Shown piece after piece: positions 1 through 64,000 of a stretch of 64,000 nucleotides of DNA. Made by a program: the position numbers and the translations under genes. The stretch is taken from the NCBI RefSeq assembly GCF_002162315.1, contig NZ_CP021416.1, forward strand, positions 2,058,207 through 2,122,206, written 5' to 3'. Within the stretch, counting starts at the first letter, position 1. Each line of letters opens with the position of its first letter. This stretch comes from Sulfurospirillum diekertiae. GTDB lineage: Bacteria; Campylobacterota; Campylobacteria; Campylobacterales; Sulfurospirillaceae. The notes beneath the pieces were generated by a model. It was not told the DNA's origin and did no database searches. It worked only from the letters and a program-made list of their open reading frames with translations.

Positions 1-624
<624 letters not shown>

Positions 625-692
625 TTATTTATTTTAACGAAAAAACCTAAAGGCTATTATTAAATCCCCTGAAAATAGTCATGAAGGGATGC

Positions 693-2645
693 CTATAATG
701 TGCACTGATCATTTAAACGATACCCTACAATCCACCAACCCAGAACAACAATGAGGGCTCCCAAGAAGCCATTGAACGTCAAAAGACAAAAAAGCCCCAT
801 GATGATCGCAATCATCCCTAGCACATAACTGCCAGAGAACACACTAAAGATGGCAACGACAATGCCTGAAAGTCCTACGTAATTGAGATAAACCACTTTA
901 CCTAAAAGCGCTCTAAATTGGCACATAGGAAGCATCGGATCAGCCGCACACACGTCTACCCAAGACTCATTGACATAGACACCCTCTTTCATCGCCACCA
1001 AAAGGAGTGCACTGACAATTAAGATCAAAAAAGACTTGGTAATGCCACACAATTTAGATGGAGAAAGCCATAAAGTCGAACCAAAAACTAGTACAAAAAC
1101 AACCCAATTCAGCGCAAAATCATTCCGTGCACTTTCATGCAGTAAAACCACCAAAGCACAGATAAAAAGCGTCAAACCACTGACCTTTTCCATCAAGCCA
1201 TTCAGCTCTTTGCGTTCTGTAGCGAAATAGACCACCGCATAAACCGTAGCGATGATACCCAGCGTTCCAAGTTCAAAGTTCAGATACCTTCCATCAAACG
1301 CTAAAGCAAGTGCCATAACGAGCACAACACTCACGCTTAAAAGGTGTAAGGCATCTTCCCAGAACATTTCACTTTTGGGTTCACTCAGCGTTATAACACT
1401 CATAAATCGTGCCATAGAACCACGCATTTCTATCTCTTCATCAATGAGAAAACGCACCAGTTTCAACCACAATAAAAAAGCGATACTCAGGCACAAAATC
1501 GCCCATGCGTATTCAAGATTGTTCCGCGAAACGATCCAGTAAGCATTGGCTTGCCATGTAAGTGCTACTGAACCACCAAAGAGAGTCGCAAACCAGTACG
1601 GCGCTTTTTTGCATGAACATCGTGGCAATCCCCAAAGCCAAATCAGCCCAACCAGACTGAGTGTACAACTAGCGATGAAAAGCCAAAGGGCATTGGGAAA
1701 GTTGGAAACAAACCCATGTAAGATGTGTTTATCGGCGCGATTGGCATCAAACAGACCCCAAAAACCACCTACTGCACCTTCACTCATGCGTTTCCACGGC
1801 TGGTCAAACGCCTCTATAAAATTGTACTTCCAGCCATTTTCTTCTGCCATTTTGACAAAACCACGCGTGAAGAGCGCTTGGTTCACAGCACTGGGGTATG
1901 CACCTTCTCTCATACGCCCTTCGCTCGGCCAACCCGTCTCCCCGATGACGATCTCTTTGTCAGGTATTTTTTGTTGCATCAACTCGCGAATATTCTTTAC
2001 ATGTAAAAGCGCTTTGTCCACACTGATGGGCTTGTCTTCCCAGTATGGCAAGATGTGAATCGTCACCCGATCCACCGCTGGAGCGATCTCAGGATGTTTG
2101 TTCCAAAACTCCCATACATCTGCATACGTGATGACCATATCAGGAAGCGCTTGTTTCACCTCTTGGATGTATCCCACCAATTGAGAAGCACTCACATCGT
2201 TACGTAAAAGCGCTTCATTTCCCACCACAACCGTTTCGATGATGTCTTTGTTCTCTTTGGCTAAACGAATCGTAGTGTCGATCTCTTTGCGCGTCAAAGC
2301 GGCATCACTGCTCACCCATGCGCCGAGCCACATCTTAAGCCCATGTTTACGTGCAATTTCAGGTAGTTCTTCTAGCCCAACGCTCGAATACGAGCGAATA
2401 CAACTCGTAATGGTCGCCAAATGCGCCAAGTCCTTGTCCATCTGCTCCGTTGAAGGCCTGAACCCTTTGGCAATGTTCATCGGCGACTCATCTTTGCCAA
2501 AAGGGGCATAAGAGAGGCATTGTAATTTAACATTTGGGTCTAACGTAATAAGGTTCGAAGAAGGCAACGCCATCCAAAACCAAAAAAGTCCCAGCGACAC
2601 AAACATCGCAATATAAAAAAGGATCATTTTAAACGTGTGATTCAT
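693..2645 (-). CDS. Membrane-anchored GH17-family glycoside hydrolase/transglycosylase
   Basis: About 650 residues. An N-terminal signal anchor (hydrophobic run near residues 8-25) is followed by a GH17-like (beta-1,3-glucanase clan) domain. The GNEA motif holds the probable acid/base Glu (about residue 144) and GETGWPSEG the probable nucleophile Glu (about residue 236). The C-terminal half, from about residue 320, is a run of hydrophobic membrane segments. Bacterial GH17 proteins of this design are linked to beta-glucan remodelling or glucosyl transfer. That role is inferred here, and no glycan synthase lies next to it in the window. I chose the ATG at 2645 over the in-frame ATG at 2660 because GGAG sits nine bases upstream and a TATAAT box lies just ahead, leaving almost no leader for the longer form. 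It carries one TTTACATGTAAA copy, read as LHVK. Confidence 0.75.
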   Translation of the reverse strand: MNHTFKMILFYIAMFVSLGLFWFWMALPSSNLITLDPNVKLQCLSYAPFGKDESPMNIAKGFRPSTEQMDKDLAHLATITSCIRSYSSVGLEELPEIARKHGLKMWLGAWVSSDAALTRKEIDTTIRLAKENKDIIETVVVGNEALLRNDVSASQLVGYIQEVKQALPDMVITYADVWEFWNKHPEIAPAVDRVTIHILPYWEDKPISVDKALLHVKNIRELMQQKIPDKEIVIGETGWPSEGRMREGAYPSAVNQALFTRGFVKMAEENGWKYNFIEAFDQPWKRMSEGAVGGFWGLFDANRADKHILHGFVSNFPNALWLFIASCTLSLVGLIWLWGLPRCSCKKAPYWFATLFGGSVALTWQANAYWIVSRNNLEYAWAILCLSIAFLLWLKLVRFLIDEEIEMRGSMARFMSVITLSEPKSEMFWEDALHLLSVSVVLVMALALAFDGRYLNFELGTLGIIATVYAVVYFATERKELNGLMEKVSGLTLFICALVVLLHESARNDFALNWVVFVLVFGSTLWLSPSKLCGITKSFLILIVSALLLVAMKEGVYVNESWVDVCAADPMLPMCQFRALLGKVVYLNYVGLSGIVVAIFSVFSGSYVLGMIAIIMGLFCLLTFNGFLGALIVVLGWWIVGYRLNDQCTL

Positions 2646-2676
2646 GCAATTATGCTCCATTATTATTAATGGCGCG

Positions 2677-2682
2677 ATTATA
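2677..2682 (-). promoter_or_regulatory. Candidate -10 box for the GH17 gene
   Basis: A perfect TATAAT on the minus strand, about 31 bases ahead of the chosen start codon. There is no convincing -35 box, which is usual for sigma-70 promoters in Campylobacterota. Confidence 0.45.
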
Positions 2683-2786
2683 CAGAAAATGGGTTTAAGG
2701 GTTTACATGTAAAGAAATATTATTTGCCAAGTAATTAATATTCTGATAAAATTAAAACTAAATTTATATATACAAAGGAACCAAAA

Positions 2787-3152
2787 ATGTTCAAGCAAAT
2801 CAGTCTTTTAAGTTTATTAGTAGTAGGTCTCAATGCAGACAATATCAATATGCAAAACACTGGTACAATAACTAACTATGGCACAGTCAACAATATTCAG
2901 AATAATGACTCCGAAAAAGCCAAATTTGATTCAAAAATCGTTAAATTAGCTCAATCTGTCGGATCAAATCCTAACAGCGATGATAGAGATACATTCATTG
3001 GTGTTTTAGAAGGAGCAAAAAATGCAAATCAATATAATATTTCAGCTAAAGAAAAGTCAGAGAAATGTATTGAGCATTCAGTAGGACTAAATTTCCTTAA
3101 AATTAATGTAAAACTTGCAAGACATGAATGTGAAAAAATATTCTTAAATTAA
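2787..3152 (+). CDS. Small exported hypothetical protein (121 aa)
   Basis: Unrecognised. The first 17 residues (MFKQISLLSLLVVGLNA) look like a Sec signal peptide cleaved after LNA, so the protein is probably periplasmic or outer. The mature start is Asn/Gly/Thr-rich with a short repeat (NTGTITNYGTVNN), a composition seen in beta-structured surface proteins. The rest is charged, with two Cys (in EKCIEH and RHECEK) that could form a disulfide. The start is supported by AAAGGA eight bases upstream. It is a lone gene: the GH17 gene diverges from it, and a strong hairpin lies downstream. A TTTACATGTAAA copy sits on each side, at 2702 and 3192. Confidence 0.6.
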   Translation: MFKQISLLSLLVVGLNADNINMQNTGTITNYGTVNNIQNNDSEKAKFDSKIVKLAQSVGSNPNSDDRDTFIGVLEGAKNANQYNISAKEKSEKCIEHSVGLNFLKINVKLARHECEKIFLN

Positions 3153-3180
3153 ATCCTTTACGAGTGACAAATTGAGGATT

Positions 3181-3214
3181 AGGGAGAAATTTTTACATGT
3201 AAAGATTTCTCCCT
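3181..3214. terminator. 34-bp near-perfect palindrome with TTTACATGTAAA at its centre
   Basis: AGGGAGAAAT (3181-3190) pairs with ATTTCTCCCT (3205-3214), and the 12-bp motif fills the middle. The only mismatch is T3191 with G3204, a wobble pair in RNA. It lies 29 bases after the stop at 3152 and can act as a transcription-stopping hairpin, although no long T-run follows. Confidence 0.5.
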
Positions 3215-3305
3215 GCTGAAAGCTTTAAAACAACCTTCCTTTTTCTCCCAAAACCTCACGGAATAGTTCTTGTATAACCCTCTTTATCACATATAAAGGA
3301 TACAC

Positions 3306-3866
3306 ATGTCAATTTTGCAGTTTATTAAAGAGAATAATTTAGCATGGCAGCCTTCTTTCAACGGGGAGATCGGGAATGAACTTGTAGGGTACAGAGGGGC
3401 TTTGATCGTTGAAGAAGGAAAACAACTCTCACCCGATCGCATCTTGCCACCTAAAGTGCAAGCCAAACAAGTTTTATTGGTTTCAAACGACGATACAGTC
3501 ACTTTCTTTTCCGCTGAATTAGAGAGTATTTTGCATTTTGAAGCCTTTTTTGAGCGCTACAAAGCATTTTTCACCCCTGCAACCTTGGTCGTGCTGTATG
3601 TCACCGATTTGGATAAAAACGGTACATTTACCTATGAAGGCGTTACCATTCATGCGTACTCTTTATCGGAGAGTTCGGTGTGGAATGAACTGCTTGATCT
3701 TTCAGGACTCGATAAAAGTGAGCTCAAAAAACTCGACAACAAAAAGAAAATTGACGTACTGTATGAAGGACTTTTAAAAGCAGATTGTTCGGCAAAAGCA
3801 ATGAGTTTTGAAGAGATACTCAGCCACAAAGGTGAGAGTTCCAAAAAAATCATGGGCGCTGTGTAA
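3306..3866 (+). CDS. Hypothetical cytoplasmic protein (186 aa)
   Basis: Unrecognised family. There is no signal peptide or membrane segment. The protein is mixed alpha/beta by eye, with a lysine-rich C-terminal third (LDKSELKKLDNKKKIDVLYEG). AAAGGA lies seven bases before the ATG and supports the start. It ends near a short spacer with a partial palindrome copy (3910-3919), followed by the small frameshifted gene on the same strand. I see no motif that would assign a function. Confidence 0.6.
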   Translation: MSILQFIKENNLAWQPSFNGEIGNELVGYRGALIVEEGKQLSPDRILPPKVQAKQVLLVSNDDTVTFFSAELESILHFEAFFERYKAFFTPATLVVLYVTDLDKNGTFTYEGVTIHAYSLSESSVWNELLDLSGLDKSELKKLDNKKKIDVLYEGLLKADCSAKAMSFEEILSHKGESSKKIMGAV

Positions 3867-3933
3867 TAGCCACTTTATGACAGAATATTTTTGATTTCGT
3901 GCTACACTATTACATGTAAAAGAAAGGAGTAGC

Positions 3934-4099
3934 ATGAAAATCAAAAAACTCTGTTCTCTCAAAAAAAGACGACATCGAAAACTATGCAAAAAAAATCATC
4001 AAGATTGTTGCAAAACCAAAATTTATCTGTGAAAAATGCGCCCGTGTGGCCAACGATGAAAAGCATTTGTGCCATCCGACGGCGCTTAAAAAGCTCTAA
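3934..4099 (+). CDS. Small Cys-containing protein, frameshifted at an A7 run
   Basis: An ATG at 3934 behind AAAGGAG opens MKIKKLCSLKK, then hits A7 at 3961-3967 and stops early. Removing one A restores a frame reading DDIENYAKKIIKIVAKPKF and ending in a Cys-rich tail (FICEKCARVANDEKHLCHPT), to the stop at 4097-4099. The restored product is about 54 residues. I recall similar short CxxCARVAN proteins in Campylobacter, where the cysteines suggest metal binding, but I cannot verify this. The length is 166 bases (3n+1), consistent with one extra base. It converges on the SDR gene and overlaps its end by 4 bases. Confidence 0.55.
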
Positions 4100-4782
4100 G
4101 GATACACCATTTTTTTAGAGACTCCGCCATCAACCACAAAATCACTCCCCGTGATAAAGCCATCTTCTCGCTCTAACAAAAAACTCACCACCTCAGCAAT
4201 ATCGCTTGGCTTGCCAATGCGTCCACTAGAATGCCACGCCTGCTCTTCTACGGTTGCCACATAGCTTTCGTCGGTATTGATCCAACCAGGGCTGATGGAA
4301 TTGACACTGACATAACCTGCAAGGGAGATCGAAAGTGCATGGGTTAAAGCGACAATGCCACCTTTGGATGCAGAATAAGGCTCCGTACCTGCTTCTGACA
4401 TAAATGCCCTTGTGGATGCAATGTTGATGATATGACCATGTTCCAAAAATGGCGCAAAGGCTTGCGATAAAATGTATGGAGCCGTAAGATTGACCGCGAT
4501 GATTTTCTCCCAGTCCTGCAAATTCTGTTCATTTAAGGGTTTATGGATAAAAATACCCGCATTATTCACCAGCCCATACAACGCATCTCTCTCTTTTGTA
4601 ATCTGCTTTATTGTCTCTTGTAGCTCTTGAGGATTACTAAGATCGCACGCATAAAATTGTTCAAAAAAATGATGGGTCGGAACCTCTTTGTCGAGGGCTA
4701 AGACACGGTAATGGTGACAAAGTTTTTCAGCGATAGCTTTGCCAATTCCTTGTGATGCTCCTGTAATTAAAACTGTTTTCAT
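4096..4782 (-). CDS. Short-chain dehydrogenase/reductase (SDR)
   Basis: A 228-residue classical SDR. It has the Rossmann glycine motif TGASQGIG near residue 7, NNAG near residue 83, and the catalytic Ser...YSASK set near residues 130-150. Its substrate cannot be told from sequence. The start at 4782 is chosen because GGAGGT sits just upstream; an in-frame ATG at 4818 would add 12 residues but has no ribosome site. It is a single gene flanked by convergent and divergent neighbours. Confidence 0.85.
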   Translation of the reverse strand: MKTVLITGASQGIGKAIAEKLCHHYRVLALDKEVPTHHFFEQFYACDLSNPQELQETIKQITKERDALYGLVNNAGIFIHKPLNEQNLQDWEKIIAVNLTAPYILSQAFAPFLEHGHIINIASTRAFMSEAGTEPYSASKGGIVALTHALSISLAGYVSVNSISPGWINTDESYVATVEEQAWHSSGRIGKPSDIAEVVSFLLEREDGFITGSDFVVDGGVSKKMVYP

Positions 4783-4886
4783 AATATTACCTCCATAACG
4801 CATACTAAACGATAGCACATCAACACTTTATCCTCGCAAAAGAATGTTTGGAGTAAAATATTAGCTATTTTTAACCTAAAGGTACA

Positions 4887-5981
4887 ATGATGCAAATTCC
4901 TTTTATCGACCTCAAAACGCAATATGAAACCTACAAAGAAGAGATCAACAAAGAAGTTTTAAATGTTTTAAGTTCTACCCAATTTATTATGGGACCACAA
5001 GTGACAAAACTTGAGGAGAACCTTGCAAAATACACAGGTGCGAAGTATGCCTTTGCCTGTTCAAGTGGAACGGATTCACTTTTATTGGCACTCATGGCAA
5101 TTGATGTCCAACCTGGTGATGAAATCATCACGACGCCATTTACATTTATCGCAACAGCAGAGACAATCGCTCTTTTAAAAGCAAAACCCGTTTTTGTGGA
5201 CATTGATGAAGCAACGTATAACATTGATCCAAAACTCATTGAAGCAAAAATTACACCTAAAACAAAAGCCATTATGCCCGTATCACTTTACGGACAAACC
5301 GCTGATATGGATGCCATTAACGCTATCGCAAAAAAACATAATTTAGTCGTTATTGAAGATGCGTGCCAAAGTTTTGGAGCAGAGTATAAAGGCAAAAAAT
5401 CATGCAACCTTTCCACCATCGGATGTACAAGCTTTTTCCCATCCAAACCGCTTGGCTGTTATGGTGATGGTGGTGCCGTTTTCTGTAATGATGACGCGCT
5501 TGGTGCAAAACTTAAATCACTACTGAACCATGGACAAGGCAAACGCTACGAGCACAAATATATTGGTATCAATGGTAGACTTGACGCACTTCAAGCAGCT
5601 ATCCTCAATGTCAAAATGAACCATTTTGAAGCAGAATGTAAAAAACGTATCGAAGTGGGTAGCCGTTACAGTAAATTGCTTGAGGGTGCCAATGTCATTA
5701 CGCCAACCATTATGAGTGATCGAAATTCGATGTACGCACAATATTCTATCCGCGTAAAAAATCGTGAAGCGATGATCCAAAAATTAAATGATGCGGGCGT
5801 TCCAACAGCGGTTCACTACCCTATTCCCCTTCACCTCCAAGAAGCACTAAGCTACCTAGGCTATAAAAAAGGTGACTTCCCAATCAGTGAACAAATCGGT
5901 ACTGAAATCATGAGTCTTCCAATGAGTCCATTTTTAACAGAATCTCAACAAGATTTTATTGTCAACGCAATTAAGGCATAA
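4887..5981 (+). CDS. DegT/DnrJ/EryC1/StrS sugar aminotransferase (WbpE-like)
   Basis: A PLP-dependent aminotransferase of about 364 residues that acts on nucleotide-activated keto-sugars. It has the SSGTDSLLLAL cofactor-phosphate loop near residue 60, EDACQSFGAEYKG near residue 155 with the PLP-contacting Asp, and FFPSKPLGCYGDGGA near residue 183 with the Schiff-base Lys. It is followed within 3 bases by a Gfo/Idh oxidoreductase. Together the pair suggests a 3-oxo/3-amino sugar route such as the WbpB-WbpE step towards di-N-acetylated glucuronate derivatives for surface glycans. That pathway is inference. Two ATGs are adjacent (4887 and 4890), and AAAGG upstream could serve either. Confidence 0.85.
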   Translation: MMQIPFIDLKTQYETYKEEINKEVLNVLSSTQFIMGPQVTKLEENLAKYTGAKYAFACSSGTDSLLLALMAIDVQPGDEIITTPFTFIATAETIALLKAKPVFVDIDEATYNIDPKLIEAKITPKTKAIMPVSLYGQTADMDAINAIAKKHNLVVIEDACQSFGAEYKGKKSCNLSTIGCTSFFPSKPLGCYGDGGAVFCNDDALGAKLKSLLNHGQGKRYEHKYIGINGRLDALQAAILNVKMNHFEAECKKRIEVGSRYSKLLEGANVITPTIMSDRNSMYAQYSIRVKNREAMIQKLNDAGVPTAVHYPIPLHLQEALSYLGYKKGDFPISEQIGTEIMSLPMSPFLTESQQDFIVNAIKA

Positions 5982-5984
5982 GTG

Positions 5985-6884
5985 ATGGTTAAAGTAGCAC
6001 TAATCGGTCTTGGCTCTATGGGTCAAAACCACTACAGGGTTTTAAAGAGTTTGCCAGAGTTTCAACTCACAGCATTGTGTGACATTCAACAAACCAGAGA
6101 GTACGATGAGCCATTCTATACAGACATTGACGAGATGTTAGAGAAAGCAGACTTTCAGGCAGTGGTTATCGTTGTTCCAACCTTTTTACACAAAAGTGTT
6201 GCGCTCAAATATTTAGCTAAGGGCAAAGATCTTTTTATCGAAAAGCCTGTCGCATCAAACTGTGAAGAAGCTTCTGAAATTCTCAAAGCTGCTCAAAAGG
6301 CGAATGCAAAAGTCTGTGTAGGCTATATCGAACGCTTCAACCCAGTCGTTTCAGCACTCATCAATGAACTGGAAGGCAAAGAGATTTACAGTATTGGTAT
6401 TACTCGCGTGGGACCGTTTCCTCCACGTATTGCCGATGTTGGTATTTTAACTGACCTTTCGGTGCATGATATTGATCTTATTCGTTTCATTACCAAACAT
6501 GAAATTGAAAAAGTTTCGATTTATAAATCGCAAAAAATCCACAATCACCATGAAGATAATGCTATTTTGTCATTTCAACTCAGTGGTGAAATTGTTGCGA
6601 GCATTACGACCAACTGGCTAACACCGTTTCGTAAACGTACCATTGAAGTAGCCACCAAAGAGGGTTATTATGAGGCTGATTTGATGGCGCAAGATTTGAC
6701 AGAATATTCAGAATATCAAAAAAATAACTCTTATGTGATCCGTAAAGTCATGCTTAAAAAAGAAGAGCCTCTAATTCGTGAACATAAAGCCTTTGCACAC
6801 TACATTGAAACGGGTGATCGTCATGGTTTGAGTACCATTGAAGACAGTATGATTACCCTCGATATCTCTTCACGAAAGGCATAA
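5985..6884 (+). CDS. Gfo/Idh/MocA-family NAD(P)-dependent oxidoreductase
   Basis: About 299 residues. The N-terminal Rossmann domain starts VALIGLGSMGQNHYRVL, and FIEKPVASN near residue 92 holds the family EKP signature. The C-terminal alpha/beta domain carries VHDIDLIRF. It probably oxidises a nucleotide sugar that the preceding aminotransferase then aminates. It is slightly shorter than the usual 310-350 residues. A GTG at 5982 precedes the ATG at 5985; the ATG is preferred because it keeps spacing from AAGG at the end of the upstream gene. Its stop touches the hemH start, so the three genes look like one operon. Confidence 0.82.
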   Translation: MVKVALIGLGSMGQNHYRVLKSLPEFQLTALCDIQQTREYDEPFYTDIDEMLEKADFQAVVIVVPTFLHKSVALKYLAKGKDLFIEKPVASNCEEASEILKAAQKANAKVCVGYIERFNPVVSALINELEGKEIYSIGITRVGPFPPRIADVGILTDLSVHDIDLIRFITKHEIEKVSIYKSQKIHNHHEDNAILSFQLSGEIVASITTNWLTPFRKRTIEVATKEGYYEADLMAQDLTEYSEYQKNNSYVIRKVMLKKEEPLIREHKAFAHYIETGDRHGLSTIEDSMITLDISSRKA

Positions 6885-7823
6885 ATGGCACAAAAAGCGC
6901 TTGTACTTCTCAATATGGGAGGTCCTAATAACCTAGATGAAGTCAAACTCTTTTTATCCAATATGTTCAATGACAGTAATATCATAACGGTTAAAAGCTC
7001 ACTTTTAAGACGTTTGATTGCTTTCATCATTACTGCATCACGCACAAAACAAGCACAAGCAAATTACGCAAAACTGGGTGGAAAATCGCCCTTAGTGGGA
7101 TACACCCAGCAGCTTGTTGATAAACTGCAAAAAGTTCTCCCGTCTTTACATGTAAACTTTGCGATGCGCTATACCCCACCTTTTTGCAATGAAGTTATTG
7201 CTGGACTTCAGGAGAAAGGGATTGAAGAGGTCATTTTACTGCCACTGTATCCGCACTATTCAACAACTACCACCAAGTCTTCCGTTGAAGATTTTATGAA
7301 AGTTGCCAAAACATTAGGCTTCACGGGTAAAATACGCGTTATTGATCGTTTCTATGAAAATAAAATGTATAACCTGCTTTTGGTTAAAAACATTAAAGAG
7401 GCGCTTGGTAAAAATGACCCTACCCAAATGGAGCTTATCTTTTCTGCCCACTCGTTGCCTCAAAAAATTATCGCTAATGGGGATCCTTACCAAAAAGAGA
7501 TCACTTTACATGTAAAGCTCATTACCGAACTTCTAAGAGAAGAAAAGCTTCATTTTAAAGCGATTCATCTCGCCTACCAATCCAAACTTGGTCCTGTAAA
7601 ATGGCTTGAGCCTTCTATGGAAGAAAAGCTAACTTCGCTTGAGAATAAAAATGCGCTCATTGTACCGATTTCATTTACGATTGATAATTCTGAAACGGAG
7701 TTTGAACTCTGCATGGAGTATGCAGAACTAGCGCATACATTAGAGTTTGATCGTTATATCGTTGCTAAATGTCCAAATGATGATGAGGCTTTTGTGGAGT
7801 GTATTACACACCTTATTGCTTGA
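6885..7823 (+). CDS. hemH: Ferrochelatase
   Basis: Inserts Fe2+ into protoporphyrin IX, the last step of heme synthesis. The 312 residues include LLNMGGP at the start, the LPLYPHYSTTTTKS segment, the SAHSLP motif with the catalytic His near residue 186, and YQSKLGPVKWLEP followed by a late Glu-rich motif. The ATG follows the upstream stop directly with AAAGG upstream. The gene overlaps the convergent ftsI by 11 bases. Two TTTACATGTAAA copies lie in it, read as LHVN and LHVK at variable positions. Confidence 0.93.
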   Translation: MAQKALVLLNMGGPNNLDEVKLFLSNMFNDSNIITVKSSLLRRLIAFIITASRTKQAQANYAKLGGKSPLVGYTQQLVDKLQKVLPSLHVNFAMRYTPPFCNEVIAGLQEKGIEEVILLPLYPHYSTTTTKSSVEDFMKVAKTLGFTGKIRVIDRFYENKMYNLLLVKNIKEALGKNDPTQMELIFSAHSLPQKIIANGDPYQKEITLHVKLITELLREEKLHFKAIHLAYQSKLGPVKWLEPSMEEKLTSLENKNALIVPISFTIDNSETEFELCMEYAELAHTLEFDRYIVAKCPNDDEAFVECITHLIA

Positions 7824-9609
7824 TTTCTTGTGAGGTATTTTGAATATCGGAAGACGGTGTGAGATAACCATTGTCAACAAGCTTTTCAATGATCTCTTTA
7901 AAGACAGGAACCGCACTTTGTGCTGCAAAGTAAGCTTGCCTTTTTTTCGCTTCTCGTACAAGGACACCTACAGTATATTTATTTTTTTTATCGTTAACAA
8001 AACCAAAAAATGAACCATTATAGATTCTAACATACTCACCATCTTCTGCGATGTGCGCGGTTCCTGTTTTACCACCTATTTCCAAACCGCTCATTTTCGT
8101 TCCCGATCCTGTTCCTTGCTGAACAACTTTAATGAGAATTTTTTGGATACGTTTTGCCACTGCCACAGGAATAACCTGCACTTCTGGATTTTTTTCAGGA
8201 AAAAGTTCTTGCCCCGTAGAAGAGACCAATTTTTTAACGATGGAAGGTGTAAGTAACCTTCCATTATTGTTAAAAGCATTATAGGCTTTAATGATTTGCA
8301 TAAATGTAGCATTCATACCATAGCCATAGCCTACCGTTGCTTTATAAATGGGTGAATTAAAACGGTTCAGAGCAGGAATAATACCTGGATTTTCAAAGGG
8401 AAGGTCCACACCGCTTCTGACGGAAAATCCAAAATCTTTCAACCCTTGATAAAACTCTATAGCATCAAGTTTTTGAGCCGCTTGAGCCGTTCCAATATTA
8501 CTCGAATAAACAATAATATCTTCAACGCTTAATTTATCTCCCCTATGCTCATCCTTAATCACTTTCGTACCAAGCTTGTAACTTCCCCCATAAATATTGT
8601 ACATGTCATAAGGATTGATTTTATTGGCTTTAAATAAGAGCGAAAAGGTAATAGGTTTCATAACAGAACCTGGTTCATAAATATACTCAATCGCCGAAAT
8701 ATTAAGAGCTCCATAATCTTTTTTGTCAATAGTATCAGGATTGAAACGATTGCTAGAAGCTAATGTTATAAATTCGCCTGTTTCACTATTCATCACACCG
8801 GCTATAATCTCTTTGGCATCAAGATTTTTTTGATATTTATCTAAAACACTTTCAATCATTTTTTGCATTTTAAGTGAAAGTGTTAAATGAACATCATAGC
8901 CATCAAAACGACGGGATGAGATGCTATTACCATCTAAGATAATGGCATTGGAGATATCACGAGAACCGATAATTAGCGAGTCTTGTACGGAGGAAAGTTT
9001 GTCTTCGTAAAAACGCTCAATTCCTTTAACTCCCGTTGATTTGGTAATGTTTTTTTGCTCAATTTTCTTTACATAACCAACAATAGGAGTTACAGAGTCC
9101 CCAGAAGGGTAGAGTCTGTATTCACCACTTTCAATGACACTCAGACCATGGAGAAAAGCAACACCCGTTTTAGGGTCTTCAAAACTTTTAAAAACACCTA
9201 ATTTATAAAGTTTTCGTGAGAGTTCCTGTAAATATTTAGCGCTTTTAGAATCGATTTTATACGATAAGACGGTTGTGCCAGAATTTGCATTAAGTGTTGC
9301 AGCAACAGCCTTGGGATCATCACCGCTGTATAAGGAGTACAGTTTAACAAAGAGGTCAAATTTTTGCGGATCGACATTACGAGTATCAACAATTGCTTTG
9401 TAGAGTTTTTGACTCGTTGCAATCTTAAAACCATCTGAACTAATGATGTTTCCACGAAGAGCATAATTAACTTCACTATGTTCTAATTTGGGTAACCTTC
9501 GGTCAATAGTCGCCCAGTAAAAAAGCGTTCCAAGGAAGATAATAAATCCAATAAGAACAACAACAAAGAGAAAAAGGATTTTGATTTTTTTGGTGTCAGC
9601 TTGTTCCAT
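7813..9609 (-). CDS. ftsI: Peptidoglycan D,D-transpeptidase FtsI (class B PBP)
   Basis: Septal cell-wall cross-linking enzyme, 598 residues. It has one N-terminal membrane helix (about residues 10-32), a PBP dimerisation domain, then the penicillin-binding domain. The SxxK motif is GSVMKPIT (about residue 318), the SxN motif is SSN, and the third motif is KTGTA (about residue 515). It is last in the flgB-flgC-fliE-ftsI gene run, an order I know from Helicobacter pylori. There is no strong ribosome site before the ATG at 9609, and the gene starts 12 bases after fliE, so coupling is likely. Confidence 0.93.
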   Translation of the reverse strand: MEQADTKKIKILFLFVVVLIGFIIFLGTLFYWATIDRRLPKLEHSEVNYALRGNIISSDGFKIATSQKLYKAIVDTRNVDPQKFDLFVKLYSLYSGDDPKAVAATLNANSGTTVLSYKIDSKSAKYLQELSRKLYKLGVFKSFEDPKTGVAFLHGLSVIESGEYRLYPSGDSVTPIVGYVKKIEQKNITKSTGVKGIERFYEDKLSSVQDSLIIGSRDISNAIILDGNSISSRRFDGYDVHLTLSLKMQKMIESVLDKYQKNLDAKEIIAGVMNSETGEFITLASSNRFNPDTIDKKDYGALNISAIEYIYEPGSVMKPITFSLLFKANKINPYDMYNIYGGSYKLGTKVIKDEHRGDKLSVEDIIVYSSNIGTAQAAQKLDAIEFYQGLKDFGFSVRSGVDLPFENPGIIPALNRFNSPIYKATVGYGYGMNATFMQIIKAYNAFNNNGRLLTPSIVKKLVSSTGQELFPEKNPEVQVIPVAVAKRIQKILIKVVQQGTGSGTKMSGLEIGGKTGTAHIAEDGEYVRIYNGSFFGFVNDKKNKYTVGVLVREAKKRQAYFAAQSAVPVFKEIIEKLVDNGYLTPSSDIQNTSQEIKQ

Positions 9610-9621
9610 GTAGGCAGAAAA

Positions 9622-9918
9622 TTAAATTTGTGTCCTAGCAATCTCTTTGTAAGCACTGAGTGCTTTATTGCGAATTTCTAACATCATTTTCATACTCATT
9701 TCTGCTTTATTGATGGCAAGAGCCGCTTGATGTAAATCTTTCACTTCCCCCGTGGCAATATCAGCCATTGCTTTATCACCTTTCACTTGGGAATCATTAA
9801 TCTCTTCAATAGAATCTTGTAAAATTTTTGAAAAGTCACCACTTGTTGAATCAGCTTTATTAACAGCGATATTGGATTTATTGGTTAATGATGAAAGTGT
9901 GTCAATTGTACTAGCCAT
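9622..9918 (-). CDS. fliE: Flagellar hook-basal body protein FliE
   Basis: A 98-residue rod/MS-ring junction protein of the flagellar basal body, exported by the flagellar type III system. The C-terminal half has the typical FliE pattern (VKDLHQAALAINKAEMSMKMMLEIRNK...AYKEIARTQ). It follows flgC by 5 bases and shares its promoter. Confidence 0.93.
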   Translation of the reverse strand: MASTIDTLSSLTNKSNIAVNKADSTSGDFSKILQDSIEEINDSQVKGDKAMADIATGEVKDLHQAALAINKAEMSMKMMLEIRNKALSAYKEIARTQI

Positions 9919-9923
9919 TTACC

Positions 9924-10418
9924 TTATCCTTTTAAAATATCTATTGCACTTTGTGCAATGGATTTCGCACTTTGAAATGCTGCCACATTCGCTTGATATG
10001 CTCTTGTTGCTTCAACAAGATTGGACATCTCAATTACGGGATTGACATTAGGATATGCAACATATCCTTCAGCATTGGCATCAGGATGGGAGGGGTCGTA
10101 TTTATATTTAAATTCGCTCTCATCACGTACCACTTTATCCACTTTAACACTCATTATAGCAGGATTGGCATTTTCTTGCAAGAATGGGTCGTCAAGCGGA
10201 TTTTCATAATCAAGCATATTGTTTTGCTTAGCAATTTTAGCGTTCAATGTTTTGTTAAAATCAATCGCTTTAAAGACAACATCTTGGCGCTGATAAGGAC
10301 CACCTTCACTGGTACGCGTGGTATTAGCATTTGCAATATTGGAGCTAATAACTTCCATACGATAGCGTTGAGCAGAAAGTCCGTAACTGCTAATATCAAA
10401 ACCGCTTAAATAGGCCAT
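9924..10418 (-). CDS. flgC: Flagellar proximal rod protein FlgC
   Basis: A 164-residue rod subunit. The N-terminal flagellar rod motif is SSYGLSAQRYRMEVISSNIA, followed by NANTTRT. The C-terminal motif is NPVIEMSNLVEATRAYQANV. It sits 9 bases after flgB and 5 bases before fliE. Confidence 0.95.
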   Translation of the reverse strand: MAYLSGFDISSYGLSAQRYRMEVISSNIANANTTRTSEGGPYQRQDVVFKAIDFNKTLNAKIAKQNNMLDYENPLDDPFLQENANPAIMSVKVDKVVRDESEFKYKYDPSHPDANAEGYVAYPNVNPVIEMSNLVEATRAYQANVAAFQSAKSIAQSAIDILKG

Positions 10419-10427
10419 CTGTTTTCC

Positions 10428-10862
10428 TTATATTTTTGACGAATATTCAATAACGCTTTTAAAGATAAGACTATCTTTTTGTAAAGCTGAGCTTAACGCA
10501 TTAAACATCATGGCATTTTTACCGAGCTCTGAAGACTCAACATCTAAATCGACCGTATTACCATCATTTCGAGCCATTTGTCCATCTCGAAGATAGACTG
10601 TTGCTTTAGAACTATCAAAATCAGTAATGCCACTTAAGTGTGCACCATCGGTTTGAGCCATTTCAAGTTTAGTGGAAGCATTATTCGTACCATAAATTTC
10701 TTTTGTTTTTGCAATCAATGCACTTTCAAAGTCCACATCTCTTGCTTTGTAAAAAGGTGTATCAATGTTTGCGATATTACTAGATACAAGATCTTGCCGC
10801 ATTGATCTAGCATTTAAGCCTTCAACCATTAATTTATTTGATTTGCTAATCTCAAAACTCAT
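10428..10862 (-). CDS. flgB: Flagellar proximal rod protein FlgB
   Basis: A 144-residue rod subunit with LVSSNIANIDTPFYKARDVDF, the N-terminal rod signature. The ATG at 10862 follows an AAGGA site. A longer in-frame start at 10895 would overlap the sigma-54 promoter and is rejected. It is first in the flgBC-fliE-ftsI transcript. Confidence 0.95.
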   Translation of the reverse strand: MSFEISKSNKLMVEGLNARSMRQDLVSSNIANIDTPFYKARDVDFESALIAKTKEIYGTNNASTKLEMAQTDGAHLSGITDFDSSKATVYLRDGQMARNDGNTVDLDVESSELGKNAMMFNALSSALQKDSLIFKSVIEYSSKI

Positions 10863-10893
10863 CGTTTTCCTTTCCACATTTCTTGTTTTATAC

Positions 10894-10911
10894 AAGCAAA
10901 TTTTATTCCAA
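10894..10911 (-). promoter_or_regulatory. Sigma-54 (RpoN) promoter of flgB
   Basis: The minus strand reads TTGGAATAAAATTTGCTT. The -24 GG and -12 GC are exactly 10 bases apart, matching the Campylobacter RpoN consensus (TTGGAAC-N5-TTGCTT form) except for one base. The -12 element lies about 34 bases before the flgB start, giving a leader of about 20 bases. RpoN control of rod genes is established in Campylobacter. Confidence 0.8.
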
Positions 10912-10945
10912 ATTGCGATACTATAAGGTTTAATCTATTTTAGTG

Positions 10946-10951
10946 TAGAAT
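10946..10951 (+). promoter_or_regulatory. Candidate -10 box for ftsW
   Basis: TAGAAT, preceded by TG, about 31 bases before the ftsW ATG in the divergent flgB/ftsW spacer. It matches TATAAT at five of six positions. Confidence 0.35.
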
Positions 10952-10982
10952 AATATAAATCCCAACTATACAATAAGAAACC

Positions 10983-12143
10983 ATGGAAACAGATAAAATA
11001 CTTTTTTCACTCAGCACCTTTGCCATCTGTGTTGGCATCGTTTTTTCATTGTCCTTACCTGTGTTTACGACACTTTTCTTTGACTATTCAGAGTACCATT
11101 TCTTCATCCGACAATTTGCTGTAGGAATGGTGAGTATCACTATAATGTGGGCGCTTTCACAAGTAGACCCTGATAAATTCTTAATCCATATTGGCTTCAC
11201 AATATTTCTCAGTTGTCTTCTCCTTATGGGTGTAATGCACTACCTTCCAGAATCTTTAGTAACCTCTGCTGGGGGAGCAAAAAGGTGGATCAGACTACCA
11301 GGATTTTCACTTGCACCTGTTGAGTTTTTTAAAATTGGTTTTGTTTATTTTTTGGCGTGGAGTTTTGCAAGGAAACTCAATAATGATAAAAAATCACTCA
11401 AAGAAGAGATGAAGCTTATCCTCCCGTATTTGGCTGTTTTTGTCTTAGTTATCTACTTGATAGCCGTAATGCAAAATGACCTTGGACAAGTGATTGTTTT
11501 AGCATTGACCCTTGCAGTAATGGCATTTTTTGCAGGAACAAGTCTTCAACTTTTTATGCTTGCTATTTTAGGCTCCATTTTTGTTTTTCTTGTGGCAATT
11601 TTTAGCTCCAGTCACCGAATCTTGCGTATCAAAACATGGTGGGCAACCATTCAAAACATGGTACTTTCCCTCTTCCCCGAAAAAATAGCAGCCGTCTTAC
11701 GGGTCGAAGATGCACCTGAGCCTTACCAAATTTCACACTCACTCAATGCAATTAAACATGGTGGTATTTTTGGAGAGGGTATTGGTAATGGAATGTTTAA
11801 ACTAGGCTATTTAAGTGAAGTTCATACGGACTTTGCCCTTGCTGGTATTGCGGAAGAGCTGGGAGCACTGGGTGTCACTATTTTGACCTTAGTTATTATC
11901 ACGATTGTTTATCGTATTTTTAAAATTGCTAGCCGAAGTTCCAATAAAGTTTATTACCTCTTCTCTCTTGGCATTGGACTTCTCATCGTTTTTTCTTTCT
12001 TAATGAATGCTTATGGCATCACTTCTATTACCCCTATTAAAGGTATTTCTGTTCCATTTATTAGCTATGGTGGTAGTTCTATTTTAGCACTTGCTGTGGG
12101 TATTGGAATGGTATTGATGATTAGTAAAAAGGCTAAGCTATGA
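10983..12143 (+). CDS. ftsW: Septal peptidoglycan glycosyltransferase FtsW (SEDS family)
   Basis: A polytopic SEDS protein of 386 residues with about 10 membrane segments. It polymerises lipid II at the septum with FtsI. Family motifs include GGAKRWI near residue 94, the late loop with HTDFALAGIAEELG, and the signature ITPIKGISVPFISYGGSS near the C-terminus. It could be RodA by family, but linkage to murG and ftsI favours FtsW. The stop overlaps the murG start (ATGA), so the two are coupled. Confidence 0.88.
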   Translation: METDKILFSLSTFAICVGIVFSLSLPVFTTLFFDYSEYHFFIRQFAVGMVSITIMWALSQVDPDKFLIHIGFTIFLSCLLLMGVMHYLPESLVTSAGGAKRWIRLPGFSLAPVEFFKIGFVYFLAWSFARKLNNDKKSLKEEMKLILPYLAVFVLVIYLIAVMQNDLGQVIVLALTLAVMAFFAGTSLQLFMLAILGSIFVFLVAIFSSSHRILRIKTWWATIQNMVLSLFPEKIAAVLRVEDAPEPYQISHSLNAIKHGGIFGEGIGNGMFKLGYLSEVHTDFALAGIAEELGALGVTILTLVIITIVYRIFKIASRSSNKVYYLFSLGIGLLIVFSFLMNAYGITSITPIKGISVPFISYGGSSILALAVGIGMVLMISKKAKL

Positions 12144-13175
12144 TTGCTATTACGGGTGGAGGAACAGGTGGTCATTTGGTTATTGCCCCGTGCTATTAAA
12201 GAAGAGTTAAATAAGCGCGGACTCAAACCCATTTACATTGGGTCTACTGCAGGGCAAGATCAAACGTGGTTTGAAAATGATACGGGATTTGAAAAAACCT
12301 ATTTTTTAGAAAGTCGTGGTGTGGTCAACAAAAAAGGGATACATAAAGTCCTTGCCCTCTTTACGATCATTCGTTCAGCCTTTACATGTAAAGCTATTTT
12401 CAAAAAACATCAGATCAAATATGTTTTTTCAGTGGGTGGATATTCTGCTGCTCCAGCTTCATTTGGAGCACTACTGTGCGGTATACCGCTTTATATTCAT
12501 GAACAAAATGCCATTCAAGGTAAACTCAATTCCCTTTTAAGACCTTTTTCTAAAGCATTTTTTAGCTCCTATGACACGAAAGCAACCATGACTAGCTACC
12601 CCGTGAGTGAAGCCTTTTTTAAGAGTCAAAGAGAACGATCGAATCTTAAAACGATCATCTTTTTAGGAGGAAGCCAAGGAGCAACCTTTATTAACCATCT
12701 AGCACTTAAAATGGCAAAGCTTTTACAACAAGAAGGTATTGCTATTATTCATCAAACAGGGAAAAAAGAGTTTGAGCAAATAAAAAAATTTTACGAAGAT
12801 GAAGGTATTTTAGCAGACGTATTTGATTTTTCTAATGATATCCCTGAAAAACTTATGCGTGCCGACTTTGCTATTAGCCGCTCAGGAGCGAGTACATTAT
12901 GGGAACTTTGTGCTGCAAATGTACCCGCATTATTTATTCCCTACCCTCATGCAGCCGCAAACCACCAATACTTTAATGCAAAAGCACTCGTAGATCAAGA
13001 AGCAGCACTTATCCTTCCACAAAAAGACATTGACCCAGTAGCACTTTTAACTCACATTAAAAGTATCAATCTCTTAAATGTTTCCAAAAAATTATCTCAA
13101 CTCATTCATGATGGTGGGGCTAAAGAAATCGTCGACTCAATGTTACAACCCAAAAATAAGGAGAACCCATGTTAG
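12140..13175 (+). CDS. murG: MurG, lipid II GlcNAc transferase, frameshifted at a C4 run
   Basis: Adds GlcNAc to lipid I on the inner membrane face. The true start is the ATG at 12140, overlapping the ftsW stop. It reads MIAITGGGTGGHLVIA, and the frame then breaks at CCCC (12186-12189). Dropping one C joins it to RAIKEELNKRG and the rest of the protein, about 344 residues, close to the family's usual length. Later motifs include EQNAIQGKLN, FLGGSQGA and SRSGASTLWEL (UDP-GlcNAc site). Since murG is essential, the extra C is almost surely a sequence error. One TTTACATGTAAA copy reads FTCK. The gene overlaps the next gene by 7 bases. Confidence 0.9.
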
Positions 13176-13627
13176 AAAATCTTATTGTTCGTATTGCAAC
13201 GCGTGATGATGCTAAAGAAATAGCCGAATTTAATGTACTATTTGCAAAAGAAACTGTTAATAAAAATGTTTCACTTGCCCTTACAACGGAAGGTGTCCAC
13301 CAAGTCTTTTCAAAATTTCACAATGGCTTTTACCTTATTGCTACGATTGATAATGTAATCCTTGGATTAGCTATGATTACCAGAGAGTGGAGTGATTGGA
13401 GCAATGGTGCTTATTATTGTATTCAAAGTATTTTTGTCACAGATCATGAACATGAAAAAGAGATCCATGATGCACTTTTAGATAAGGCAAAATCATTGGC
13501 AAAAGAGCACTATGATGTATGTGGCATCAGACTTTACGTGCATAAAGACGATAAAGCAACACAAAAAGCATATGAAGAGTTGGGATTACAAAAAACAAAA
13601 TATAGGGTATTTGAAGAGACATTTTAA
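13169..13627 (+). CDS. GNAT-family N-acetyltransferase
   Basis: 152 residues with a GNAT fold. RIATRDDAKEIAEFN is beta1/alpha1, then comes a strand reading ILGLAMITREWSDW, and IQSIFVTDHEHEKEIHDALL is beta4/alpha3, where the acetyl-CoA loop would sit. The late GIRLYVHKDDKATQKAYEELG is the typical end motif. The substrate is unknown. It overlaps the end of murG with its own AAGGAG site, so it is probably co-transcribed. Confidence 0.8.
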   Translation: MLENLIVRIATRDDAKEIAEFNVLFAKETVNKNVSLALTTEGVHQVFSKFHNGFYLIATIDNVILGLAMITREWSDWSNGAYYCIQSIFVTDHEHEKEIHDALLDKAKSLAKEHYDVCGIRLYVHKDDKATQKAYEELGLQKTKYRVFEETF

Positions 13628-13633
13628 ACGAAA

Positions 13634-13710
13634 TGGTGCGCCCGAAGGAATTCGAATCCCTGACCTCCGGTACCGCAAACCGATGCTCTATCCAGCTGAG
13701 CTACGAGCGC
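13634..13710 (-). tRNA. tRNA-Arg (anticodon GCG)
   Basis: A 77-base cloverleaf with encoded CCA (TGG at 13634-13636 on the plus strand). The acceptor GCGCTCG pairs with CGGGCGC. The D-arm is GCTC/GAGC. The anticodon stem TCGGT/ACCGG encloses the loop TTGCGGT, which puts GCG at 34-36. The T-arm contains TTCGAAT. It stands alone on the strand opposite to both neighbours. Confidence 0.92.
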
Positions 13711-13779
13711 ACATATTTGTTTGAGGTCGGTATTATATCTTAGCTAAGATAAATTAAGTATTAAAAAAAAGAGCCAAAA

Positions 13780-14658
13780 ATGCCATTTAGTCTACAAAGA
13801 TCACTTCAAACATCGTTAAAAAGTTCTTGGACGATTTTGAAGCTCATTGTACCTATTTACATTTTGGCAGACATTCTATTCTATTACAACCTTCTTTCGT
13901 ATATTACCTTTATCTTTAAACCACTGGTCGCATTTTTAGGGCTCCCTCAAGAAACAGCTCTTTCTCTTGTGAGTGGACTTTTTCTCAATCTTTATGCAGC
14001 CATTGCCTTTGCAGCACCTCTTGGGCTTAGTGCTAAAGAATGGACTATCCTAGCCATTTTTTTAGGCATAGCACATGCTCTTATTGTTGAAACAGAAATT
14101 ATGAGGCGATTAGGTATTTCTAGAGTATATTCCATTCTTTTAAGGCTCAGCGTTGGATTACTAGTAGGAGGACTAACCTCAAAACTTCCTCAGAGTTGGT
14201 TCTCTAATGAACTAAGTCAAGAAGCTGTAGTACCATCACACCCTTTGTATCATTCACTCTTAGATCTATTACAAAATTCTTTGTATGAATCGCTTTCGCT
14301 ATCACTAAAAGTCATGCTACTGGTTACTACACTTATTTTCGTTCTTGACTTCATTAAATCACTGCAAATGATTGAACAGCACTCACAAAAAGTCAATAGC
14401 GGTTTTTCAATTTTAGTCGGTGTAATTTTAGGAATCACTTATGGTGCGGGTATATTAATTGCAGAATATGAAAAAGGTTTTTTACAAAAACGAGAAATTT
14501 TATTTATTGGTACCTATTTAATGATCTGTCATGCGATTATTGAAGATACACTCCTTTTTGTTATCTTTGGAGCCAATTTGTGGATTGTGGTAGGCTTACG
14601 CATCATGTTTGCAACCCTTATCGCTTATCTTGTCTTAAAATATAAAAAAATTACTTAA
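13780..14658 (+). CDS. Membrane protein with nucleoside-recognition (Gate) domain
   Basis: 292 residues with about eight hydrophobic segments. Two Gate-like halves are visible. The first is around residues 10-130 (LIVPIYILADILFYYNLLSY, then VSGLFLNLYAAIAFAAPLGL). The second is around residues 165-290. The family is named for nucleoside-transport gating, but members such as the spore-maturation proteins have unclear roles, so the substrate is open. The start follows an AGCC-rich spacer with no clear ribosome site. It converges on the thioredoxin gene and overlaps it by 8 bases. Confidence 0.7.
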   Translation: MPFSLQRSLQTSLKSSWTILKLIVPIYILADILFYYNLLSYITFIFKPLVAFLGLPQETALSLVSGLFLNLYAAIAFAAPLGLSAKEWTILAIFLGIAHALIVETEIMRRLGISRVYSILLRLSVGLLVGGLTSKLPQSWFSNELSQEAVVPSHPLYHSLLDLLQNSLYESLSLSLKVMLLVTTLIFVLDFIKSLQMIEQHSQKVNSGFSILVGVILGITYGAGILIAEYEKGFLQKREILFIGTYLMICHAIIEDTLLFVIFGANLWIVVGLRIMFATLIAYLVLKYKKIT

Positions 14659-15044
14659 ATTCTTGCTCATATACTTCATCTAAAAGTTCTATAAAACTTA
14701 CAGGTTCAATATAACCCGCAAAATCATCTATAATTTTGAGATCACTTGGCGATAAAATTAAATTGGTAGGAAAATACTTTACATGTAAAGCTTGTGGCAA
14801 TTTAGAATCTTCTTTATTTATCGTTACATGTAAATACTTTTTTTCAATCTGATTACGATATATTGTATTTTCAAATACGTCTTTTTCCATTTTAATACAA
14901 TAAGGACAAAGCTCTTTTGTCACGCTTAATAAAATTAATTTCTTTTCATTCAGTGCTTTTTTGCGTTTCAACTTCCAAAAACTCCGCATGCAATGAGAGT
15001 GCACCTAAGAGAAATATGAATAAAACACAAATCCATTTTTTCAT
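14651..15044 (-). CDS. Secreted thioredoxin-fold protein (CPYC), frameshifted at a 6-base run
   Basis: The ATG at 15044 overlaps the stop of the upstream transporter (ATGA) and opens a Sec signal peptide (MKKWICVLFIFLLGALSLHA). The frame breaks at T6 on the plus strand (14959-14964). Removing one base gives EFLEVETQKALNEKKLILL followed by the redox motif KELCPYCIKME, and ends at 14651, about 130 residues in all. The 394-base length is 3n+1, as expected. It is likely a periplasmic thiol-disulfide or thioredoxin-like protein. It holds one perfect TTTACATGTAAA (LHVK) and one near copy (LHVT). Confidence 0.75.
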
Positions 15045-15931
15045 CTATCAACCTTTTTAACTCTTTGCTGTAAGAATAAACCCATTATAATAAAAATTAA
15101 ACCTATAAATGTTGAAAGAAGAATTGTCTCCCCAACAAAAATAGTGATAAATGCTAAAGACAAAAAAGGAGAAATAAAAATAAGATTTGCAATCTTTGCC
15201 GTGTTTGTACTGAGCTTCATTGCTTGTAACCACAGTATAAATGTAATACCCATTTCAAAAACACCTATATACATCGAACCTAGAAAACCATAGAGATTAA
15301 ATACCAAAGGATGGGGTGTCATAAAAGCGTAAAGCAAAATGGCAAGGACACCAAAGCAAAAATTGATAAAAAGACCTACGAGAGGATCTACATGTAACTT
15401 CGTATTGTAAATCCAATAGAGTGACCATAAGACGGTTGAAAAAAGCGCTAGAACAACACCTATAAGGCTGGAAAACGAAAAACTCCAAAGATCACCATGT
15501 GTCGAAATAATAAGAACACCACAATAGCAAATCAATCCTGCTAAAAAGTCATAAACACTTATTTTTTGTTTTAGAATAAAAACGGACAGATAGGTTAATG
15601 TCAATGCCCACGTATAATTGATAGGCTGAGCCTCTTGTGCAGGTAACAGTTCATATGCGCGAAACAAGACTAAATAATAGATAAAAGGATTTATAAGCCC
15701 CAGCAAGGCAAGCTTAAAATAGGTTTTTTTTGAATACGTCAATAAAATATGAAATTTTCGCTGATACCCCATCGCACAGAAAAACACACATAAAGAAAAA
15801 AATGAAGCATAAAGAAGAAGGTTTAAGGCATCAAAATAGGCTAACGAGAGTTTAAAAGCACTTGCAACTGTAGACCAAAGAAGTACGGAAGATAATGCAT
15901 AAATGTAAGCTTTTTTTTGATTTTTTATCAA
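15041..15931 (-). CDS. EamA/DMT-family transporter
   Basis: About 296 residues with ten membrane helices in two EamA repeats. The first begins KKAYIYALSSVLLWSTVASAFKL and the second starts near SLIGVVLALFSTVLWSLYWI. The substrate is unknown; metabolite export is typical of the family. The frame stays open upstream to a GTG at 15988, but that start touches the 3' end of the 5S rRNA. A TTG at 15931 with AAAGG nine bases upstream gives a normal family length, so I chose it. The gene lies directly behind the rRNA operon with no terminator that I can see. Confidence 0.75.
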   Translation of the reverse strand: MIKNQKKAYIYALSSVLLWSTVASAFKLSLAYFDALNLLLYASFFSLCVFFCAMGYQRKFHILLTYSKKTYFKLALLGLINPFIYYLVLFRAYELLPAQEAQPINYTWALTLTYLSVFILKQKISVYDFLAGLICYCGVLIISTHGDLWSFSFSSLIGVVLALFSTVLWSLYWIYNTKLHVDPLVGLFINFCFGVLAILLYAFMTPHPLVFNLYGFLGSMYIGVFEMGITFILWLQAMKLSTNTAKIANLIFISPFLSLAFITIFVGETILLSTFIGLIFIIMGLFLQQRVKKVDR

Positions 15932-15990
15932 GGGAAAGCGCCTTTGAATAAGACGAGATAAAAGGTATGTTGTAAAAGAAAGAATCACGG

Positions 15991-16105
15991 AACTGGCAGC
16001 GACCTACGTTTCCATCCCAGTAAGGGAAAGTATTATCGGCGATGAAGAGCTTAGCTTCCTGGTTCGAAATGGGACAGGGCGTTTCCTCTTCTCTATAGCC
16101 ACCAG
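15991..16105 (-). rRNA. rrf: 5S ribosomal RNA
   Basis: About 115 bases on the minus strand, starting near GGTGGCTATAGAG and ending near CGCTGCCAGTT. The conserved CCATTTCGAACC loop region is present. Ends are estimated to within a few bases. Confidence 0.93.
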
Positions 16106-16109
16106 AATC

Positions 16110-16155
16110 GTGAATTAAATCTATGTCGTATTATAACGAAATAGGCTTAATTCAC
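16110..16155 (-). other. Stem-loop in the 23S-5S spacer
   Basis: GTGAATTAA (16110-16118) pairs perfectly with TTAATTCAC (16147-16155). An inner CTAT/ATAG pair follows, then TCG/CGA. This is probably an rRNA processing stem next to the 5S 5' end. Confidence 0.55.
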
Positions 16156-16244
16156 CATTCTTCAGGTGATTTTAGTATTGTCTAGTCAACAAAGCGCTTT
16201 ACACTTAATAAGGAAGTGAAATAGCATTATCATACGTAATAATA

Positions 16245-19155
<2,911 letters not shown>

Positions 19156-19472
19156 TTCGTATTCTAATGCACATTTCACTCCCTTATTAAATGTAAAACA
19201 TTTAACAAGTTGTAAATTGTTTTTTTTGCGTTTTGTTGACTTTGACAATAATAAATTAAATAACATCTCTATGTTCTTTCATCAGATAGCAAAGCTATCT
19301 TAAAGAACCAAACCTAAAGTACAACGCAAAGCGTCGTATTCTAAATTATAGAACATAAACTTAGACTAAAAAGTCTAATATAAAAACAACCGCAATTGTT
19401 CTTATATTAGACCTTGTGTCCTCATCTTCACTAACAATGTCTTGATACAATCTTTTACCACTTTTTAAAAAA
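19156..19472 (-). other. tRNA-Ala to 23S spacer with strong hairpins
   Basis: A 317-base spacer with no protein gene. Two structures stand out. AGATAGC (19284-19290) pairs with GCTATCT (19294-19300) and is extended by GTTCTTT/AAAGAAC. GTCTAATATAA plus AACAA (19373-19389) pairs with TTGTT plus TTATATTAGAC (19396-19412). A shorter hairpin, TTAGACT/AGTCTAA at 19361-19378, overlaps the second stem and would exclude it. These are likely RNase III or folding elements of the pre-rRNA. Confidence 0.6.
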
Positions 19473-19548
19473 TGGTGGAGAATAGCGGGATCGAACCGCT
19501 GACCTCCTGCGTGCAAAGCAGGCGCTCTCCCAGCTGAGCTAATTCCCC
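19473..19548 (-). tRNA. tRNA-Ala (anticodon TGC)
   Basis: 76 bases with encoded CCA. The acceptor is GGGGAAT/ATTCTCC, the anticodon loop is TTTGCAC with TGC, and the T-loop is TTCGATC. It lies inside the rRNA operon, one base from tRNA-Ile. Confidence 0.97.
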
Positions 19549-19549
19549 A

Positions 19550-19626
19550 TGGTGGGCTTAAGAGGACTCGAACCTCTGACCTTACCCTTATCAGGGGTAC
19601 GCTCTAACCACCTGAGCTATAAGCCC
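19550..19626 (-). tRNA. tRNA-Ile (anticodon GAT)
   Basis: 77 bases with encoded CCA. The acceptor is GGGCTTA/TAAGCCC, the anticodon loop is CTGATAA, and the T-loop is TTCGAGT. It is the first tRNA after 16S in the usual Ile-Ala order. Confidence 0.97.
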
Positions 19627-19711
19627 CTCTTTCATTCAATCTCTCAAAACTAAATAAGCTTCCTTAGCAGTTCTCGCCGGAGCACCATTGTGAGATAGTG
19701 TCCCTATACTC

Positions 19712-21224
<1,513 letters not shown>

Positions 21225-21429
21225 TTTTTATGAAGTGTTCTTCATTTGACTTAAAGTATCTCTTTTTTTTAATAAAGAGTTGATAATCTCTTTTTTCGCG
21301 TCACTGACTAAGGTCGCTTATTTAGATTTCAAAGATTGAATTTGACATTGTTAAAATGGTAATGAACGTGAAGCTTATCCCCTACTTTGGGTACTTCTCT
21401 TTAACCCCGCTTTCTCAAACGAGGACGAA

Positions 21430-21435
21430 ATTATA
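21430..21435 (-). promoter_or_regulatory. Candidate -10 box of the rRNA operon
   Basis: TATAAT on the minus strand, about 205 bases before the 16S start, within AT-rich sequence between the pseudopilin end and 16S. The rest of the 21225-21476 spacer is leader RNA with no gene that I can see. Confidence 0.45.
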
Positions 21436-21476
21436 TATCCTTACACCTTACAAAGACATTAAAGAAGAAGAGAGGT

Positions 21477-22178
21477 TTATTGAATGTGTGTGTAACCTGT
21501 TTCAGGCTCAATTACAATAACAATTTCACCCTTATTGTTCGCAGTATTATTAGGAAGTGTACATGAAGCTAGGCACAACTTAATATGAACTGTTGATATA
21601 TTTACTTTATCAACTGAGCTACTTATATGCCCTGCATTACTTAACTTCGTATCACCTCTATACGGCCTTCCTAGTTCATCGAAAACAATTCTACTTGCTG
21701 TTGAACCAGTACTTCCTCCTGACATACTTATATCATTTATTCCATAGCTACTTGTAAAATTCAACTTAGAATTTATATGCTCATTTGAACCTGTATCAAA
21801 AGAAGAATATGTCGTACCAATAAGATACTTATTCGAATTCAAAGGATCTTTCGCTACTTCAGAATATGAAAAATTAGCAGGGGCATTTGGATTTGCATCA
21901 TAGCTGGATAAAATAGTGTCCGCCATAATAAAATATGATTGATATCCATTCGCTGTAGAAAAGCGTATCTGCCATCTTCCCAAAAACCAATTACTATCTG
22001 TTGCACTAAACTTGTCATCCATCATTGCCAAATGTTGCGTATAACGGATATGACTAACAACTTGATCAGCAGCTTCACGCAAAGAGTTTCGTTGAAAGCC
22101 TGTGGAAACGAAATAGGATAAAATGCCTACGACAACAATCACAAATACCAGTTCAAGCATCGTAAACGCGTTTTTCAT
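21477..22178 (-). CDS. Prepilin-like protein with type IV N-terminal methylation motif
   Basis: 233 residues. The short leader MKNA is followed by FTMLELVFVIVVVGILSYFV, the prepilin signature with Glu at position +5 and one hydrophobic helix. The rest is a pseudopilin-like globular domain rich in Ser/Asn, with two Cys near the end (KLCLASCTLP) that probably form a disulfide. It would be processed by a prepilin peptidase and built into a type II secretion or type IV pilus-like fibre. No other pilus gene is nearby. It lies 12 bases after the glycosyltransferase gene, in the trpG run. Confidence 0.78.
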   Translation of the reverse strand: MKNAFTMLELVFVIVVVGILSYFVSTGFQRNSLREAADQVVSHIRYTQHLAMMDDKFSATDSNWFLGRWQIRFSTANGYQSYFIMADTILSSYDANPNAPANFSYSEVAKDPLNSNKYLIGTTYSSFDTGSNEHINSKLNFTSSYGINDISMSGGSTGSTASRIVFDELGRPYRGDTKLSNAGHISSSVDKVNISTVHIKLCLASCTLPNNTANNKGEIVIVIEPETGYTHIQ

Positions 22179-22190
22179 TTTATCCTCTTT

Positions 22191-23385
22191 CTAATTTATG
22201 CGGTAAAGATAAAACGTTCTGACCGTTTTACCATAATAAACAATATTAATTTGTTCAAATCCTTCTTCTATCTCTTTTTGGTTCATAAGTTTATATGCAC
22301 TGCCACGTTCGATATTATAAAATTTTAGTCTAAGTGCCATTTTATCATCTTTTATTATGACTTTATGGATGTCTCTAGCTTTTAACTCATGAGCTAGTTC
22401 TTTTGCAATATTATAGTTAATTGCAAAATGTTTGGAGGGCTCATTCATAAAAGCATACAATGGTTTATTGAAAAAACTAAGCATTGTATTGATAAAAAAG
22501 TGTTATGAGCACTAAGATAAAGAAAAAATGTATGCAATTTACGAAAGGCAGGAAGTCTTACACGATAGCTATTAAAAAAGACCTTAACCATTAACGGTAC
22601 GGAGAGTACAACAAAAGGAGCAAAATCTTCAAGCAAAAGCTTTTGGCGTAACGAAAGAAGCAATGAAACGACCAGCGAAAAGAAAGAAATATACCATAGA
22701 AGATTTTTTTCTTCTTTAATTAAAATGCGATACATTGCATAGACAAAATATAAGAAAAGTAATGGCGAAAACACAATTGCATACACACCTAAAGTATCTA
22801 TAAAATAACCTCTAGGTTTTCCGCCTGTATCAAATCCATACAGATACATAGAAGCACTAAATAAAATTAGTGTCAAAATAAGCAGGTCCGTTTTGCGTTT
22901 CATCAGAGCATAAACAAACAGTGCAATGTAAAAAATAGCAAAGGAATTATCAACAAAAAGACATGCGATTAGCACAATATGAGAAGCTACTTTCCATTCT
23001 CTAAGATAGAGATACGTAAATAAAAGGCTGAAAAAGATGACAACTATACCACTGTTGACTAAAAGTGCTACACCATTAACACCTGGTAAAAAGGCATAAA
23101 TTGCAACCGAAACGATACGATCTATTCGTTTTTTTAAAAAAAAGTTTGCCAATTTTATACAGTAAAATAATGGAAGTTAAATGTAAAAGGATAAAAGGCA
23201 AACGCAGCGCAAAATCATTTTGTCCTAAAAGCTGTGTCGAATATACTGCAAGATAATGAACGAGGTCATTGCCATTGAAAAAAGTATAAGCCTCATCGTA
23301 GCTAATAGAGATACTCTGTGCACCATACGTAAGTAATGCACTACTAATAAGAAGGATAAGAAGTAAAAAAAAGTCTTTCTCTCAT
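22191..23385 (-). CDS. Polytopic glycosyltransferase-like membrane protein, broken by three frameshifts
   Basis: The ATG at 23385 overlaps the trpG/pabA stop (ATGA). Reading to 22191 needs three single-base corrections: remove one base at the A8 run 23365-23372, remove one at 23129-23143 (T7 followed by A8), and add one at A6 22494-22499. The 1195-base span is 3n+1, matching the net change. The restored protein of about 397 residues starts MRERLFLLLILLISS, then SISISYDEAYTFF (the D-E motif of GT39/ArnT-like enzymes) and LLGQNDFALRLPFILLHL, with about ten membrane helices. A mannosyl- or aminoarabinosyl-transferase-like role is a family guess. Three errors in one gene could also mean a true pseudogene. 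Confidence 0.6.
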
Positions 23386-23951
23386 AGTTTTAAAAAGTTA
23401 TTTAAGATGGCATGACCGTGTTCACTTAAAATGGATTCTGGGTGAAACTGTACACCATAGATTTGTTTATCTTTAATTTGAAGTGCCATGATTTCATGAT
23501 CGTCCGTACTATATGCTGTTGGAACAACCACATCAGGGAGCCCTTCTTGCTCAACCGTTAAGGAATGATAACGCGTCGTCGTAAACGTTTCAGGAAGTCC
23601 ATCAAACAGACAGCTGTTGTAAAGTTGTTTTGTAATAGACGTTTTACCATGCATCATACGCTTAGCACGCACGACTTTGCCTCCAAAAGCTTGTCCAATG
23701 GCTTGATGTCCTAAGCAAATACCTAAAATGGGGATTTTCCCACCAAAGTATTTTATAACGTCTAAACTCACACCTGCTTCATTTGGAGTAGCAGGACCTG
23801 GGGATATAATAATTTTCTCAGGATGAAGCGCTTCAATCTCTTCAACACTCAGCTCATCATTGCGAATTACTTTAAGATCAGCGCCAAGCTCTAAGCAATA
23901 CTGCACAATATTGTACGTAAAACTGTCATAGTTGTCTATCATCAATACCAT
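23382..23951 (-). CDS. trpG/pabA: Anthranilate/aminodeoxychorismate synthase glutamine amidotransferase
   Basis: A class I glutamine amidotransferase of about 189 residues. It has IDNYDSFTYN at the start, IISPGPATPNEAG, the nucleophile motif GICLGHQAIGQ (Cys near residue 79), and QFHPESILSEHG with the catalytic His-Glu. It supplies ammonia to TrpE or PabB, and no partner is in the window, so the tryptophan and folate roles cannot be separated. The ATG at 23951 is chosen with GAGGG upstream; a TTG at 23969 is an alternative. It shares a 4-base overlap with the next gene. Confidence 0.88.
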   Translation of the reverse strand: MVLMIDNYDSFTYNIVQYCLELGADLKVIRNDELSVEEIEALHPEKIIISPGPATPNEAGVSLDVIKYFGGKIPILGICLGHQAIGQAFGGKVVRAKRMMHGKTSITKQLYNSCLFDGLPETFTTTRYHSLTVEQEGLPDVVVPTAYSTDDHEIMALQIKDKQIYGVQFHPESILSEHGHAILNNFLKL

Positions 23952-24128
23952 GTTTCTTTTTTCCCTCAAATGCTCCGATTTTAAGGAGCTTTTCTATGTA
24001 ATACACCTTTCTGAAGAGCTAGGTTTTTACCCTATTCCTACACGAAAGCGTAAATATTGATTATTGTATCAATTTTTGTGTTGTTTTAAAATTAAGATGA
24101 TGAAGAGTTGAAATAAATCAATGTTAGA

Positions 24129-24164
24129 AGAAAAAAAACGCTCGAACCGGGCAATTCGAGCGTT
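24129..24164 (-). terminator. Intrinsic terminator, minus strand
   Basis: AACGCTCGAA (24137-24146) and TTCGAGCGTT (24155-24164) form a perfect 10-bp stem with an 8-base loop. On the minus strand it is followed by T8. It lies in the 360-base gap between lplT and trpG and ends either the lplT transcript or a small RNA. Beyond it, the minus strand has TACAAT inside an ATTGAT...ATCAAT repeat (around 24058-24075), a possible trpG promoter. Confidence 0.8.
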
Positions 24165-24311
24165 GATCTTAAAAAATTGGTAGGTTCTACACAAAAAGGA
24201 GGTATGTGTCTTACACTCGAAAGTATAGGCTCCTTGTTTAAACAAGATATGAACCATTCGTTAATAAAACCTAAACCTGCACAAATCGTTCATATTCTTT
24301 ACATGTAAAGC

Positions 24312-25577
24312 CTAATCAATCCGTTTATACAGCACCCAAGCGATCCATGTTGCGATGAGTCCTGTGCCAATGGCTGCGCTCAAAAAGACTTCAGGGATTC
24401 GCCATGAAGCGTCCAATAACACCATCGTAAGTACCGCACCAAGTACCATAAACAGGGCGTTTAAGATGTTATTGGCGGCGATGATGCGTGAGCGAAAGGC
24501 GGGGTCACTTTGGTTTTGCATGATGGCGTAAAGCGGTACGCTAAAGAGTCCGCCAAAAAGAGCGATCAATGTTAGATCAATGAGGATGTGCCAAAAGGTG
24601 CTGCTTGAAAAAAGGTCTTCGACTGGTACAAAGCTCGAAGAGGTAAGCGCAAAGTCGATTCCAAAAAAAGTCATTCCCAACGCACCTAGTATGATCAAGG
24701 AAGGGCGAATGGCATGGTGACTGAGTTTCTCGCAGAGAAAAGAGCCCACGCCGATGCCGATGGTAAAGAGGCTGAGTAACAGCGTTACGGTGGTTTCATC
24801 GCCCACTAAAACGATTTTGACAAAGGCGGGGAATTGCGAAAGGAGGAGTGCGCCGTAAAGCCAAAACCATGAAATGGCGATGATGGCAAGAAACACGGTT
24901 TTATTGGCATACGCCAGTTTAAGCGTTTGCGCCGTTTGAGAGAAGATGTTGTACGAAAGACTCATCTGCGCATTCAATGAAGGTGCTGTAGGAATGTAGC
25001 GACTGCACACATAGCCGATCAGCGCGATTGCCATGCCCATGACACCCGCGATGATACCGCCGTACGTGGAAGCTGCTATTAGCCCCCCGCCAAGCGTTCC
25101 GAGTAAAATGGCACCAAAGGTTCCAGACTCGACCAACGCGTTTGCCATGACCAGCTCATTTTCACCCATGTGTTGGGGAATGATGGCGTATTTGATCGGT
25201 CCAAAAAGCGTTGAGTGCAACCCCATGCCAAAGACCACGACCAACAGCAGACTAAATCCGTGCATGTAAAAGCCAAGCGTGGCGATGCTCATCAAGACAA
25301 ACTCCAAAATCTTGACAAGGCGCGTTAAAGAAGCTTTGTCGTATTTATCCGCGAGTGCGCCTGCAAGTCCTGAAAAGATGAAAAAAGGCAAAATGAAAAT
25401 CGCCCCGATAAGTGGCGCTAAAATCCCTAACGGCAAACTCGTCCAAGCGCTCGCGTGAAACGTCACCAAAATGGCAAGCGTATTTTTGAAAATATTGTCG
25501 TTAAACGCACCTAAAAACTGCACCACAAACAAAGGCGCAAATCGCTTTGTTTTTAAAAGGTAGATGGAACTACTCAT
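24312..25577 (-). CDS. lplT: MFS transporter, LplT-like lysophospholipid flippase
   Basis: 421 residues with 12 predicted membrane helices. It opens with FAPLFVVQFLGAFNDNIFKN, a segment typical of LplT, and continues GALADKYDKASLTRLVK, the MFS loop 2-3 motif. LplT moves lysophospholipid inward for re-acylation by Aas. Its start overlaps the end of the aas-like gene by 4 bases (ATGA), the same partnership as in Enterobacteria, and this supports the name. A TTTACATGTAAA copy lies 2 bases beyond its stop. Confidence 0.82.
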   Translation of the reverse strand: MSSSIYLLKTKRFAPLFVVQFLGAFNDNIFKNTLAILVTFHASAWTSLPLGILAPLIGAIFILPFFIFSGLAGALADKYDKASLTRLVKILEFVLMSIATLGFYMHGFSLLLVVVFGMGLHSTLFGPIKYAIIPQHMGENELVMANALVESGTFGAILLGTLGGGLIAASTYGGIIAGVMGMAIALIGYVCSRYIPTAPSLNAQMSLSYNIFSQTAQTLKLAYANKTVFLAIIAISWFWLYGALLLSQFPAFVKIVLVGDETTVTLLLSLFTIGIGVGSFLCEKLSHHAIRPSLIILGALGMTFFGIDFALTSSSFVPVEDLFSSSTFWHILIDLTLIALFGGLFSVPLYAIMQNQSDPAFRSRIIAANNILNALFMVLGAVLTMVLLDASWRIPEVFLSAAIGTGLIATWIAWVLYKRID

Positions 25578-27709
25578 GCTATCTCGCTTGCCATGGATTT
25601 TAAAGTGACATAATCGGTCTTGCCTGTGCCCAAAAGGGGAAGTATTTCCACGTGAACGATCTTTCTTGGTACTGCAATTTCAGGGAACCCGTTGCTTTGA
25701 GCGCTTTTTTGCAACGCTTCACGGGTTAAGTTTTTATCGGTCGTAAACAGCACGATCGCTTCGCCTCTAGCGACATCGGGGATGGATGAACTCGCATGCA
25801 AAAAGCCGTTCGATGTTAATGTCGCTAATTTTTCGACGGACTCTAGGGAAATCATCTCGCCTGCGATCTTGGCGAAGCGTTTGACACGCCCTTTGATCTG
25901 CACAAAACCCGCCTCATCAATGCTCACAATGTCGCCTGTGTTGTACCACCCCTCGCCTGCTTCAGAAGTCGGTTTTTCCAAAATGCCTGGTTTTTCAGCG
26001 CGCAAATACCCGCTCATGACATTTGCGCCCTTTACATGTAAAATGCCACCCTCTTCAATGCCAGGAACAGGAACCAATTTATGCTCAATGCCCGGCAATA
26101 TCTGCCCCACCGTGCCTTTTTTGTACGCCATCGGCGTATTGACCGCGATGACGGGTGCTGTTTCGGTTGCACCATAGCCTTCAAAAATGCGCAAACCAAA
26201 CTTCTCAAACCAAAGCTCACGCACATTTTCAGAGAGTTTCTCAGCCCCTGCGATGACATAGCGCACTTTATAAAAGTCATATGGATGGGCGTGTCGTGCG
26301 TAGTTATGCAAAAAGGTACTTGTCCCTAGCAAAATCGTGCAAGATCTGTCATACGCGATCTCAGGAATAACGCGGTAATGAAGCGGCGATGGGTACATAA
26401 AAAGGTGCATGCCTCGAAAGATCGGAAGCAGTGAGCCTGCTGTCAGACCAAAGGAGTGGAAGATCGGCAGGGCATTGAGCATTTTATCTTCCGTGGAAAA
26501 ATCAACGATAGAGCTGATCTGAGCGATATTGGCAAGCAGCGCTTCATGGGAAAGCACCACGCCTTTGGGTTTGCCTTCACTTCCTGAGGTAAATAAAATC
26601 ACCGCAGGCTCTTTTTCATCTTGAGAGGTTGCAACAAGGCGTGGAAAGTGAATCGCATAAAGCATCAACCACAGTTTATCCACCAAGCGCATGGTTGCTT
26701 TGAGCTCTTCAAGGTAGACGATGCGCACACCTTGCAATGCTTCTAATTTCGGAGCGAGCTTAGCTTGTTCCACAAAAGCTTTTGAAGTGACGATGGTCTT
26801 GATCTCAGCCGCAGTACACGCACTTTGCAAACCATCCACACCTGCGGTGAAATTGAGCATGGCAGGTACTCTTTTCATACCTGAAAGTCCCAAAACCAGT
26901 GCGAGTGAAGCAACCGCCGTTGGCATCAAAACGCCCACCGCTTCTTCTTTTTGAGTGATAGGGTTTAAGAGTCGTCCCAAACCCAGCGCCATTTTAAGAA
27001 GCTGCGCATAAGTGTATTCGATCTGCTTGATGTCTTCCACGATGGCTTTCTTTTTGCCGTACGTTTCAATGGCATCCAAAAAAGTGCCGAAAAGATCGTT
27101 GGCAGGACGTGCGTCAAACGAACACTCTTGCATAAGATGGCGCATCGCTTCACCAGAGAGTAGACGTCTTTCATGCGATGTTCCCTCGTGCGAAACGTTG
27201 AGTTTGGTTGGCGTGCAATAATGCAGCGTAATCTGCGGAAAAAGCCTGTGCGGGTACGTCTTTGGCATACGAGAGAGTGTACTCAGTGTCGCTCCTTGAA
27301 TCATCACAGGCACCACGGTCGCATTGGTTTTGACCGCGACAAAGGCACTACCTTCGTAAATCTTCATCAAACTGCCCGTTGTGGTGATGCGCCCTTCTGG
27401 GAAAATGACCACAGGTCGTCCGCTCTCGACCAGACGGATAATCGCCTTAATCGCCATCGGATTAGACGGATCGACAGTCAGATGATCGGCAAGCATAAGG
27501 AAAAATCGCACGAAAGGGTTTTTGGCGATTTGCGTGTTGATGATAAATACAGGCGAAACGGGCAACATCGCACCTAAAATCAAACCATCTAAAAACGATT
27601 GATGGTTGGCAATGATGAGCATCGGCTCATTTTTATTGGCTGTAAAATGCCCCTGAACACGAATTTTAAATAAAAAACGAAGGATGATGCGAAGCACTGT
27701 TTTGATCAT
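25574..27709 (-). CDS. aas: Aas-like bifunctional acyltransferase / acyl-ACP synthetase
   Basis: 711 residues in two domains. Residues 1-190 are a PlsC-type acyltransferase (NHQSFLDG with the HX4D catalytic pair, then FPEGRITTTGSL). Residues about 210-705 are an AMP-forming ligase (ILFTSGSEGKPKGVVLSHEA, then FEGYGATETAPVIAVNTP, YNTGDI and the GRVKRFAKIAGEMIS hinge). Such enzymes re-acylate lysophosphatidylethanolamine using free fatty acid and ACP. It is coupled to lplT downstream and starts one base after arsR, so the three form one operon. One TTTACATGTAAA copy reads LHVK near the C-terminal third. Confidence 0.87.
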   Translation of the reverse strand: MIKTVLRIILRFLFKIRVQGHFTANKNEPMLIIANHQSFLDGLILGAMLPVSPVFIINTQIAKNPFVRFFLMLADHLTVDPSNPMAIKAIIRLVESGRPVVIFPEGRITTTGSLMKIYEGSAFVAVKTNATVVPVMIQGATLSTLSRMPKTYPHRLFPQITLHYCTPTKLNVSHEGTSHERRLLSGEAMRHLMQECSFDARPANDLFGTFLDAIETYGKKKAIVEDIKQIEYTYAQLLKMALGLGRLLNPITQKEEAVGVLMPTAVASLALVLGLSGMKRVPAMLNFTAGVDGLQSACTAAEIKTIVTSKAFVEQAKLAPKLEALQGVRIVYLEELKATMRLVDKLWLMLYAIHFPRLVATSQDEKEPAVILFTSGSEGKPKGVVLSHEALLANIAQISSIVDFSTEDKMLNALPIFHSFGLTAGSLLPIFRGMHLFMYPSPLHYRVIPEIAYDRSCTILLGTSTFLHNYARHAHPYDFYKVRYVIAGAEKLSENVRELWFEKFGLRIFEGYGATETAPVIAVNTPMAYKKGTVGQILPGIEHKLVPVPGIEEGGILHVKGANVMSGYLRAEKPGILEKPTSEAGEGWYNTGDIVSIDEAGFVQIKGRVKRFAKIAGEMISLESVEKLATLTSNGFLHASSSIPDVARGEAIVLFTTDKNLTREALQKSAQSNGFPEIAVPRKIVHVEILPLLGTGKTDYVTLKSMASEIA

Positions 27710-27710
27710 G

Positions 27711-28019
27711 TTAGTTCCCGTGTAGATAATTTAAGACATTGCTAAAAGTCGCTTCTAAAAGCGGTTTATTGACCCAAAACCAAACCTCTTTGCCGATCTT
27801 CTCACTTAAAAGCACTTCGGCTTGATGAAGGATTTTGAGGTGGTGAGAAACGGTCGTGCGCGCCAAAGGCGAGACTTCAGCGATTTGCCCTGCATTAAGA
27901 CGCTCTCCATCTTCAAACAGTAGAAGAATTCTTTGACGGTGTGCATCACCTAAAGCCATAAAGATGGCAGACATCGGTTTCCATTCAAGCGGTAAATCTT
28001 TCGCGTATTGCATTTGCAT
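27711..28019 (-). CDS. ArsR-family winged-helix regulator
   Basis: 102 residues with FMALGDAHRQRILLLFEDGE, then AGQIAEVSPLARTTVSHHLKIL as the recognition helix-turn-helix and a beta-wing. No Cys metal site is seen (no ELCVCDL-type motif), so the signal is probably not a soft metal. It is first in the arsR-aas-lplT run and probably regulates it. A motif upstream of its start is repeated ahead of the neighbouring amidohydrolase. Confidence 0.85.
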   Translation of the reverse strand: MQMQYAKDLPLEWKPMSAIFMALGDAHRQRILLLFEDGERLNAGQIAEVSPLARTTVSHHLKILHQAEVLLSEKIGKEVWFWVNKPLLEATFSNVLNYLHGN

Positions 28020-28021
28020 CT

Positions 28022-28040
28022 TATATTCCTAAATGTTTAA
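28022..28040 (-). promoter_or_regulatory. Candidate operator/leader motif ahead of arsR
   Basis: On the plus strand TATATTCCTAAATGTTTAA, immediately before the arsR start. It matches 16 of 19 positions of the sequence at 29108-29126 before the amidohydrolase gene. Part of it (AGGA on the minus strand) is the ribosome site, so only the flanking identity argues for regulation. Confidence 0.35.
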
Positions 28041-28117
28041 GTTTATCGACATAATAATCTTTTTTGTCTAAAATTTTTCTTAAAAAAAAGCGTTTTATGC
28101 TTTACATGTAAAGTATC

Positions 28118-29104
28118 TTACTTCAATTGTAAAACTTTCCGATAATTGGAATAAATAGGATTATTCGCAGGAAAATAGACCAACATCGCTTTCGCATAAC
28201 GGTCAAACACATTTTTTTCAAGGGCGATGCAAAGGCGTTTTAAAAGCGCTATGTCGTAACTGTTCCACACCGTTGTAAATGGTACGGGGTAGTCGCTTCC
28301 AAAAAGCAATTTGGGGTGAATGTCGTTTTGCGTCGAGAGATGGCGCAATACTTTGGCGCGCACGGGCGTTAATAAGGCTGAAACATTGGCGTAGAGATTA
28401 TCGTGTGTTTTTAGCATCTCAAGCAAGGTAAAATAGTCATCGTTAAAGCGTTTGGGGTTGGATGAGAATGCTTTAACGATGTGACGTGGCTCGTAAGAAA
28501 GTGCCATATGTGCGCAAATGACCTTCACACCCACTTCTAAAGGTTGGCGCACCATCTCGATGCTCTCGCAGGTTTTATACGAATGTACGCTGCTCTCGCT
28601 TCCCACATGAATGATCAACGGCAAATCAAGGCTCGCAAGCTTCTCAAAGTAAGGTCGATACCGTGCATCACGCGTGTCAACACCCCAATAATTTTGTAAA
28701 AACTTTGCCCCTTTAAAGCCTAAGGCATGGTACTTTTCGATCAGCTCTAGTGCATCGGGTCGTTTAGGGTTGATAGAGAAAAATGGGATGATAAGCTCTG
28801 GAAACTGCGCGTATAACGCCGCCACATCTTCATTGCTTGCGCAGACGGTTTTGTCTTTATGAAGAACATTGCCCTCATCATCGACCTTTGCATCGACGCC
28901 AAAAAGTACGATTTTTTCGATGTACTCTGAGCTTTTCACTGAATTCATCAGCGCGTCGGTGTAGGCTTTGTACGGCTCTTTTGCAAGGACTTTGGCGTCA
29001 ATGCCGAAGCGTTTGGCAAAAAAACGTAAAGCAACTCTGTCGTAAAAGCGGTTGAAAGAGACTTCACTGTTTAGCAAGTGAACATGCGTGTCGATTGTTT
29101 TCAT
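28118..29104 (-). CDS. Amidohydrolase-family (TIM-barrel) metal-dependent hydrolase
   Basis: 328 residues of the amidohydrolase-2 type. The N-terminal IDTHVHLL gives the HxH metal pair. LIIHVGSES near residue 170 and VICAHMAL near residue 203 supply further His ligands, and LLFGSDYPVPF near residue 272 supplies the metal/catalytic Asp. Members hydrolyse or decarboxylate small carbon acids, and the substrate here is unknown. It sits upstream of arsR-aas-lplT on the same strand. AGGAATAT lies before its ATG. A TTTACATGTAAA copy begins 5 bases after its stop. Confidence 0.8.
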   Translation of the reverse strand: MKTIDTHVHLLNSEVSFNRFYDRVALRFFAKRFGIDAKVLAKEPYKAYTDALMNSVKSSEYIEKIVLFGVDAKVDDEGNVLHKDKTVCASNEDVAALYAQFPELIIPFFSINPKRPDALELIEKYHALGFKGAKFLQNYWGVDTRDARYRPYFEKLASLDLPLIIHVGSESSVHSYKTCESIEMVRQPLEVGVKVICAHMALSYEPRHIVKAFSSNPKRFNDDYFTLLEMLKTHDNLYANVSALLTPVRAKVLRHLSTQNDIHPKLLFGSDYPVPFTTVWNSYDIALLKRLCIALEKNVFDRYAKAMLVYFPANNPIYSNYRKVLQLK

Positions 29105-29107
29105 TTC

Positions 29108-29140
29108 TATATTCCTAATATCTTAAACATATTGGAATAT
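29108..29140 (-). promoter_or_regulatory. Imperfect palindrome before the amidohydrolase gene
   Basis: ATATTCC (29109-29115) and GGAATAT (29134-29140) are inverted repeats. Inner CCTAATAT and ATATTGG also pair. This is operator-like and shares its left half with the site upstream of arsR. Confidence 0.4.
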
Positions 29141-29182
29141 TAATACATGGGAGCTGAAACGATTCTGAAAGAAAAAGCCTTT

Positions 29183-30532
29183 TTAGCACTCTTTCACGAT
29201 ATGAGAAAGTAACCACGTCATCGCCAAAAGATCGGCACTGCCACCAGGGGAGAGATTTTTTGAGATCATATCGGCGTCCAATTCTCGCAAAAAAGTGTCT
29301 AAATTTTCTGCGTTTGGCTTTACATGTAAAAGTGCTTGTGTTTGTGTTTTGGCGTAAGCGAGCCCTTCAACGCCACCTCGTGACCAGAGCGTGCTGTCAT
29401 CTAAACGTGACATCAGCAACAACAGTGTTTTTTTAAGTGCAATCTCTTCGCCCTCTTCTTTTTTACATGCTTGGAAAAACGGCAAAGCGCTCTCAAAAAT
29501 GATGTCAAAACCACTCTGCGCAATGCCACGAATGCCACTGCTTCCCGTTTCGTAAAAAAAACGTGCCCCTGCGCTGTTGGGCTTTACATGTAAAAGATCA
29601 TCTTCGACCAAATTGGCGCACAGTGCTTGCATTTGGGTTTGTAAACGTTTACATGTAAAGCTCTGGTTGCATCCTTTAAGTCGTCCAATGGCTCCACAAA
29701 AAACGGCTAAACAGAAGATCATTCCTTTGTGAGTATTGACATTTGACGTGGCTTCAAACATCGCTTTTTCGCAGGCAATGCCAATCTTTCGAAGTCTTAC
29801 GAAACTCTGTTTGGCATCTTCATGGGCATACGTTTGCGCGGTTTGAATCCATTGTATCACAAACGGTTTGATCGCGCGAATGCTTGTATAGAAGGTATGA
29901 ATGTCCATATCGTGGTGTGCGCCACTGTTGGCTTGGTCGACCAAACCCGGTTTTGGAGTCAGTTCGACTTCGGTTTGCATGGCACGTTCACACCACAAAG
30001 CAATCGAGTGAGCAAACGCATGTTTTTCAACCAACTGTTTGATATAGAGATTTAATTCTGCATAGGTGTGTCTTTGGGAGCGCGCACAAAGCTGTGCTTC
30101 CTCTTCACAGGCAAAGCAACGACGTTTTGGAAGTCCAAGCGCACTTCGTGAGAGAATGTTTCCCGTGAGATCCAGCACATCAATATCCATCAAACGCCCG
30201 AGGGGATGAGTCATTTCTACTTTACATGTAAAGGCTTTGAGCACCTTTGCATCTACTTTACATGTAAAAAAAGATTCCGCTCCACTTGGGGAAAGTTTGC
30301 TTTCGCAGGCGAGTAGTTCGATGCCTTCTTCTTGGAGCATTTCCAAAAGGGCTTGATGCGCTATTTCGTGTGCGACAACCGCTTCATGCGAAAGTTTAAT
30401 GAGGCTAGGAATATTAATCGTAAGTGAGATAAGCGATGCCAAAGGGTGGCGGCTTAAAAGCTCTTTTTGCTTCCAAGCACGCTCTTCTTTGGCGTATAAA
30501 ATAGTCTCTAGCGTCGTTGGTTGGTCTATCAT
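29183..30532 (-). CDS. citXG: CitXG fusion: citrate lyase prosthetic-group synthesis and transfer
   Basis: 449 residues. The N-terminal half, about residues 1-170, is CitX (holo-ACP synthase: GRLMDIDVLDLTGNILSRSA, then a Cys-rich CFACEEEAQLC). The C-terminal half, from about residue 175, is CitG (triphosphoribosyl-dephospho-CoA synthase: ELTPKPGLVDQANSGAHHDM and TSNVNTHKGMIF). Together they make the 2'-(5''-triphosphoribosyl)-3'-dephospho-CoA cofactor and attach it to CitD. The start directly abuts the citF stop. It holds five TTTACATGTAAA copies, three read FTCK and two LHVK, the densest cluster in the window. No frame break is seen. Confidence 0.9.
   Translation of the reverse strand: MIDQPTTLETILYAKEERAWKQKELLSRHPLASLISLTINIPSLIKLSHEAVVAHEIAHQALLEMLQEEGIELLACESKLSPSGAESFFTCKVDAKVLKAFTCKVEMTHPLGRLMDIDVLDLTGNILSRSALGLPKRRCFACEEEAQLCARSQRHTYAELNLYIKQLVEKHAFAHSIALWCERAMQTEVELTPKPGLVDQANSGAHHDMDIHTFYTSIRAIKPFVIQWIQTAQTYAHEDAKQSFVRLRKIGIACEKAMFEATSNVNTHKGMIFCLAVFCGAIGRLKGCNQSFTCKRLQTQMQALCANLVEDDLLHVKPNSAGARFFYETGSSGIRGIAQSGFDIIFESALPFFQACKKEEGEEIALKKTLLLLMSRLDDSTLWSRGGVEGLAYAKTQTQALLHVKPNAENLDTFLRELDADMISKNLSPGGSADLLAMTWLLSHIVKEC
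29319..30268. repeat. Cluster of five TTTACATGTAAA copies in citXG
   Basis: Copies start at 29319, 29583, 29648, 30221 and 30257. The last two are only 24 bases apart (12 codons from motif end to motif start is not reached; the motif-to-motif period is 36 bases, a multiple of 3), so both encode FTCK in the same frame. Confidence 0.9.
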
Positions 30533-32032
30533 TTATGCCAATTGGCGCACGACGTCGATAATGGAACCATCACGGTATCGAATGACCGCAACCACTTTGT
30601 CGGTGTATTTGATCTCAGCAGGGACACCACATAATGCAATCGCTCGCTCATAGAGCTCTTCCATCTCAACGATTTGAAGTCCTGCTTTTTTAAGGCGCTC
30701 TTTGAGTTCCACATTTTTAGGATTGACTGCGATGCCTTGATCGGTCACGAGCACATCAACGCTAGAGCCAGGCGTTACAATGGTATTGACCCGTTTGGTA
30801 ACGGTGGGAATACGTCCACGTGTAAGTGGCGCTACGATGATGGAGAGCTTTGCATCTGCAGCCGTGTCACTGTGTCCACCCGAAGCGCCACGGAGTAACC
30901 CTTTTGAACCAGTGATGACATTGACGTTAAAGTCAAGATCGACCTCAAGCGCACTTAAAACAACGATGTCAAGCTGACGCGTCGCAGCACCTTTGGAACT
31001 GGGGTTGGCGTATTCATTCGCGCTAATCTCAATGTGGTTTTTGTTTTCACCCAAAGATTTTGCGGCAAATTCATCAAAACTTTGGACATCCAAAAGTGTT
31101 TTAATCAGACCACGTTTGAGCATGTAAACCATCGTACCGGTGATACCACCGAGTCCAAAGCTTGCGTGGATGCCTTTTTCTTCCATCTTTTCACTTAAAA
31201 AGACAGTTGTTGCCAAAGAAGCGCCACCTGTTCCGGTTTGAATGCTAAAGCCCTCTGTAAAAAGCCCTGAATGTTCAATCACTTTTGCCGTATGACCCGC
31301 GAGTAAAAGCTCTTTAGGATTGGTCGTCATACGTGTCTCGCCCGCACCAATTTTGGAAGGATCACCCACCTCATCAACCACAACCACCGCATCTACTTGA
31401 TCTTGGGAAAGACTAGAAGGTACATTGGGATACTCTTCTAAAGATTCGCTCAGAGCGATCACATAGTTTGCGTATTGCGCATCAATCATGGCATAACCAA
31501 GTGAGCCACATTTGGAACGACCTGAGTAACCATTGGCATTACCAAAAACATCGCATACTGGTACCCCTAAAAACGCTACATCGATTTTGAGTTCACCCGT
31601 TTGAAGCAGATTCACACGTCCACCGTGAGAGTGGATTTGCACTGGTTTTTCCATCAAACCTTTGGAAATCGCTTCACCGAGTTTACTACGAAGTCCTGAA
31701 GTATAAATCTCTGTTACCACTCCATTTTTAATGTGCTCAATCACAGGATCATGCACAGAAGCAAGTGAGCTAGAAGCTAAGGTCAGGTTTTTAAAACCCA
31801 TTTTAGCGATCACATTCATCACGTTATTGAGCAGTAAGTCACCACCACGAAACGCATGGTGAAAAGAGATGGTCATACCGTCTTTCAACCCTGAACGATG
31901 AATCGCCTCTTCAATACTCAAACAGAGCTTAGCACGCCTGTCTTCACCTTTCATATGATCTTTACATGTAAAGATGGGAGCACCCACCGTTGTGAGCGTG
32001 TCTACTTTAAATTGTTTTTCAAAATCTTTCAT
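30533..32032 (-). CDS. citF: Citrate lyase alpha subunit
   Basis: Citrate:acetyl-ACP transferase, about 499 residues, exchanging acetyl for citryl on CitD. The family pattern includes the GLKDGMTISFHHAFRGGDLLLN segment near residue 50, SHGGRVNLL, and GTGGASLATTVFLSEKM. The ATG at 32032 overlaps the citE stop (ATGA), and the longer in-frame start at 32080 has no such coupling. One TTTACATGTAAA reads FTCK near residue 22. Confidence 0.93.
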   Translation of the reverse strand: MKDFEKQFKVDTLTTVGAPIFTCKDHMKGEDRRAKLCLSIEEAIHRSGLKDGMTISFHHAFRGGDLLLNNVMNVIAKMGFKNLTLASSSLASVHDPVIEHIKNGVVTEIYTSGLRSKLGEAISKGLMEKPVQIHSHGGRVNLLQTGELKIDVAFLGVPVCDVFGNANGYSGRSKCGSLGYAMIDAQYANYVIALSESLEEYPNVPSSLSQDQVDAVVVVDEVGDPSKIGAGETRMTTNPKELLLAGHTAKVIEHSGLFTEGFSIQTGTGGASLATTVFLSEKMEEKGIHASFGLGGITGTMVYMLKRGLIKTLLDVQSFDEFAAKSLGENKNHIEISANEYANPSSKGAATRQLDIVVLSALEVDLDFNVNVITGSKGLLRGASGGHSDTAADAKLSIIVAPLTRGRIPTVTKRVNTIVTPGSSVDVLVTDQGIAVNPKNVELKERLKKAGLQIVEMEELYERAIALCGVPAEIKYTDKVVAVIRYRDGSIIDVVRQLA

Positions 32033-32916
32033 TGATCTTCTCCTAAAACACCTGATGCACGGGCTAAATCCATAATCCATTCGGCTCTTAAAATAACAGG
32101 AGCATCGACCATCTTACCATCAAGTGAAATAACGCCAAGACCACGTGCTTTCGCATCTTTTGCAGCTTCTAACACTTCAATCGCCCAGTTAATATTTTTC
32201 TGTGATGGCGCAAAAGCGCTATGAAGCCATGGAATTTGGTTTGGATTAATCAATGATTTACCATCAAATCCAAGCCCTTTGATATAATCCACTTCGTGCA
32301 TAAAACCTTCTTTATCTTTGACATCGGAAAAGACGGAGTCAAACGCACCAATTTTTGCGGCACGTGCCGCAAGTAAGATTTGGTTACGTGCCGCCATAAG
32401 CTCATTTCCCTCTTTGGTACGTTGCGTATGAAGATCACGTACAAAGTCCTCTGCCCCTAAAGCAATACCCATCATACGTTTTGAACATCTGGCGATATCT
32501 ACTGCATTAACCACACCTAGCGCACTTTCAATGGCGGCTAAAAGCATCGTCTTTTTCCCTTGCCCAATGCGATTTTCAATATGTGAAATCTCTTGCTCCA
32601 TCTCTAAAACATCATCTACTGTATCGGTTTTAGGAAGACGAATAATATCCACCCCTCCTCTGATAGCTGCTTCTAAATCTAAGAGACCAAACGGGGAATT
32701 GAGAGGATTGACACGAACGGCAGTTTCAATATCTTTATAGGTAAAATGTTGCAACGCATGGAAAACCATCATACGTGCAGAATCTTTTTCACTGAGTGCC
32801 ACAGAGTCTTCAAGATCAAACATGACGGTGTCTGGCTTATAAATAAACGCGTTACAGACCATTCCGGTGTTAGACCCTGGCACAAACAACATACTTCTTC
32901 GTAATTTCTGTTTCAT
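32029..32916 (-). CDS. citE: Citrate lyase beta subunit (citryl-ACP lyase)
   Basis: Cleaves citryl-ACP to oxaloacetate and acetyl-ACP. The protein is 295 residues with RRSMLFVPGSN at the start, VMFDLEDSVALSEKDSAR with the metal/CoA-binding region, VRVNPLNS and LGAEDFVRDL. The start at 32916 overlaps the citD stop by 4 bases; five extra residues would come from the in-frame ATG at 32931. Confidence 0.95.
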   Translation of the reverse strand: MKQKLRRSMLFVPGSNTGMVCNAFIYKPDTVMFDLEDSVALSEKDSARMMVFHALQHFTYKDIETAVRVNPLNSPFGLLDLEAAIRGGVDIIRLPKTDTVDDVLEMEQEISHIENRIGQGKKTMLLAAIESALGVVNAVDIARCSKRMMGIALGAEDFVRDLHTQRTKEGNELMAARNQILLAARAAKIGAFDSVFSDVKDKEGFMHEVDYIKGLGFDGKSLINPNQIPWLHSAFAPSQKNINWAIEVLEAAKDAKARGLGVISLDGKMVDAPVILRAEWIMDLARASGVLGEDQ

Positions 32917-33212
32917 GATAACATACTCCAATCGGGCTCAGCTTGTGATAAAGCTCTTAAAATAGCAGTTTGAACACGCGCTTTAATCACATAATCAAGT
33001 GCACCTTTGTCTTGAACAATGAGTTTAATGCTATCCACTTTCATTGCCTTGACCGTCTCCAAGATAAGTGATCGTATAGCATCGCCATAGATCTCTTCGA
33101 CACTACTTTCCAACTCAATTACGATTTCTTTCTCTTCGATGGGCATTACGCGAACAAAAGCATCGCTCGATTCCAGTGTTCCCGCATGCGCAGTCTCTAG
33201 TTTTTTGCTCAT
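32913..33212 (-). CDS. citD: Citrate lyase acyl carrier protein (gamma subunit)
   Basis: A 99-residue carrier of the citrate lyase prosthetic group. AHAGTLESSDAFVRV places the attachment Ser at residue 15, equivalent to Ser14 in E. coli CitD. GDAIRSLILETV and DKGALDYVIKARVQTA are conserved. It is coupled by 4-base overlaps to citC upstream and citE downstream. Confidence 0.94.
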   Translation of the reverse strand: MSKKLETAHAGTLESSDAFVRVMPIEEKEIVIELESSVEEIYGDAIRSLILETVKAMKVDSIKLIVQDKGALDYVIKARVQTAILRALSQAEPDWSMLS

Positions 33213-34228
33213 TTTACTTCCTCTTTAGACATCATTTTCGCAATCAACGCATACGTTGTCGGAGGGACCAAAGGGAGGATCTCTTCCAAACGATTTTCAT
33301 GCATTAATTTCCTGACTCTCGAAGCCGAAATTGGCTCACCACCGTACTCAATGCGTCCTAACTCTACCACCTCAATGGGTGGAAATTCACTTGGGCGGAC
33401 GAGTAGCTTTTTCATCTGCTGATTGTACTCATTTGTCACGGTACAGAAAGGTTCAACGCCTACATATCGGTGCGTAATGCCCAATTGTGGGGCAAGATGA
33501 TTTCTAAAGATATTCAGATCCAACTCCGTATAAAGTGAATCAATCTGGCGTTTGTCCTTAATAAAATAGGTCGGAAACGTCGCTTTAGAAATAATATAGT
33601 CTGAACCCTCATGTATCGTGAGGTTTTCAAGATCTTCCAGGCCTTCACAAATCAGGCGGTAACGATCTTTAAACGTAAAGAAGGAAGCATCTTCCTTCAC
33701 CACAAACAGATGTACCCATTCGGAGCGTTCACACGCTTGCTCCACCAAATAACGATGCCCTAAGGTAAACGGATTTGCATTCATCACAATGCTACCAACC
33801 ACATCACCGGTATGTTTATACTTACGCAATCTTTTTTTATACAGATCGATATTATAGCTGTTCTCCATCAAAATAACGTGATGATTTGCTTGTTCGATAT
33901 ACTTAAAGCCACACGATTCAAATACCTCCTGATAATCTGGCTTCGTAAATAAAAACAGATCATGCCTTCCTTCACGAAATGCCACCTTTAAAAGTTCACT
34001 CATGAGACTGAGCGCCAAGCCTTCTCCACGCATACTTTCATCCAGTGCAATGTTCTTAAGCACTCGACCACTTAGACCTCCGCACGCTACAATACGGTCA
34101 TCTTCTTTGGCAATCACAAAAATTTCAACATCTTCTGACATCTCTAAATCAACACTTTGCAAGAAGTCATTGATCTTTTGTCTTCTTACGGTACTGGTTT
34201 GAGGGACTTCAGAAAAAACAAAACTCAT
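33209..34228 (-). CDS. citC: [Citrate (pro-3S)-lyase] ligase
   Basis: Acetylates the CitD prosthetic group with acetate and ATP to switch citrate lyase on. The 339 residues include a GNAT-like N-terminal domain (VACGGLSGRVLKNIALDESM), then a nucleotidyltransferase domain with MNANPFTLGHRYLVEQA (HxGH-type motif) and ISASRVRKLM near the C-terminus. Both ends overlap neighbours by 4 bases. Confidence 0.94.
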   Translation of the reverse strand: MSFVFSEVPQTSTVRRQKINDFLQSVDLEMSEDVEIFVIAKEDDRIVACGGLSGRVLKNIALDESMRGEGLALSLMSELLKVAFREGRHDLFLFTKPDYQEVFESCGFKYIEQANHHVILMENSYNIDLYKKRLRKYKHTGDVVGSIVMNANPFTLGHRYLVEQACERSEWVHLFVVKEDASFFTFKDRYRLICEGLEDLENLTIHEGSDYIISKATFPTYFIKDKRQIDSLYTELDLNIFRNHLAPQLGITHRYVGVEPFCTVTNEYNQQMKKLLVRPSEFPPIEVVELGRIEYGGEPISASRVRKLMHENRLEEILPLVPPTTYALIAKMMSKEEVK

Positions 34229-35334
34229 CGACCCTCTTTCTTATGCAACACCTTCACAAACATGGGCGCAACACTCATGACCAACAACATCCTCACAATA
34301 TGATGAAGGGCAACATACGGCAAATTTGCCCCTACAATAATGGCGATCACATTCATCTCTGACTGCCCGCCGGGAGAAAAGGCTAACATAATCGAGAGCA
34401 GTGGAAAATCAGTCATCCATGAAACAATCGCAATAAAAAGGGATGAGACGATCAGTAAAACGAAAAAATAGCCTAACGTTTGCGCTAAAACTTTGACAAT
34501 CTCTTTAAGTGTAACCCCCACAAACACAAAACCAACCGTAGTACCTAAAATGAGTTGAATGACTTTAATCACTTCATTAGGAGGACGTGAATAGACAAGC
34601 CCTGAGCCATAAATCAGTGCGCCTAAAAACATCGGACCAATCATCGTACCACCCGGAATTTTGAGCTTTAAAGCACCCCACCAGCCTAAAAGTGCACAGA
34701 AAGTTAGGATAATCATATCGTGAGGATCACTGTTTAAAAGCGGTTGAGTGATGCTTGCTCTACCATCTAACGAAACATGCGACATCGCTTGAATAATAAA
34801 GGGAAGTGTAAAAACGATAAACAGCAGTCGTGACGATTGAGTGAGTGTCACTCTATAGACATTGGCACCCATCGATTCAGCCAACATGACCATTTCAAGC
34901 AGTCCTCCTGGCATGGCACTAAAATAGGCTGTCATCTTATCAAACTTCAGCCACTTCCAATAATAGAGCATGCCACAAAAGGTGACGACAATGACAAAAG
35001 GAAGAATTAAAACGAGACTGGAGATAAAATCACCCAAATACTTCAAAATATCGGGATGAAAAGCACTCCCAATAGTAATGCCTAAAACGGCGCGTGCAGG
35101 AGCGGAAAACATTTTAGGAGAACGAAGAGAAAGAGCCTCAAAACGACTGGCAATAGCAATGGCAACAATAGCACCCAAAAGCCATGGTAAAGGCGTTTTT
35201 AAATACGAAAAGATTATGGCACCTATTAACCCTATTAACAATGATGTTAGAAGAGGAAGAGAGCGTTTAAGCCATGGCATTGAATAATCCAAAAATAGTT
35301 TAGGTAAACCCAAAAATAGTATCTTCTTTTTCAT
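34225..35334 (-). CDS. AbrB-family membrane transporter, first gene of the citrate lyase operon
   Basis: 369 residues with about ten hydrophobic segments. It carries two AbrB-like repeats, marked by LPWLLGAIVAIAIASRFE and FSAMPGGLLEMVMLAES in the first and FSPGGQSEMNVIAIIVGAN in the second. Family members have been linked to various exports, but no substrate is firm. Position upstream of and overlapping citC (ATGA) suggests citrate or a product of its cleavage as cargo. This is inference. The start may be at 35334 or at the ATG at 35280; neither has a clear ribosome site. Confidence 0.7.
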   Translation of the reverse strand: MKKKILFLGLPKLFLDYSMPWLKRSLPLLTSLLIGLIGAIIFSYLKTPLPWLLGAIVAIAIASRFEALSLRSPKMFSAPARAVLGITIGSAFHPDILKYLGDFISSLVLILPFVIVVTFCGMLYYWKWLKFDKMTAYFSAMPGGLLEMVMLAESMGANVYRVTLTQSSRLLFIVFTLPFIIQAMSHVSLDGRASITQPLLNSDPHDMIILTFCALLGWWGALKLKIPGGTMIGPMFLGALIYGSGLVYSRPPNEVIKVIQLILGTTVGFVFVGVTLKEIVKVLAQTLGYFFVLLIVSSLFIAIVSWMTDFPLLSIMLAFSPGGQSEMNVIAIIVGANLPYVALHHIVRMLLVMSVAPMFVKVLHKKEGR

Positions 35335-35461
35335 TAAGAAGAGATAATGAAAAAGAGTAGAAAAATGGCTAAAAATGGTCTTTTTGATGCGTATAAACGC
35401 GATTTAAGAGAGGATAACACTACTCCAATACAGCCCTTCTCATTCTTTACATGTAAAGATA

Positions 35462-36655
35462 TTAGGAGCAAAGTATTCGTTGTAATTTTAAGCCAAAATA
35501 AAACGTAGATACAACAATTAACGACAAAAGAATTAAGAAAGCATCCCAGCCTAAATACTGATAAAAAACACCCGGAGCAAATGTTCCTACGGTTCCACCT
35601 GCATAATAAAAAGAGAGATACAATCCATTGGAAATGGCACGGTTTTCAAGCGCTAGTTTGCTAATAAGTCCTGAAGCTACAGAATGAATAATAAAAAAGC
35701 CTGCACAAAAGACAAACATACCGCCAAACATCACCATGTAGTTATTCACATGAAACACTTGTAATCCTACAAGGTAGGTAAAAATACCGATGATAATCGT
35801 CTTAGTCTCATTTCCAAAAAGACGGATCATCCATAAAACACGAATGGAGATAATAAAACCGATGATATACCCCGCATACATCATGCCTACTTTTCCATAC
35901 CCAATCGTTGAACTGAGATTTTTAAGTTGAAAAGGCAAAAAATTAAGCAGTGCTTGAAAAACAAAGAAGATAAAAAACATCAGGGCATAAATGTTAAAAA
36001 ACGTTTTGTTTTTCAATATATCCAATACTTGGGAACGTTTTGGTTTGACAAAATCCACTTTGAGTTCTTCGCTAAGAAAACTCAGGGCTCCAAACATCAC
36101 AATTAACGCTACCCCTAAGAAAACAAAAAAGAGCCTCCAACCAAACAGATCACTGAGTATACCTGAAAGCAGTCGCCCTAAAAATCCCCCCAAAATCGTT
36201 GCACCAATGTAGTAGCCTATAGACTGTTGCACCTTCTCTTTGGGCGTAATAAAGCCAATATAACTCATTAAAGAGGTCAAGACGGCAGGAATCAAAATAC
36301 CCTGTAAAGCACGAATAGCAAGCAATACAGAATACGTACTGCTCCATGAAAAACAAAGCTCTAAAATTCCTAACATTAAAACAGCATTTCTCAAAAAGAG
36401 TTTGGATGAAAACGTCTCCAAAATATAACCATAAAAAATAGGCGCAAAACCTAGTGGCAACATAATGACCGTGGTAAAGATGACCGCCTCAAAACGGCTT
36501 AAGTCAAACTCTTTTTCAAAAAGCGGTTGGATGGGCTGAACAGCGTAGAGGGTACAAAGGGTAAAGATCGTACAAAGATAAATGATAAGGAGTTGGTGGT
36601 GAATAAGAAAATAAGAAAGGGAGCCTTTGCCCCCTTCTCTATTTATAATTGTCAA
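35462..36655 (-). CDS. MFS transporter (YnfM-like), start uncertain
   Basis: About 397 residues with 12 membrane helices. It contains LYAVQPIQPLFEKEFDLSR after helix 1, GRLLSGILSDLFGWR in the loop 4-5 region, and a late segment SNGLYLSFYYAGGTVGTFAPG. The frame has no ATG or GTG near the first helix. TTG codons at 36661 and 36655 overlap the last codons of the phosphoribosyltransferase and are the best available starts, which would mean translational coupling through an intervening hairpin. A misread base near the start is also possible. A TTTACATGTAAA copy lies 4 bases past its stop, with CTTTACATGTAAAG extended to 16 symmetrical bases. Confidence 0.72.
   Translation of the reverse strand: MTIINREGGKGSLSYFLIHHQLLIIYLCTIFTLCTLYAVQPIQPLFEKEFDLSRFEAVIFTTVIMLPLGFAPIFYGYILETFSSKLFLRNAVLMLGILELCFSWSSTYSVLLAIRALQGILIPAVLTSLMSYIGFITPKEKVQQSIGYYIGATILGGFLGRLLSGILSDLFGWRLFFVFLGVALIVMFGALSFLSEELKVDFVKPKRSQVLDILKNKTFFNIYALMFFIFFVFQALLNFLPFQLKNLSSTIGYGKVGMMYAGYIIGFIISIRVLWMIRLFGNETKTIIIGIFTYLVGLQVFHVNNYMVMFGGMFVFCAGFFIIHSVASGLISKLALENRAISNGLYLSFYYAGGTVGTFAPGVFYQYLGWDAFLILLSLIVVSTFYFGLKLQRILCS
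36617..36636 (-). terminator. Hairpin after the purine phosphoribosyltransferase
   Basis: On the minus strand AAGGGGGC pairs with GCTCCCTT around a 4-base loop (one G-T pair), followed by a T-rich tail (TCTTATTTTCTT). It starts 3 bases beyond the phosphoribosyltransferase stop. It also lies inside the apparent 5' part of the MFS frame. Confidence 0.5.
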
Positions 36656-37088
36656 TTTCAAAATCCCAGAAAAACTTAATCCACTCGGTTGTTTCACGAG
36701 CAGTAAAATCGGGACGAAGCAACGCTTTTTCTTTGTAAAATACCGAAGCAATTTTAAAATCAATTTCAGGGTATTGTGCCCTCAAAACACGCTCTATCTC
36801 GATCATCGTCTCACCACTGTCAATGATATCATCAACAATAATAACACGTTTGGCTCTGCTTAAATCAGGGATATTAAAGATGTTGATGGTATCTAGCTTC
36901 CTCGTCTCTTCATAATGCACCGAATTGATGGAGTAAAGGTCGCGCATCTCCAACGCTACTGCTAAAAAATGACCTAAGGTCATACCACCACGAGCCACCG
37001 CCAAAATAACATCAGGCGCATAAGGCTTGATCTCTTTTGCAAGGGTGTTCACATCTTCTTTAAACTCTTCATAACTGTAGTAACGCAA
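36639..37088 (-). CDS. Purine phosphoribosyltransferase (Gpt/xanthine-guanine type)
   Basis: 149 residues. VIIVDDIIDSGETM near residue 80 is the PRPP-binding motif, and LAVARGGMTLGHFLAVALEM near residue 29 is the pyrophosphate loop. It converts a free purine base plus PRPP to the nucleotide. The start is a TTG at 37088 with AGGAAGGA eight bases upstream, and it begins 1 base after the permease stop. That linkage indicates purine salvage; exact base specificity is not visible. Confidence 0.82.
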   Translation of the reverse strand: MRYYSYEEFKEDVNTLAKEIKPYAPDVILAVARGGMTLGHFLAVALEMRDLYSINSVHYEETRKLDTINIFNIPDLSRAKRVIIVDDIIDSGETMIEIERVLRAQYPEIDFKIASVFYKEKALLRPDFTARETTEWIKFFWDFEIDNYK

Positions 37089-37089
37089 A

Positions 37090-38382
37090 TTAATGTCCTT
37101 CCTGTACGATAAATACGGTTAAACTGACAAACGTCAGAAACAAAATTCCAAAGTTAATATCTTTAAACTCTTTTTTGATCAATTTGATGAGTACATATGA
37201 AATCAAACCAAATGCCAAACCGTTGGTAATTGAAAAGGTTAAAGGCATCATAATGACAATCAAGAAAGTCGAAACTGCAATGGCGGTATCTTTAAAATTA
37301 ATGTGGGAAAGCTCGCCAAACATCAAAACACCGACCATGACCAAAACAGGATAGATCGCGTTTTCAGGAATAGCTTTAAACAAAGGCATCATAAACAATG
37401 TCAATACAAAACAAAGTCCCGTCACCACTGCCGTTAATCCTGTTCGTCCCCCCTCTTCAACACCTGCCGCACTTTCAACAAATGCCGTTGTCGTTGAAAC
37501 ACCTACCACCGCACACACGGTACTTGCAAGGGCATCTACTTCTAATGTTTTTTGAAGCTCTTTTCCATCATCTTTAAAAAGCCCTGCACGGAACCCAACG
37601 CCTGCAAGCGTTCCTAAGGAGTCAAACAAATCGGTAATCAAAAAAGTAATAACTACAGGGAACAAAGAAAAGGTCAATGCACTTTTAACATCAAGTTCAA
37701 AGGCAATAGGACTCACTGAAGCAGGTAGTGAGAAAAATTCTGTTGGGTAAGGAGCGATGCCTAAGACCCATGCCACAATGGCCGTTGCGACAACAGCTAA
37801 GATAAATGCGCCTTTGAGTTTCCATGAGTAGAATGCAAACACTAAAACAAGGCCTAAAACACCCAGCAATACACTTGGGTTTTTAAAATTGCCTACGCCC
37901 ACTAAAACCGCAGGATTGGCAATGACCATCCCCATACTTTTAAGCCCAATAAAGGCAATAAATGAGCCAATACCCGCACTAATCGCACGTCTAAGATCGT
38001 GTGGCACACTCTTCATAATCCACACCCGAAGCGGGGTTAAAGAGAGAACGAGGAACAAAAGACCTGAAAGAAATACAACACCAAGAGCGGTTTGCCAAGG
38101 CACTTTCATACCTAAAACCAAACCAAACGTAAAATAAGCATTAAGTCCCATACCAACGCTCATGGCAATAGGCGTATTTGCCCAAAGACCATTAAGAATG
38201 GATGAAAAAATCGTGATCAAAGCCGTTGCGGTGATCAACGCTTCCATTGGCATACCTGTTTTACTCATAATAATAGCATTGACAGGTACGATGTACATCA
38301 TGGTCAAAAACGTCGTAAACCCAGCCGTAAACTCGGTTTTAACCGTTGTACCATTTTTTTCCAGTTTGAAAAAGTCCACCAA
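37090..38382 (-). CDS. NCS2-family purine permease (AzgA type)
   Basis: 430 residues with about 13 membrane segments. TEFTAGFTTFLTMMYIVPVNA near the start and GVSTTTAFVESAAGVEEGGRTGLTAVV near residue 295 are typical of the AzgA guanine/hypoxanthine/adenine permease branch. It imports a purine base for the phosphoribosyltransferase one base downstream. Confidence 0.88.
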   Translation of the reverse strand: MVDFFKLEKNGTTVKTEFTAGFTTFLTMMYIVPVNAIIMSKTGMPMEALITATALITIFSSILNGLWANTPIAMSVGMGLNAYFTFGLVLGMKVPWQTALGVVFLSGLLFLVLSLTPLRVWIMKSVPHDLRRAISAGIGSFIAFIGLKSMGMVIANPAVLVGVGNFKNPSVLLGVLGLVLVFAFYSWKLKGAFILAVVATAIVAWVLGIAPYPTEFFSLPASVSPIAFELDVKSALTFSLFPVVITFLITDLFDSLGTLAGVGFRAGLFKDDGKELQKTLEVDALASTVCAVVGVSTTTAFVESAAGVEEGGRTGLTAVVTGLCFVLTLFMMPLFKAIPENAIYPVLVMVGVLMFGELSHINFKDTAIAVSTFLIVIMMPLTFSITNGLAFGLISYVLIKLIKKEFKDINFGILFLTFVSLTVFIVQEGH

Positions 38383-38405
38383 AGTAGATCCTTTAAATTA
38401 AGATA

Positions 38406-39470
38406 TTAATACGTCTTGAGTTCGTTATAGAGACTATCGCGTTCCACGGCAGTAAAACCGCTCGTTTCGATCAACTCTAAAATACTTTGCATTCCAAGGC
38501 CTTTGGCACTGTTAGCACCTGCGGCAGATTGGATAGATTCCACTTCAATCGTACCATCCAGATCATCCGCGCCATATTCCATGGCAACAAGAGCGAGATT
38601 GATCGTTGAAGTTGCCCAGTAGGCTTTGATGTGGTTGATATTATCAAGCATCAAACGGCTGATGGCAAAGGTTTTAAGAATTTCGGTAGAGCTTAAAAAA
38701 TCGTCTACATGTAAATAGTTATTGTCACGTTGATAGACAAGAGGAATAAATGCATTAAAGCCATGAGTGCGATCTTGTAGGTCACGAAGACGAAGCATAT
38801 GATCGATGCGGTGTTCGCGTTTTTCCACATGCCCGAAAAGCATCGTGGCATTGGACTCATGCCCTTTTTTGTGCCAAAGTTCATGAATATGCAACCACTC
38901 CGTTGAGCTGACTTTTCCTTTGCAGATGTACTCACGCACACCCTCATCAAAAATTTCAGCACCACCACCGGGCATCGAATCCACACCATGCGCAATCATC
39001 TTGTCAATGACTTCTTCGAAACTGAGATGATATTCTGTTGCCAAAAAATTGATCTCAGCTGCTGTCAAAGCCTTTACATGTAAATGAGGGAAACGCTCTT
39101 TGATTTTAGAAAAAATCTCCAAATACCACTCAAGTCCCGTGGCAGGATTGTGCGCAGAGACCACGTGCACTTCGGTAATGTGGTTGTCTTTCACGGAGTG
39201 ATCTAAAATCTTTAAAATCTCTTCGTGGGTCATCGTGTAGGGGTTGGGATTTTTACGGTTGGCAGAAAAAGCGCAAAATTTGCAGATGTCTTTGCAGATA
39301 TTGGTGGGATTAATATGTCGGTTGACATTGAAAAAAACTTTGTTTCCATGAAGATTTTTGCGTCTTTGGTTAGCATATTTACCTAACGTAAAGAGGTCAA
39401 GATCGTAGAGCGCTATACCATCTTCAAGGCTTAAGCGTTCGTTATTTTCGAGTTTTTCGATAAGCGTCAT
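38406..39470 (-). CDS. mqnE: Aminofutalosine synthase (radical SAM)
   Basis: A key enzyme of the futalosine route to menaquinone. It joins a 3-enolpyruvyl-benzoate intermediate to an adenosyl radical. The 354 residues carry the CKDICKFCAF iron-sulfur motif (CX3CX2C) near residue 60, VHVVSAHNPATGLEW and the SMPGGGAEIFDE segment. It matches the menaquinone-dependent respiration of Campylobacterota. It is upstream of the purine genes on the same strand. One TTTACATGTAAA (LHVK) and one near copy (LHVD) lie inside. Confidence 0.92.
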   Translation of the reverse strand: MTLIEKLENNERLSLEDGIALYDLDLFTLGKYANQRRKNLHGNKVFFNVNRHINPTNICKDICKFCAFSANRKNPNPYTMTHEEILKILDHSVKDNHITEVHVVSAHNPATGLEWYLEIFSKIKERFPHLHVKALTAAEINFLATEYHLSFEEVIDKMIAHGVDSMPGGGAEIFDEGVREYICKGKVSSTEWLHIHELWHKKGHESNATMLFGHVEKREHRIDHMLRLRDLQDRTHGFNAFIPLVYQRDNNYLHVDDFLSSTEILKTFAISRLMLDNINHIKAYWATSTINLALVAMEYGADDLDGTIEVESIQSAAGANSAKGLGMQSILELIETSGFTAVERDSLYNELKTY

Positions 39471-39547
39471 AGGTTACTTTCATCATTTGAAATAAAGATG
39501 GATTTTAGCAACTTTTTTTGTAAAGAGAGGTTAAAAATTTCAAAGTA

Positions 39548-39597
39548 CAAAAGAAGGGAAGAAAAGTACCATAAGGAGACTCTCTTCTTCCCTCTTA
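39548..39597 (-). terminator. Candidate terminator after trpB
   Basis: On the minus strand GGGAAGAA and TTCTTCCC form an 8-bp stem over a loop of about 25 bases, followed by TTCTTTTGT. It begins 4 bases beyond the trpB stop. The large loop makes this moderate evidence. Confidence 0.45.
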
Positions 39598-39600
39598 AGC

Positions 39601-40809
39601 TTATAAATAATCTTCAGGCTTATAATTCTCCACGACAAAATCAATATCTTTATCGCCTCGTCCGCTCAAATTAACCAAGATGGACTCATAGGGTTTTTCT
39701 TTCGCCAACTTCATTGCAAATGCCACCGCATGCGCACTTTCAAGTGCAGGGATAATGCCTTCGTAATGAGATAGATCATAAAAAGCTTGAATGGTTTCTG
39801 CATCATTGGCGATGCCGACTTTTGTGCGAGAAATAGAGTTTAAGTAAGCATGCTCTGGACCGACAGAGGGGTAGTCAAGTCCACTCGCTACTGAATGAAC
39901 CGCGGCGGGTTCGCCCTCTTCATTTTTAAGCATAATGGAGTTAAAACCATGCAGTATGCCTTCGCTTCCATACGTCAAACTTGCGGCATGTTCGCCCAGT
40001 TTTGTCCCTTTGCCGCCTGGTTCAACACCGTACATTTCACACGGGTCTTCAATGAATGCGGAAAAAAGTCCCATGGCATTACTGCCACCACCAACACACG
40101 CGACTAAATTATCAGGCAAATTGCCTGTCATCTCTAAAAATTGCTCTCTGGCTTCGATGCCAACGACACTTTGAAAGTCACGTACCATCATCGGAAATGG
40201 ATGAGGGCCTACAACAGAGCCGATGCAGTAGATGCTGTTTTCGGGGTCTTTTAAGTAAGCAACAAACGCTGAATCGACCGCTTCTTTGAGTGTTTTAGCC
40301 CCAAAACTCACGGGTACAACTTTTGCTCCAAGAACACGCATACGTACGACGTTGGGGTGTTCTTTGGCAATATCCACTTCACCCATATGAATCTCACACT
40401 CAAGTCCAAAATAGGCTGCTGCTGTGGCGAGTGCTACACCGTGTTGCCCTGCTCCAGTTTCAGCGATGAGTTTTTTCTTGCCTAAATACTTAGCCAAAAG
40501 TGCTTCACCCATGCAGTGGTTGAGTTTGTGTGCTCCTGTGTGGTTTAAGTCTTCGCGTTTAAGGTAAATGCGTGCGCCGCCAACATATTCACTGAGGCGT
40601 TTGGCGTAATACACAGGGGTTGGTCGACCTTGATAATGTTTGCGAATATCGCGAAGCTCGCGGATAAAATCATGCGAATTACCAATGGTTAAGTACGCTT
40701 CTTCAATCTTCTTAAATTGCGCTTCGAGTTCAGGTGGTAAATAGGCTCCACCAAATTTTCCAAAATAGCCTTTTGCATCAGGGAAAGCTCTTAAATACGG
40801 CTTTTGCAT
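39601..40809 (-). CDS. trpB: Tryptophan synthase beta chain, stand-alone copy
   Basis: About 402 residues. It makes tryptophan from indole and serine with [18 protein letters not shown] near residue 85 holds the Schiff-base Lys, [12 protein letters not shown] near residue 115 the catalytic Glu loop, and [12 protein letters not shown] near residue 235 the PLP phosphate loop. No trpA or other trp gene is adjacent, and the gene is monocistronic by layout, with tRNA-Lys upstream and a terminator downstream. The ATG at 40809 follows AAAGGA. A TTTACATGTAAA copy sits 11 bases before the start. Confidence 0.92.
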
Positions 40810-40901
40810 CAAATATATCCTTTACATGTAAAGTTTGAGAGTCTCTAATTTGAGAGTATTATAGCTTAGATTTCATAAGGTTAAATGGGGGGAGAATAGA
40901 A

Positions 40902-40977
40902 TGGTGGTCCGTGTAGGCTTCGAACCTACGACCCCATCATTAAGAGTGATATGCTCTACCAACTGAGCTAACGGACC
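40902..40977 (-). tRNA. tRNA-Lys (anticodon CTT)
   Basis: 76 bases with encoded CCA. The acceptor is GGTCCGT/ACGGACC. The anticodon stem TATCA/TGATG encloses the loop CTCTTAA, putting CTT at 34-36. The T-loop is TTCGAAG. Confidence 0.93.
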
Positions 40978-41137
40978 ATGTTGCAAGATTGAAATTCTAC
41001 TCCTCTCTTGATAAAACGAATGTTAATGTGTAAATTTTCTTTCCTAGCGCAATTTTGTCACGATTTTATTACATATTTTGCTAGAAGCAAGCTCTTTTTT
41101 TTGTATCATATCCCATACGTTTTTTGAGGAATAATGC

Positions 41138-43663
41138 ATGGAAATCGAAGAGATTATTGAAGACCTAATTGACAAAAATGCGGATGATTTTGAAATATCA
41201 AAGCTCATTAAAGAACATATTAAAAGTTATCTTGGCTCCTTGAATGAAATTTTTGTTGAAAACCAAGGTAAAGATTTCTTAGTCAAACACGCCAAACAGA
41301 TTGATCAATTTATCATTCTCATTTACAAATATACCTTACGCAAATATTTTGGTAACTACATGCCCTTTGTCAACTCTATTCCTGTCGTGCTGGTTGGCAT
41401 GGGAAGTTATGGAAGAGAAGAGCTTTGCGTCTATTCAGATACGGACTTGATGGTAGTGTATAAAGCGCTTCCAGGCTATAACATAGAGCCTATGATCCAG
41501 TCGATGCTTTACCTTGCATGGGATGCAGGCATAAAACTCGGACATCGTACGCATAAACTTGAAGAGCTTGTTCCTTCCAGCAACCAAGATCTCACCATCA
41601 AAACAGCGATGCTAGAATCTCGCTTTTTATGCGGCTCTAAGCTTTTATGGATGGAAACCGAACGTGAGCTCTTAAAAATTCAACGTTGGCAAAAAAAAGA
41701 GGTGATACAACAAATCGTTGAAGCCAATGAGGAGAGACGCGCCAAACACCCGATGAGCATGGAACCTAATATCAAAGAAGGTGTGGGAGGACTTAGGGAT
41801 GCCAATACCCTTTCATGGATCTGCAAAATTCTCTTTGGAAATATGCGTATACGCGATCGTGTACCTGAAATTATTGATGAAGAGGAGTATCGAGAGTTTC
41901 GAAGTTCATTGGAATTTCTATTTCGTGTACGTTCCGCTCTTCATCTGAGTGCAAAGAAAAAACAAGATGTACTCAACCTTGAATTCATCCCCGATGTGGC
42001 TGAAAAACTAGGTTTTGAAAATAAAATCTTAAAAAATGCCCAAATGCAACTTGCCTCCAAAACGATGTCGGCAATGCACACGATTGACGTTACATGTAAA
42101 ATCTTTATGCGTAAGCTTACCTCTTCTATCCTCTCGCAACCAACGCGTTTGAGTGCCCTCAAACGTGGTCGTGTCGAAAAAGGGCTTTATGTGGTCGATC
42201 ATTGTGTTTTTGCCTCTTTTAAAAAACCTAGCCCAAGCTTGAGTGTCGTTTTAGCGCAACTGCAACAGTTTGATGACCCAAAACTCAGCTTCGACATTAG
42301 CTATGTACATTACATCAAAAACGCTCATTTTGCACCCCATAACTCCAAAAAAATTTACAAACAGTTCAGGGCACTTTTATTTCAACAAAATCTTTACACT
42401 CTTTATAGCCTCCTGTATGAAGCCTCACTTTTGCAACAGCTCATTAAACCTGTGCGCCAAATCCTAAATCTTGCCCAATTTGATGGCTACCATAAGTTAC
42501 CAGTGGATATTCACTCTTTGCACACACTCTATCACTTAGAAAATATCAAAGAACCGTTCATCAAGTCCCTCTTTGACGATCTCTGTCCTGAAGGAAAAGC
42601 ACTCATCAAACTGGTTGCATTTTTACATGATATAGGCAAAGGAAGAAAAGGCGATCACAGTGAACTGGGTGCAAAAATTTTTAGAGCTTACGCGATGAAA
42701 CTAGAGTTTTCAGAACAAGCAATCGAAACAGGAATTACGCTTATTAAAAACCATACTTTAATGAGCAATACGGCCAATCGGGAAGATATTTACGATGAAA
42801 GAGTCGTCCTTGCCTTTATTTCCAAGCTTCAAAATCCTCAAATCCTCAAACTGCTGTATATTCTCACCTATGCGGACACGAATGCGGTCAATGACAACAT
42901 TTACACCGGTTTTGTTGCCAAATTACTGCGCGAATTTTACAACTACAGCCTCGATATGTTCGATAAAGAGGAACTCATCGACGAGACAACCAAACGCTTG
43001 CGTAAAGAAAATAGCCTTAAAAAGAGTCCTGAATTTTTAGAGCTATCCAAAGCATTACAGAAAAAGACACTCTCGGTACAATCTAATTTCTTTTTCTTGA
43101 AGCTTAAACCAAGTGCCATTGTCCAGATTGTCAAAGAGGCTGACGAGACACCTATTGACTCTTACTGTTATAAAATTAACAACGATTCACATCTCAGCAT
43201 CACAGTTATCCGAGGTAAAAGCTTTAACATCGGTTACCTTTTAGGAAAACTCTCCTATCTTGATCTGGTTCAGATGGATATTTACAAGCTCTTTGATGGT
43301 AAAAAATACTTTCAAATCGACTTTAATGAGAAAGTCACAGAGAATGACATTGAGCTTATTTGTGAACTCATCGATAACTCGTTTGATATGGGCAAAAAAG
43401 TTACATTGAAAAAACCAATTATCCTGAAAAATGAGATTAGTATTGACTGTGAACACTCCAAATCCTATGCACTCATGCACGTCAATACTAAGAACCAACA
43501 CGGCCTTATGGCATATTTGATGAGTGTGTTTGATGAGCATGGAATTGATATTGCAATGGCAAAGATTCAGACCATTAAGAATAGGACGCGAAACCTACTT
43601 TTAATAGAAAAGACAGCGCGCTTATGCAACAATGGACAAAATATACTAGATTATTTTTATTAA
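41138..43663 (+). CDS. glnD: [Protein-PII] uridylyltransferase / uridylyl-removing enzyme
   Basis: 841 residues. The nucleotidyltransferase domain has GSYGREELCVYSDTDLMV near residue 88. The HD domain has LVAFLHDIGKGRKGDHSELG near residue 495, and ACT-like sequence ends the protein (ALMHVNTKNQHGLMAYLMSV). It senses glutamine and controls PII and glutamine synthetase. ATGGAAATC follows TTGAGGAA. The last bases run into glmS, 13 bases downstream, so the two may be co-transcribed; nitrogen sensing next to an enzyme that uses glutamine is sensible. A near copy (TTACATGTAA) of the palindrome lies at 42090. Confidence 0.85.
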   Translation: MEIEEIIEDLIDKNADDFEISKLIKEHIKSYLGSLNEIFVENQGKDFLVKHAKQIDQFIILIYKYTLRKYFGNYMPFVNSIPVVLVGMGSYGREELCVYSDTDLMVVYKALPGYNIEPMIQSMLYLAWDAGIKLGHRTHKLEELVPSSNQDLTIKTAMLESRFLCGSKLLWMETERELLKIQRWQKKEVIQQIVEANEERRAKHPMSMEPNIKEGVGGLRDANTLSWICKILFGNMRIRDRVPEIIDEEEYREFRSSLEFLFRVRSALHLSAKKKQDVLNLEFIPDVAEKLGFENKILKNAQMQLASKTMSAMHTIDVTCKIFMRKLTSSILSQPTRLSALKRGRVEKGLYVVDHCVFASFKKPSPSLSVVLAQLQQFDDPKLSFDISYVHYIKNAHFAPHNSKKIYKQFRALLFQQNLYTLYSLLYEASLLQQLIKPVRQILNLAQFDGYHKLPVDIHSLHTLYHLENIKEPFIKSLFDDLCPEGKALIKLVAFLHDIGKGRKGDHSELGAKIFRAYAMKLEFSEQAIETGITLIKNHTLMSNTANREDIYDERVVLAFISKLQNPQILKLLYILTYADTNAVNDNIYTGFVAKLLREFYNYSLDMFDKEELIDETTKRLRKENSLKKSPEFLELSKALQKKTLSVQSNFFFLKLKPSAIVQIVKEADETPIDSYCYKINNDSHLSITVIRGKSFNIGYLLGKLSYLDLVQMDIYKLFDGKKYFQIDFNEKVTENDIELICELIDNSFDMGKKVTLKKPIILKNEISIDCEHSKSYALMHVNTKNQHGLMAYLMSVFDEHGIDIAMAKIQTIKNRTRNLLLIEKTARLCNNGQNILDYFY

Positions 43664-43676
43664 AAAGGTACCGTTT

Positions 43677-45489
43677 ATGTGTGGAATTGTTGGCTATATT
43701 GGAACAAAAGAAAAACGCAATTTTTTTGCTAGGTGGACTCAAAGAACTTGAATACAGAGGTTATGATTCAGCAGGAATTGCCGTCCTTAAAGAGGGTGAA
43801 ATTACCGCGTTTAAAGCCACAGGAAAACTCACTAATCTTGCTCGTAAAGTGGAAAACTTTCACTCAGAAGGATTTGGTGTCGGCATCGGACATACGAGAT
43901 GGGCAACTCATGGTAAGCCAACCGAAGCCAATGCTCACCCGCACTGGGGAGAATTTTCGTACATCATTCACAACGGTATCATCGAAAACTACAAAGAGAT
44001 CAAAGACGAGCTTTTAAAAGATGGTGTGAAATTTTTAAGCCAAACCGATACGGAAGTGGCGGTTCACTTGTTTGAAAAGAACGTCAGAGAACTAAAAGAT
44101 TGCTTTAAAGCTTTTGAAAAGACAATTGCTTCATTGCAAGGAGCCTATGCCATCTTATTGATTAGTAAAAAAGCTCCTGATGTTATCTTCTTTGCCAAAA
44201 ATGCAGTCCCTTTATTGCTCGGCAAAAGTGCAAGTGGGGAAGTCTATTTTAGCTCTTCAGACGCACCTCTTATCGGACTTGTCCAAGAAGTCGTTTACCT
44301 TGAAGATGGTGAATATGGTTGGGCAAAAAATCAAGAAATTACCCTTTTAAACAACCATGTGCCACAACATCTTGACTTTAAAACACTGACTCACGATAAA
44401 CTCTCAGCCCAAAAAGATGGATACCGTTACTTTATGGAAAAAGAGATTTATGAACAATCTTTAGTGGTCGGTGAAACATTGATGGGTCGCATCAAAGACA
44501 ATTCGATTATCTTGGATGAACTCTCAAGTCTTGATCTTGCACATATTGATGCCATTAAAATCTGCGCTTGTGGCACCAGTTATCACGCGGCTTTAAGTGC
44601 TTGTTATATGTTTGAACGTTTGGCAAAAATTCGCTGTAATGTGGAAATTGCCAGTGAATTTCGCTACAAAGAGCCTCTTTTAGATACAAAAACACTCTTT
44701 ATTGTTATCTCACAAAGTGGTGAAACAGCAGACACCTTAGAAGCACTCAAGATGGCAAAACAGAGTGGTATGCGAACACTGGCCATCTGTAATGTCGATA
44801 ACTCTTCGATTGTGCGAACTGCCGATATGACTATTCTCACCCGAGCAGGCATCGAAAAAGGTGTTGCGAGCACGAAAGCATTTGCAACACAGGTCATTAC
44901 GCTTTGGCTTTTGACCCTTTATGTGGGTGAACACAAAAAAAGTATGGATGCCCTAACATTACAAAGCGAAATTGCAGCCTTACTTCGTGTTCCACTCATT
45001 CTCAAAGTCAGCGAAACAACCCATGAAAAAATTCGACGTCTCTCAAAACGTTATTTACACGGGCATGGATTTTTCTTCATTGGTCGCGATATTTTCTATC
45101 CACTCGCACTTGAGGGCGCACTGAAACTCAAAGAAATCAGCTACCTTCATGCTGAAGGTTACCCAGCAGGAGAGATGAAACACGGTCCTATTGCACTTGC
45201 CGATAGTGAGCTTTTCACCATTGCGCTCATGCCCAAAAACCTCTTATACGATAAAATGAAAAGTAATGTTGAAGAGTTGAGTGCACGTGATTCTACACTG
45301 TTGGTTATCAGCCCAGAGCCATTTGAATTAGCCGATGATTTTATTAAGACAAAACCTCACACGCATATGATGGGTGAATTTTTTGAGATGATGCTCATTA
45401 CCCAGCTCCTTGCTTTAGAGATTTCGATTCGCCTTGGAAACGATGTGGATATGCCTCGCAATCTTGCAAAAAGTGTTACAGTAGAATAA
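43677..45489 (+). CDS. glmS: Glucosamine-6-phosphate synthase, frameshifted at a T7 run
   Basis: Converts fructose-6-phosphate and glutamine to glucosamine-6-phosphate, the first step to cell-wall amino sugars. The true start is the ATG at 43677 (MCGIVGYIGTKEKRNF, the N-terminal Cys being the glutaminase nucleophile). The frame breaks at TTTTTTT (43721-43727). Dropping one T gives FLLGGLKELEYRGYDSAGIA and an open frame to 45489, about 603 residues. The SIS domains have SQSGETADTLEAL and ASTKAFATQV, and the C-terminal DMPRNLAKSVTVE is intact. The gene is essential in most bacteria, so the extra T is probably an error. Confidence 0.92.
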
Positions 45490-45512
45490 TGAATGACAGG
45501 TAAGGAAGGGTG

Positions 45513-47342
45513 ATGCAAAAAAAGCTTTCTTTGATTATTGTTGGAACGATTTTTATCTCTTTTATGCTGTTGATGGTTATATCAGCACTTTCTATCCGTA
45601 ATTTAGGGATCAAAAATGCTGAAGAAAAAGCACAGATTATTGCTAATTTAGTGCAAGATGGTTTGAGTGCCCATATGCTCAGTGGCACAATGGCTCAAAG
45701 AGAATTTTTTCTCAAAAAAATTAGTACGGCAAAAGGTGTCGATGCTCTCTGGGTCGTGCGCAGTAACTCTGTCATCAATCAGTTTGGCAAAGGATTTAGC
45801 AACGAAGTAGCACGCGATAGTATTGATGAAGAAGCCTTAAACAGCGCTACTGTGCATAAACAAATTATCGAAGACTCCGGCACTGTCAAATTACGCGTTA
45901 CAACGCCTTATATCGCAACCGAGCATGGTACGCCCAACTGTATGCAATGCCACCAAACCAAAGAAGGGGAAGTGCTAGGTTCTATTAGTATCGTCTTTGA
46001 TATTACCGAAGCACGTACTAATGGTATTTTGAATGCTTTGATGATTTTAGGCTTTTCGATTGTAATCATGCTGTTGGTCTTTATGATTATCAATAGGTCT
46101 ATGCGCCCTTTAATGGAAATTTTTCATTCCATTACGTTTGTTATGAACAAAGCACAAGAGGGTGAATATGTCAGACGTGTACGCTGTTCAAGTCAAGAAA
46201 AAGAGTACCAAAATGTAAAATTTGGTATCAACTCTTTATTGGATAAACTTGAAGGGACACTGACGGATATTGAGATGACGGTCAAGAAATTTTTGGCGCT
46301 CTCGCCTAATCACCAACCTGATCTTTTGTTAGAGACACAAAGCATTGTCCATGAACTCTCAGATATCTATCAATTTAAACGTACGATCGAATTTGATGAA
46401 GACAAAGAACAAGTCTATCATCGTATCGGTTCTATTTTACAACACGATATAGGACTGAAAGATTTTGTACTCATCGAATCAGGGAAAAATGACATTCACC
46501 CCAATATTGTCTTTGATGCTTCTTCTCAAAAACGCTCGATTAATTTAAATTGTCGCGCATTGCGCACCAAACAGACCGTTACATCCGATCAATTTCGTGA
46601 TATCTGTGGATTGTGCAATACCTCTGCATCCCACTTGTGTATTCCTTATTTGATTAGCAGCGATTTAGAGTTACTTTTAAGTATCTGGGAAAGAACGCCT
46701 GAAGAGTTGACCCACACTAAAACACTGCTTCCAAAAATTCAAAATTACATCGATGCAGCACGCCCAGAACTGGTCAGTAAGAACTTGACAGAAATTTTAA
46801 AAGTCTCTTCAACTACCGATGCACTCACAGAGCTTTATAACCGTAAATACCTTGATGAATACATCGAAAAAGCTCTTTCCCAAGCGAAACGAAATGGCAT
46901 TATCTATGGTATTCTCATGATCGACATTGACTGGTTTAAGATGGTCAATGATACCTATGGACATGATATTGGAGATCGCGCTATAAAAGCCCTTTCGCAA
47001 GCACTTAAAGCTAATATTCGTGAATCCGACACGGCTTTTCGCTTTGGTGGTGAAGAATTTTTGGTTTTACTGTATGAATGTGAAGATGCGATGGTCATGC
47101 AAATTGCAGAAAAGATACGCCTTGCCTTTGAAAAAATGCCAATTCAGTCCAATACGAGTGCTACATTTTACAAAACACTGAGTGTAGGGGCATCTATCTT
47201 TCCTAAAGATTCAGATTCCCTCTTGAAATGTATTAAATTTGCAGATATTGCGCTTTACAATGCAAAAGATAGTGGTCGCAATTGCTGTAAACGTTTTGAT
47301 CCAAGTATGATTGAAACCAAAGAACTTAGAAACGACTTTTAA
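45513..47342 (+). CDS. Membrane diguanylate cyclase with a periplasmic heme-c sensor domain
   Basis: About 609 residues. Two membrane helices (about 5-28 and 173-194) bracket a periplasmic region with the CMQCH heme-c motif near residue 143, similar to Tll0287/DUF3365-type sensors. A HAMP-like stretch and a middle cytoplasmic region containing a CGLCN Cys pair follow. The GGDEF domain has FRFGGEEFLVLL (active GGEEF) near residue 510, with DIDWFKMVNDTYGHDIGD before it. It should make cyclic-di-GMP in response to a redox or gas signal, which is inference. The ATG at 45513 is preferred to the GTG at 45510 given the AAGGAAGG spacing. Confidence 0.85.
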   Translation: MQKKLSLIIVGTIFISFMLLMVISALSIRNLGIKNAEEKAQIIANLVQDGLSAHMLSGTMAQREFFLKKISTAKGVDALWVVRSNSVINQFGKGFSNEVARDSIDEEALNSATVHKQIIEDSGTVKLRVTTPYIATEHGTPNCMQCHQTKEGEVLGSISIVFDITEARTNGILNALMILGFSIVIMLLVFMIINRSMRPLMEIFHSITFVMNKAQEGEYVRRVRCSSQEKEYQNVKFGINSLLDKLEGTLTDIEMTVKKFLALSPNHQPDLLLETQSIVHELSDIYQFKRTIEFDEDKEQVYHRIGSILQHDIGLKDFVLIESGKNDIHPNIVFDASSQKRSINLNCRALRTKQTVTSDQFRDICGLCNTSASHLCIPYLISSDLELLLSIWERTPEELTHTKTLLPKIQNYIDAARPELVSKNLTEILKVSSTTDALTELYNRKYLDEYIEKALSQAKRNGIIYGILMIDIDWFKMVNDTYGHDIGDRAIKALSQALKANIRESDTAFRFGGEEFLVLLYECEDAMVMQIAEKIRLAFEKMPIQSNTSATFYKTLSVGASIFPKDSDSLLKCIKFADIALYNAKDSGRNCCKRFDPSMIETKELRNDF

Positions 47343-47350
47343 AGGCACTT

Positions 47351-48214
47351 ATGAAATTTTATCGTGTCTATGTGGAGCTCACCAATATCTGTGGGCTCGC
47401 ATGCAGTTTTTGCCCTCCTAAAACACTCTCAACACACAGCATGTCGCTTCCTTTTTTTGAACAGGTGTTGGATGAATTAAAACCTTACACCAAAGAGATA
47501 GCCTACCACATGGGTGGTGATGCACTCACACTTTCCAATTTAGAAGCCTATTTGGATATTACATGTAAAAAGAATTTTAAAGTCATGCTGACAACCAGTG
47601 GCTATTATTTGAGTAAGCACAATCTTCAAACACTTTTACATCCTGCTATCAAACAGATCAATATCTCGCTCAACAGCTACAATAAAAACAGTATGCCGCT
47701 CTCTTTTGAAGCCTACATGGAACCTATCATCAAACTCTGTGCACTTAAATCAGAACATAATCGAGACCTTTTCATCAATCTGCGTTTATGGAATATGGAC
47801 AAGACGCATAGTGAAGAAACATTTAATGAAAAACTCTTTGCCTATCTCGGAAAAGTCTTTCACACACCTTTACATGTAAAAACACTTTATGAGCAAAAAC
47901 CTCGTTCCATACGCTTAAGTGAAAAAATACGCCTTCACTTTGACGACTATTTTGAATGGCCTAGCCTTCAGTCCAACCACCAGAGTGATGGACCCTGCCA
48001 AGGGCTTCGTTCCCATTTTGGAATTCTCAGCAATGGAACAGTCGTACCGTGTTGTTTGGATAAAGAGGGAGTGATGGCGCTTGGAGATTTACATGTAAAC
48101 TCACTGAGTGACATTCTCAATACTCCAAGGACCAAAGCCATTATTGAAGGGTTTAAACACGACAGAGCCGTAGAAAGTTTATGTCAAAAATGCACCTATA
48201 AAAAACCGTTTTAA
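47351..48214 (+). CDS. Radical SAM/SPASM-type protein of unknown substrate
   Basis: 287 residues. It opens with YVELTNICGLACSFCPPK, the CX3CX2C cluster motif near residue 14, and a SAM-binding GGDAL motif follows near residue 56. The C-terminal Cys set (CQGLRS, then VVPCCLDKEG and CQKCTYKKPF) is SPASM-like and would bind an extra FeS cluster. It lies 8 bases after the diguanylate cyclase stop and just before a HIT protein, a run that looks co-transcribed. Two TTTACATGTAAA copies read LHVK and LHVN, and a third near copy reads ITCK. Confidence 0.75.
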   Translation: MKFYRVYVELTNICGLACSFCPPKTLSTHSMSLPFFEQVLDELKPYTKEIAYHMGGDALTLSNLEAYLDITCKKNFKVMLTTSGYYLSKHNLQTLLHPAIKQINISLNSYNKNSMPLSFEAYMEPIIKLCALKSEHNRDLFINLRLWNMDKTHSEETFNEKLFAYLGKVFHTPLHVKTLYEQKPRSIRLSEKIRLHFDDYFEWPSLQSNHQSDGPCQGLRSHFGILSNGTVVPCCLDKEGVMALGDLHVNSLSDILNTPRTKAIIEGFKHDRAVESLCQKCTYKKPF

Positions 48215-48223
48215 GGAAAACTA

Positions 48224-48595
48224 ATGTCACAAAAACTTTACGAAAATGACTATTTTTATATTGAAAAAGAGAATGCCCTTATTCCTTGGGTTAAAATCTT
48301 TACACAAAAACCATACAAAGAGCTGAGTGATTGCGATTCTGTAACACAAGAAGTTCTCTTAAAGGCAATGCTCGTTGTGGAAGAGACCATGCGTTTTTAT
48401 TACAATCCCAAAAAAATAAATATTGCGATGTTTGGTAACTATATTCCCCATCTCCATATACACGTTATGGCGCGTTTTGAGGAAGATTCGCACTTTCCTG
48501 AATCCATGTGGGGCATCAAACAACGTGAATCCAATCTTCATCTACCAAGTTTTGATAATTTTGTTACTATTTTGCACGATAAATTACGCAGTTGA
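48224..48595 (+). CDS. HIT-domain nucleotide-binding hydrolase
   Basis: 123 residues with HLHIHVMARFEED near residue 80, the HxHxHxx histidine-triad motif. Members hydrolyse nucleoside phosphoramidates or dinucleoside polyphosphates. It has an AAGGAAA ribosome site and starts 9 bases after the radical SAM gene. Confidence 0.85.
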   Translation: MSQKLYENDYFYIEKENALIPWVKIFTQKPYKELSDCDSVTQEVLLKAMLVVEETMRFYYNPKKINIAMFGNYIPHLHIHVMARFEEDSHFPESMWGIKQRESNLHLPSFDNFVTILHDKLRS

Positions 48596-48674
48596 CCCCA
48601 TTTTTGGGCATAGTTTAATCTCTCTTTTGGTAATCTTTAGGATAAATTTAGAAAATAATCATTAAAGATAACGA

Positions 48675-50106
48675 ATGAAAAAAGTGGTTCTCAGTCTCTG
48701 TTTTTTACTCTCAACGTATGCGCTTAGCGCTAATTTACACTACTCTCTGATTAAAAAGGAGAGTGGCAAAGAAGGAAGCACCCTTCTCATTGTAGGCGGG
48801 ATTCATGGCGATGAACCTGGAGGCTATTTTGCCCCGATGCTTCTGTCCAGATATTATAAAATAGAAAGCGGCACTCTTTGGATCGTTCCAAACCTTAACT
48901 TTGACAGTATTGTCAAAAACTCTCGTGGCATCAACGGTGATATGAACCGTAAATTTGCCAAAATAGAAACCAAAGACAAAGATTTTGACATAGTTACCGA
49001 GATCAAAAAGCTTATTTTAAATCCTAAAGTGGATCTTACATTAAACCTTCACGATGGCCAAGGTTTTTATCGAGAGAAGAATATCGACAAAAACTTTAAC
49101 CAAAAAGCATGGGGACAAGCAACGATCATTGATCAACAACAAATCCCAAATGCCAAGTATGGAAATCTTGCAGATATCGCAACCAAAGTGAACCAAGAGA
49201 CGAACGTTGGACTCATTGAAGATGTGCATGAATTTAATGTCAAGAATACCAATACCAAAACACAAGATAAGGCGATGCAACAAAGCTTGACTTATTTCTC
49301 TATCACCAATAATAAACCAGCTTTTGCAATTGAAACCAGTAAAAATATTACGAATCTATCACAAAAAAGTTTTTTTATCAACTCAAGACCATTGAAAAAA
49401 TTTATGAATGTCATGAATATCAAATATTCACGCTCATTTGATCTGACAGAAGAGAATATCAAAAAACTTCTTCATGATGATGGTATCATAGAAATTCCTC
49501 CGACCAAAATCATGTTGGATCTCTCCACGCTCAAACCTTATATCAAATTTTTTCCTATGAATAAAGACAAACTTGTCTATACAAGTAATAACCCATTAAT
49601 TGCGGTTACTAAAGAAAAAGATGAATATAAAATCATGAATGGGAATACCTTGGTATCAACACTTAAACCCGATTTTATTGAATTTGAGCACTCTTTAAAT
49701 GATGTGAGTTTGATCATTGATGGCAAAAAAACAACGGTTAAAATCGGCTCTTTGATCAGTGCTAAAAACAGTTTTCAGGTTGACCCCATTAACGGATACC
49801 GTATTAACATCATCGGTTTTTCAAAACCAGGTGTTGTGAGTGAAGGTGGTATTAAGGTTGAACCAAAAGATTTTATAAAAACGTATGCGATTGATAAAGA
49901 TGAAACCACATACATGGTACACTATTACAAAGATAAAAAAGTTTTGCGGTATGGTAAATATTAAGTTTGAAGATGAGAAAAAAAGTAAAAAAATAGATTT
50001 TCCCTTCAATACAAAATCTTCCATCTTATATGATCAAGCCTTTGGGACACTATTGAAGAAAAATAAGTCATCGTTTTACACTATGGGCGTGGACACGTTG
50101 ATATGA
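48675..50106 (+). CDS. pgp1: Pgp1/Csd4-like peptidoglycan DL-carboxypeptidase, frameshifted at an A6 run
   Basis: Trims the muropeptide stem (tripeptide to dipeptide) in the periplasm and sets helical cell shape in Campylobacter and Helicobacter. A signal peptide (MKKVVLSLCFLLSTYALSA) is followed by the M99/M14-like zinc domain, with GGIHGDEPGG near residue 38 (the HxxE zinc ligands) and NLHDGQGFY with the third His near residue 117. The frame ends early at 49964. Removing one A at A6 (49935-49940) continues it as KKFCGMVNIKFEDEKKSKK to 50106, about 476 residues. The added tail, and the lack of another gene there, support the correction. Confidence 0.83.
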
Positions 50107-50166
50107 TCACGTGTTATTCAAAAATGAGTTCATCAAAGAATTTTCTTAAAGATTAAGGAGCATTGT

Positions 50167-51396
50167 GTGAGCACTTACGTGGGTAGACAACCTATTTTTG
50201 ACAAAGAAGGTGTGTGCTTTGGGTATGAGCTCTTGTACCGTTCATGTGATCAGAACAATATAGCGACATTTCAAGATAGCGCTAAAGCAACGGCACGGGT
50301 AATGGTCAATATGGTTCACAATATTGGTCTTGCGCCTATTATTGGACAAAAAGTAGGCTACATCAATGTTGATGAGACGATGCTCTTTAGTGATGCTATT
50401 TTACTTCTCCCTAAAGAACATTTCGGCTTCGAGATTCTAGAACATACAAAAATCTCTCCAGCACTATTTGAACGGGTGAAGCATTTACATAGCCTCGGGT
50501 ATCGTTTTTCACTAGATGATTTTGATTGTAGCGATGGCATGATCAACGCTTATAAACCACTTTTCCCTTATATTGAAATCATCAAAGTTGATATCCAAGC
50601 GATCGGTATTCCCAATCTTAAAGCCTCGATTGATAAACTTGAAACACCCATTCCTCTCCTTGCAGAAAAAATAGAAACTCATGAAGAATATGAAGCGTGC
50701 CTCAAGCTTAACTTTCATTTGTTTCAAGGATATTTTTTTGAAAAACCTGTTATTTTAAGTGGCAAACAAATTGAGCCACTTACCGCCAATGCCCTAAGAT
50801 TGATGAACTGTATTCAAGGCAATAATGATGTTGCTTACATCACAGAAAAGTTTGAAACATGTCCTGATCTTGTATATAATCTTTTACGGCATGTCAATTC
50901 GGGTGCTTATCATTTCAAAAACAAAATTACGTCTATCAAACAGATGATTTTATTGTTAGGGCCTCAAAAAATCCTATCATGGTTAGGGCTTTTTTTATAC
51001 GGTGCACCTCAAAATCATCCTTTTGGAATAGAAATTTTTAACAATGCAAAATTTAGAGCTAAAGTGATGGAAGAACTTGCTCTTACCTGCAAGAAAGCCG
51101 AACTTGCGAACAAAGCTTTTTTAACAGGAAGTCTCTCATTGATCGATACGTATTTGAATATTTCCATGCTAGAATTTCTCAACCACGTCAATCTGGATGA
51201 TGAAATTAAAACAGCCCTTCTCTTTCATGAAGGATTTTTAGGTGAATTACTTTTTATCGCAACGGAGATGAACCATTCAAGTGATACGGATGCTACGATT
51301 GAAGCACTCAAACATTACCCTTGTTTTAATACAGATCAATTGTATCAGGCTTGCACCAATGCGACTCTTTTTGTCGAAAATACAGAACACGAATAA
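50167..51396 (+). CDS. EAL-HDOD domain signalling protein (YuxH-like)
   Basis: 409 residues. The N-terminal part resembles an EAL domain (GRQPIFDKEGVCFGYELLYRS, then FSLDDFDCSDGMINAYKPL), but it lacks the EAL triad (ELL instead) and is probably inactive in cyclic-di-GMP hydrolysis. The C-terminal HDOD region (FETCPDLVYNLLRHVNSGAY, then a PQKILSWLGLFLYG stretch) is typical of signalling adaptors. GTG at 50167 is the start, with AAGGAG six bases before it. Confidence 0.8.
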   Translation: MSTYVGRQPIFDKEGVCFGYELLYRSCDQNNIATFQDSAKATARVMVNMVHNIGLAPIIGQKVGYINVDETMLFSDAILLLPKEHFGFEILEHTKISPALFERVKHLHSLGYRFSLDDFDCSDGMINAYKPLFPYIEIIKVDIQAIGIPNLKASIDKLETPIPLLAEKIETHEEYEACLKLNFHLFQGYFFEKPVILSGKQIEPLTANALRLMNCIQGNNDVAYITEKFETCPDLVYNLLRHVNSGAYHFKNKITSIKQMILLLGPQKILSWLGLFLYGAPQNHPFGIEIFNNAKFRAKVMEELALTCKKAELANKAFLTGSLSLIDTYLNISMLEFLNHVNLDDEIKTALLFHEGFLGELLFIATEMNHSSDTDATIEALKHYPCFNTDQLYQACTNATLFVENTEHE

Positions 51397-51415
51397 AAAT
51401 ATAAGGAATGAGACC

Positions 51416-51660
51416 ATGAATATTGTCATATGCTACTGTACACGCTGAGGATACATGCCAAAAGCTTTCCGTGTGAAAGATGAAATAAAAAGTGCTTATA
51501 AAGACGCCAATATAACCCTTACACCAAAAACAGGTGGTTTTTTTGATGTGATCGTTGATGACATCATGATTTTTCAAAGACAGAAAAAATTGGCACGCCC
51601 ATTGAGCGCTTTCCAGAAGTGGGAGAGCTTGTTTCACTGCTTCAACAAGCAGGTTATTAG
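51416..51660 (+). CDS. SelW-like selenoprotein (CxxU), with in-frame TGA and a -1 frameshift
   Basis: A Rdx/SelW-family redox protein. From the ATG at 51416 it reads MNIVICYCTR, then TGA (51446-51448), then GYMPKAFRVKDEI. The CTR-TGA order gives the CxxU motif of selenoprotein W, so TGA is best read as selenocysteine. A second problem is a missing T at T5 (51570-51574). Adding one yields the family IFSK turn and IGTPIERFPEVGELVSLLQQ to the stop at 51658. The corrected length is 81 residues, normal for the family. AAGGA precedes the start. A TTTACATGTAAA within an 18-bp palindrome begins 2 bases past the stop. Confidence 0.85.
51452..51475 (+). promoter_or_regulatory. Candidate bacterial SECIS hairpin for selW
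   Basis: TACATG (51452-51457) pairs with CGTGTG (51470-51475), allowing G-T pairs, with a 12-base loop. It starts 3 bases after the TGA, where bacterial SelB-dependent SECIS elements lie. The stem is short, so this is tentative. Confidence 0.35.
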
Positions 51661-51703
51661 CCTTTACATGTAAAGGCATTGATACTTTTTTTAAAGGTTT
51701 TAA

Positions 51704-53263
51704 ATGGGCTATATTACGACCCTATTTGTTCGATTTGCCTATTTTTTAGATGCATCTATACGCTATCATCATGCAAAAGAATTTTGCAGGACACTTTTAG
51801 AGTCACAACACTCTAAACTCAAATTTTACTTTGATATTTTCATGGTTTTATTGGTTGTTTTCAGTGTTCTTTTCCTTCTCTATGAGGTAAAACATCCTGA
51901 TGGACTTCCCTACTTAGATGCTTTTGTGCAATTTTCTTTAATTGTTTTTGTCATTGAATATCTTCTACGCTTTTGGATCTATTCAGATAGTCATAAACTC
52001 TTTTTAGAGGCATATGACCATGCAACAAACAATGACATCCCTTTCTCTCTAAGACGTACAATTTTTATCATTATCAAGAAAAAACTAGACTATATTTTTT
52101 CGCCTCTTGCCATTATTGATCTTTTAGCAATTTTACCAAGCTATCGTCCCCTTCGTTTTTTAAGAATTTTTTCTTCTTTTAGAATTTTTAAGCTCTTTCG
52201 TTATGCAAGGAGTATGAAAACATTTACGGAGATCATCACTGGAAAAAAGTTTGAACTCTTTACCCTAGCGATCTTCGCAAGCTTTGTTATTTTTACAGGC
52301 AGTTCTGCCATTTACATTTTTGAAACACACCAAAACCCAAAAATCAACACCCTTTTTGATGCCATCTATTGGGCAATCGTGACGATGGGTACGGTTGGGT
52401 ATGGGGATATTGTTCCTGTCACGACAGAAGGTATGGTTGTTTCCATGCTTCTTATTATCTTTGGTGTTGCGATTATTGCATTTTTGACTTCTATTATCGT
52501 TTCATCATTTCAAAGCAAACTTATTGAACTTAAAGAGAGTCGCACATTTGCTGATGTCGATAAATTGGAAAATTACATTGTTATCTGCGGATATGGCCGT
52601 GTTGGAGAAGTGGTTGCCAAAATGCTCCACGAAGATGGCTACAATCTAGTAGTTATCGATAATGATCCAACCAAAATTAAATTAGCACAACAAAGAGGGC
52701 TTATTGGCATTGTTGCAGATGCCTCTAAAAGTAAAATACTCGGTGCTCTTGGCGTTGGTAAGCGAGCCTCACAAATCATTTGTGCAACGAACAGTGATGA
52801 GCTCAATGTCTTCATCACCTTAACTGCTCGAAGCCTTAGCAAACAGATTATTATCATTGCACGTGTCATCAAAAATAATCATAAGAAAAAATACTTTTTA
52901 GCTGGTGCCAATTATGCCTTTGGTGCTGACGAAACCATAGGGTTGATGGGAGCGCAATATATTGATCAACCGATCTCTTATGCGGCACTTGAAGAGATGC
53001 TCACAGAGAATACTGGCGTTATTTTTGATATCATCACCATTCATGAACATTCTTGCTTTATCAATAAAACGATTGAGGAACTCTCTCTTCATGAAAAAAG
53101 GCTACTTCTTTTTGGTATTTTACGAAAAGATGAGAGCATCCCTTTTCACTTTAATCCATCAAACGATTTTATACTTAAAGACCATGATATGCTCATTATC
53201 ATGGGAAGGAAGCATCATATCAATATTCTACGCAAACTCAATGATAAAAGGAGTGTTTCATGA
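51704..53263 (+). CDS. Voltage-gated-type K+ channel with cytoplasmic RCK (TrkA-N/TrkA-C) domain
   Basis: 519 residues with six membrane segments. The S4-like stretch is YRPLRFLRIFSSFRIFKLFRYARS, with Arg/Lys about every third residue near residue 150. The selectivity filter TMGTVGYGDIVP lies near residue 227. The RCK domain starts YIVICGYGRVGEVVAKML near residue 291 with a GxGxxG-type nucleotide site and continues with a TrkA-C part. It should conduct K+ under ligand (NAD or ATP) and voltage control. It overlaps the next gene (ATGA). Confidence 0.88.
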   Translation: MGYITTLFVRFAYFLDASIRYHHAKEFCRTLLESQHSKLKFYFDIFMVLLVVFSVLFLLYEVKHPDGLPYLDAFVQFSLIVFVIEYLLRFWIYSDSHKLFLEAYDHATNNDIPFSLRRTIFIIIKKKLDYIFSPLAIIDLLAILPSYRPLRFLRIFSSFRIFKLFRYARSMKTFTEIITGKKFELFTLAIFASFVIFTGSSAIYIFETHQNPKINTLFDAIYWAIVTMGTVGYGDIVPVTTEGMVVSMLLIIFGVAIIAFLTSIIVSSFQSKLIELKESRTFADVDKLENYIVICGYGRVGEVVAKMLHEDGYNLVVIDNDPTKIKLAQQRGLIGIVADASKSKILGALGVGKRASQIICATNSDELNVFITLTARSLSKQIIIIARVIKNNHKKKYFLAGANYAFGADETIGLMGAQYIDQPISYAALEEMLTENTGVIFDIITIHEHSCFINKTIEELSLHEKRLLLFGILRKDESIPFHFNPSNDFILKDHDMLIIMGRKHHINILRKLNDKRSVS

Positions 53264-53955
53264 ATGATAGTAAAATTCTCCTTTTCGGCTTTACGCGTTC
53301 CGCTATCGAAATAGGCACAAGACTCAAGGCCCAAGGTTATACTTTTACCTATATTGATAATGATCCAACGTTGTTGCCAAGGGCAAAAAAACTTGGATGC
53401 AATCTTCTAATACTCGACTACAGCGATGATGAAACACTTGTGACTCTGGGGATTGGGGAAGATGTCAAATTTGTCTTTACCCTTTTTGAAGAAGATGTTC
53501 AAAATGTTTTTTTAACACTTTCAATTCGCTCACTTGATCCAAAAGTTGAAATTATTGCAACAACTCACACGAAAGATGCCATTCATAAACTTGAAATTGC
53601 AGGAGCGAGTACCGTTTTAGACCCCTATCAAATGTGCGGTAAAAGAATCTATAAGCTCATTACCCAACCTGAAGTTATGCAGGTGCTTGATGAAACAATT
53701 TTTGGAACAGAAGACATTAATATGGAGCAGATTACTATTACGGCTCACTCTACTTTAAATGGTACCATGCTTAAAGAGTGTTATCCGACACAGAGTTACA
53801 ACATGCTTTTAGTGGGAATTCATGATAAAGAGCTCAAAAAAGAGTTTATTTTTATCACGGAAGGGCATGACCATAAACTTGATTCTGGTGATATTTTAGT
53901 TGTAATCGGTCAAAGTGCAGAGATTGAGCGTTTTAAGATGGATTATCAGCTATAA
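53260..53955 (+). CDS. Stand-alone TrkA/RCK regulatory protein
   Basis: 231 residues with a TrkA-N nucleotide-binding fold (ILLFGFTRSAIEIGTRLKAQ, then YIDNDPTLLPRAKKLGCN), followed by a TrkA-C domain. FGFTRS replaces the classical GxGxxG, so nucleotide binding may be altered. Overlap with the channel gene suggests it assembles with or modulates that channel. It converges on the AEC gene and overlaps it by 6 bases. Confidence 0.82.
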   Translation: MNDSKILLFGFTRSAIEIGTRLKAQGYTFTYIDNDPTLLPRAKKLGCNLLILDYSDDETLVTLGIGEDVKFVFTLFEEDVQNVFLTLSIRSLDPKVEIIATTHTKDAIHKLEIAGASTVLDPYQMCGKRIYKLITQPEVMQVLDETIFGTEDINMEQITITAHSTLNGTMLKECYPTQSYNMLLVGIHDKELKKEFIFITEGHDHKLDSGDILVVIGQSAEIERFKMDYQL

Positions 53956-54861
53956 GAGAGGAACGATTAAAAAGAGTGTTCCAACACACGCTAATGTTTC
54001 AAGCGTAGTGATAGATGCCATCAAAGAGACATCTCCTCCAAGTTCCCGCGCTAATATATGTGCTGAAGTCGCTGTTGGCATCGAAGCGAAGATAACAGTG
54101 ATACATAAACTCATTCCTACCAGTCCCATTAATTGGGCTAACCCATAGGCGATCATAGGGAAAATGACCAATTTGGCAACACTTGAAACCACTAACTCTT
54201 TTTTAGCATGTTTTAAATATTTAAGCTCTAGTCCTACACCAACAGACAATAATCCCATAGGTAAGGCTGCATGACTGACAATAGCAATACTTTTTAAAAT
54301 AAAAACAGGCAGCGGAATACCAAAAGCATTGATGGCACCACCAATAACACAAGCGCCAATTAAAGGATTTTTAACGATTGTTTTAAAAAATGAGCTTAGA
54401 GAAAATTTGCCATCACGCGTATAAATTGCAAAAACAGAGATACATAAAATATTAAGAAATGGAATGGCAAAGGCAATTACAATTGCGGCTAAAACCAATC
54501 CTTCTCCACCATAGACAGCATTGACTAACGCCAAAAAAACATAGGTATTAAAGCGAATACCCCCTTGAACAATGGACGTAAATGCCCTATTTTCAAAATG
54601 CAAAATTAAATTCAGTAAAATTAAAATGATTAAAATAATAAAAATTCCCAAGAGGGAAGCTAAGACAAGATTGACAGTATAGGTTAAATCAATTTTAGCA
54701 ACGGCCAACTCGTACACCAACAAGCAAGGCATGAGAACATAATAGGTAAATTTATCCATCTTAGGCCAGAAATCCGTTGATGGAAATTTTGCATGCTTAA
54801 ATGCATACCCAATAAAAATAATTAAACAAATGGGGAGGAGTGCATTCAATACATAGTTCAT
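53950..54861 (-). CDS. AEC-family (auxin efflux carrier-like) permease
   Basis: 303 residues with about ten membrane helices. It begins VLNALLPICLIIFIGYAFKHA, and the central GACVIGGAINAFGIPLPVF and LPMGLLSVGVGLELK stretches are typical of the family. Bacterial members move dicarboxylates or malonate, but none can be assigned here. It follows YciH by 2 bases on the same strand. Confidence 0.78.
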   Translation of the reverse strand: MNYVLNALLPICLIIFIGYAFKHAKFPSTDFWPKMDKFTYYVLMPCLLVYELAVAKIDLTYTVNLVLASLLGIFIILIILILLNLILHFENRAFTSIVQGGIRFNTYVFLALVNAVYGGEGLVLAAIVIAFAIPFLNILCISVFAIYTRDGKFSLSSFFKTIVKNPLIGACVIGGAINAFGIPLPVFILKSIAIVSHAALPMGLLSVGVGLELKYLKHAKKELVVSSVAKLVIFPMIAYGLAQLMGLVGMSLCITVIFASMPTATSAHILARELGGDVSLMASITTLETLACVGTLFLIVPLL

Positions 54862-54863
54862 TA

Positions 54864-55202
54864 TTATCCCTTAAATCGAAATCCTTCATTCACTAAAAAG
54901 CTTTTGAGTTTTTCACGACATTCGCCTTGAAATTCCATCCATTCTTCTTTACATGTACCGCCACTTCCCAGCTTTTTTTTAAGCAAAGAGCAGAGTTTGA
55001 TCAAATCTTCTTTTTCAAGAAAAAAAGGGCCAACCATTGAAACAGGTTTACCTTGACGCTTTTCCATCTTTAACACTAAAAAATGTTTAGAAGGTAGTTT
55101 GGTTTCTGTTGACTTTGAGGAAGTTTTCTCTTCCTCAAAATGCCACCCATCCTCTTTATCAAGTGCAGAGCCAAGCGTAAAAAGTAACTTTTTATCTGCC
55201 AT
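54864..55202 (-). CDS. yciH: SUI1/eIF1-type translation factor, YciH-like
   Basis: About 112 residues. The C-terminal SUI1 fold includes KRQGKPVSMVGPFFLEKED, then LLKKKLGSGGTCKEEWMEFQG and LVNEGFRFKG. Bacterial YciH affects start-codon fidelity. The ATG at 55202 overlaps the ABC-F stop by 11 bases, and a longer in-frame start at 55241 is less likely. A near copy of the palindrome (TTTACATGTACC) reads TCK. Confidence 0.8.
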   Translation of the reverse strand: MADKKLLFTLGSALDKEDGWHFEEEKTSSKSTETKLPSKHFLVLKMEKRQGKPVSMVGPFFLEKEDLIKLCSLLKKKLGSGGTCKEEWMEFQGECREKLKSFLVNEGFRFKG

Positions 55203-56787
55203 ATGTCTCTCTAAAGGCTTCATAATCACCTTTAAAATCAATCACAGTGCCATCTGGATGCAGTTCAATAATACGTGTTGCAAATGCATCAATGAGCTCT
55301 CTATCGTGCGTCACACAGATAACATTTCCTGGGAATTTAAAAAGCCCTTCTCCTAACGCAATAATAGCCTCAAGATCAAGGTGATTATCGGGTTCATCAA
55401 GGACTAAGAAATTGCCCTTTTGAAGCATCATTTTAGAGAGCATCATGCGATGTTTTTCACCACCACTCAGCTGAGAAACACTTTTCTTTTGCTCTTCACC
55501 AGAGAAAAGCATACGTCCTAGGCATTTTCTAATCTCATCGAGATCTTTCTTCTCATCATACTGTTGTAGCCACTCAAAAAGTTGAAAATCACCCGTAATG
55601 ATATCAGTTGTATTTTGAGGGAAGTAACTTGGGATAATCGTTGCACCCCATTTAATTGTGCCAGCATCTGATTCTAATTGTTCCATAATGATGTTACAAA
55701 GCGTTGTTTTACCCACACCATTGTGTCCAATCAATGCTATTTTTTCGCCTTTCTCAACTTTGAAGCTCATGCTATGAATGACCTTCTGATCGCCATAGCT
55801 TTTTTCAATACCTTCGACTTCAAGGACTTCGTTGCCGATATCACGCCCCATGCGAAAAACAATACTTGGGTCACGGCGTGAAGAGGTTTGAATGTCAGCA
55901 ATATCAAGTTTTTCAAGTCTTTTTTGGCGAGAAGTAGCTTGTTTTGCTTTGGAAGCATTGGCTGAAAAGCGTCTAACAAACGCCTCAAGTTCCTCTTTCT
56001 CTTTCAGCTTTTTATCTCTATCCACTTCTTGTTGCTTGGCAATTAAGTTTGCTGCCATATACCATTCATCATAATTACCCGTAAATTCGCGGATTTTTTT
56101 AAAATCAACATCTAAAATATTCGTTACAACAGAGTTAAGGAAGTGTCTATCATGTGAGATAACCACCATCGTACCCTCATGGCGTAGCAATTGCTCTTCT
56201 AACCACGAAATCGCTTCAAGGTCTAGATTGTTGGTAGGCTCATCCAAGAAGAGAACATCGGGTTTTGGATAAAGCACTTGTGCAAGCAAAATCTTAAATT
56301 TATCACCACCGGTAAGTTCACTCATTAATGTCTCTTGCGCATCAACTGGAAAACCAAGAGAGCCTAAAATCTTCTCAATATTCACTTCTACTTCATAAGT
56401 TGGGTCTTCTTCTGCACAGATAATCTCAAGCTCAGCTAAACGGTCATTTACTTTATCGTCTGCAAAATCACCAGTAGCGTACAAGTGCTCTTTTTCTTTA
56501 ATCGCATCAAACAAACGCTTGTTGCCATACATAACCGCATCTTTAAGGGTAAACTCTTCAAACGCATATTGATTTTGATTTAAAACACCGACTCTTAGGC
56601 CATTTTCAATTGAAATATTGCCACTGGTTGCTTCGATTTGTCTTGACAAAATTTTTAAAAAGGTTGTTTTTCCAGCGCCATTGGCACCGATAAGACCGTA
56701 GCGTTTGCCTTTGTCAAGTTTTAAATTGATATTTTCAAATAAAAGCTGATGCGCAAAACGCATCGTTAAATTGTTCACTTCTACCAT
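55192..56787 (-). CDS. ABC-F ATPase (YbiT-like)
   Basis: 531 residues with two ABC domains and no membrane part, so it is a ribosome-associated translation factor type. Domain 1 has the Walker A GANGAGKTT near residue 35, signature ELTGGDKFKILLAQ and Walker B DVLFLDEPTNNLDLE. Domain 2 has the Walker A GHNGVGKTT near residue 352, signature QLSGGEKHRM and FLVLDEPDNHLDLE. The linker is rich in Lys/Glu. The promoter lies about 26 bases upstream. Confidence 0.9.
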   Translation of the reverse strand: MVEVNNLTMRFAHQLLFENINLKLDKGKRYGLIGANGAGKTTFLKILSRQIEATSGNISIENGLRVGVLNQNQYAFEEFTLKDAVMYGNKRLFDAIKEKEHLYATGDFADDKVNDRLAELEIICAEEDPTYEVEVNIEKILGSLGFPVDAQETLMSELTGGDKFKILLAQVLYPKPDVLFLDEPTNNLDLEAISWLEEQLLRHEGTMVVISHDRHFLNSVVTNILDVDFKKIREFTGNYDEWYMAANLIAKQQEVDRDKKLKEKEELEAFVRRFSANASKAKQATSRQKRLEKLDIADIQTSSRRDPSIVFRMGRDIGNEVLEVEGIEKSYGDQKVIHSMSFKVEKGEKIALIGHNGVGKTTLCNIIMEQLESDAGTIKWGATIIPSYFPQNTTDIITGDFQLFEWLQQYDEKKDLDEIRKCLGRMLFSGEEQKKSVSQLSGGEKHRMMLSKMMLQKGNFLVLDEPDNHLDLEAIIALGEGLFKFPGNVICVTHDRELIDAFATRIIELHPDGTVIDFKGDYEAFRETYGR

Positions 56788-56812
56788 AGATGACTCTTTC
56801 TTTTTTTCGCGG

Positions 56813-56821
56813 ATTATAACA
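56813..56821 (-). promoter_or_regulatory. Extended -10 promoter of the ABC-F gene
   Basis: The minus strand reads TGTTATAAT, a perfect extended -10, leaving about 20 bases of leader before the ATG at 56787. Confidence 0.6.
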
Positions 56822-57266
56822 CTCCATAGCTTGTTTCCACATTTATCTCTTACGATGGTTCTATTGTCTCAATCTAATTTGAGTTCAAACTACGCAGGAT
56901 ACGAGACAATTTATTCATGATAAAGATACTTCTCGTTGTGAACTATTTGTCAAATTTTTTTATATAAGAAGAGAAAGAATGCTTTTAAAAATGCTGAATT
57001 TTCTATTACATTCTTCAATTAAAAATCCTTGATATAGGTTCATTAAAATAAATAATACTTATATAATGAAATAAAACTTTTAGAAGGATAAGAGCATCAT
57101 TAGTAGAGAATGGAAGTTGAAATATAAAGCAAAATATAAATTTTTTATATTAAGCTATATTCATGCTATAAAGTTAATATATAATTTTGGCATGAAAAGA
57201 GTCGATGTTGCAAATAAGTCTATACTAGTCTATTAATTCTACTAAACAAACCATAGAGGATAGTCT
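56822..57266 (+). promoter_or_regulatory. Long AT-rich spacer upstream of hyfA with a candidate promoter
   Basis: 445 bases with no coding frame that I would support. It is strongly AT-rich. TATACT at 57221-57226 lies about 40 bases before hyfA. A second TATAAT-like stretch lies at 57178-57184. I found no sigma-54 site with correct spacing and no clear FNR box. The length suggests regulatory input to the hydrogenase operon. Confidence 0.4.
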
Positions 57267-57917
57267 ATGTCTAAAGTTCATAAATTCGTTATTACAAACT
57301 CTGACCTCTGCATTGCCTGTAACGCCTGCATGAAAACATGCGTTAAAAATGCCTATGCACGTGGGAAACTCTCCAAGAAAAGACTTGATGTTCTCTCGTT
57401 AGAGAGCGGTAAAATGCCCAACCAATGTCGCCAATGCGATGATGCCCCATGTGCTAATGTTTGTCCAACGGGTGCCCTTCGTATTGCTAATTCATGTGTT
57501 GAGCTTTGTGAGGAAATCTGTATTGGCTGTAAACTCTGCACGATTGCCTGCCCCTATGGAGCAATCAACATTGACGCAGAATTTCCTCCTTCTATTATAG
57601 AGGAAGTGGAGCGACACTTGGAAGCTGGTTGTATCAGTGGGCTTAAAAGCATTGCTATCAAATGCGATATGTGTGATGGCATAGAAAGTGGCCCTGCCTG
57701 TGTCAGTGCCTGTCCAACAGGGGCATTAGTCATGGTAGATCCAGTATTGGGTGAGTGTAAATTTGGCAAAAAAGTCAAAGGTGATATGACGCCTTTTCTA
57801 AAAGCCATCGTGCCTGATGTTACATTTACAAATATTCCGGCTCCTGAAATTAAGAAACCCAAAGAACCCAAACCCGCTCCCGCTGAAACTTTAGAAACCA
57901 ACAAAGAGGAAGCATAA
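57267..57917 (+). CDS. hyfA: Hydrogenase-4 polyferredoxin subunit HyfA
   Basis: 216 residues. Four Cys sets of CxxCxxCx3C or related form are visible: CIACNACMKTC (about 12), CRQCDDAPCANVCP (about 53), CIGCKLCTIACP (about 82) and CDMCDGIESGPACVSACP (about 130). This implies four [4Fe-4S] clusters that pass electrons between the donor and the membrane hydrogenase. The tail is Pro/Lys-rich. GAGGA precedes the ATG. The stop overlaps the hyfB start by one base (TAATG). Confidence 0.9.
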   Translation: MSKVHKFVITNSDLCIACNACMKTCVKNAYARGKLSKKRLDVLSLESGKMPNQCRQCDDAPCANVCPTGALRIANSCVELCEEICIGCKLCTIACPYGAINIDAEFPPSIIEEVERHLEAGCISGLKSIAIKCDMCDGIESGPACVSACPTGALVMVDPVLGECKFGKKVKGDMTPFLKAIVPDVTFTNIPAPEIKKPKEPKPAPAETLETNKEEA

Positions 57918-59857
57918 TGCAAACCATATACACGCTCTTTTTTTTAACATCCCTTCTTTCCATTTTACTCTATAAAAAACCACTTCTTGCCCAAAAAGTA
58001 GGCTTTGGTTTGGCAAGTGTCATTTCGCTTTATGCAGCGATATTTTTCTTTTCCAGTCTCAATGAGACATTGATCTGGAAATTACCGGGGAATTTTATTA
58101 GTATGCCTATTTTTAGGCTTGACTCCTTAGGCATGCTCTTCAGCTTTTTGATTAGTTTAATTGCATTTGCCGTTTCACTTTTTAGCTTTGACTATGTGAA
58201 ATTCTATGAGAAAAAGGCAAATTTAGCTGTTTTTGCTTCACTCTTTAATGCTTTTATTCTCTCAATGCTTCTTGTTGTTGCAAGCGATGGCGTTTTCTCT
58301 TTTATGCTTTTATGGGAACTCATGACACTCATCTCGGCACTTTTAATTTTAATTAACGATGGAAAGGGCGCTTCTAAAAATGTGATGATTTATTTGGGAA
58401 TTGCCCAAATTGGAGCATTCTGTTTAATGGTTGCCCTTATCATTATGGCAAGTTTTGCAGGTAGTTTTGAATTTAGTAAATTTGATGAACTCAATATTGG
58501 TTTTGGTATGAGTCTTACCCTCTTTATCTTACTACTTATTGGTTTTGGTTCTAAAGCAGGTATGTTTCCTTTCCATGTCTGGTTACCGCTAGCATACTGC
58601 CAATCTCCCTCTAATGCCTCTGCATTGATGAGTGGCGTCATGATCAAAGTAGCACTTTTTGCCTTTATCAAATTTTCACTTCTTCTTCCACAGTTTGTTC
58701 AATTTGGCTATATTTTACTACTCTTTGGCGCACTTAGCTGTGTCTTTGGTGTACTGTATGCTGCAATTTCCAATGACTATAAAGCATCCATCGCTTACAG
58801 CTCTTGCGAAAATGTAGGTATCATTTTTTTAGGGCTTGGAGGGGCTTTTTATGGCCTTGGAGCACATATACCTTCTATTGCCTTACTTGGTTTTATTGCA
58901 GCGCTCTTCCATATCTTAAATCACGCAGTTTTTAAATCGTTGCTCTTTATGTTAAGTGGTAATATTTATACGGCCACCCTTACAAGAGACATGGATGCGC
59001 TTGGTGGACTTCACAAAAAGATGCCTATCACTTCGATTATCTTTTTCGTAGCAGCACTTGCTATTTGTGCACTTCCTCCACTTAATGGCTTTGCCAGCGA
59101 ATGGATTACCTACAAAACGATGCTTTTGGGAGGTATGGAACAAGGTGTTATGGCACGATTTCTATTTGTTATTGCCATCATTGCACTCGGTGTTGGTGGC
59201 GCACTTGCCGTCATGGCATTTGCTAAAGTGTACGGAGCTGTCTTTTTAGGACTCCCTCGCGATGCCAAAAGCTTTGAAGGTGCCAAAGAAGTTTCCAGTG
59301 TTATGCTTCTACCACTTTGCCTCTTAGCAAGTTTTTGTGTGGGACTTGGTGTCTTTATGAGTGATGTGATTAATATTTTATCTAAGATAGTTCTAACCTT
59401 TATACCTGTTGTAGGCTTCAATCAAAATGAATTGATCTCAATGCCTACTGTTGTCCTTGTGATGTTACTCTGCGCTATTGTCCCATTTGTTTTACTCTAT
59501 CTTTTGAAATCAAACAATACGATAACCCGGATTACAGATCCTTGGGCGTGTGGCTTCATCTACAACAAAAATATGCAAATTGGGTCAAACTCCTTTACCG
59601 GTGATATTCGCAAAGCGCTTAGTTTTATTTTGAGATACGAGAGTGAAATGAAGATGGATGGGTATTTTTCAAAAGTCGTTTATACAAAAAAAGTACACGA
59701 TTTCTTTTGGGACAAACTCTATGAGCCAGTCATTCGCTTGATTATGTTAATTGCCGAAAAAATAGGCATTTTTCAAAATGGTCGAACGAATTTTTATGCG
59801 GGATATATCTTGGTTTATCTCTGTTTAGTGTTGATTTTTGCATCTTACTATCTGTGA
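57917..59857 (+). CDS. hyfB: Hydrogenase-4 membrane subunit HyfB (NuoL/M family)
   Basis: 646 residues with about 14-16 membrane helices. It is an antiporter-like subunit proposed to move ions: LLWELMTLISALLIL holds the conserved Glu of helix 5, and GSKAGMFPFHVWLPLAYCQSPSNASALMSG is the conserved helix 7-8 loop with Lys. A long C-terminal extension carries a helix near the end. It may couple H2 chemistry to ion pumping. Confidence 0.92.
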   Translation: MQTIYTLFFLTSLLSILLYKKPLLAQKVGFGLASVISLYAAIFFFSSLNETLIWKLPGNFISMPIFRLDSLGMLFSFLISLIAFAVSLFSFDYVKFYEKKANLAVFASLFNAFILSMLLVVASDGVFSFMLLWELMTLISALLILINDGKGASKNVMIYLGIAQIGAFCLMVALIIMASFAGSFEFSKFDELNIGFGMSLTLFILLLIGFGSKAGMFPFHVWLPLAYCQSPSNASALMSGVMIKVALFAFIKFSLLLPQFVQFGYILLLFGALSCVFGVLYAAISNDYKASIAYSSCENVGIIFLGLGGAFYGLGAHIPSIALLGFIAALFHILNHAVFKSLLFMLSGNIYTATLTRDMDALGGLHKKMPITSIIFFVAALAICALPPLNGFASEWITYKTMLLGGMEQGVMARFLFVIAIIALGVGGALAVMAFAKVYGAVFLGLPRDAKSFEGAKEVSSVMLLPLCLLASFCVGLGVFMSDVINILSKIVLTFIPVVGFNQNELISMPTVVLVMLLCAIVPFVLLYLLKSNNTITRITDPWACGFIYNKNMQIGSNSFTGDIRKALSFILRYESEMKMDGYFSKVVYTKKVHDFFWDKLYEPVIRLIMLIAEKIGIFQNGRTNFYAGYILVYLCLVLIFASYYL

Positions 59858-59864
59858 GGACACA

Positions 59865-60789
59865 ATGAGCTTTTTTTTACCTACTTTTACAACTTATAGC
59901 AGCTATACTGGTCGCCCCACTCTTTGATGGCATGGCTAGAAAGCTAAGGGCTAAATTTCAATCTAGGATAGGACCGAGCATTTTTCAAACCTATCGTGAT
60001 CTTTTGAAACTTATCAAGCGTGGACGAACAAAGTCACACAGTGCAAGTTTTATCTATCAAATTGCACCTTATCTGATGTTTGCAACAACAGCAGCAATGT
60101 TTTGCGCTTTACCAATTACATATGGAAGTGACGCTGTTTTTGCTCAGTTTTCGGATATTTTTGTTCTTATCTATCTAGGAGCACTGTATCGATTTATGTT
60201 TATTATTGCTGGCTTTGATACCGCAAACCCTTTTGCGGGTGTGGGTTCAAGCAGAGAGGCAACCATTGGATTTTATAGCGAAGCCGTATCGATTATCTGC
60301 CTTATTGTCGTAATGTTAGGTGCGGGTAGTTCAAATTTACCGCATATTGCTTCTATCGTAAGCCTCAGTGAGGGCAACTACGGTTATCTTGTTCCGTCCT
60401 ATGCCATCGCTTCAACCGCTTTTCTTTGGGTTATGTATGTTGAAACAGGCAGAAAACCTTATGACTTAGCTGAGGCCGAACAAGAGCTTCAAGAGGGTGT
60501 TTTGGGTGAATACTGTGGTAAAGATCTTGCTATTATTGATGTAGCTTTAATGTTGAAGCAATTTTCAATGTTAGGATTTTTCCTAATGCTTTTTGAGCCT
60601 TGGAGTTTTGAGAATCCTCTATTGTCTTTACTACTTTTCCTCGCTGAAATTGGGGTGCTTTATGTTTTGGCTGTTTTTATCGACAACTTTGGACCACGAT
60701 TTACAATGAACAAAGGGATGAAACGAACCATGCTTTTTCCATTGAGTATTGCTTGTATAGCACTAATGCTTTATATTATTGGGGTATGA
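59865..60789 (+). CDS. hyfC: Hydrogenase-4 membrane subunit HyfC (NuoH family), frameshifted at a T8 run
   Basis: The ATG at 59865, 7 bases after hyfB and behind GAGGA, reads MSFF and breaks at T8 (59871-59878). Removing one T gives YLLLQLIAAILVAPLFDGMA and the open frame to 60789, about 307 residues, which is normal for HyfC/HycD. The segment RAKFQSRIGPSIFQTYRDL and the late ETGRKPYDLAEAEQELQEG match the NuoH-like anchor that contacts the small subunit. The 925-base length is 3n+1. Confidence 0.9.
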
Positions 60790-60790
60790 A

Positions 60791-61438
60791 ATGATAAATT
60801 TTATTGATGTCATCACCGTTTTGATGATGGGAACAAGTTTAATGGTATTTGGTCTGCGAAAATACAAACTTAGTATTTATGCGTATGCATTGCAAACATT
60901 GCTTTTAGTGATTGTATTTTTGCTTTTACACTTCAAATATGGCGCTCATGAGTTACTCCTTTGGGCATTTACAGCCTTTTTGATGAAAGTCGTTTTTGTA
61001 CCACTTTTTTTACTTAAGCTTGTGAATAAGCTTAGTATTATCAATGAAGATGAACCCGTAGGTGGCTTTTTTATATCGCCTGTTATAGCGCTTAGCTTTT
61101 CACTTGCTGTTTCAATGATGTTTTACAAAGTTTTTGTTCATTTTTCAATTTTCAAAGATGCATTGCCACTCTTTGCCGCTTCATTTATCTTTATGATAGG
61201 TATTTTTGGCTTTATTTTGAGAAACTCATTTTTAAAACAGATTCTCGCATACTGCCTTTTTGAAAATGGTATCCATCTAAGCCTAGCGCTTATGGCATAT
61301 AACTCACATGAGCTTGTCGAGATTGGTATCTTAACTGATACTATTTTTGCTGTTGTGATTATGAGTATTTTGGCGAAACGATTTTACGCCTCATATGATA
61401 GTCTCGACACATCTAAAGCTGTAAATTTAAGGGGATAA
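60791..61438 (+). CDS. hyfE: Hydrogenase-4 membrane subunit HyfE
   Basis: 215 residues with about six membrane helices. The late part (LRNSFLKQILAYCLFENGIHL) resembles NuoK. It begins at the ATG at 60791, one base beyond the hyfC stop; a TTG at 60779 would extend it into hyfC. No hyfD lies between hyfC and hyfE, which I take as a reduced Hyf layout. Confidence 0.88.
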   Translation: MINFIDVITVLMMGTSLMVFGLRKYKLSIYAYALQTLLLVIVFLLLHFKYGAHELLLWAFTAFLMKVVFVPLFLLKLVNKLSIINEDEPVGGFFISPVIALSFSLAVSMMFYKVFVHFSIFKDALPLFAASFIFMIGIFGFILRNSFLKQILAYCLFENGIHLSLALMAYNSHELVEIGILTDTIFAVVIMSILAKRFYASYDSLDTSKAVNLRG

Positions 61439-61439
61439 A

Positions 61440-62909
61440 ATGGATATTCTTTTGTTGATACTAATCATACCTTTTGTGTGTGGTGTCGTAATGTTTGTTA
61501 TGCCACTTCATTTCAAGCTCTTACAAAGCTTCCATATCCTTTTGAGCTTGATTGTCTCATCACTGTTACTCAGTGCTGTAAGCAAAGTCGTTCATGGAGC
61601 TGAACTTTCAGCTTTTGATAACTTTATTTTCTTGGACTCTCTTGGAGCCATCTTTTTATCACTGATTGCTATTACTGGCTTATTGGTCAATATCTATGCC
61701 ACCACCTATATGAAGTGGGAATTAGAAGATGGGCATGTCAGCTTAAAAGAGGTCAAAAACTACTTTGCTCTTAGTTTCATTTTTACATGGACGATGAGTT
61801 TAAGCGTTGTGTGCAATAACATCGCCTTTATGTGGGCAGCCATTGAGGCAACCACCCTCGCTTCGGTTTTCCTTGTATCTGTTAAAAAAGATCAAAAATC
61901 TACCGAGAGTGGCTATAAATACATCGTTTTATGTAGTATTGGTCTAGCGTTTGCACTCTATGCAACGATTCTTCTCTACTCTGCAGCAAATGGTAAAATC
62001 GATGGTGATGCAATGCTCTACACCAATCTTATAGCCAATGCAGGCAACTTAGATAGCATGGCTTTAAAACTTGTCTTTATTTTTGCATTGATTGGCTTTG
62101 GAACGAAAGCCGGACTAGCACCTACACATACATGGCTACCCGATGTTCATGCAGAAGGACCAGCGCCTACATCTGCCCTCCTCTCAGGTGTACTTCTTAA
62201 ATGTGCTATGCTAGGGCTTATTCGCTACTATGCCATTGTTGCCAATGGTGTAGGTTTTGATTTTGTACAGTCTGTCATGATCATCAGCGGAACATTGACT
62301 CTTTTTATATCATCTTTTTTCCTTATTTGACAACACAACGTCAAAAGAATGTTTGCATATCACTCCATTGCTCACATGGGTGTCATTGCCTTCGGCCTTG
62401 GTGTGGGTGGAGCTATTGGGCTTTTTGCAGCACTATTTCACTGTGCCGCGCACTCTTTTACAAAAGCATTAGCCTTTTGCTCAACAGGAAATATCGCTAA
62501 GATCTACGGTACCAAAGATATGACTAAAATGGGCGGCATGATCCATATTGCACCTTTAACGGCTGTGTTATTCGGTATTGCTATCTGTTCACTAGTTGGT
62601 GTACCTGGATTTGCAATTTTTGTGAGTGAATTCTTAATCTTTAAAGCTGCGGCAATCGATGGTTCATACCTCTTAATGGGTATTTTTGCTGTCGCCTTAG
62701 CCATCATCTTTATCGCTGACTTTTCACACTTTTTCCTTGCAACATTTGGCAAAGTAGAAGGTAAAGTAGTTCATAACAACGAGATGAAATTCAGCGAAAA
62801 CATTCCACTGATTGCCTTGGCTATTTTGATTGTAGCATTCGGCATATGGCAGTTTGATTCGTTCACGGTTCTCCTTGATGAGAGCGTTAAAACTATAATG
62901 AAAAAATAG
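61440..62909 (+). CDS. hyfF: Hydrogenase-4 membrane subunit HyfF (NuoL/M family), with an internal in-frame TGA
   Basis: An ATG at 61440 opens an antiporter-like protein with GFGTKAGLAPTHTWLPDVHAE (helix 7-8 loop). The frame meets TGA at 62328-62330 and continues in the same frame with QHNVKRMFAYHSIAHMG, the family's KRxxAYxSIxxxG segment, to 62909. Without the stop it is 489 codons, close to the HyfF length. The stop falls at a poorly conserved position, and the two halves show no indel, so a base change (for example TCA or CGA to TGA) is the simplest cause. Selenocysteine or readthrough is possible but unsupported. As two pieces it would be cut inside the membrane core. Confidence 0.82.
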
Positions 62910-62917
62910 GACTCACC

Positions 62918-64000
62918 ATGAAATGCGATAAATTTATAGAAGCTCTGGCTACCAAGATTAAAATTTTAGAAGTTACAAGACAATGTGAAGATCAAGTCAC
63001 CGCTTTAGTTGAGCTCAATGATCTTCCGGAAGCAGTTCGCTTTCTTTATTACGATATGGGTGGCTACCTTTCAACGATGATTGCCAATGATGAGCGCAGT
63101 ATCAATAAACATTATGCCCTCTACTACGCTCTCTCCATGGAGGGTGGCAAAATGTTTGAAGGTGACGAAATAGCACAAGATGAAAAATGTTTTGTCACCG
63201 TTAAAGTGCTTATCTCTCCAGATAATCTCACCTACCCATCGGTTACACCATTAGTACCAGCTTGTGTTTGGTATGAGAGAGAAGCTTACGATATGTTTGG
63301 GCTTGTTGCAGAAGGGTTACCAGATAAAAGACGTTTGGTGCTCAGCGATGATTGGCCTGATGATCTGTTTCCCCTCCGTAAAGATGCCATGGACTATCGT
63401 TACCGACCTGATATGAAAGAGCATTACAATGAGCCTGAATATGAGTTCTTAAGACCTGAAGGTGCAGGGATTATCGATGTGCCGCTTGGACCTTTACATG
63501 TAACGGCAGATGAGCCTGGACATTTTAGACTTTTTTGTGATGGTGATACCATTGTTGATGCCGATTATAGACTTTTTTACCAACACCGAGGAATGGAAAA
63601 ACTCGCTGAAAATCGCATGAACTACGACCAGATGGGCTATTTAGCAGAAAGGGTTTGTGGTATTTGTGGCTATGCCCATGCGATTGCATGTATCGAAGCA
63701 GCAGAGAAAGCGATTAATTTAGAGATCCCTGCTCGTGCACAAGCTATTCGTATCATTTGTTCTGAAATTGAGAGACTCCACAGTCATCTTTTAAATATTG
63801 GACTTGCGTGTGAAGTCACAGGTAACTACACCGCATTTATGCATATCTTTAGAATTCGTGAATACTCTATGAAACTTGCAGAACTCGTTACAGGTGGACG
63901 AAAGACCTATGGTAACGTTGTGATGGGAGGTCTTAGACGTGATATGACGGGTATTGAGATCAAAGAGAGTTTACGCATCTTGCAAATTATCGATACCCAA
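62918..64000 (+). CDS. hyfG: Hydrogenase-4 large subunit HyfG (N-terminal 361 codons; runs off the right edge)
   Basis: Open from the ATG at 62918 to the window end, exactly 361 codons. The first about 170 residues are a NuoC-like domain (CVWYEREAYDMFGLVAEGLP). The second is the NuoD-like [NiFe] large subunit with RVCGICGYAHAIACIEA near residue 245, the first pair of nickel-ligand cysteines (CxxC). The C-terminal nickel cysteines lie beyond the edge. A near copy of the palindrome reads LHVT. Confidence 0.93.
   Translation, partial: MKCDKFIEALATKIKILEVTRQCEDQVTALVELNDLPEAVRFLYYDMGGYLSTMIANDERSINKHYALYYALSMEGGKMFEGDEIAQDEKCFVTVKVLISPDNLTYPSVTPLVPACVWYEREAYDMFGLVAEGLPDKRRLVLSDDWPDDLFPLRKDAMDYRYRPDMKEHYNEPEYEFLRPEGAGIIDVPLGPLHVTADEPGHFRLFCDGDTIVDADYRLFYQHRGMEKLAENRMNYDQMGYLAERVCGICGYAHAIACIEAAEKAINLEIPARAQAIRIICSEIERLHSHLLNIGLACEVTGNYTAFMHIFRIREYSMKLAELVTGGRKTYGNVVMGGLRRDMTGIEIKESLRILQIIDTQ

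What the first reader, a model, noticed from the sequence alone, without database searches (positions are those of the whole stretch)
1996..51674. TTTACATGTAAA is a highly iterated palindrome in this genome
Reading both coding and non-coding sequence, I find 22 perfect copies in 64 kb. At about 60% AT, chance gives roughly 0.3^10 x 0.2^2 x 64,000, about 0.015. The motif sits in both coding and intergenic DNA, in proteins of unrelated families, and in two codon phases, so protein function cannot explain it. It is absent from rRNA and nearly absent from the conserved hydrogenase genes. The pattern recalls HIP1 of cyanobacteria (known as a highly iterated octamer), but the sequence differs and I know of no description for this group. 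Possible roles are a binding site for a chromosome-organising or repair protein, a methyltransferase target (it contains ACATGT), or a self-spreading palindrome tied to mismatch repair.
Basis: partly seen in the sequence, partly recalled or inferred. Interest (0 to 1): 0.88.

Follow-up and report, generated by a model that had tools for sequence, protein, structure and literature searches.

The report
Genome-wide repeated palindrome under selection
A ten-letter DNA palindrome recurs more than a thousand times along the chromosome of a Sulfurospirillum-like bacterium and is kept letter-perfect at nearly every place compared with relatives while the DNA beside it changes, which points to an undescribed genome-wide self-mark or binding site in this group.

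Summary
The window holds 22 copies of TTTACATGTAAA (0.02 expected). The true core is TTACATGTAA: 27 in the window, 1,245 in the whole 2.88-Mb chromosome. The organism lies next to Sulfurospirillum diekertiae. The motif is dense in most of its genus, present in related genera, scattered in 7 of 36 genomes of one other family, and at 0-10 copies elsewhere in the order. Sites are frozen: at 83% DNA identity 44 of 48 compared sites are unchanged, against 19% of random 10-mers, and the low-substitution footprint is just these ten bases. Some lineages lost it; four of five motif-poor genomes sampled show excess broken copies, and four of six lack a solitary HpyI-like adenine methyltransferase whose neighbours are in place, with exceptions both ways. 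No MutL passed the cut-off, so the published mismatch-repair model for HIP1 does not fit. Close pairs sit at gene ends like terminators, as uptake sequences do in Neisseria. I rate it a new variant of the HIP/uptake-sequence kind. My leading mechanism, a self-DNA mark maintained by preferential uptake or recombination, is inferred; the reader protein is unknown.

The parts
1996..2007 (.). 12-mer copy, inside ORF 693-2660 (-)
2702..2713 (.). 12-mer copy, intergenic
3192..3203 (.). 12-mer copy, intergenic
3910..3919 (.). 10-mer core copy, intergenic
7145..7156 (.). 12-mer copy, in ORF 6885-7823 (+)
7505..7516 (.). 12-mer copy, in ORF 6885-7823 (+)
12381..12392 (.). 12-mer copy, in ORF 12144-13175 (+)
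14778..14789 (.). 12-mer copy, in ORF 14651-15004 (-)
14824..14833 (.). 10-mer core copy, in ORF 14651-15004 (-)
24298..24309 (.). 12-mer copy, just after the stop of ORF 24312-25577 (-)
26031..26042 (.). 12-mer copy, in ORF 25574-27709 (-)
28101..28112 (.). 12-mer copy, just after the stop of ORF 28118-29104 (-)
29319..29330 (.). 12-mer copy, in ORF 29183-30532 (-)
29583..29594 (.). 12-mer copy, in ORF 29183-30532 (-)
29648..29659 (.). 12-mer copy, in ORF 29183-30532 (-)
30221..30232 (.). 12-mer copy, in ORF 29183-30532 (-), 36 bp from the next
30257..30268 (.). 12-mer copy, in ORF 29183-30532 (-)
31961..31972 (.). 12-mer copy, in ORF 30533-32080 (-)
35446..35457 (.). 12-mer copy, just after the stop of ORF 35462-36763 (-)
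39073..39084 (.). 12-mer copy, in ORF 38406-39470 (-)
40821..40832 (.). 12-mer copy, intergenic
42090..42099 (.). 10-mer core copy, in ORF 41138-43663 (+)
47559..47568 (.). 10-mer core copy, in ORF 47351-48214 (+)
47869..47880 (.). 12-mer copy, in ORF 47351-48214 (+)
48088..48099 (.). 12-mer copy, in ORF 47351-48214 (+)
51663..51674 (.). 12-mer copy, in ORF 51326-51679 (-)
63494..63503 (.). 10-mer core copy, intergenic

Best explanation
TTACATGTAA is a lineage-specific iterated palindrome that some sequence-specific reader recognises with near all-or-none strictness, so that nearly every site compared (48 to 55 aligned sites per pair of genomes, out of 1,245 in the genome) is held letter-perfect. 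Shown: abundance, strictness, site-by-site constraint, decay in lineages that lost it. Most likely (inferred) it is a self-DNA mark: fragments that carry it are preferentially taken up and/or recombined, so alleles with an intact copy replace broken ones site by site, as proposed for DNA uptake sequences. It may be read with its central CATG methylated by the solitary HpyI-like adenine methyltransferase, much as Campylobacter jejuni takes up only DNA methylated at RAATTY. Once abundant, pairs of sites were co-opted as stem-loops at gene ends (context shown, termination inferred). When the reading system is lost the motif is free to decay.
For: Abundance and range. Strictness: one-mismatch core variants are at background in motif-rich genomes (31 seen/25.5 expected in G000, 8/8.2 in G013, 17/16.3 in G016+G023, 4/3.5 in G017) but in excess in four of five motif-poor genus members sampled (9/2.0 in G020, 7/1.5 in G011, 12/4.3 in G010, 14/2.3 in G021; 7/6.2 in G009). 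Constraint: 52 of 54, 54 of 55 and 44 of 48 aligned sites identical at 91.7, 91.8 and 82.8% DNA identity, against 48, 50 and 19% of random 10-mers; other CATG 10-mers 43, 47 and 19%. Flanks at sites are not slowed. Such constraint on so many redundant sites is easier to explain by per-site drive than by an additive function (inference). Uptake-sequence parallels: permissive placement (no copy in rRNA; in the sampled stretch with secY and rpoA the fewest copies of 20 stretches, 3 against a mean of 8.35, none of them in secY or rpoA), random spacing (CV 1.03 and 1.2), pairs at gene 3' ends, fewer copies on plasmids (4 in 39.9 and 4 in 38.0 kb). The competence-type genes comEC and T2SSF are present in all 31 good genomes of each search. 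Methyltransferase missing where the motif decayed. Methylation-dependent uptake in Campylobacter: PMC10046745 passages.
Against: No uptake, binding or methylation was measured. The type II/competence-type operon and comEC are intact in motif-poor G009 and G020, so only a specific reader could have been lost. Known uptake sequences are not palindromes (recalled). The methyltransferase is neither necessary (G017: 389 per Mb, no D12 enzyme; also G027, and incomplete G001 and G018) nor sufficient (4 of 5 g4 genomes searched have it with 3-11 per Mb; also G030, G035). Its CATG specificity is by homology only.
Confidence: 0.4

Rival explanations
1. The palindrome is the binding site of a dimeric chromosomal protein (nucleoid organisation, recombination or repair), kept by ordinary purifying selection.
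For: Ten-bp symmetric footprint with sharp edges and weak preference at the next positions; strictness like an operator. Several plasmid copies sit near LexA/S24-type regulator genes and some viral contigs repeat TTACATGTAA as an operator-like palindrome, so proteins that bind it may exist elsewhere.
Against: Purifying selection on each of about 1,245 redundant sites is hard to sustain (inference); G009 and G020 live almost without them; no regional bias in 20 sampled stretches; S24-type proteins do not follow the motif (27 of 28 genomes).
Confidence: 0.33
2. HIP in Elhai's sense: a methyltransferase plus methyl-directed mismatch repair creates and keeps the sites.
For: Palindrome with a likely methyltransferase tetramer at its centre; solitary methyltransferase missing in G009, G020, G010, G011; deviations pile up at the outermost bases (42 seen/3.3 expected at position 1), as reported for HIP1 (PMC4390886).
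Against: No MutL over the cut-off in 29 of 29 genomes (18 have fragment hits, best 37.8 bits against a cut-off of 180), while 11 of 14 controls pass. Other CATG and ACATGT sites are not conserved. G017 keeps full density without the enzyme.
Confidence: 0.1
3. The main role is at transcript ends, as stem-loop terminators, and copies inside genes are by-products.
For: 26 of 82 intergenic sites lie 0-9 bp after a stop (4.8 expected); 22-bp pairs are convergent in 24 of 42 and divergent in 1 of 42.
Against: Two thirds of sites are inside ORFs (129 of 194) and as conserved there (31 of 33 against 13 of 15 with G013); palindromic extension of single sites is near shuffled.
Confidence: 0.06
4. Compositional or duplication artefact.
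For: None.
Against: Shuffle and Markov controls, reversed-pattern control, unrelated contexts, conservation.
Confidence: 0.005

Closest known systems
HIP1 and alternate HIPs of cyanobacteria (Elhai 2015, PMC4390886)
   Same: Perfect palindrome at hundreds of copies per Mb, in genes and between them, lineage-specific, likely methyltransferase tetramer at the centre, deviations mainly at the outer bases, sometimes lost.
   Different: AT-rich and longer (TTACATGTAA, 20% GC; Elhai's HIPs are 50-100% GC); about 430 per Mb, not the 1000-2000 he gives; no MutL found; methyltransferase link imperfect; another phylum.
DNA uptake sequences of Neisseriaceae (Frye 2013, PMC3630211)
   Same: Iterated 10-12-mer with semi-conserved outer bases, permissive regions, inverted pairs at terminators.
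   Different: Palindromic; no uptake shown; no excess of one-mismatch core copies in motif-rich genomes; receptor unknown.
Methylation-dependent uptake in Campylobacter jejuni (CtsM, RAATTY; passages in PMC10046745)
   Same: Same order (recalled); adenine methylation of a palindromic motif marks self DNA.
   Different: RAATTY is a common hexamer, not an iterated 10-mer; different site; whether the enzymes are related was not tested.
Chi, KOPS, Noc, SlmA and MatP sites (recalled)
   Same: Chromosomal motifs read by a protein.
   Different: Chi and KOPS are oriented; the others are regional and far fewer.

Membership tests
HIP (highly iterated palindrome) | Palindrome strongly over-represented genome-wide | tested here: met
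   1,245 copies; 194 seen/0.96 expected in 464 kb
HIP (highly iterated palindrome) | Methyltransferase for part of the motif in every genome that has it | tested here: inconclusive
   HpyI-like homologue missing from motif-bearing G017 and G027, and from incomplete G001, G018; methyltransferase classes other than D12 were not searched
HIP (highly iterated palindrome) | GC-rich, 1000-2000 per Mb | tested here: not met
   20% GC core, 433 per Mb
HIP (highly iterated palindrome) | One-base deviations mainly at the outermost bases | tested here: met
   42 seen/3.3 expected at position 1; 31/25.5 at positions 2-5
HIP (highly iterated palindrome) | MutS/MutL repair available (proposed mechanism) | tested here: not met
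   MutL 0 of 29 over cut-off; MutS1 not tested
DNA uptake sequence | Over-represented 9-12-mer spread over the chromosome | tested here: met
DNA uptake sequence | Inverted pairs at gene 3' ends | tested here: met
   22-bp pairs: 24 of 42 convergent, 1 of 42 divergent; any two copies of a palindrome count as inverted
DNA uptake sequence | Competence machinery encoded | tested here: met
   comEC 36 of 37, T2SSF 35 of 37 genomes; the misses are assemblies 86-88% complete; only these two families were searched
DNA uptake sequence | Motif lost where competence is lost | tested here: not met
   motif-poor G009 and G020 keep both gene sets
DNA uptake sequence | Raises uptake or transformation; cognate receptor | not testable with these tools
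   needs experiment
Regional chromosome-organising sites (Noc, SlmA, MatP) | Ori- or ter-biased distribution | tested here: not met
   10-mer counts in 20 stretches of 20 kb run 3-12, mean 8.35, variance/mean 0.89
Restriction-modification site | Recognition site with cognate nuclease | tested here: inconclusive
   no obvious nuclease among ORFs within about 1.5 kb each side of the methyltransferase in 11 genus members, judged by eye; rest of the genome not searched

The most novel reading that the evidence does not exclude
A palindromic self-DNA mark in Campylobacterota, read in a CATG-methylated form, that spreads and keeps itself by preferential uptake or recombination, was gained separately in two families, and decays once its methyltransferase or reader is lost.
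Probability: 0.27. Interest if true: 0.9.

Novelty: new variant of a known kind. Interest (0 to 1): 0.77.

Why it matters
Why short motifs become iterated by the hundred (HIP1, uptake sequences) is an old open question. Here one genus offers a natural experiment: related genomes with frozen, decaying and almost absent motif, a candidate methyltransferase missing from an otherwise intact slot in decayed ones, and culturable species. That makes drive against selection, and methylation against plain binding, directly testable.

Tried and rejected
ComEC and T2SSF as the lost factor: present in all 31 good genomes of each search, including motif-poor ones, and the operon round T2SSF is intact in G009 and G020. 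LexA/S24 regulators, suggested by plasmid sites: 27 of 28 genomes have one. TATCATGATA as a dialect of genus g4: of the 21 genomes searched only G026 is high (166; other g4 genomes 10-15; next G031 of g2 with 38). Helical phasing as the reason for 22-bp pairs: their position at gene ends and the G-N8-C spacer (35 of 36 distinct spacers) fit a stem-loop as well; the inner spacer pairs do not clearly exceed chance, so neither is proven. Regular spacing: not found. Viral contigs: 47 loci with a close pair; 39 hold two or three copies, 8 hold four to seven; hosts were not identified. Solved structures of the methyltransferase family by sequence: none. NCBIfam gave only hits far below cut-off. The ComEC tree lacks G001, G003, G011 and G023, and some forks are open. 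The Fisher tests use groups chosen after seeing the data and ignore kinship; five genus members under 90% complete were dropped from them (G001, G018 without the enzyme; G003, G006, G022 with it, in G006 in pieces).

Full report
Check. The 22 copies of TTTACATGTAAA are exact and at the stated places; 100 dinucleotide shuffles gave 0.02 on average. The window is bases 2058207-2122206 of a single-contig genome of 2,876,536 bp, which holds 792 copies and none of the reversed control. The core is shorter. In a 464-kb sample (the window plus 20 stretches of 20 kb) the nested palindromes are enriched 2-fold (ACATGT), 28-fold (TACATGTA) and 202-fold (TTACATGTAA; 194 seen, 0.96 expected); the 12-mer stands at 124 against 0.16. 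TTACATGTAA occurs 27 times in the window and 1,245 times in the genome, reversed control 5. The next bases prefer T/A and then C/G, giving CTTTACATGTAAAG.

Organism. Genome G023 has the same length, 2,814,086 bp, as S. diekertiae JPD-1 in that listing, and the window's genome is 91.8% identical to it over 150,814 aligned bases.

Range. Among 23 other genomes of the genus the 10-mer count runs from 49 to 1,496. Over related genera have 446-733 (g2), 265 (g3, one genome), 22-593 (g5) and 6-97 (g4). A survey of 298 genomes of the order found it in this family, in 7 of 36 genomes of one other family (f17; 31-367 copies, the other 29 genomes 0-10), and at most 10 copies elsewhere. It looks gained separately, or moved, in f17; I could not test which.

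Placement. By simple ORF of 194 sites are in genes and 65 in the 8.9% outside them. In genes two phases are used; the third would create a stop. There is no site in the rRNA block. Twenty sampled 20-kb stretches hold 3-12 sites each, mean 8.35, variance/mean 0.89; the poorest, with three, holds secY and rpoA, and none of the three is in those two genes. Spacing is random (CV 1.03 and 1.2). Of 82 intergenic sites 26 lie within 9 bp after a stop, 4.8 expected. Pairs favour a 22-bp distance: 42 of 119 pairs at 12-25 bp, from loci of many relatives. Of the 42, 24 lie between convergent genes and 1 between divergent genes; the spacer is G-N8-C in 35 of 36 distinct cases. This fits bidirectional stem-loop terminators, as reported for paired uptake sequences in Neisseriaceae (PMC3630211, passages). 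Termination itself is inferred.

Constraint. Aligning the first 170 kb with relatives: 52 of 54 aligned sites are identical in G016 (91.7% identity), 54 of 55 in G023 (91.8%) and 44 of 48 in G013 (82.8%), against 48, 50 and 19% of random 10-base windows; 2, 1 and 8 of the 56 sites were unaligned. Substitutions fall from about 11% beside the site to 0-2% inside it with G016, and from about 24% to 2-6% with G013, over exactly these ten bases with a weaker effect one base out. Other CATG-centred 10-mers are identical in 43, 47 and 19%, and other ACATGT 10-mers in 39, 44 and 34%, so neither CATG nor ACATGT alone is what is kept. With motif-poor G009 (81.5% identity) 0 of 19 aligned sites are kept; 37 were unaligned.

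Decay. If broken copies persisted, one-mismatch variants would be in excess. In motif-rich genomes core variants are at expectation (31/25.5, 8/8.2, 17/16.3, 4/3.5 for G000, G013, G016+G023 and G017). In four of five motif-poor genus members sampled they are in excess: G020 9/2.0, G011 7/1.5, G010 12/4.3, G021 14/2.3; in the fifth, G009, the poorest, they are at background (7/6.2), as after full decay. G002 was not sampled. In a ComEC tree G009 and G020 form a clade within the genus, with motif-bearing G007, G017 and G018 outside it, though the fork that holds the clade is open. Loss is the simpler reading, and the cell survives without the motif.

What was lost. comEC was found in 31 of 31 good genomes and T2SSF in 31 of 31, motif-poor ones included, and the operon round T2SSF, which I take for the competence (cts-like) operon, is intact in G009 and G020. 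A methyltransferase does follow the motif in part. The genome encodes a solitary 325-residue D12-class adenine methyltransferase at G000:C1:2607450-2608424 (-). Some phage relatives are annotated 'ulcer associated adenine specific DNA methyltransferase', which I take for the hpyIM type; hpyIM methylates CATG (PMC4450513, passages). That it is NlaIII/HpyI-like and specific for CATG is homology and recall, not a test. Among genus members at least 90% complete, 12 of 13 with over 350 sites per Mb have it at 62% identity or more; of 6 with under 250 per Mb none does, and two (G002, G021) have a 56% homologue (densities from rounded genome sizes; Fisher p 0.0003 and 0.017, groups chosen afterwards and kinship ignored). 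In G009, G020, G010 and G011 the neighbours (by eye a Tat-signal protein, a small protein, a response regulator and a histidine kinase) are in place and the gene is not; in G021 the slot is empty too. Whether it was lost there or never gained in some is not settled. Against a simple rule: G017 (99% complete, 389 per Mb, no decay) has no D12 enzyme at all, G027 lacks it, incomplete G001 and G018 lack it, and 4 of 5 g4 genomes searched, G030 and G035 have it with little motif. So methylation is probably involved but is neither sufficient nor strictly needed.

Mechanism. HIP1's published model needs MutS/MutL (PMC4390886; abstract, first part of the discussion and passages). No MutL passed the cut-off in 29 of 29 genomes; 18 gave fragment hits of at most 37.8 bits against a cut-off of 180. 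So the model does not apply; MutS1 was not searched. An additive chromosomal function would exert little selection on any one of 1,245 sites, yet nearly every site compared is held; a per-site drive explains that more easily (inference). Preferential uptake and recombination of marked self DNA is such a drive. It fits the permissive placement, terminator-like pairs, random spacing, lower plasmid load (4 in 39.9 and 4 in 38.0 kb) and painless loss, and Campylobacter offers a precedent for methylation-dependent uptake (PMC10046745, passages). Against it: the motif is a palindrome, the uptake apparatus persists in motif-poor genomes, and nothing was measured. I give it 0.4 and an ordinary DNA-binding function 0.33.

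Verdict. The class of phenomenon is established by the calls; its function is not. Searches of 5.39 million papers for the 12-mer (3 papers), the 10-mer (18 papers), Sulfurospirillum with 'palindrom', HIP terms and uptake-sequence terms listed no description of it, judged by titles and starts of abstracts; passages of the Sulfurospirillum comparative-genomics paper PMC8865925 do not mention it. Most subscription journals are not held there.

Noticed in passing
G026:C1 (genus g4), e.g. loci L155-L157 and L289-L291: Another CATG palindrome, TATCATGATA, is enriched in this genome (14 in 120 kb against 0.6 expected; 166 genome-wide against 10-15 in four other g4 genomes and 38 in G031).
   Followed up: partly
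G127, G146, G263, G185, G297, G172, G197 (family f17): TTACATGTAA is abundant (31-367) in 7 of 36 members of a second family, the rest having 0-10, suggesting separate gain or transfer.
   Followed up: no
L352 7576-11561 and L363 602-2849 (viral contigs): Viral contigs hold 7 and 5 copies of TTACATGTAA, of which 5 and 2 extend to ATCTTACATGTAAGAT, like a phage operator.
   Followed up: no
L312 20493, 21354, 39643; L313 9736, 28796: On two S. diekertiae plasmids several copies sit near LexA/S24-type regulator or DNA polymerase IV genes.
   Followed up: partly
G021, loci L272-L276: In this GC-richer species the consensus is looser: ACATGT 70 against 15.3 expected, and GTACATGTAC 3 against 0.05.
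   Followed up: no
G017 loci L277-L281; G026 loci L155-L157, L289-L291; G000 sample: Strong avoidance of GATC in G017 (83 against 386) and G026 (254 against 744), and of GGCC in G000 (198 against 691), as under restriction pressure.
   Followed up: no

Follow-up and report, generated by a model that had tools for sequence, protein, structure and literature searches.

The window, a stretch of 64,000 nucleotides from the 2.88-Mb single-contig genome of Sulfurospirillum diekertiae, carries a gene on its forward strand (51416–51660) that is very probably a SelW-like (Rdx family) selenoprotein of the Campylobacterota type. The one-base break that interrupts its frame at a run of five T (T5) would lie outside the working of the gene, most likely as an assembly error and otherwise as a very recent loss-of-function mutation. 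The gene is a correctly recognised member of an already known kind. SelW genes missed in annotation were described for the Epsilonproteobacteria (Campylobacterota) together with a SECIS model (Cravedi et al., 2015; PMC4607533), translation of SelW (CJnc60) through UGA was confirmed in C. jejuni by Ribo-seq and proteomics in 2025 (PMC11955535), and a dedicated NCBI model exists (NF041051, SelTWH_Campy). Sulfurospirillum is not mentioned in the text of the 2015 survey, and our analysis extends the selenocysteine-containing SelW to this genus and its family.

A SelW-like gene with an in-frame TGA

Read from 51416, the frame gives MNIVICYCTR*GYMPKAF...DVIVDDIMIF and then departs from the family sequence. 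The family frame, MNIVICYCTRU...QQAGY, occupies 51416–51660 minus one T, and its TGA (51446–51448, +) stands at the selenocysteine position of a CTRU (CxxU) motif. The last loop and C-terminal helix of the family are found downstream of the T5 run (51570–51574, +) in the -1 frame (51577–51660, +), which translates as KTEKIGTPIERFPEVGELVSLLQQAGY and closes with a TAG at 51658–51660. Left uncorrected, the zero-frame product is not shorter, has a scrambled tail and ends at 51673. Judging by its sequence, TAAGGAAT (51402–51409, +), 6 nt upstream of the ATG, is the likely ribosome binding site; ATAAGGAAT is also kept in S. diekertiae JPD-1. A palindromic hairpin, GCCTTTACATGTAAAGGC (51660–51677, +), folds with 7 pairs at the gene end, is the same in JPD-1 and possibly marks the end of transcription; the terminator scan did not call it.

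With both halves of the gene joined over an X, the product matches Pfam Rdx (PF10262) at 61.6 bits (E 8e-17, cut-off 22.6) and NCBIfam TIGR02174 at 43.9 bits (cut-off 34.2). It reaches 80.6 bits against NF041051, slightly below the curated cut-off of 88, and all genus members score just below that cut-off. A six-frame search of the whole genome returned this locus as the sole Rdx copy, with one internal TGA (E 5e-12). A chance match is excluded for the Rdx/SelW reading. Apart from the TGA, all relatives have a single continuous open frame, whereas the window copy breaks at T5; we take this break as a lesion or error within a member gene, not as the mark of another family. The Rdx and SelT/W/H profiles and the relatives thus confirm the sequence-only reading, which had proposed a SelW-like gene with an in-frame TGA in CxxU, and its coordinates proved exact to the base. 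The omission of such genes from annotation, which the sequence-only reading expected for this one, has already been published (PMC4607533; PMC11955535). Gene finders usually miss them because the selenocysteine codon resembles a stop, and the present copy illustrates cleanly how standard annotation loses one gene twice.

The gene is present in 35 of 44 genomes of the bacterial family, the window genome included, each time with exactly one TGA. In all 34 family relatives the TGA is retained and the tail is unbroken, and their match runs to the end of the model. At the level of the order, 51 of 299 genomes hold the gene, and the TGA occurs in every copy that spans the motif; the one match without a TGA begins downstream of the motif. 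No Cys form was found among the copies of these 299 genomes. Selenocysteine is therefore the fixed state of the SelW-like family here.

Several relatives depart from the common pattern. Three nearly complete Sulfurospirillum genomes (G013, G014 and G027) contain selA and no detectable selW, a repeated loss of selW with selA kept. Three others (G024, G034 and G029) have selW with its TGA and no selA match; as G024 is 99% complete, its selA may be absent or diverged, or the TGA may be unreadable there. In one locus (L035, G003:C11) the selW frame lacks a stop and continues into a glycerate-kinase-like protein (463 aa), either a fusion or an assembly fault.

The thioredoxin-like Rdx fold was seen on the model of an unbroken relative. 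Modelled with AlphaFold (19 relatives; pLDDT 89), the JPD-1 copy has the topology strand-helix-strand-strand-strand-helix and superposes on Rdx/SelW-related crystal structures at a TM of about 0.77–0.84. Both the sequence profile and the fold match the Rdx structures 2fa8, 2obk, 2oka, 2p0g and 3dex as well as mouse SelW (2npb); the bacterial Rdx structures are 25–33% identical to the JPD-1 model. The product would be a thioredoxin-like protein of about 81 aa with its CxxU redox motif right after the first strand, and is probably a small thiol/selenol oxidoreductase. On the model the fourth strand ends where the break falls, and the zero-frame product is thus predicted to lose the last loop and helix. 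In length, in the TGA of its CxxU motif, in the apical-loop SECIS right after the TGA and in being usually unannotated, the Campylobacterota SelW (NF041051; PMC4607533) is the same as the window gene and differs by one T, which is missing in the window genome only. The SelW of C. jejuni belongs to another genus but is by its published description also a protein of about 80 aa read through UGA (PMC11955535).

Selenocysteine machinery and the SECIS-type hairpin

The sequence-only reading had predicted a working selenocysteine system elsewhere in the genome, and all four of its genes were located. The genes selA (2575151–2576461) and selB (2576494–2578311) adjoin each other, while selC (2500084–2500178; called by ARAGORN as SeC with anticodon tca) and selD (2516585–2517499) are sited away from this pair. 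A search for Fdh-alpha further recovered several formate-dehydrogenase-like genes with an internal TGA. In this strain, the UGA of the SelW-like gene would be decoded as selenocysteine by SelB and a tRNA-Sec made with SelA and SelD, the insertion being directed by a short hairpin directly past the UGA.

Such a SECIS-type hairpin, CUUUC-CGUGU-GAAAG, lies at 51465–51479 (+). Numbered from the T of the TGA, positions 20–24 pair with 30–34, CUUUC and GAAAG enclosing CGUGU, and the loop carries the apical G expected of a bacterial SECIS soon after the UGA. Among the 33 distinct sequences collected from 37 loci, not one lacks any of the five pairs, and three pairs show changes in both partners, U-A having become C-G or A-U, and C-G having become G-C; when the partner is slid by 1–3 columns as a control, pairing drops to 51–66%. 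This covariation appears to be good support, yet not independent proof, because the positions are coding and the sequences related. The bare fold just past the TGA is weak and not unusually stable (z 0.38). The published SECIS of Campylobacterota is likewise a hairpin of 5–6 bp with an invariant loop G (PMC4607533).

Origin of the missing T

Where the window genome has ATT TTT C, its closest relatives read ATT TTT TCC (T6). The missing T that the sequence-only reading had pointed out is present in the sequence as given, but it is not a trait of the family: it is confined to the window genome as a peculiarity of the assembly or strain, all relatives being unbroken there. Each residue of the tail is also found in another genus member, so that there are no private residues after the break and four before it, and dN/dS of the tail is 0.05–0.22 against eight relatives. 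At a dS of about 0.36 between the flanks and those of JPD-1, we estimate that a tail free of constraint since the split from JPD-1 would have gained roughly ten replacements. Because conservation extends over the whole tail when it is read in the family frame, without private residues, the lesion is either very young or not real.

The missing T would most likely be a one-base homopolymer error of base calling or assembly, a reading that we prefer with modest confidence since two further genes conserved across the genus are broken at homopolymers in this assembly. The first, a PMT_2-type gene (396 aa; window 22194–23330, minus strand), has been split by three insertions of one base each, all at A runs, is 94–97% identical in protein to JPD-1 and is unbroken in every other genus member that holds it complete; it resembles a membrane glycosyltransferase, and its breaks are probable assembly errors. 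The second, a response regulator (295 aa; G000:C1:2136162–2137047, L079), is split by a change from A7 to A8, yet is 94–100% identical in protein; elsewhere in the genus, 20 genomes have it unbroken, and one genome of lower completeness has it split as well. Frame breaks were counted over 204 kb against JPD-1 and over about 60–85 kb against five matched Sulfurospirillum genomes, which have 0–1 split genes per about 60–85 kb of genes. The two homopolymer-split genes and this comparison favour an error without proving it. Most of the 50–61 neighbouring genes compared are unbroken, and the assembly is therefore not generally poor. This mostly sound assembly speaks for a real and very recent one-base deletion in T6, as do the nature of homopolymer runs as natural deletion sites and the absence of selW from several selA-bearing genus members (G013, G014 and G027), where its loss is tolerated. 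The locus would then be the young pseudogene of a dispensable selenoprotein, with a product of about 85 residues and its last third scrambled. We consider such a deletion possible, though the tail shows no decay anywhere, and the two further broken genes, one of them with three insertions, resemble base-calling error.

It seems improbable that the break is bypassed by productive frameshifting, in which the ribosome (or RNA polymerase) slips back one base on UUU at T5 and the full protein is made. The tail is conserved and a -1 slip of tRNA-Phe at T5 would be fully cognate (AUU UUU C), but an X-XXY-YYZ heptamer is absent at T5, the downstream structure is ordinary (z 0.29) and no relative shifts at this site. 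Without slippery heptamer and downstream structure, a programmed frameshift was rejected. A real T5 from which -1 slippage still yields the full selenoprotein is very unlikely; if true, UGA recoding and frameshifting would both be required within a single short gene. The missing base is not to be taken as biology without the reads.

Exchange of the selW allele in the JPD-1 lineage

The amino-acid changes that selW has accumulated relative to JPD-1 (NZ_CP023275.1, L068), which together with G016 is the nearest relative compared, would suggest an old and decaying pseudogene whose TGA is merely a stop. The divergence from JPD-1 is greater in selW than in the flanks, and with G019 as outgroup the changes are in excess at 12:0, all 12 falling on the side of the window. 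This excess stems from an allele replacement in the JPD-1 lineage, however, and the TGA and the SECIS pairs are conserved and the tail is without private residues. We regard an old pseudogene as extremely unlikely, and it was rejected on the conservation of the tail.

The replacement is seen in the disagreement between gene and flanks. The two flanking genes pair the window with JPD-1 (about 92–93% DNA identity) and place G019 far off (76–80%), whereas the selW copies of JPD-1 and G016 (L044, L052) are 91–94% identical to that of G019 (L046). In the lineage of JPD-1 and G016 the selW allele has thus been exchanged with one of G019 type, over a stretch limited to about this gene. Relaxed selection in the window lineage, considered in view of the 12:0 changes, was rejected since the flanks reveal this replacement, and the selW of the window is best read as the native copy, without acceleration.
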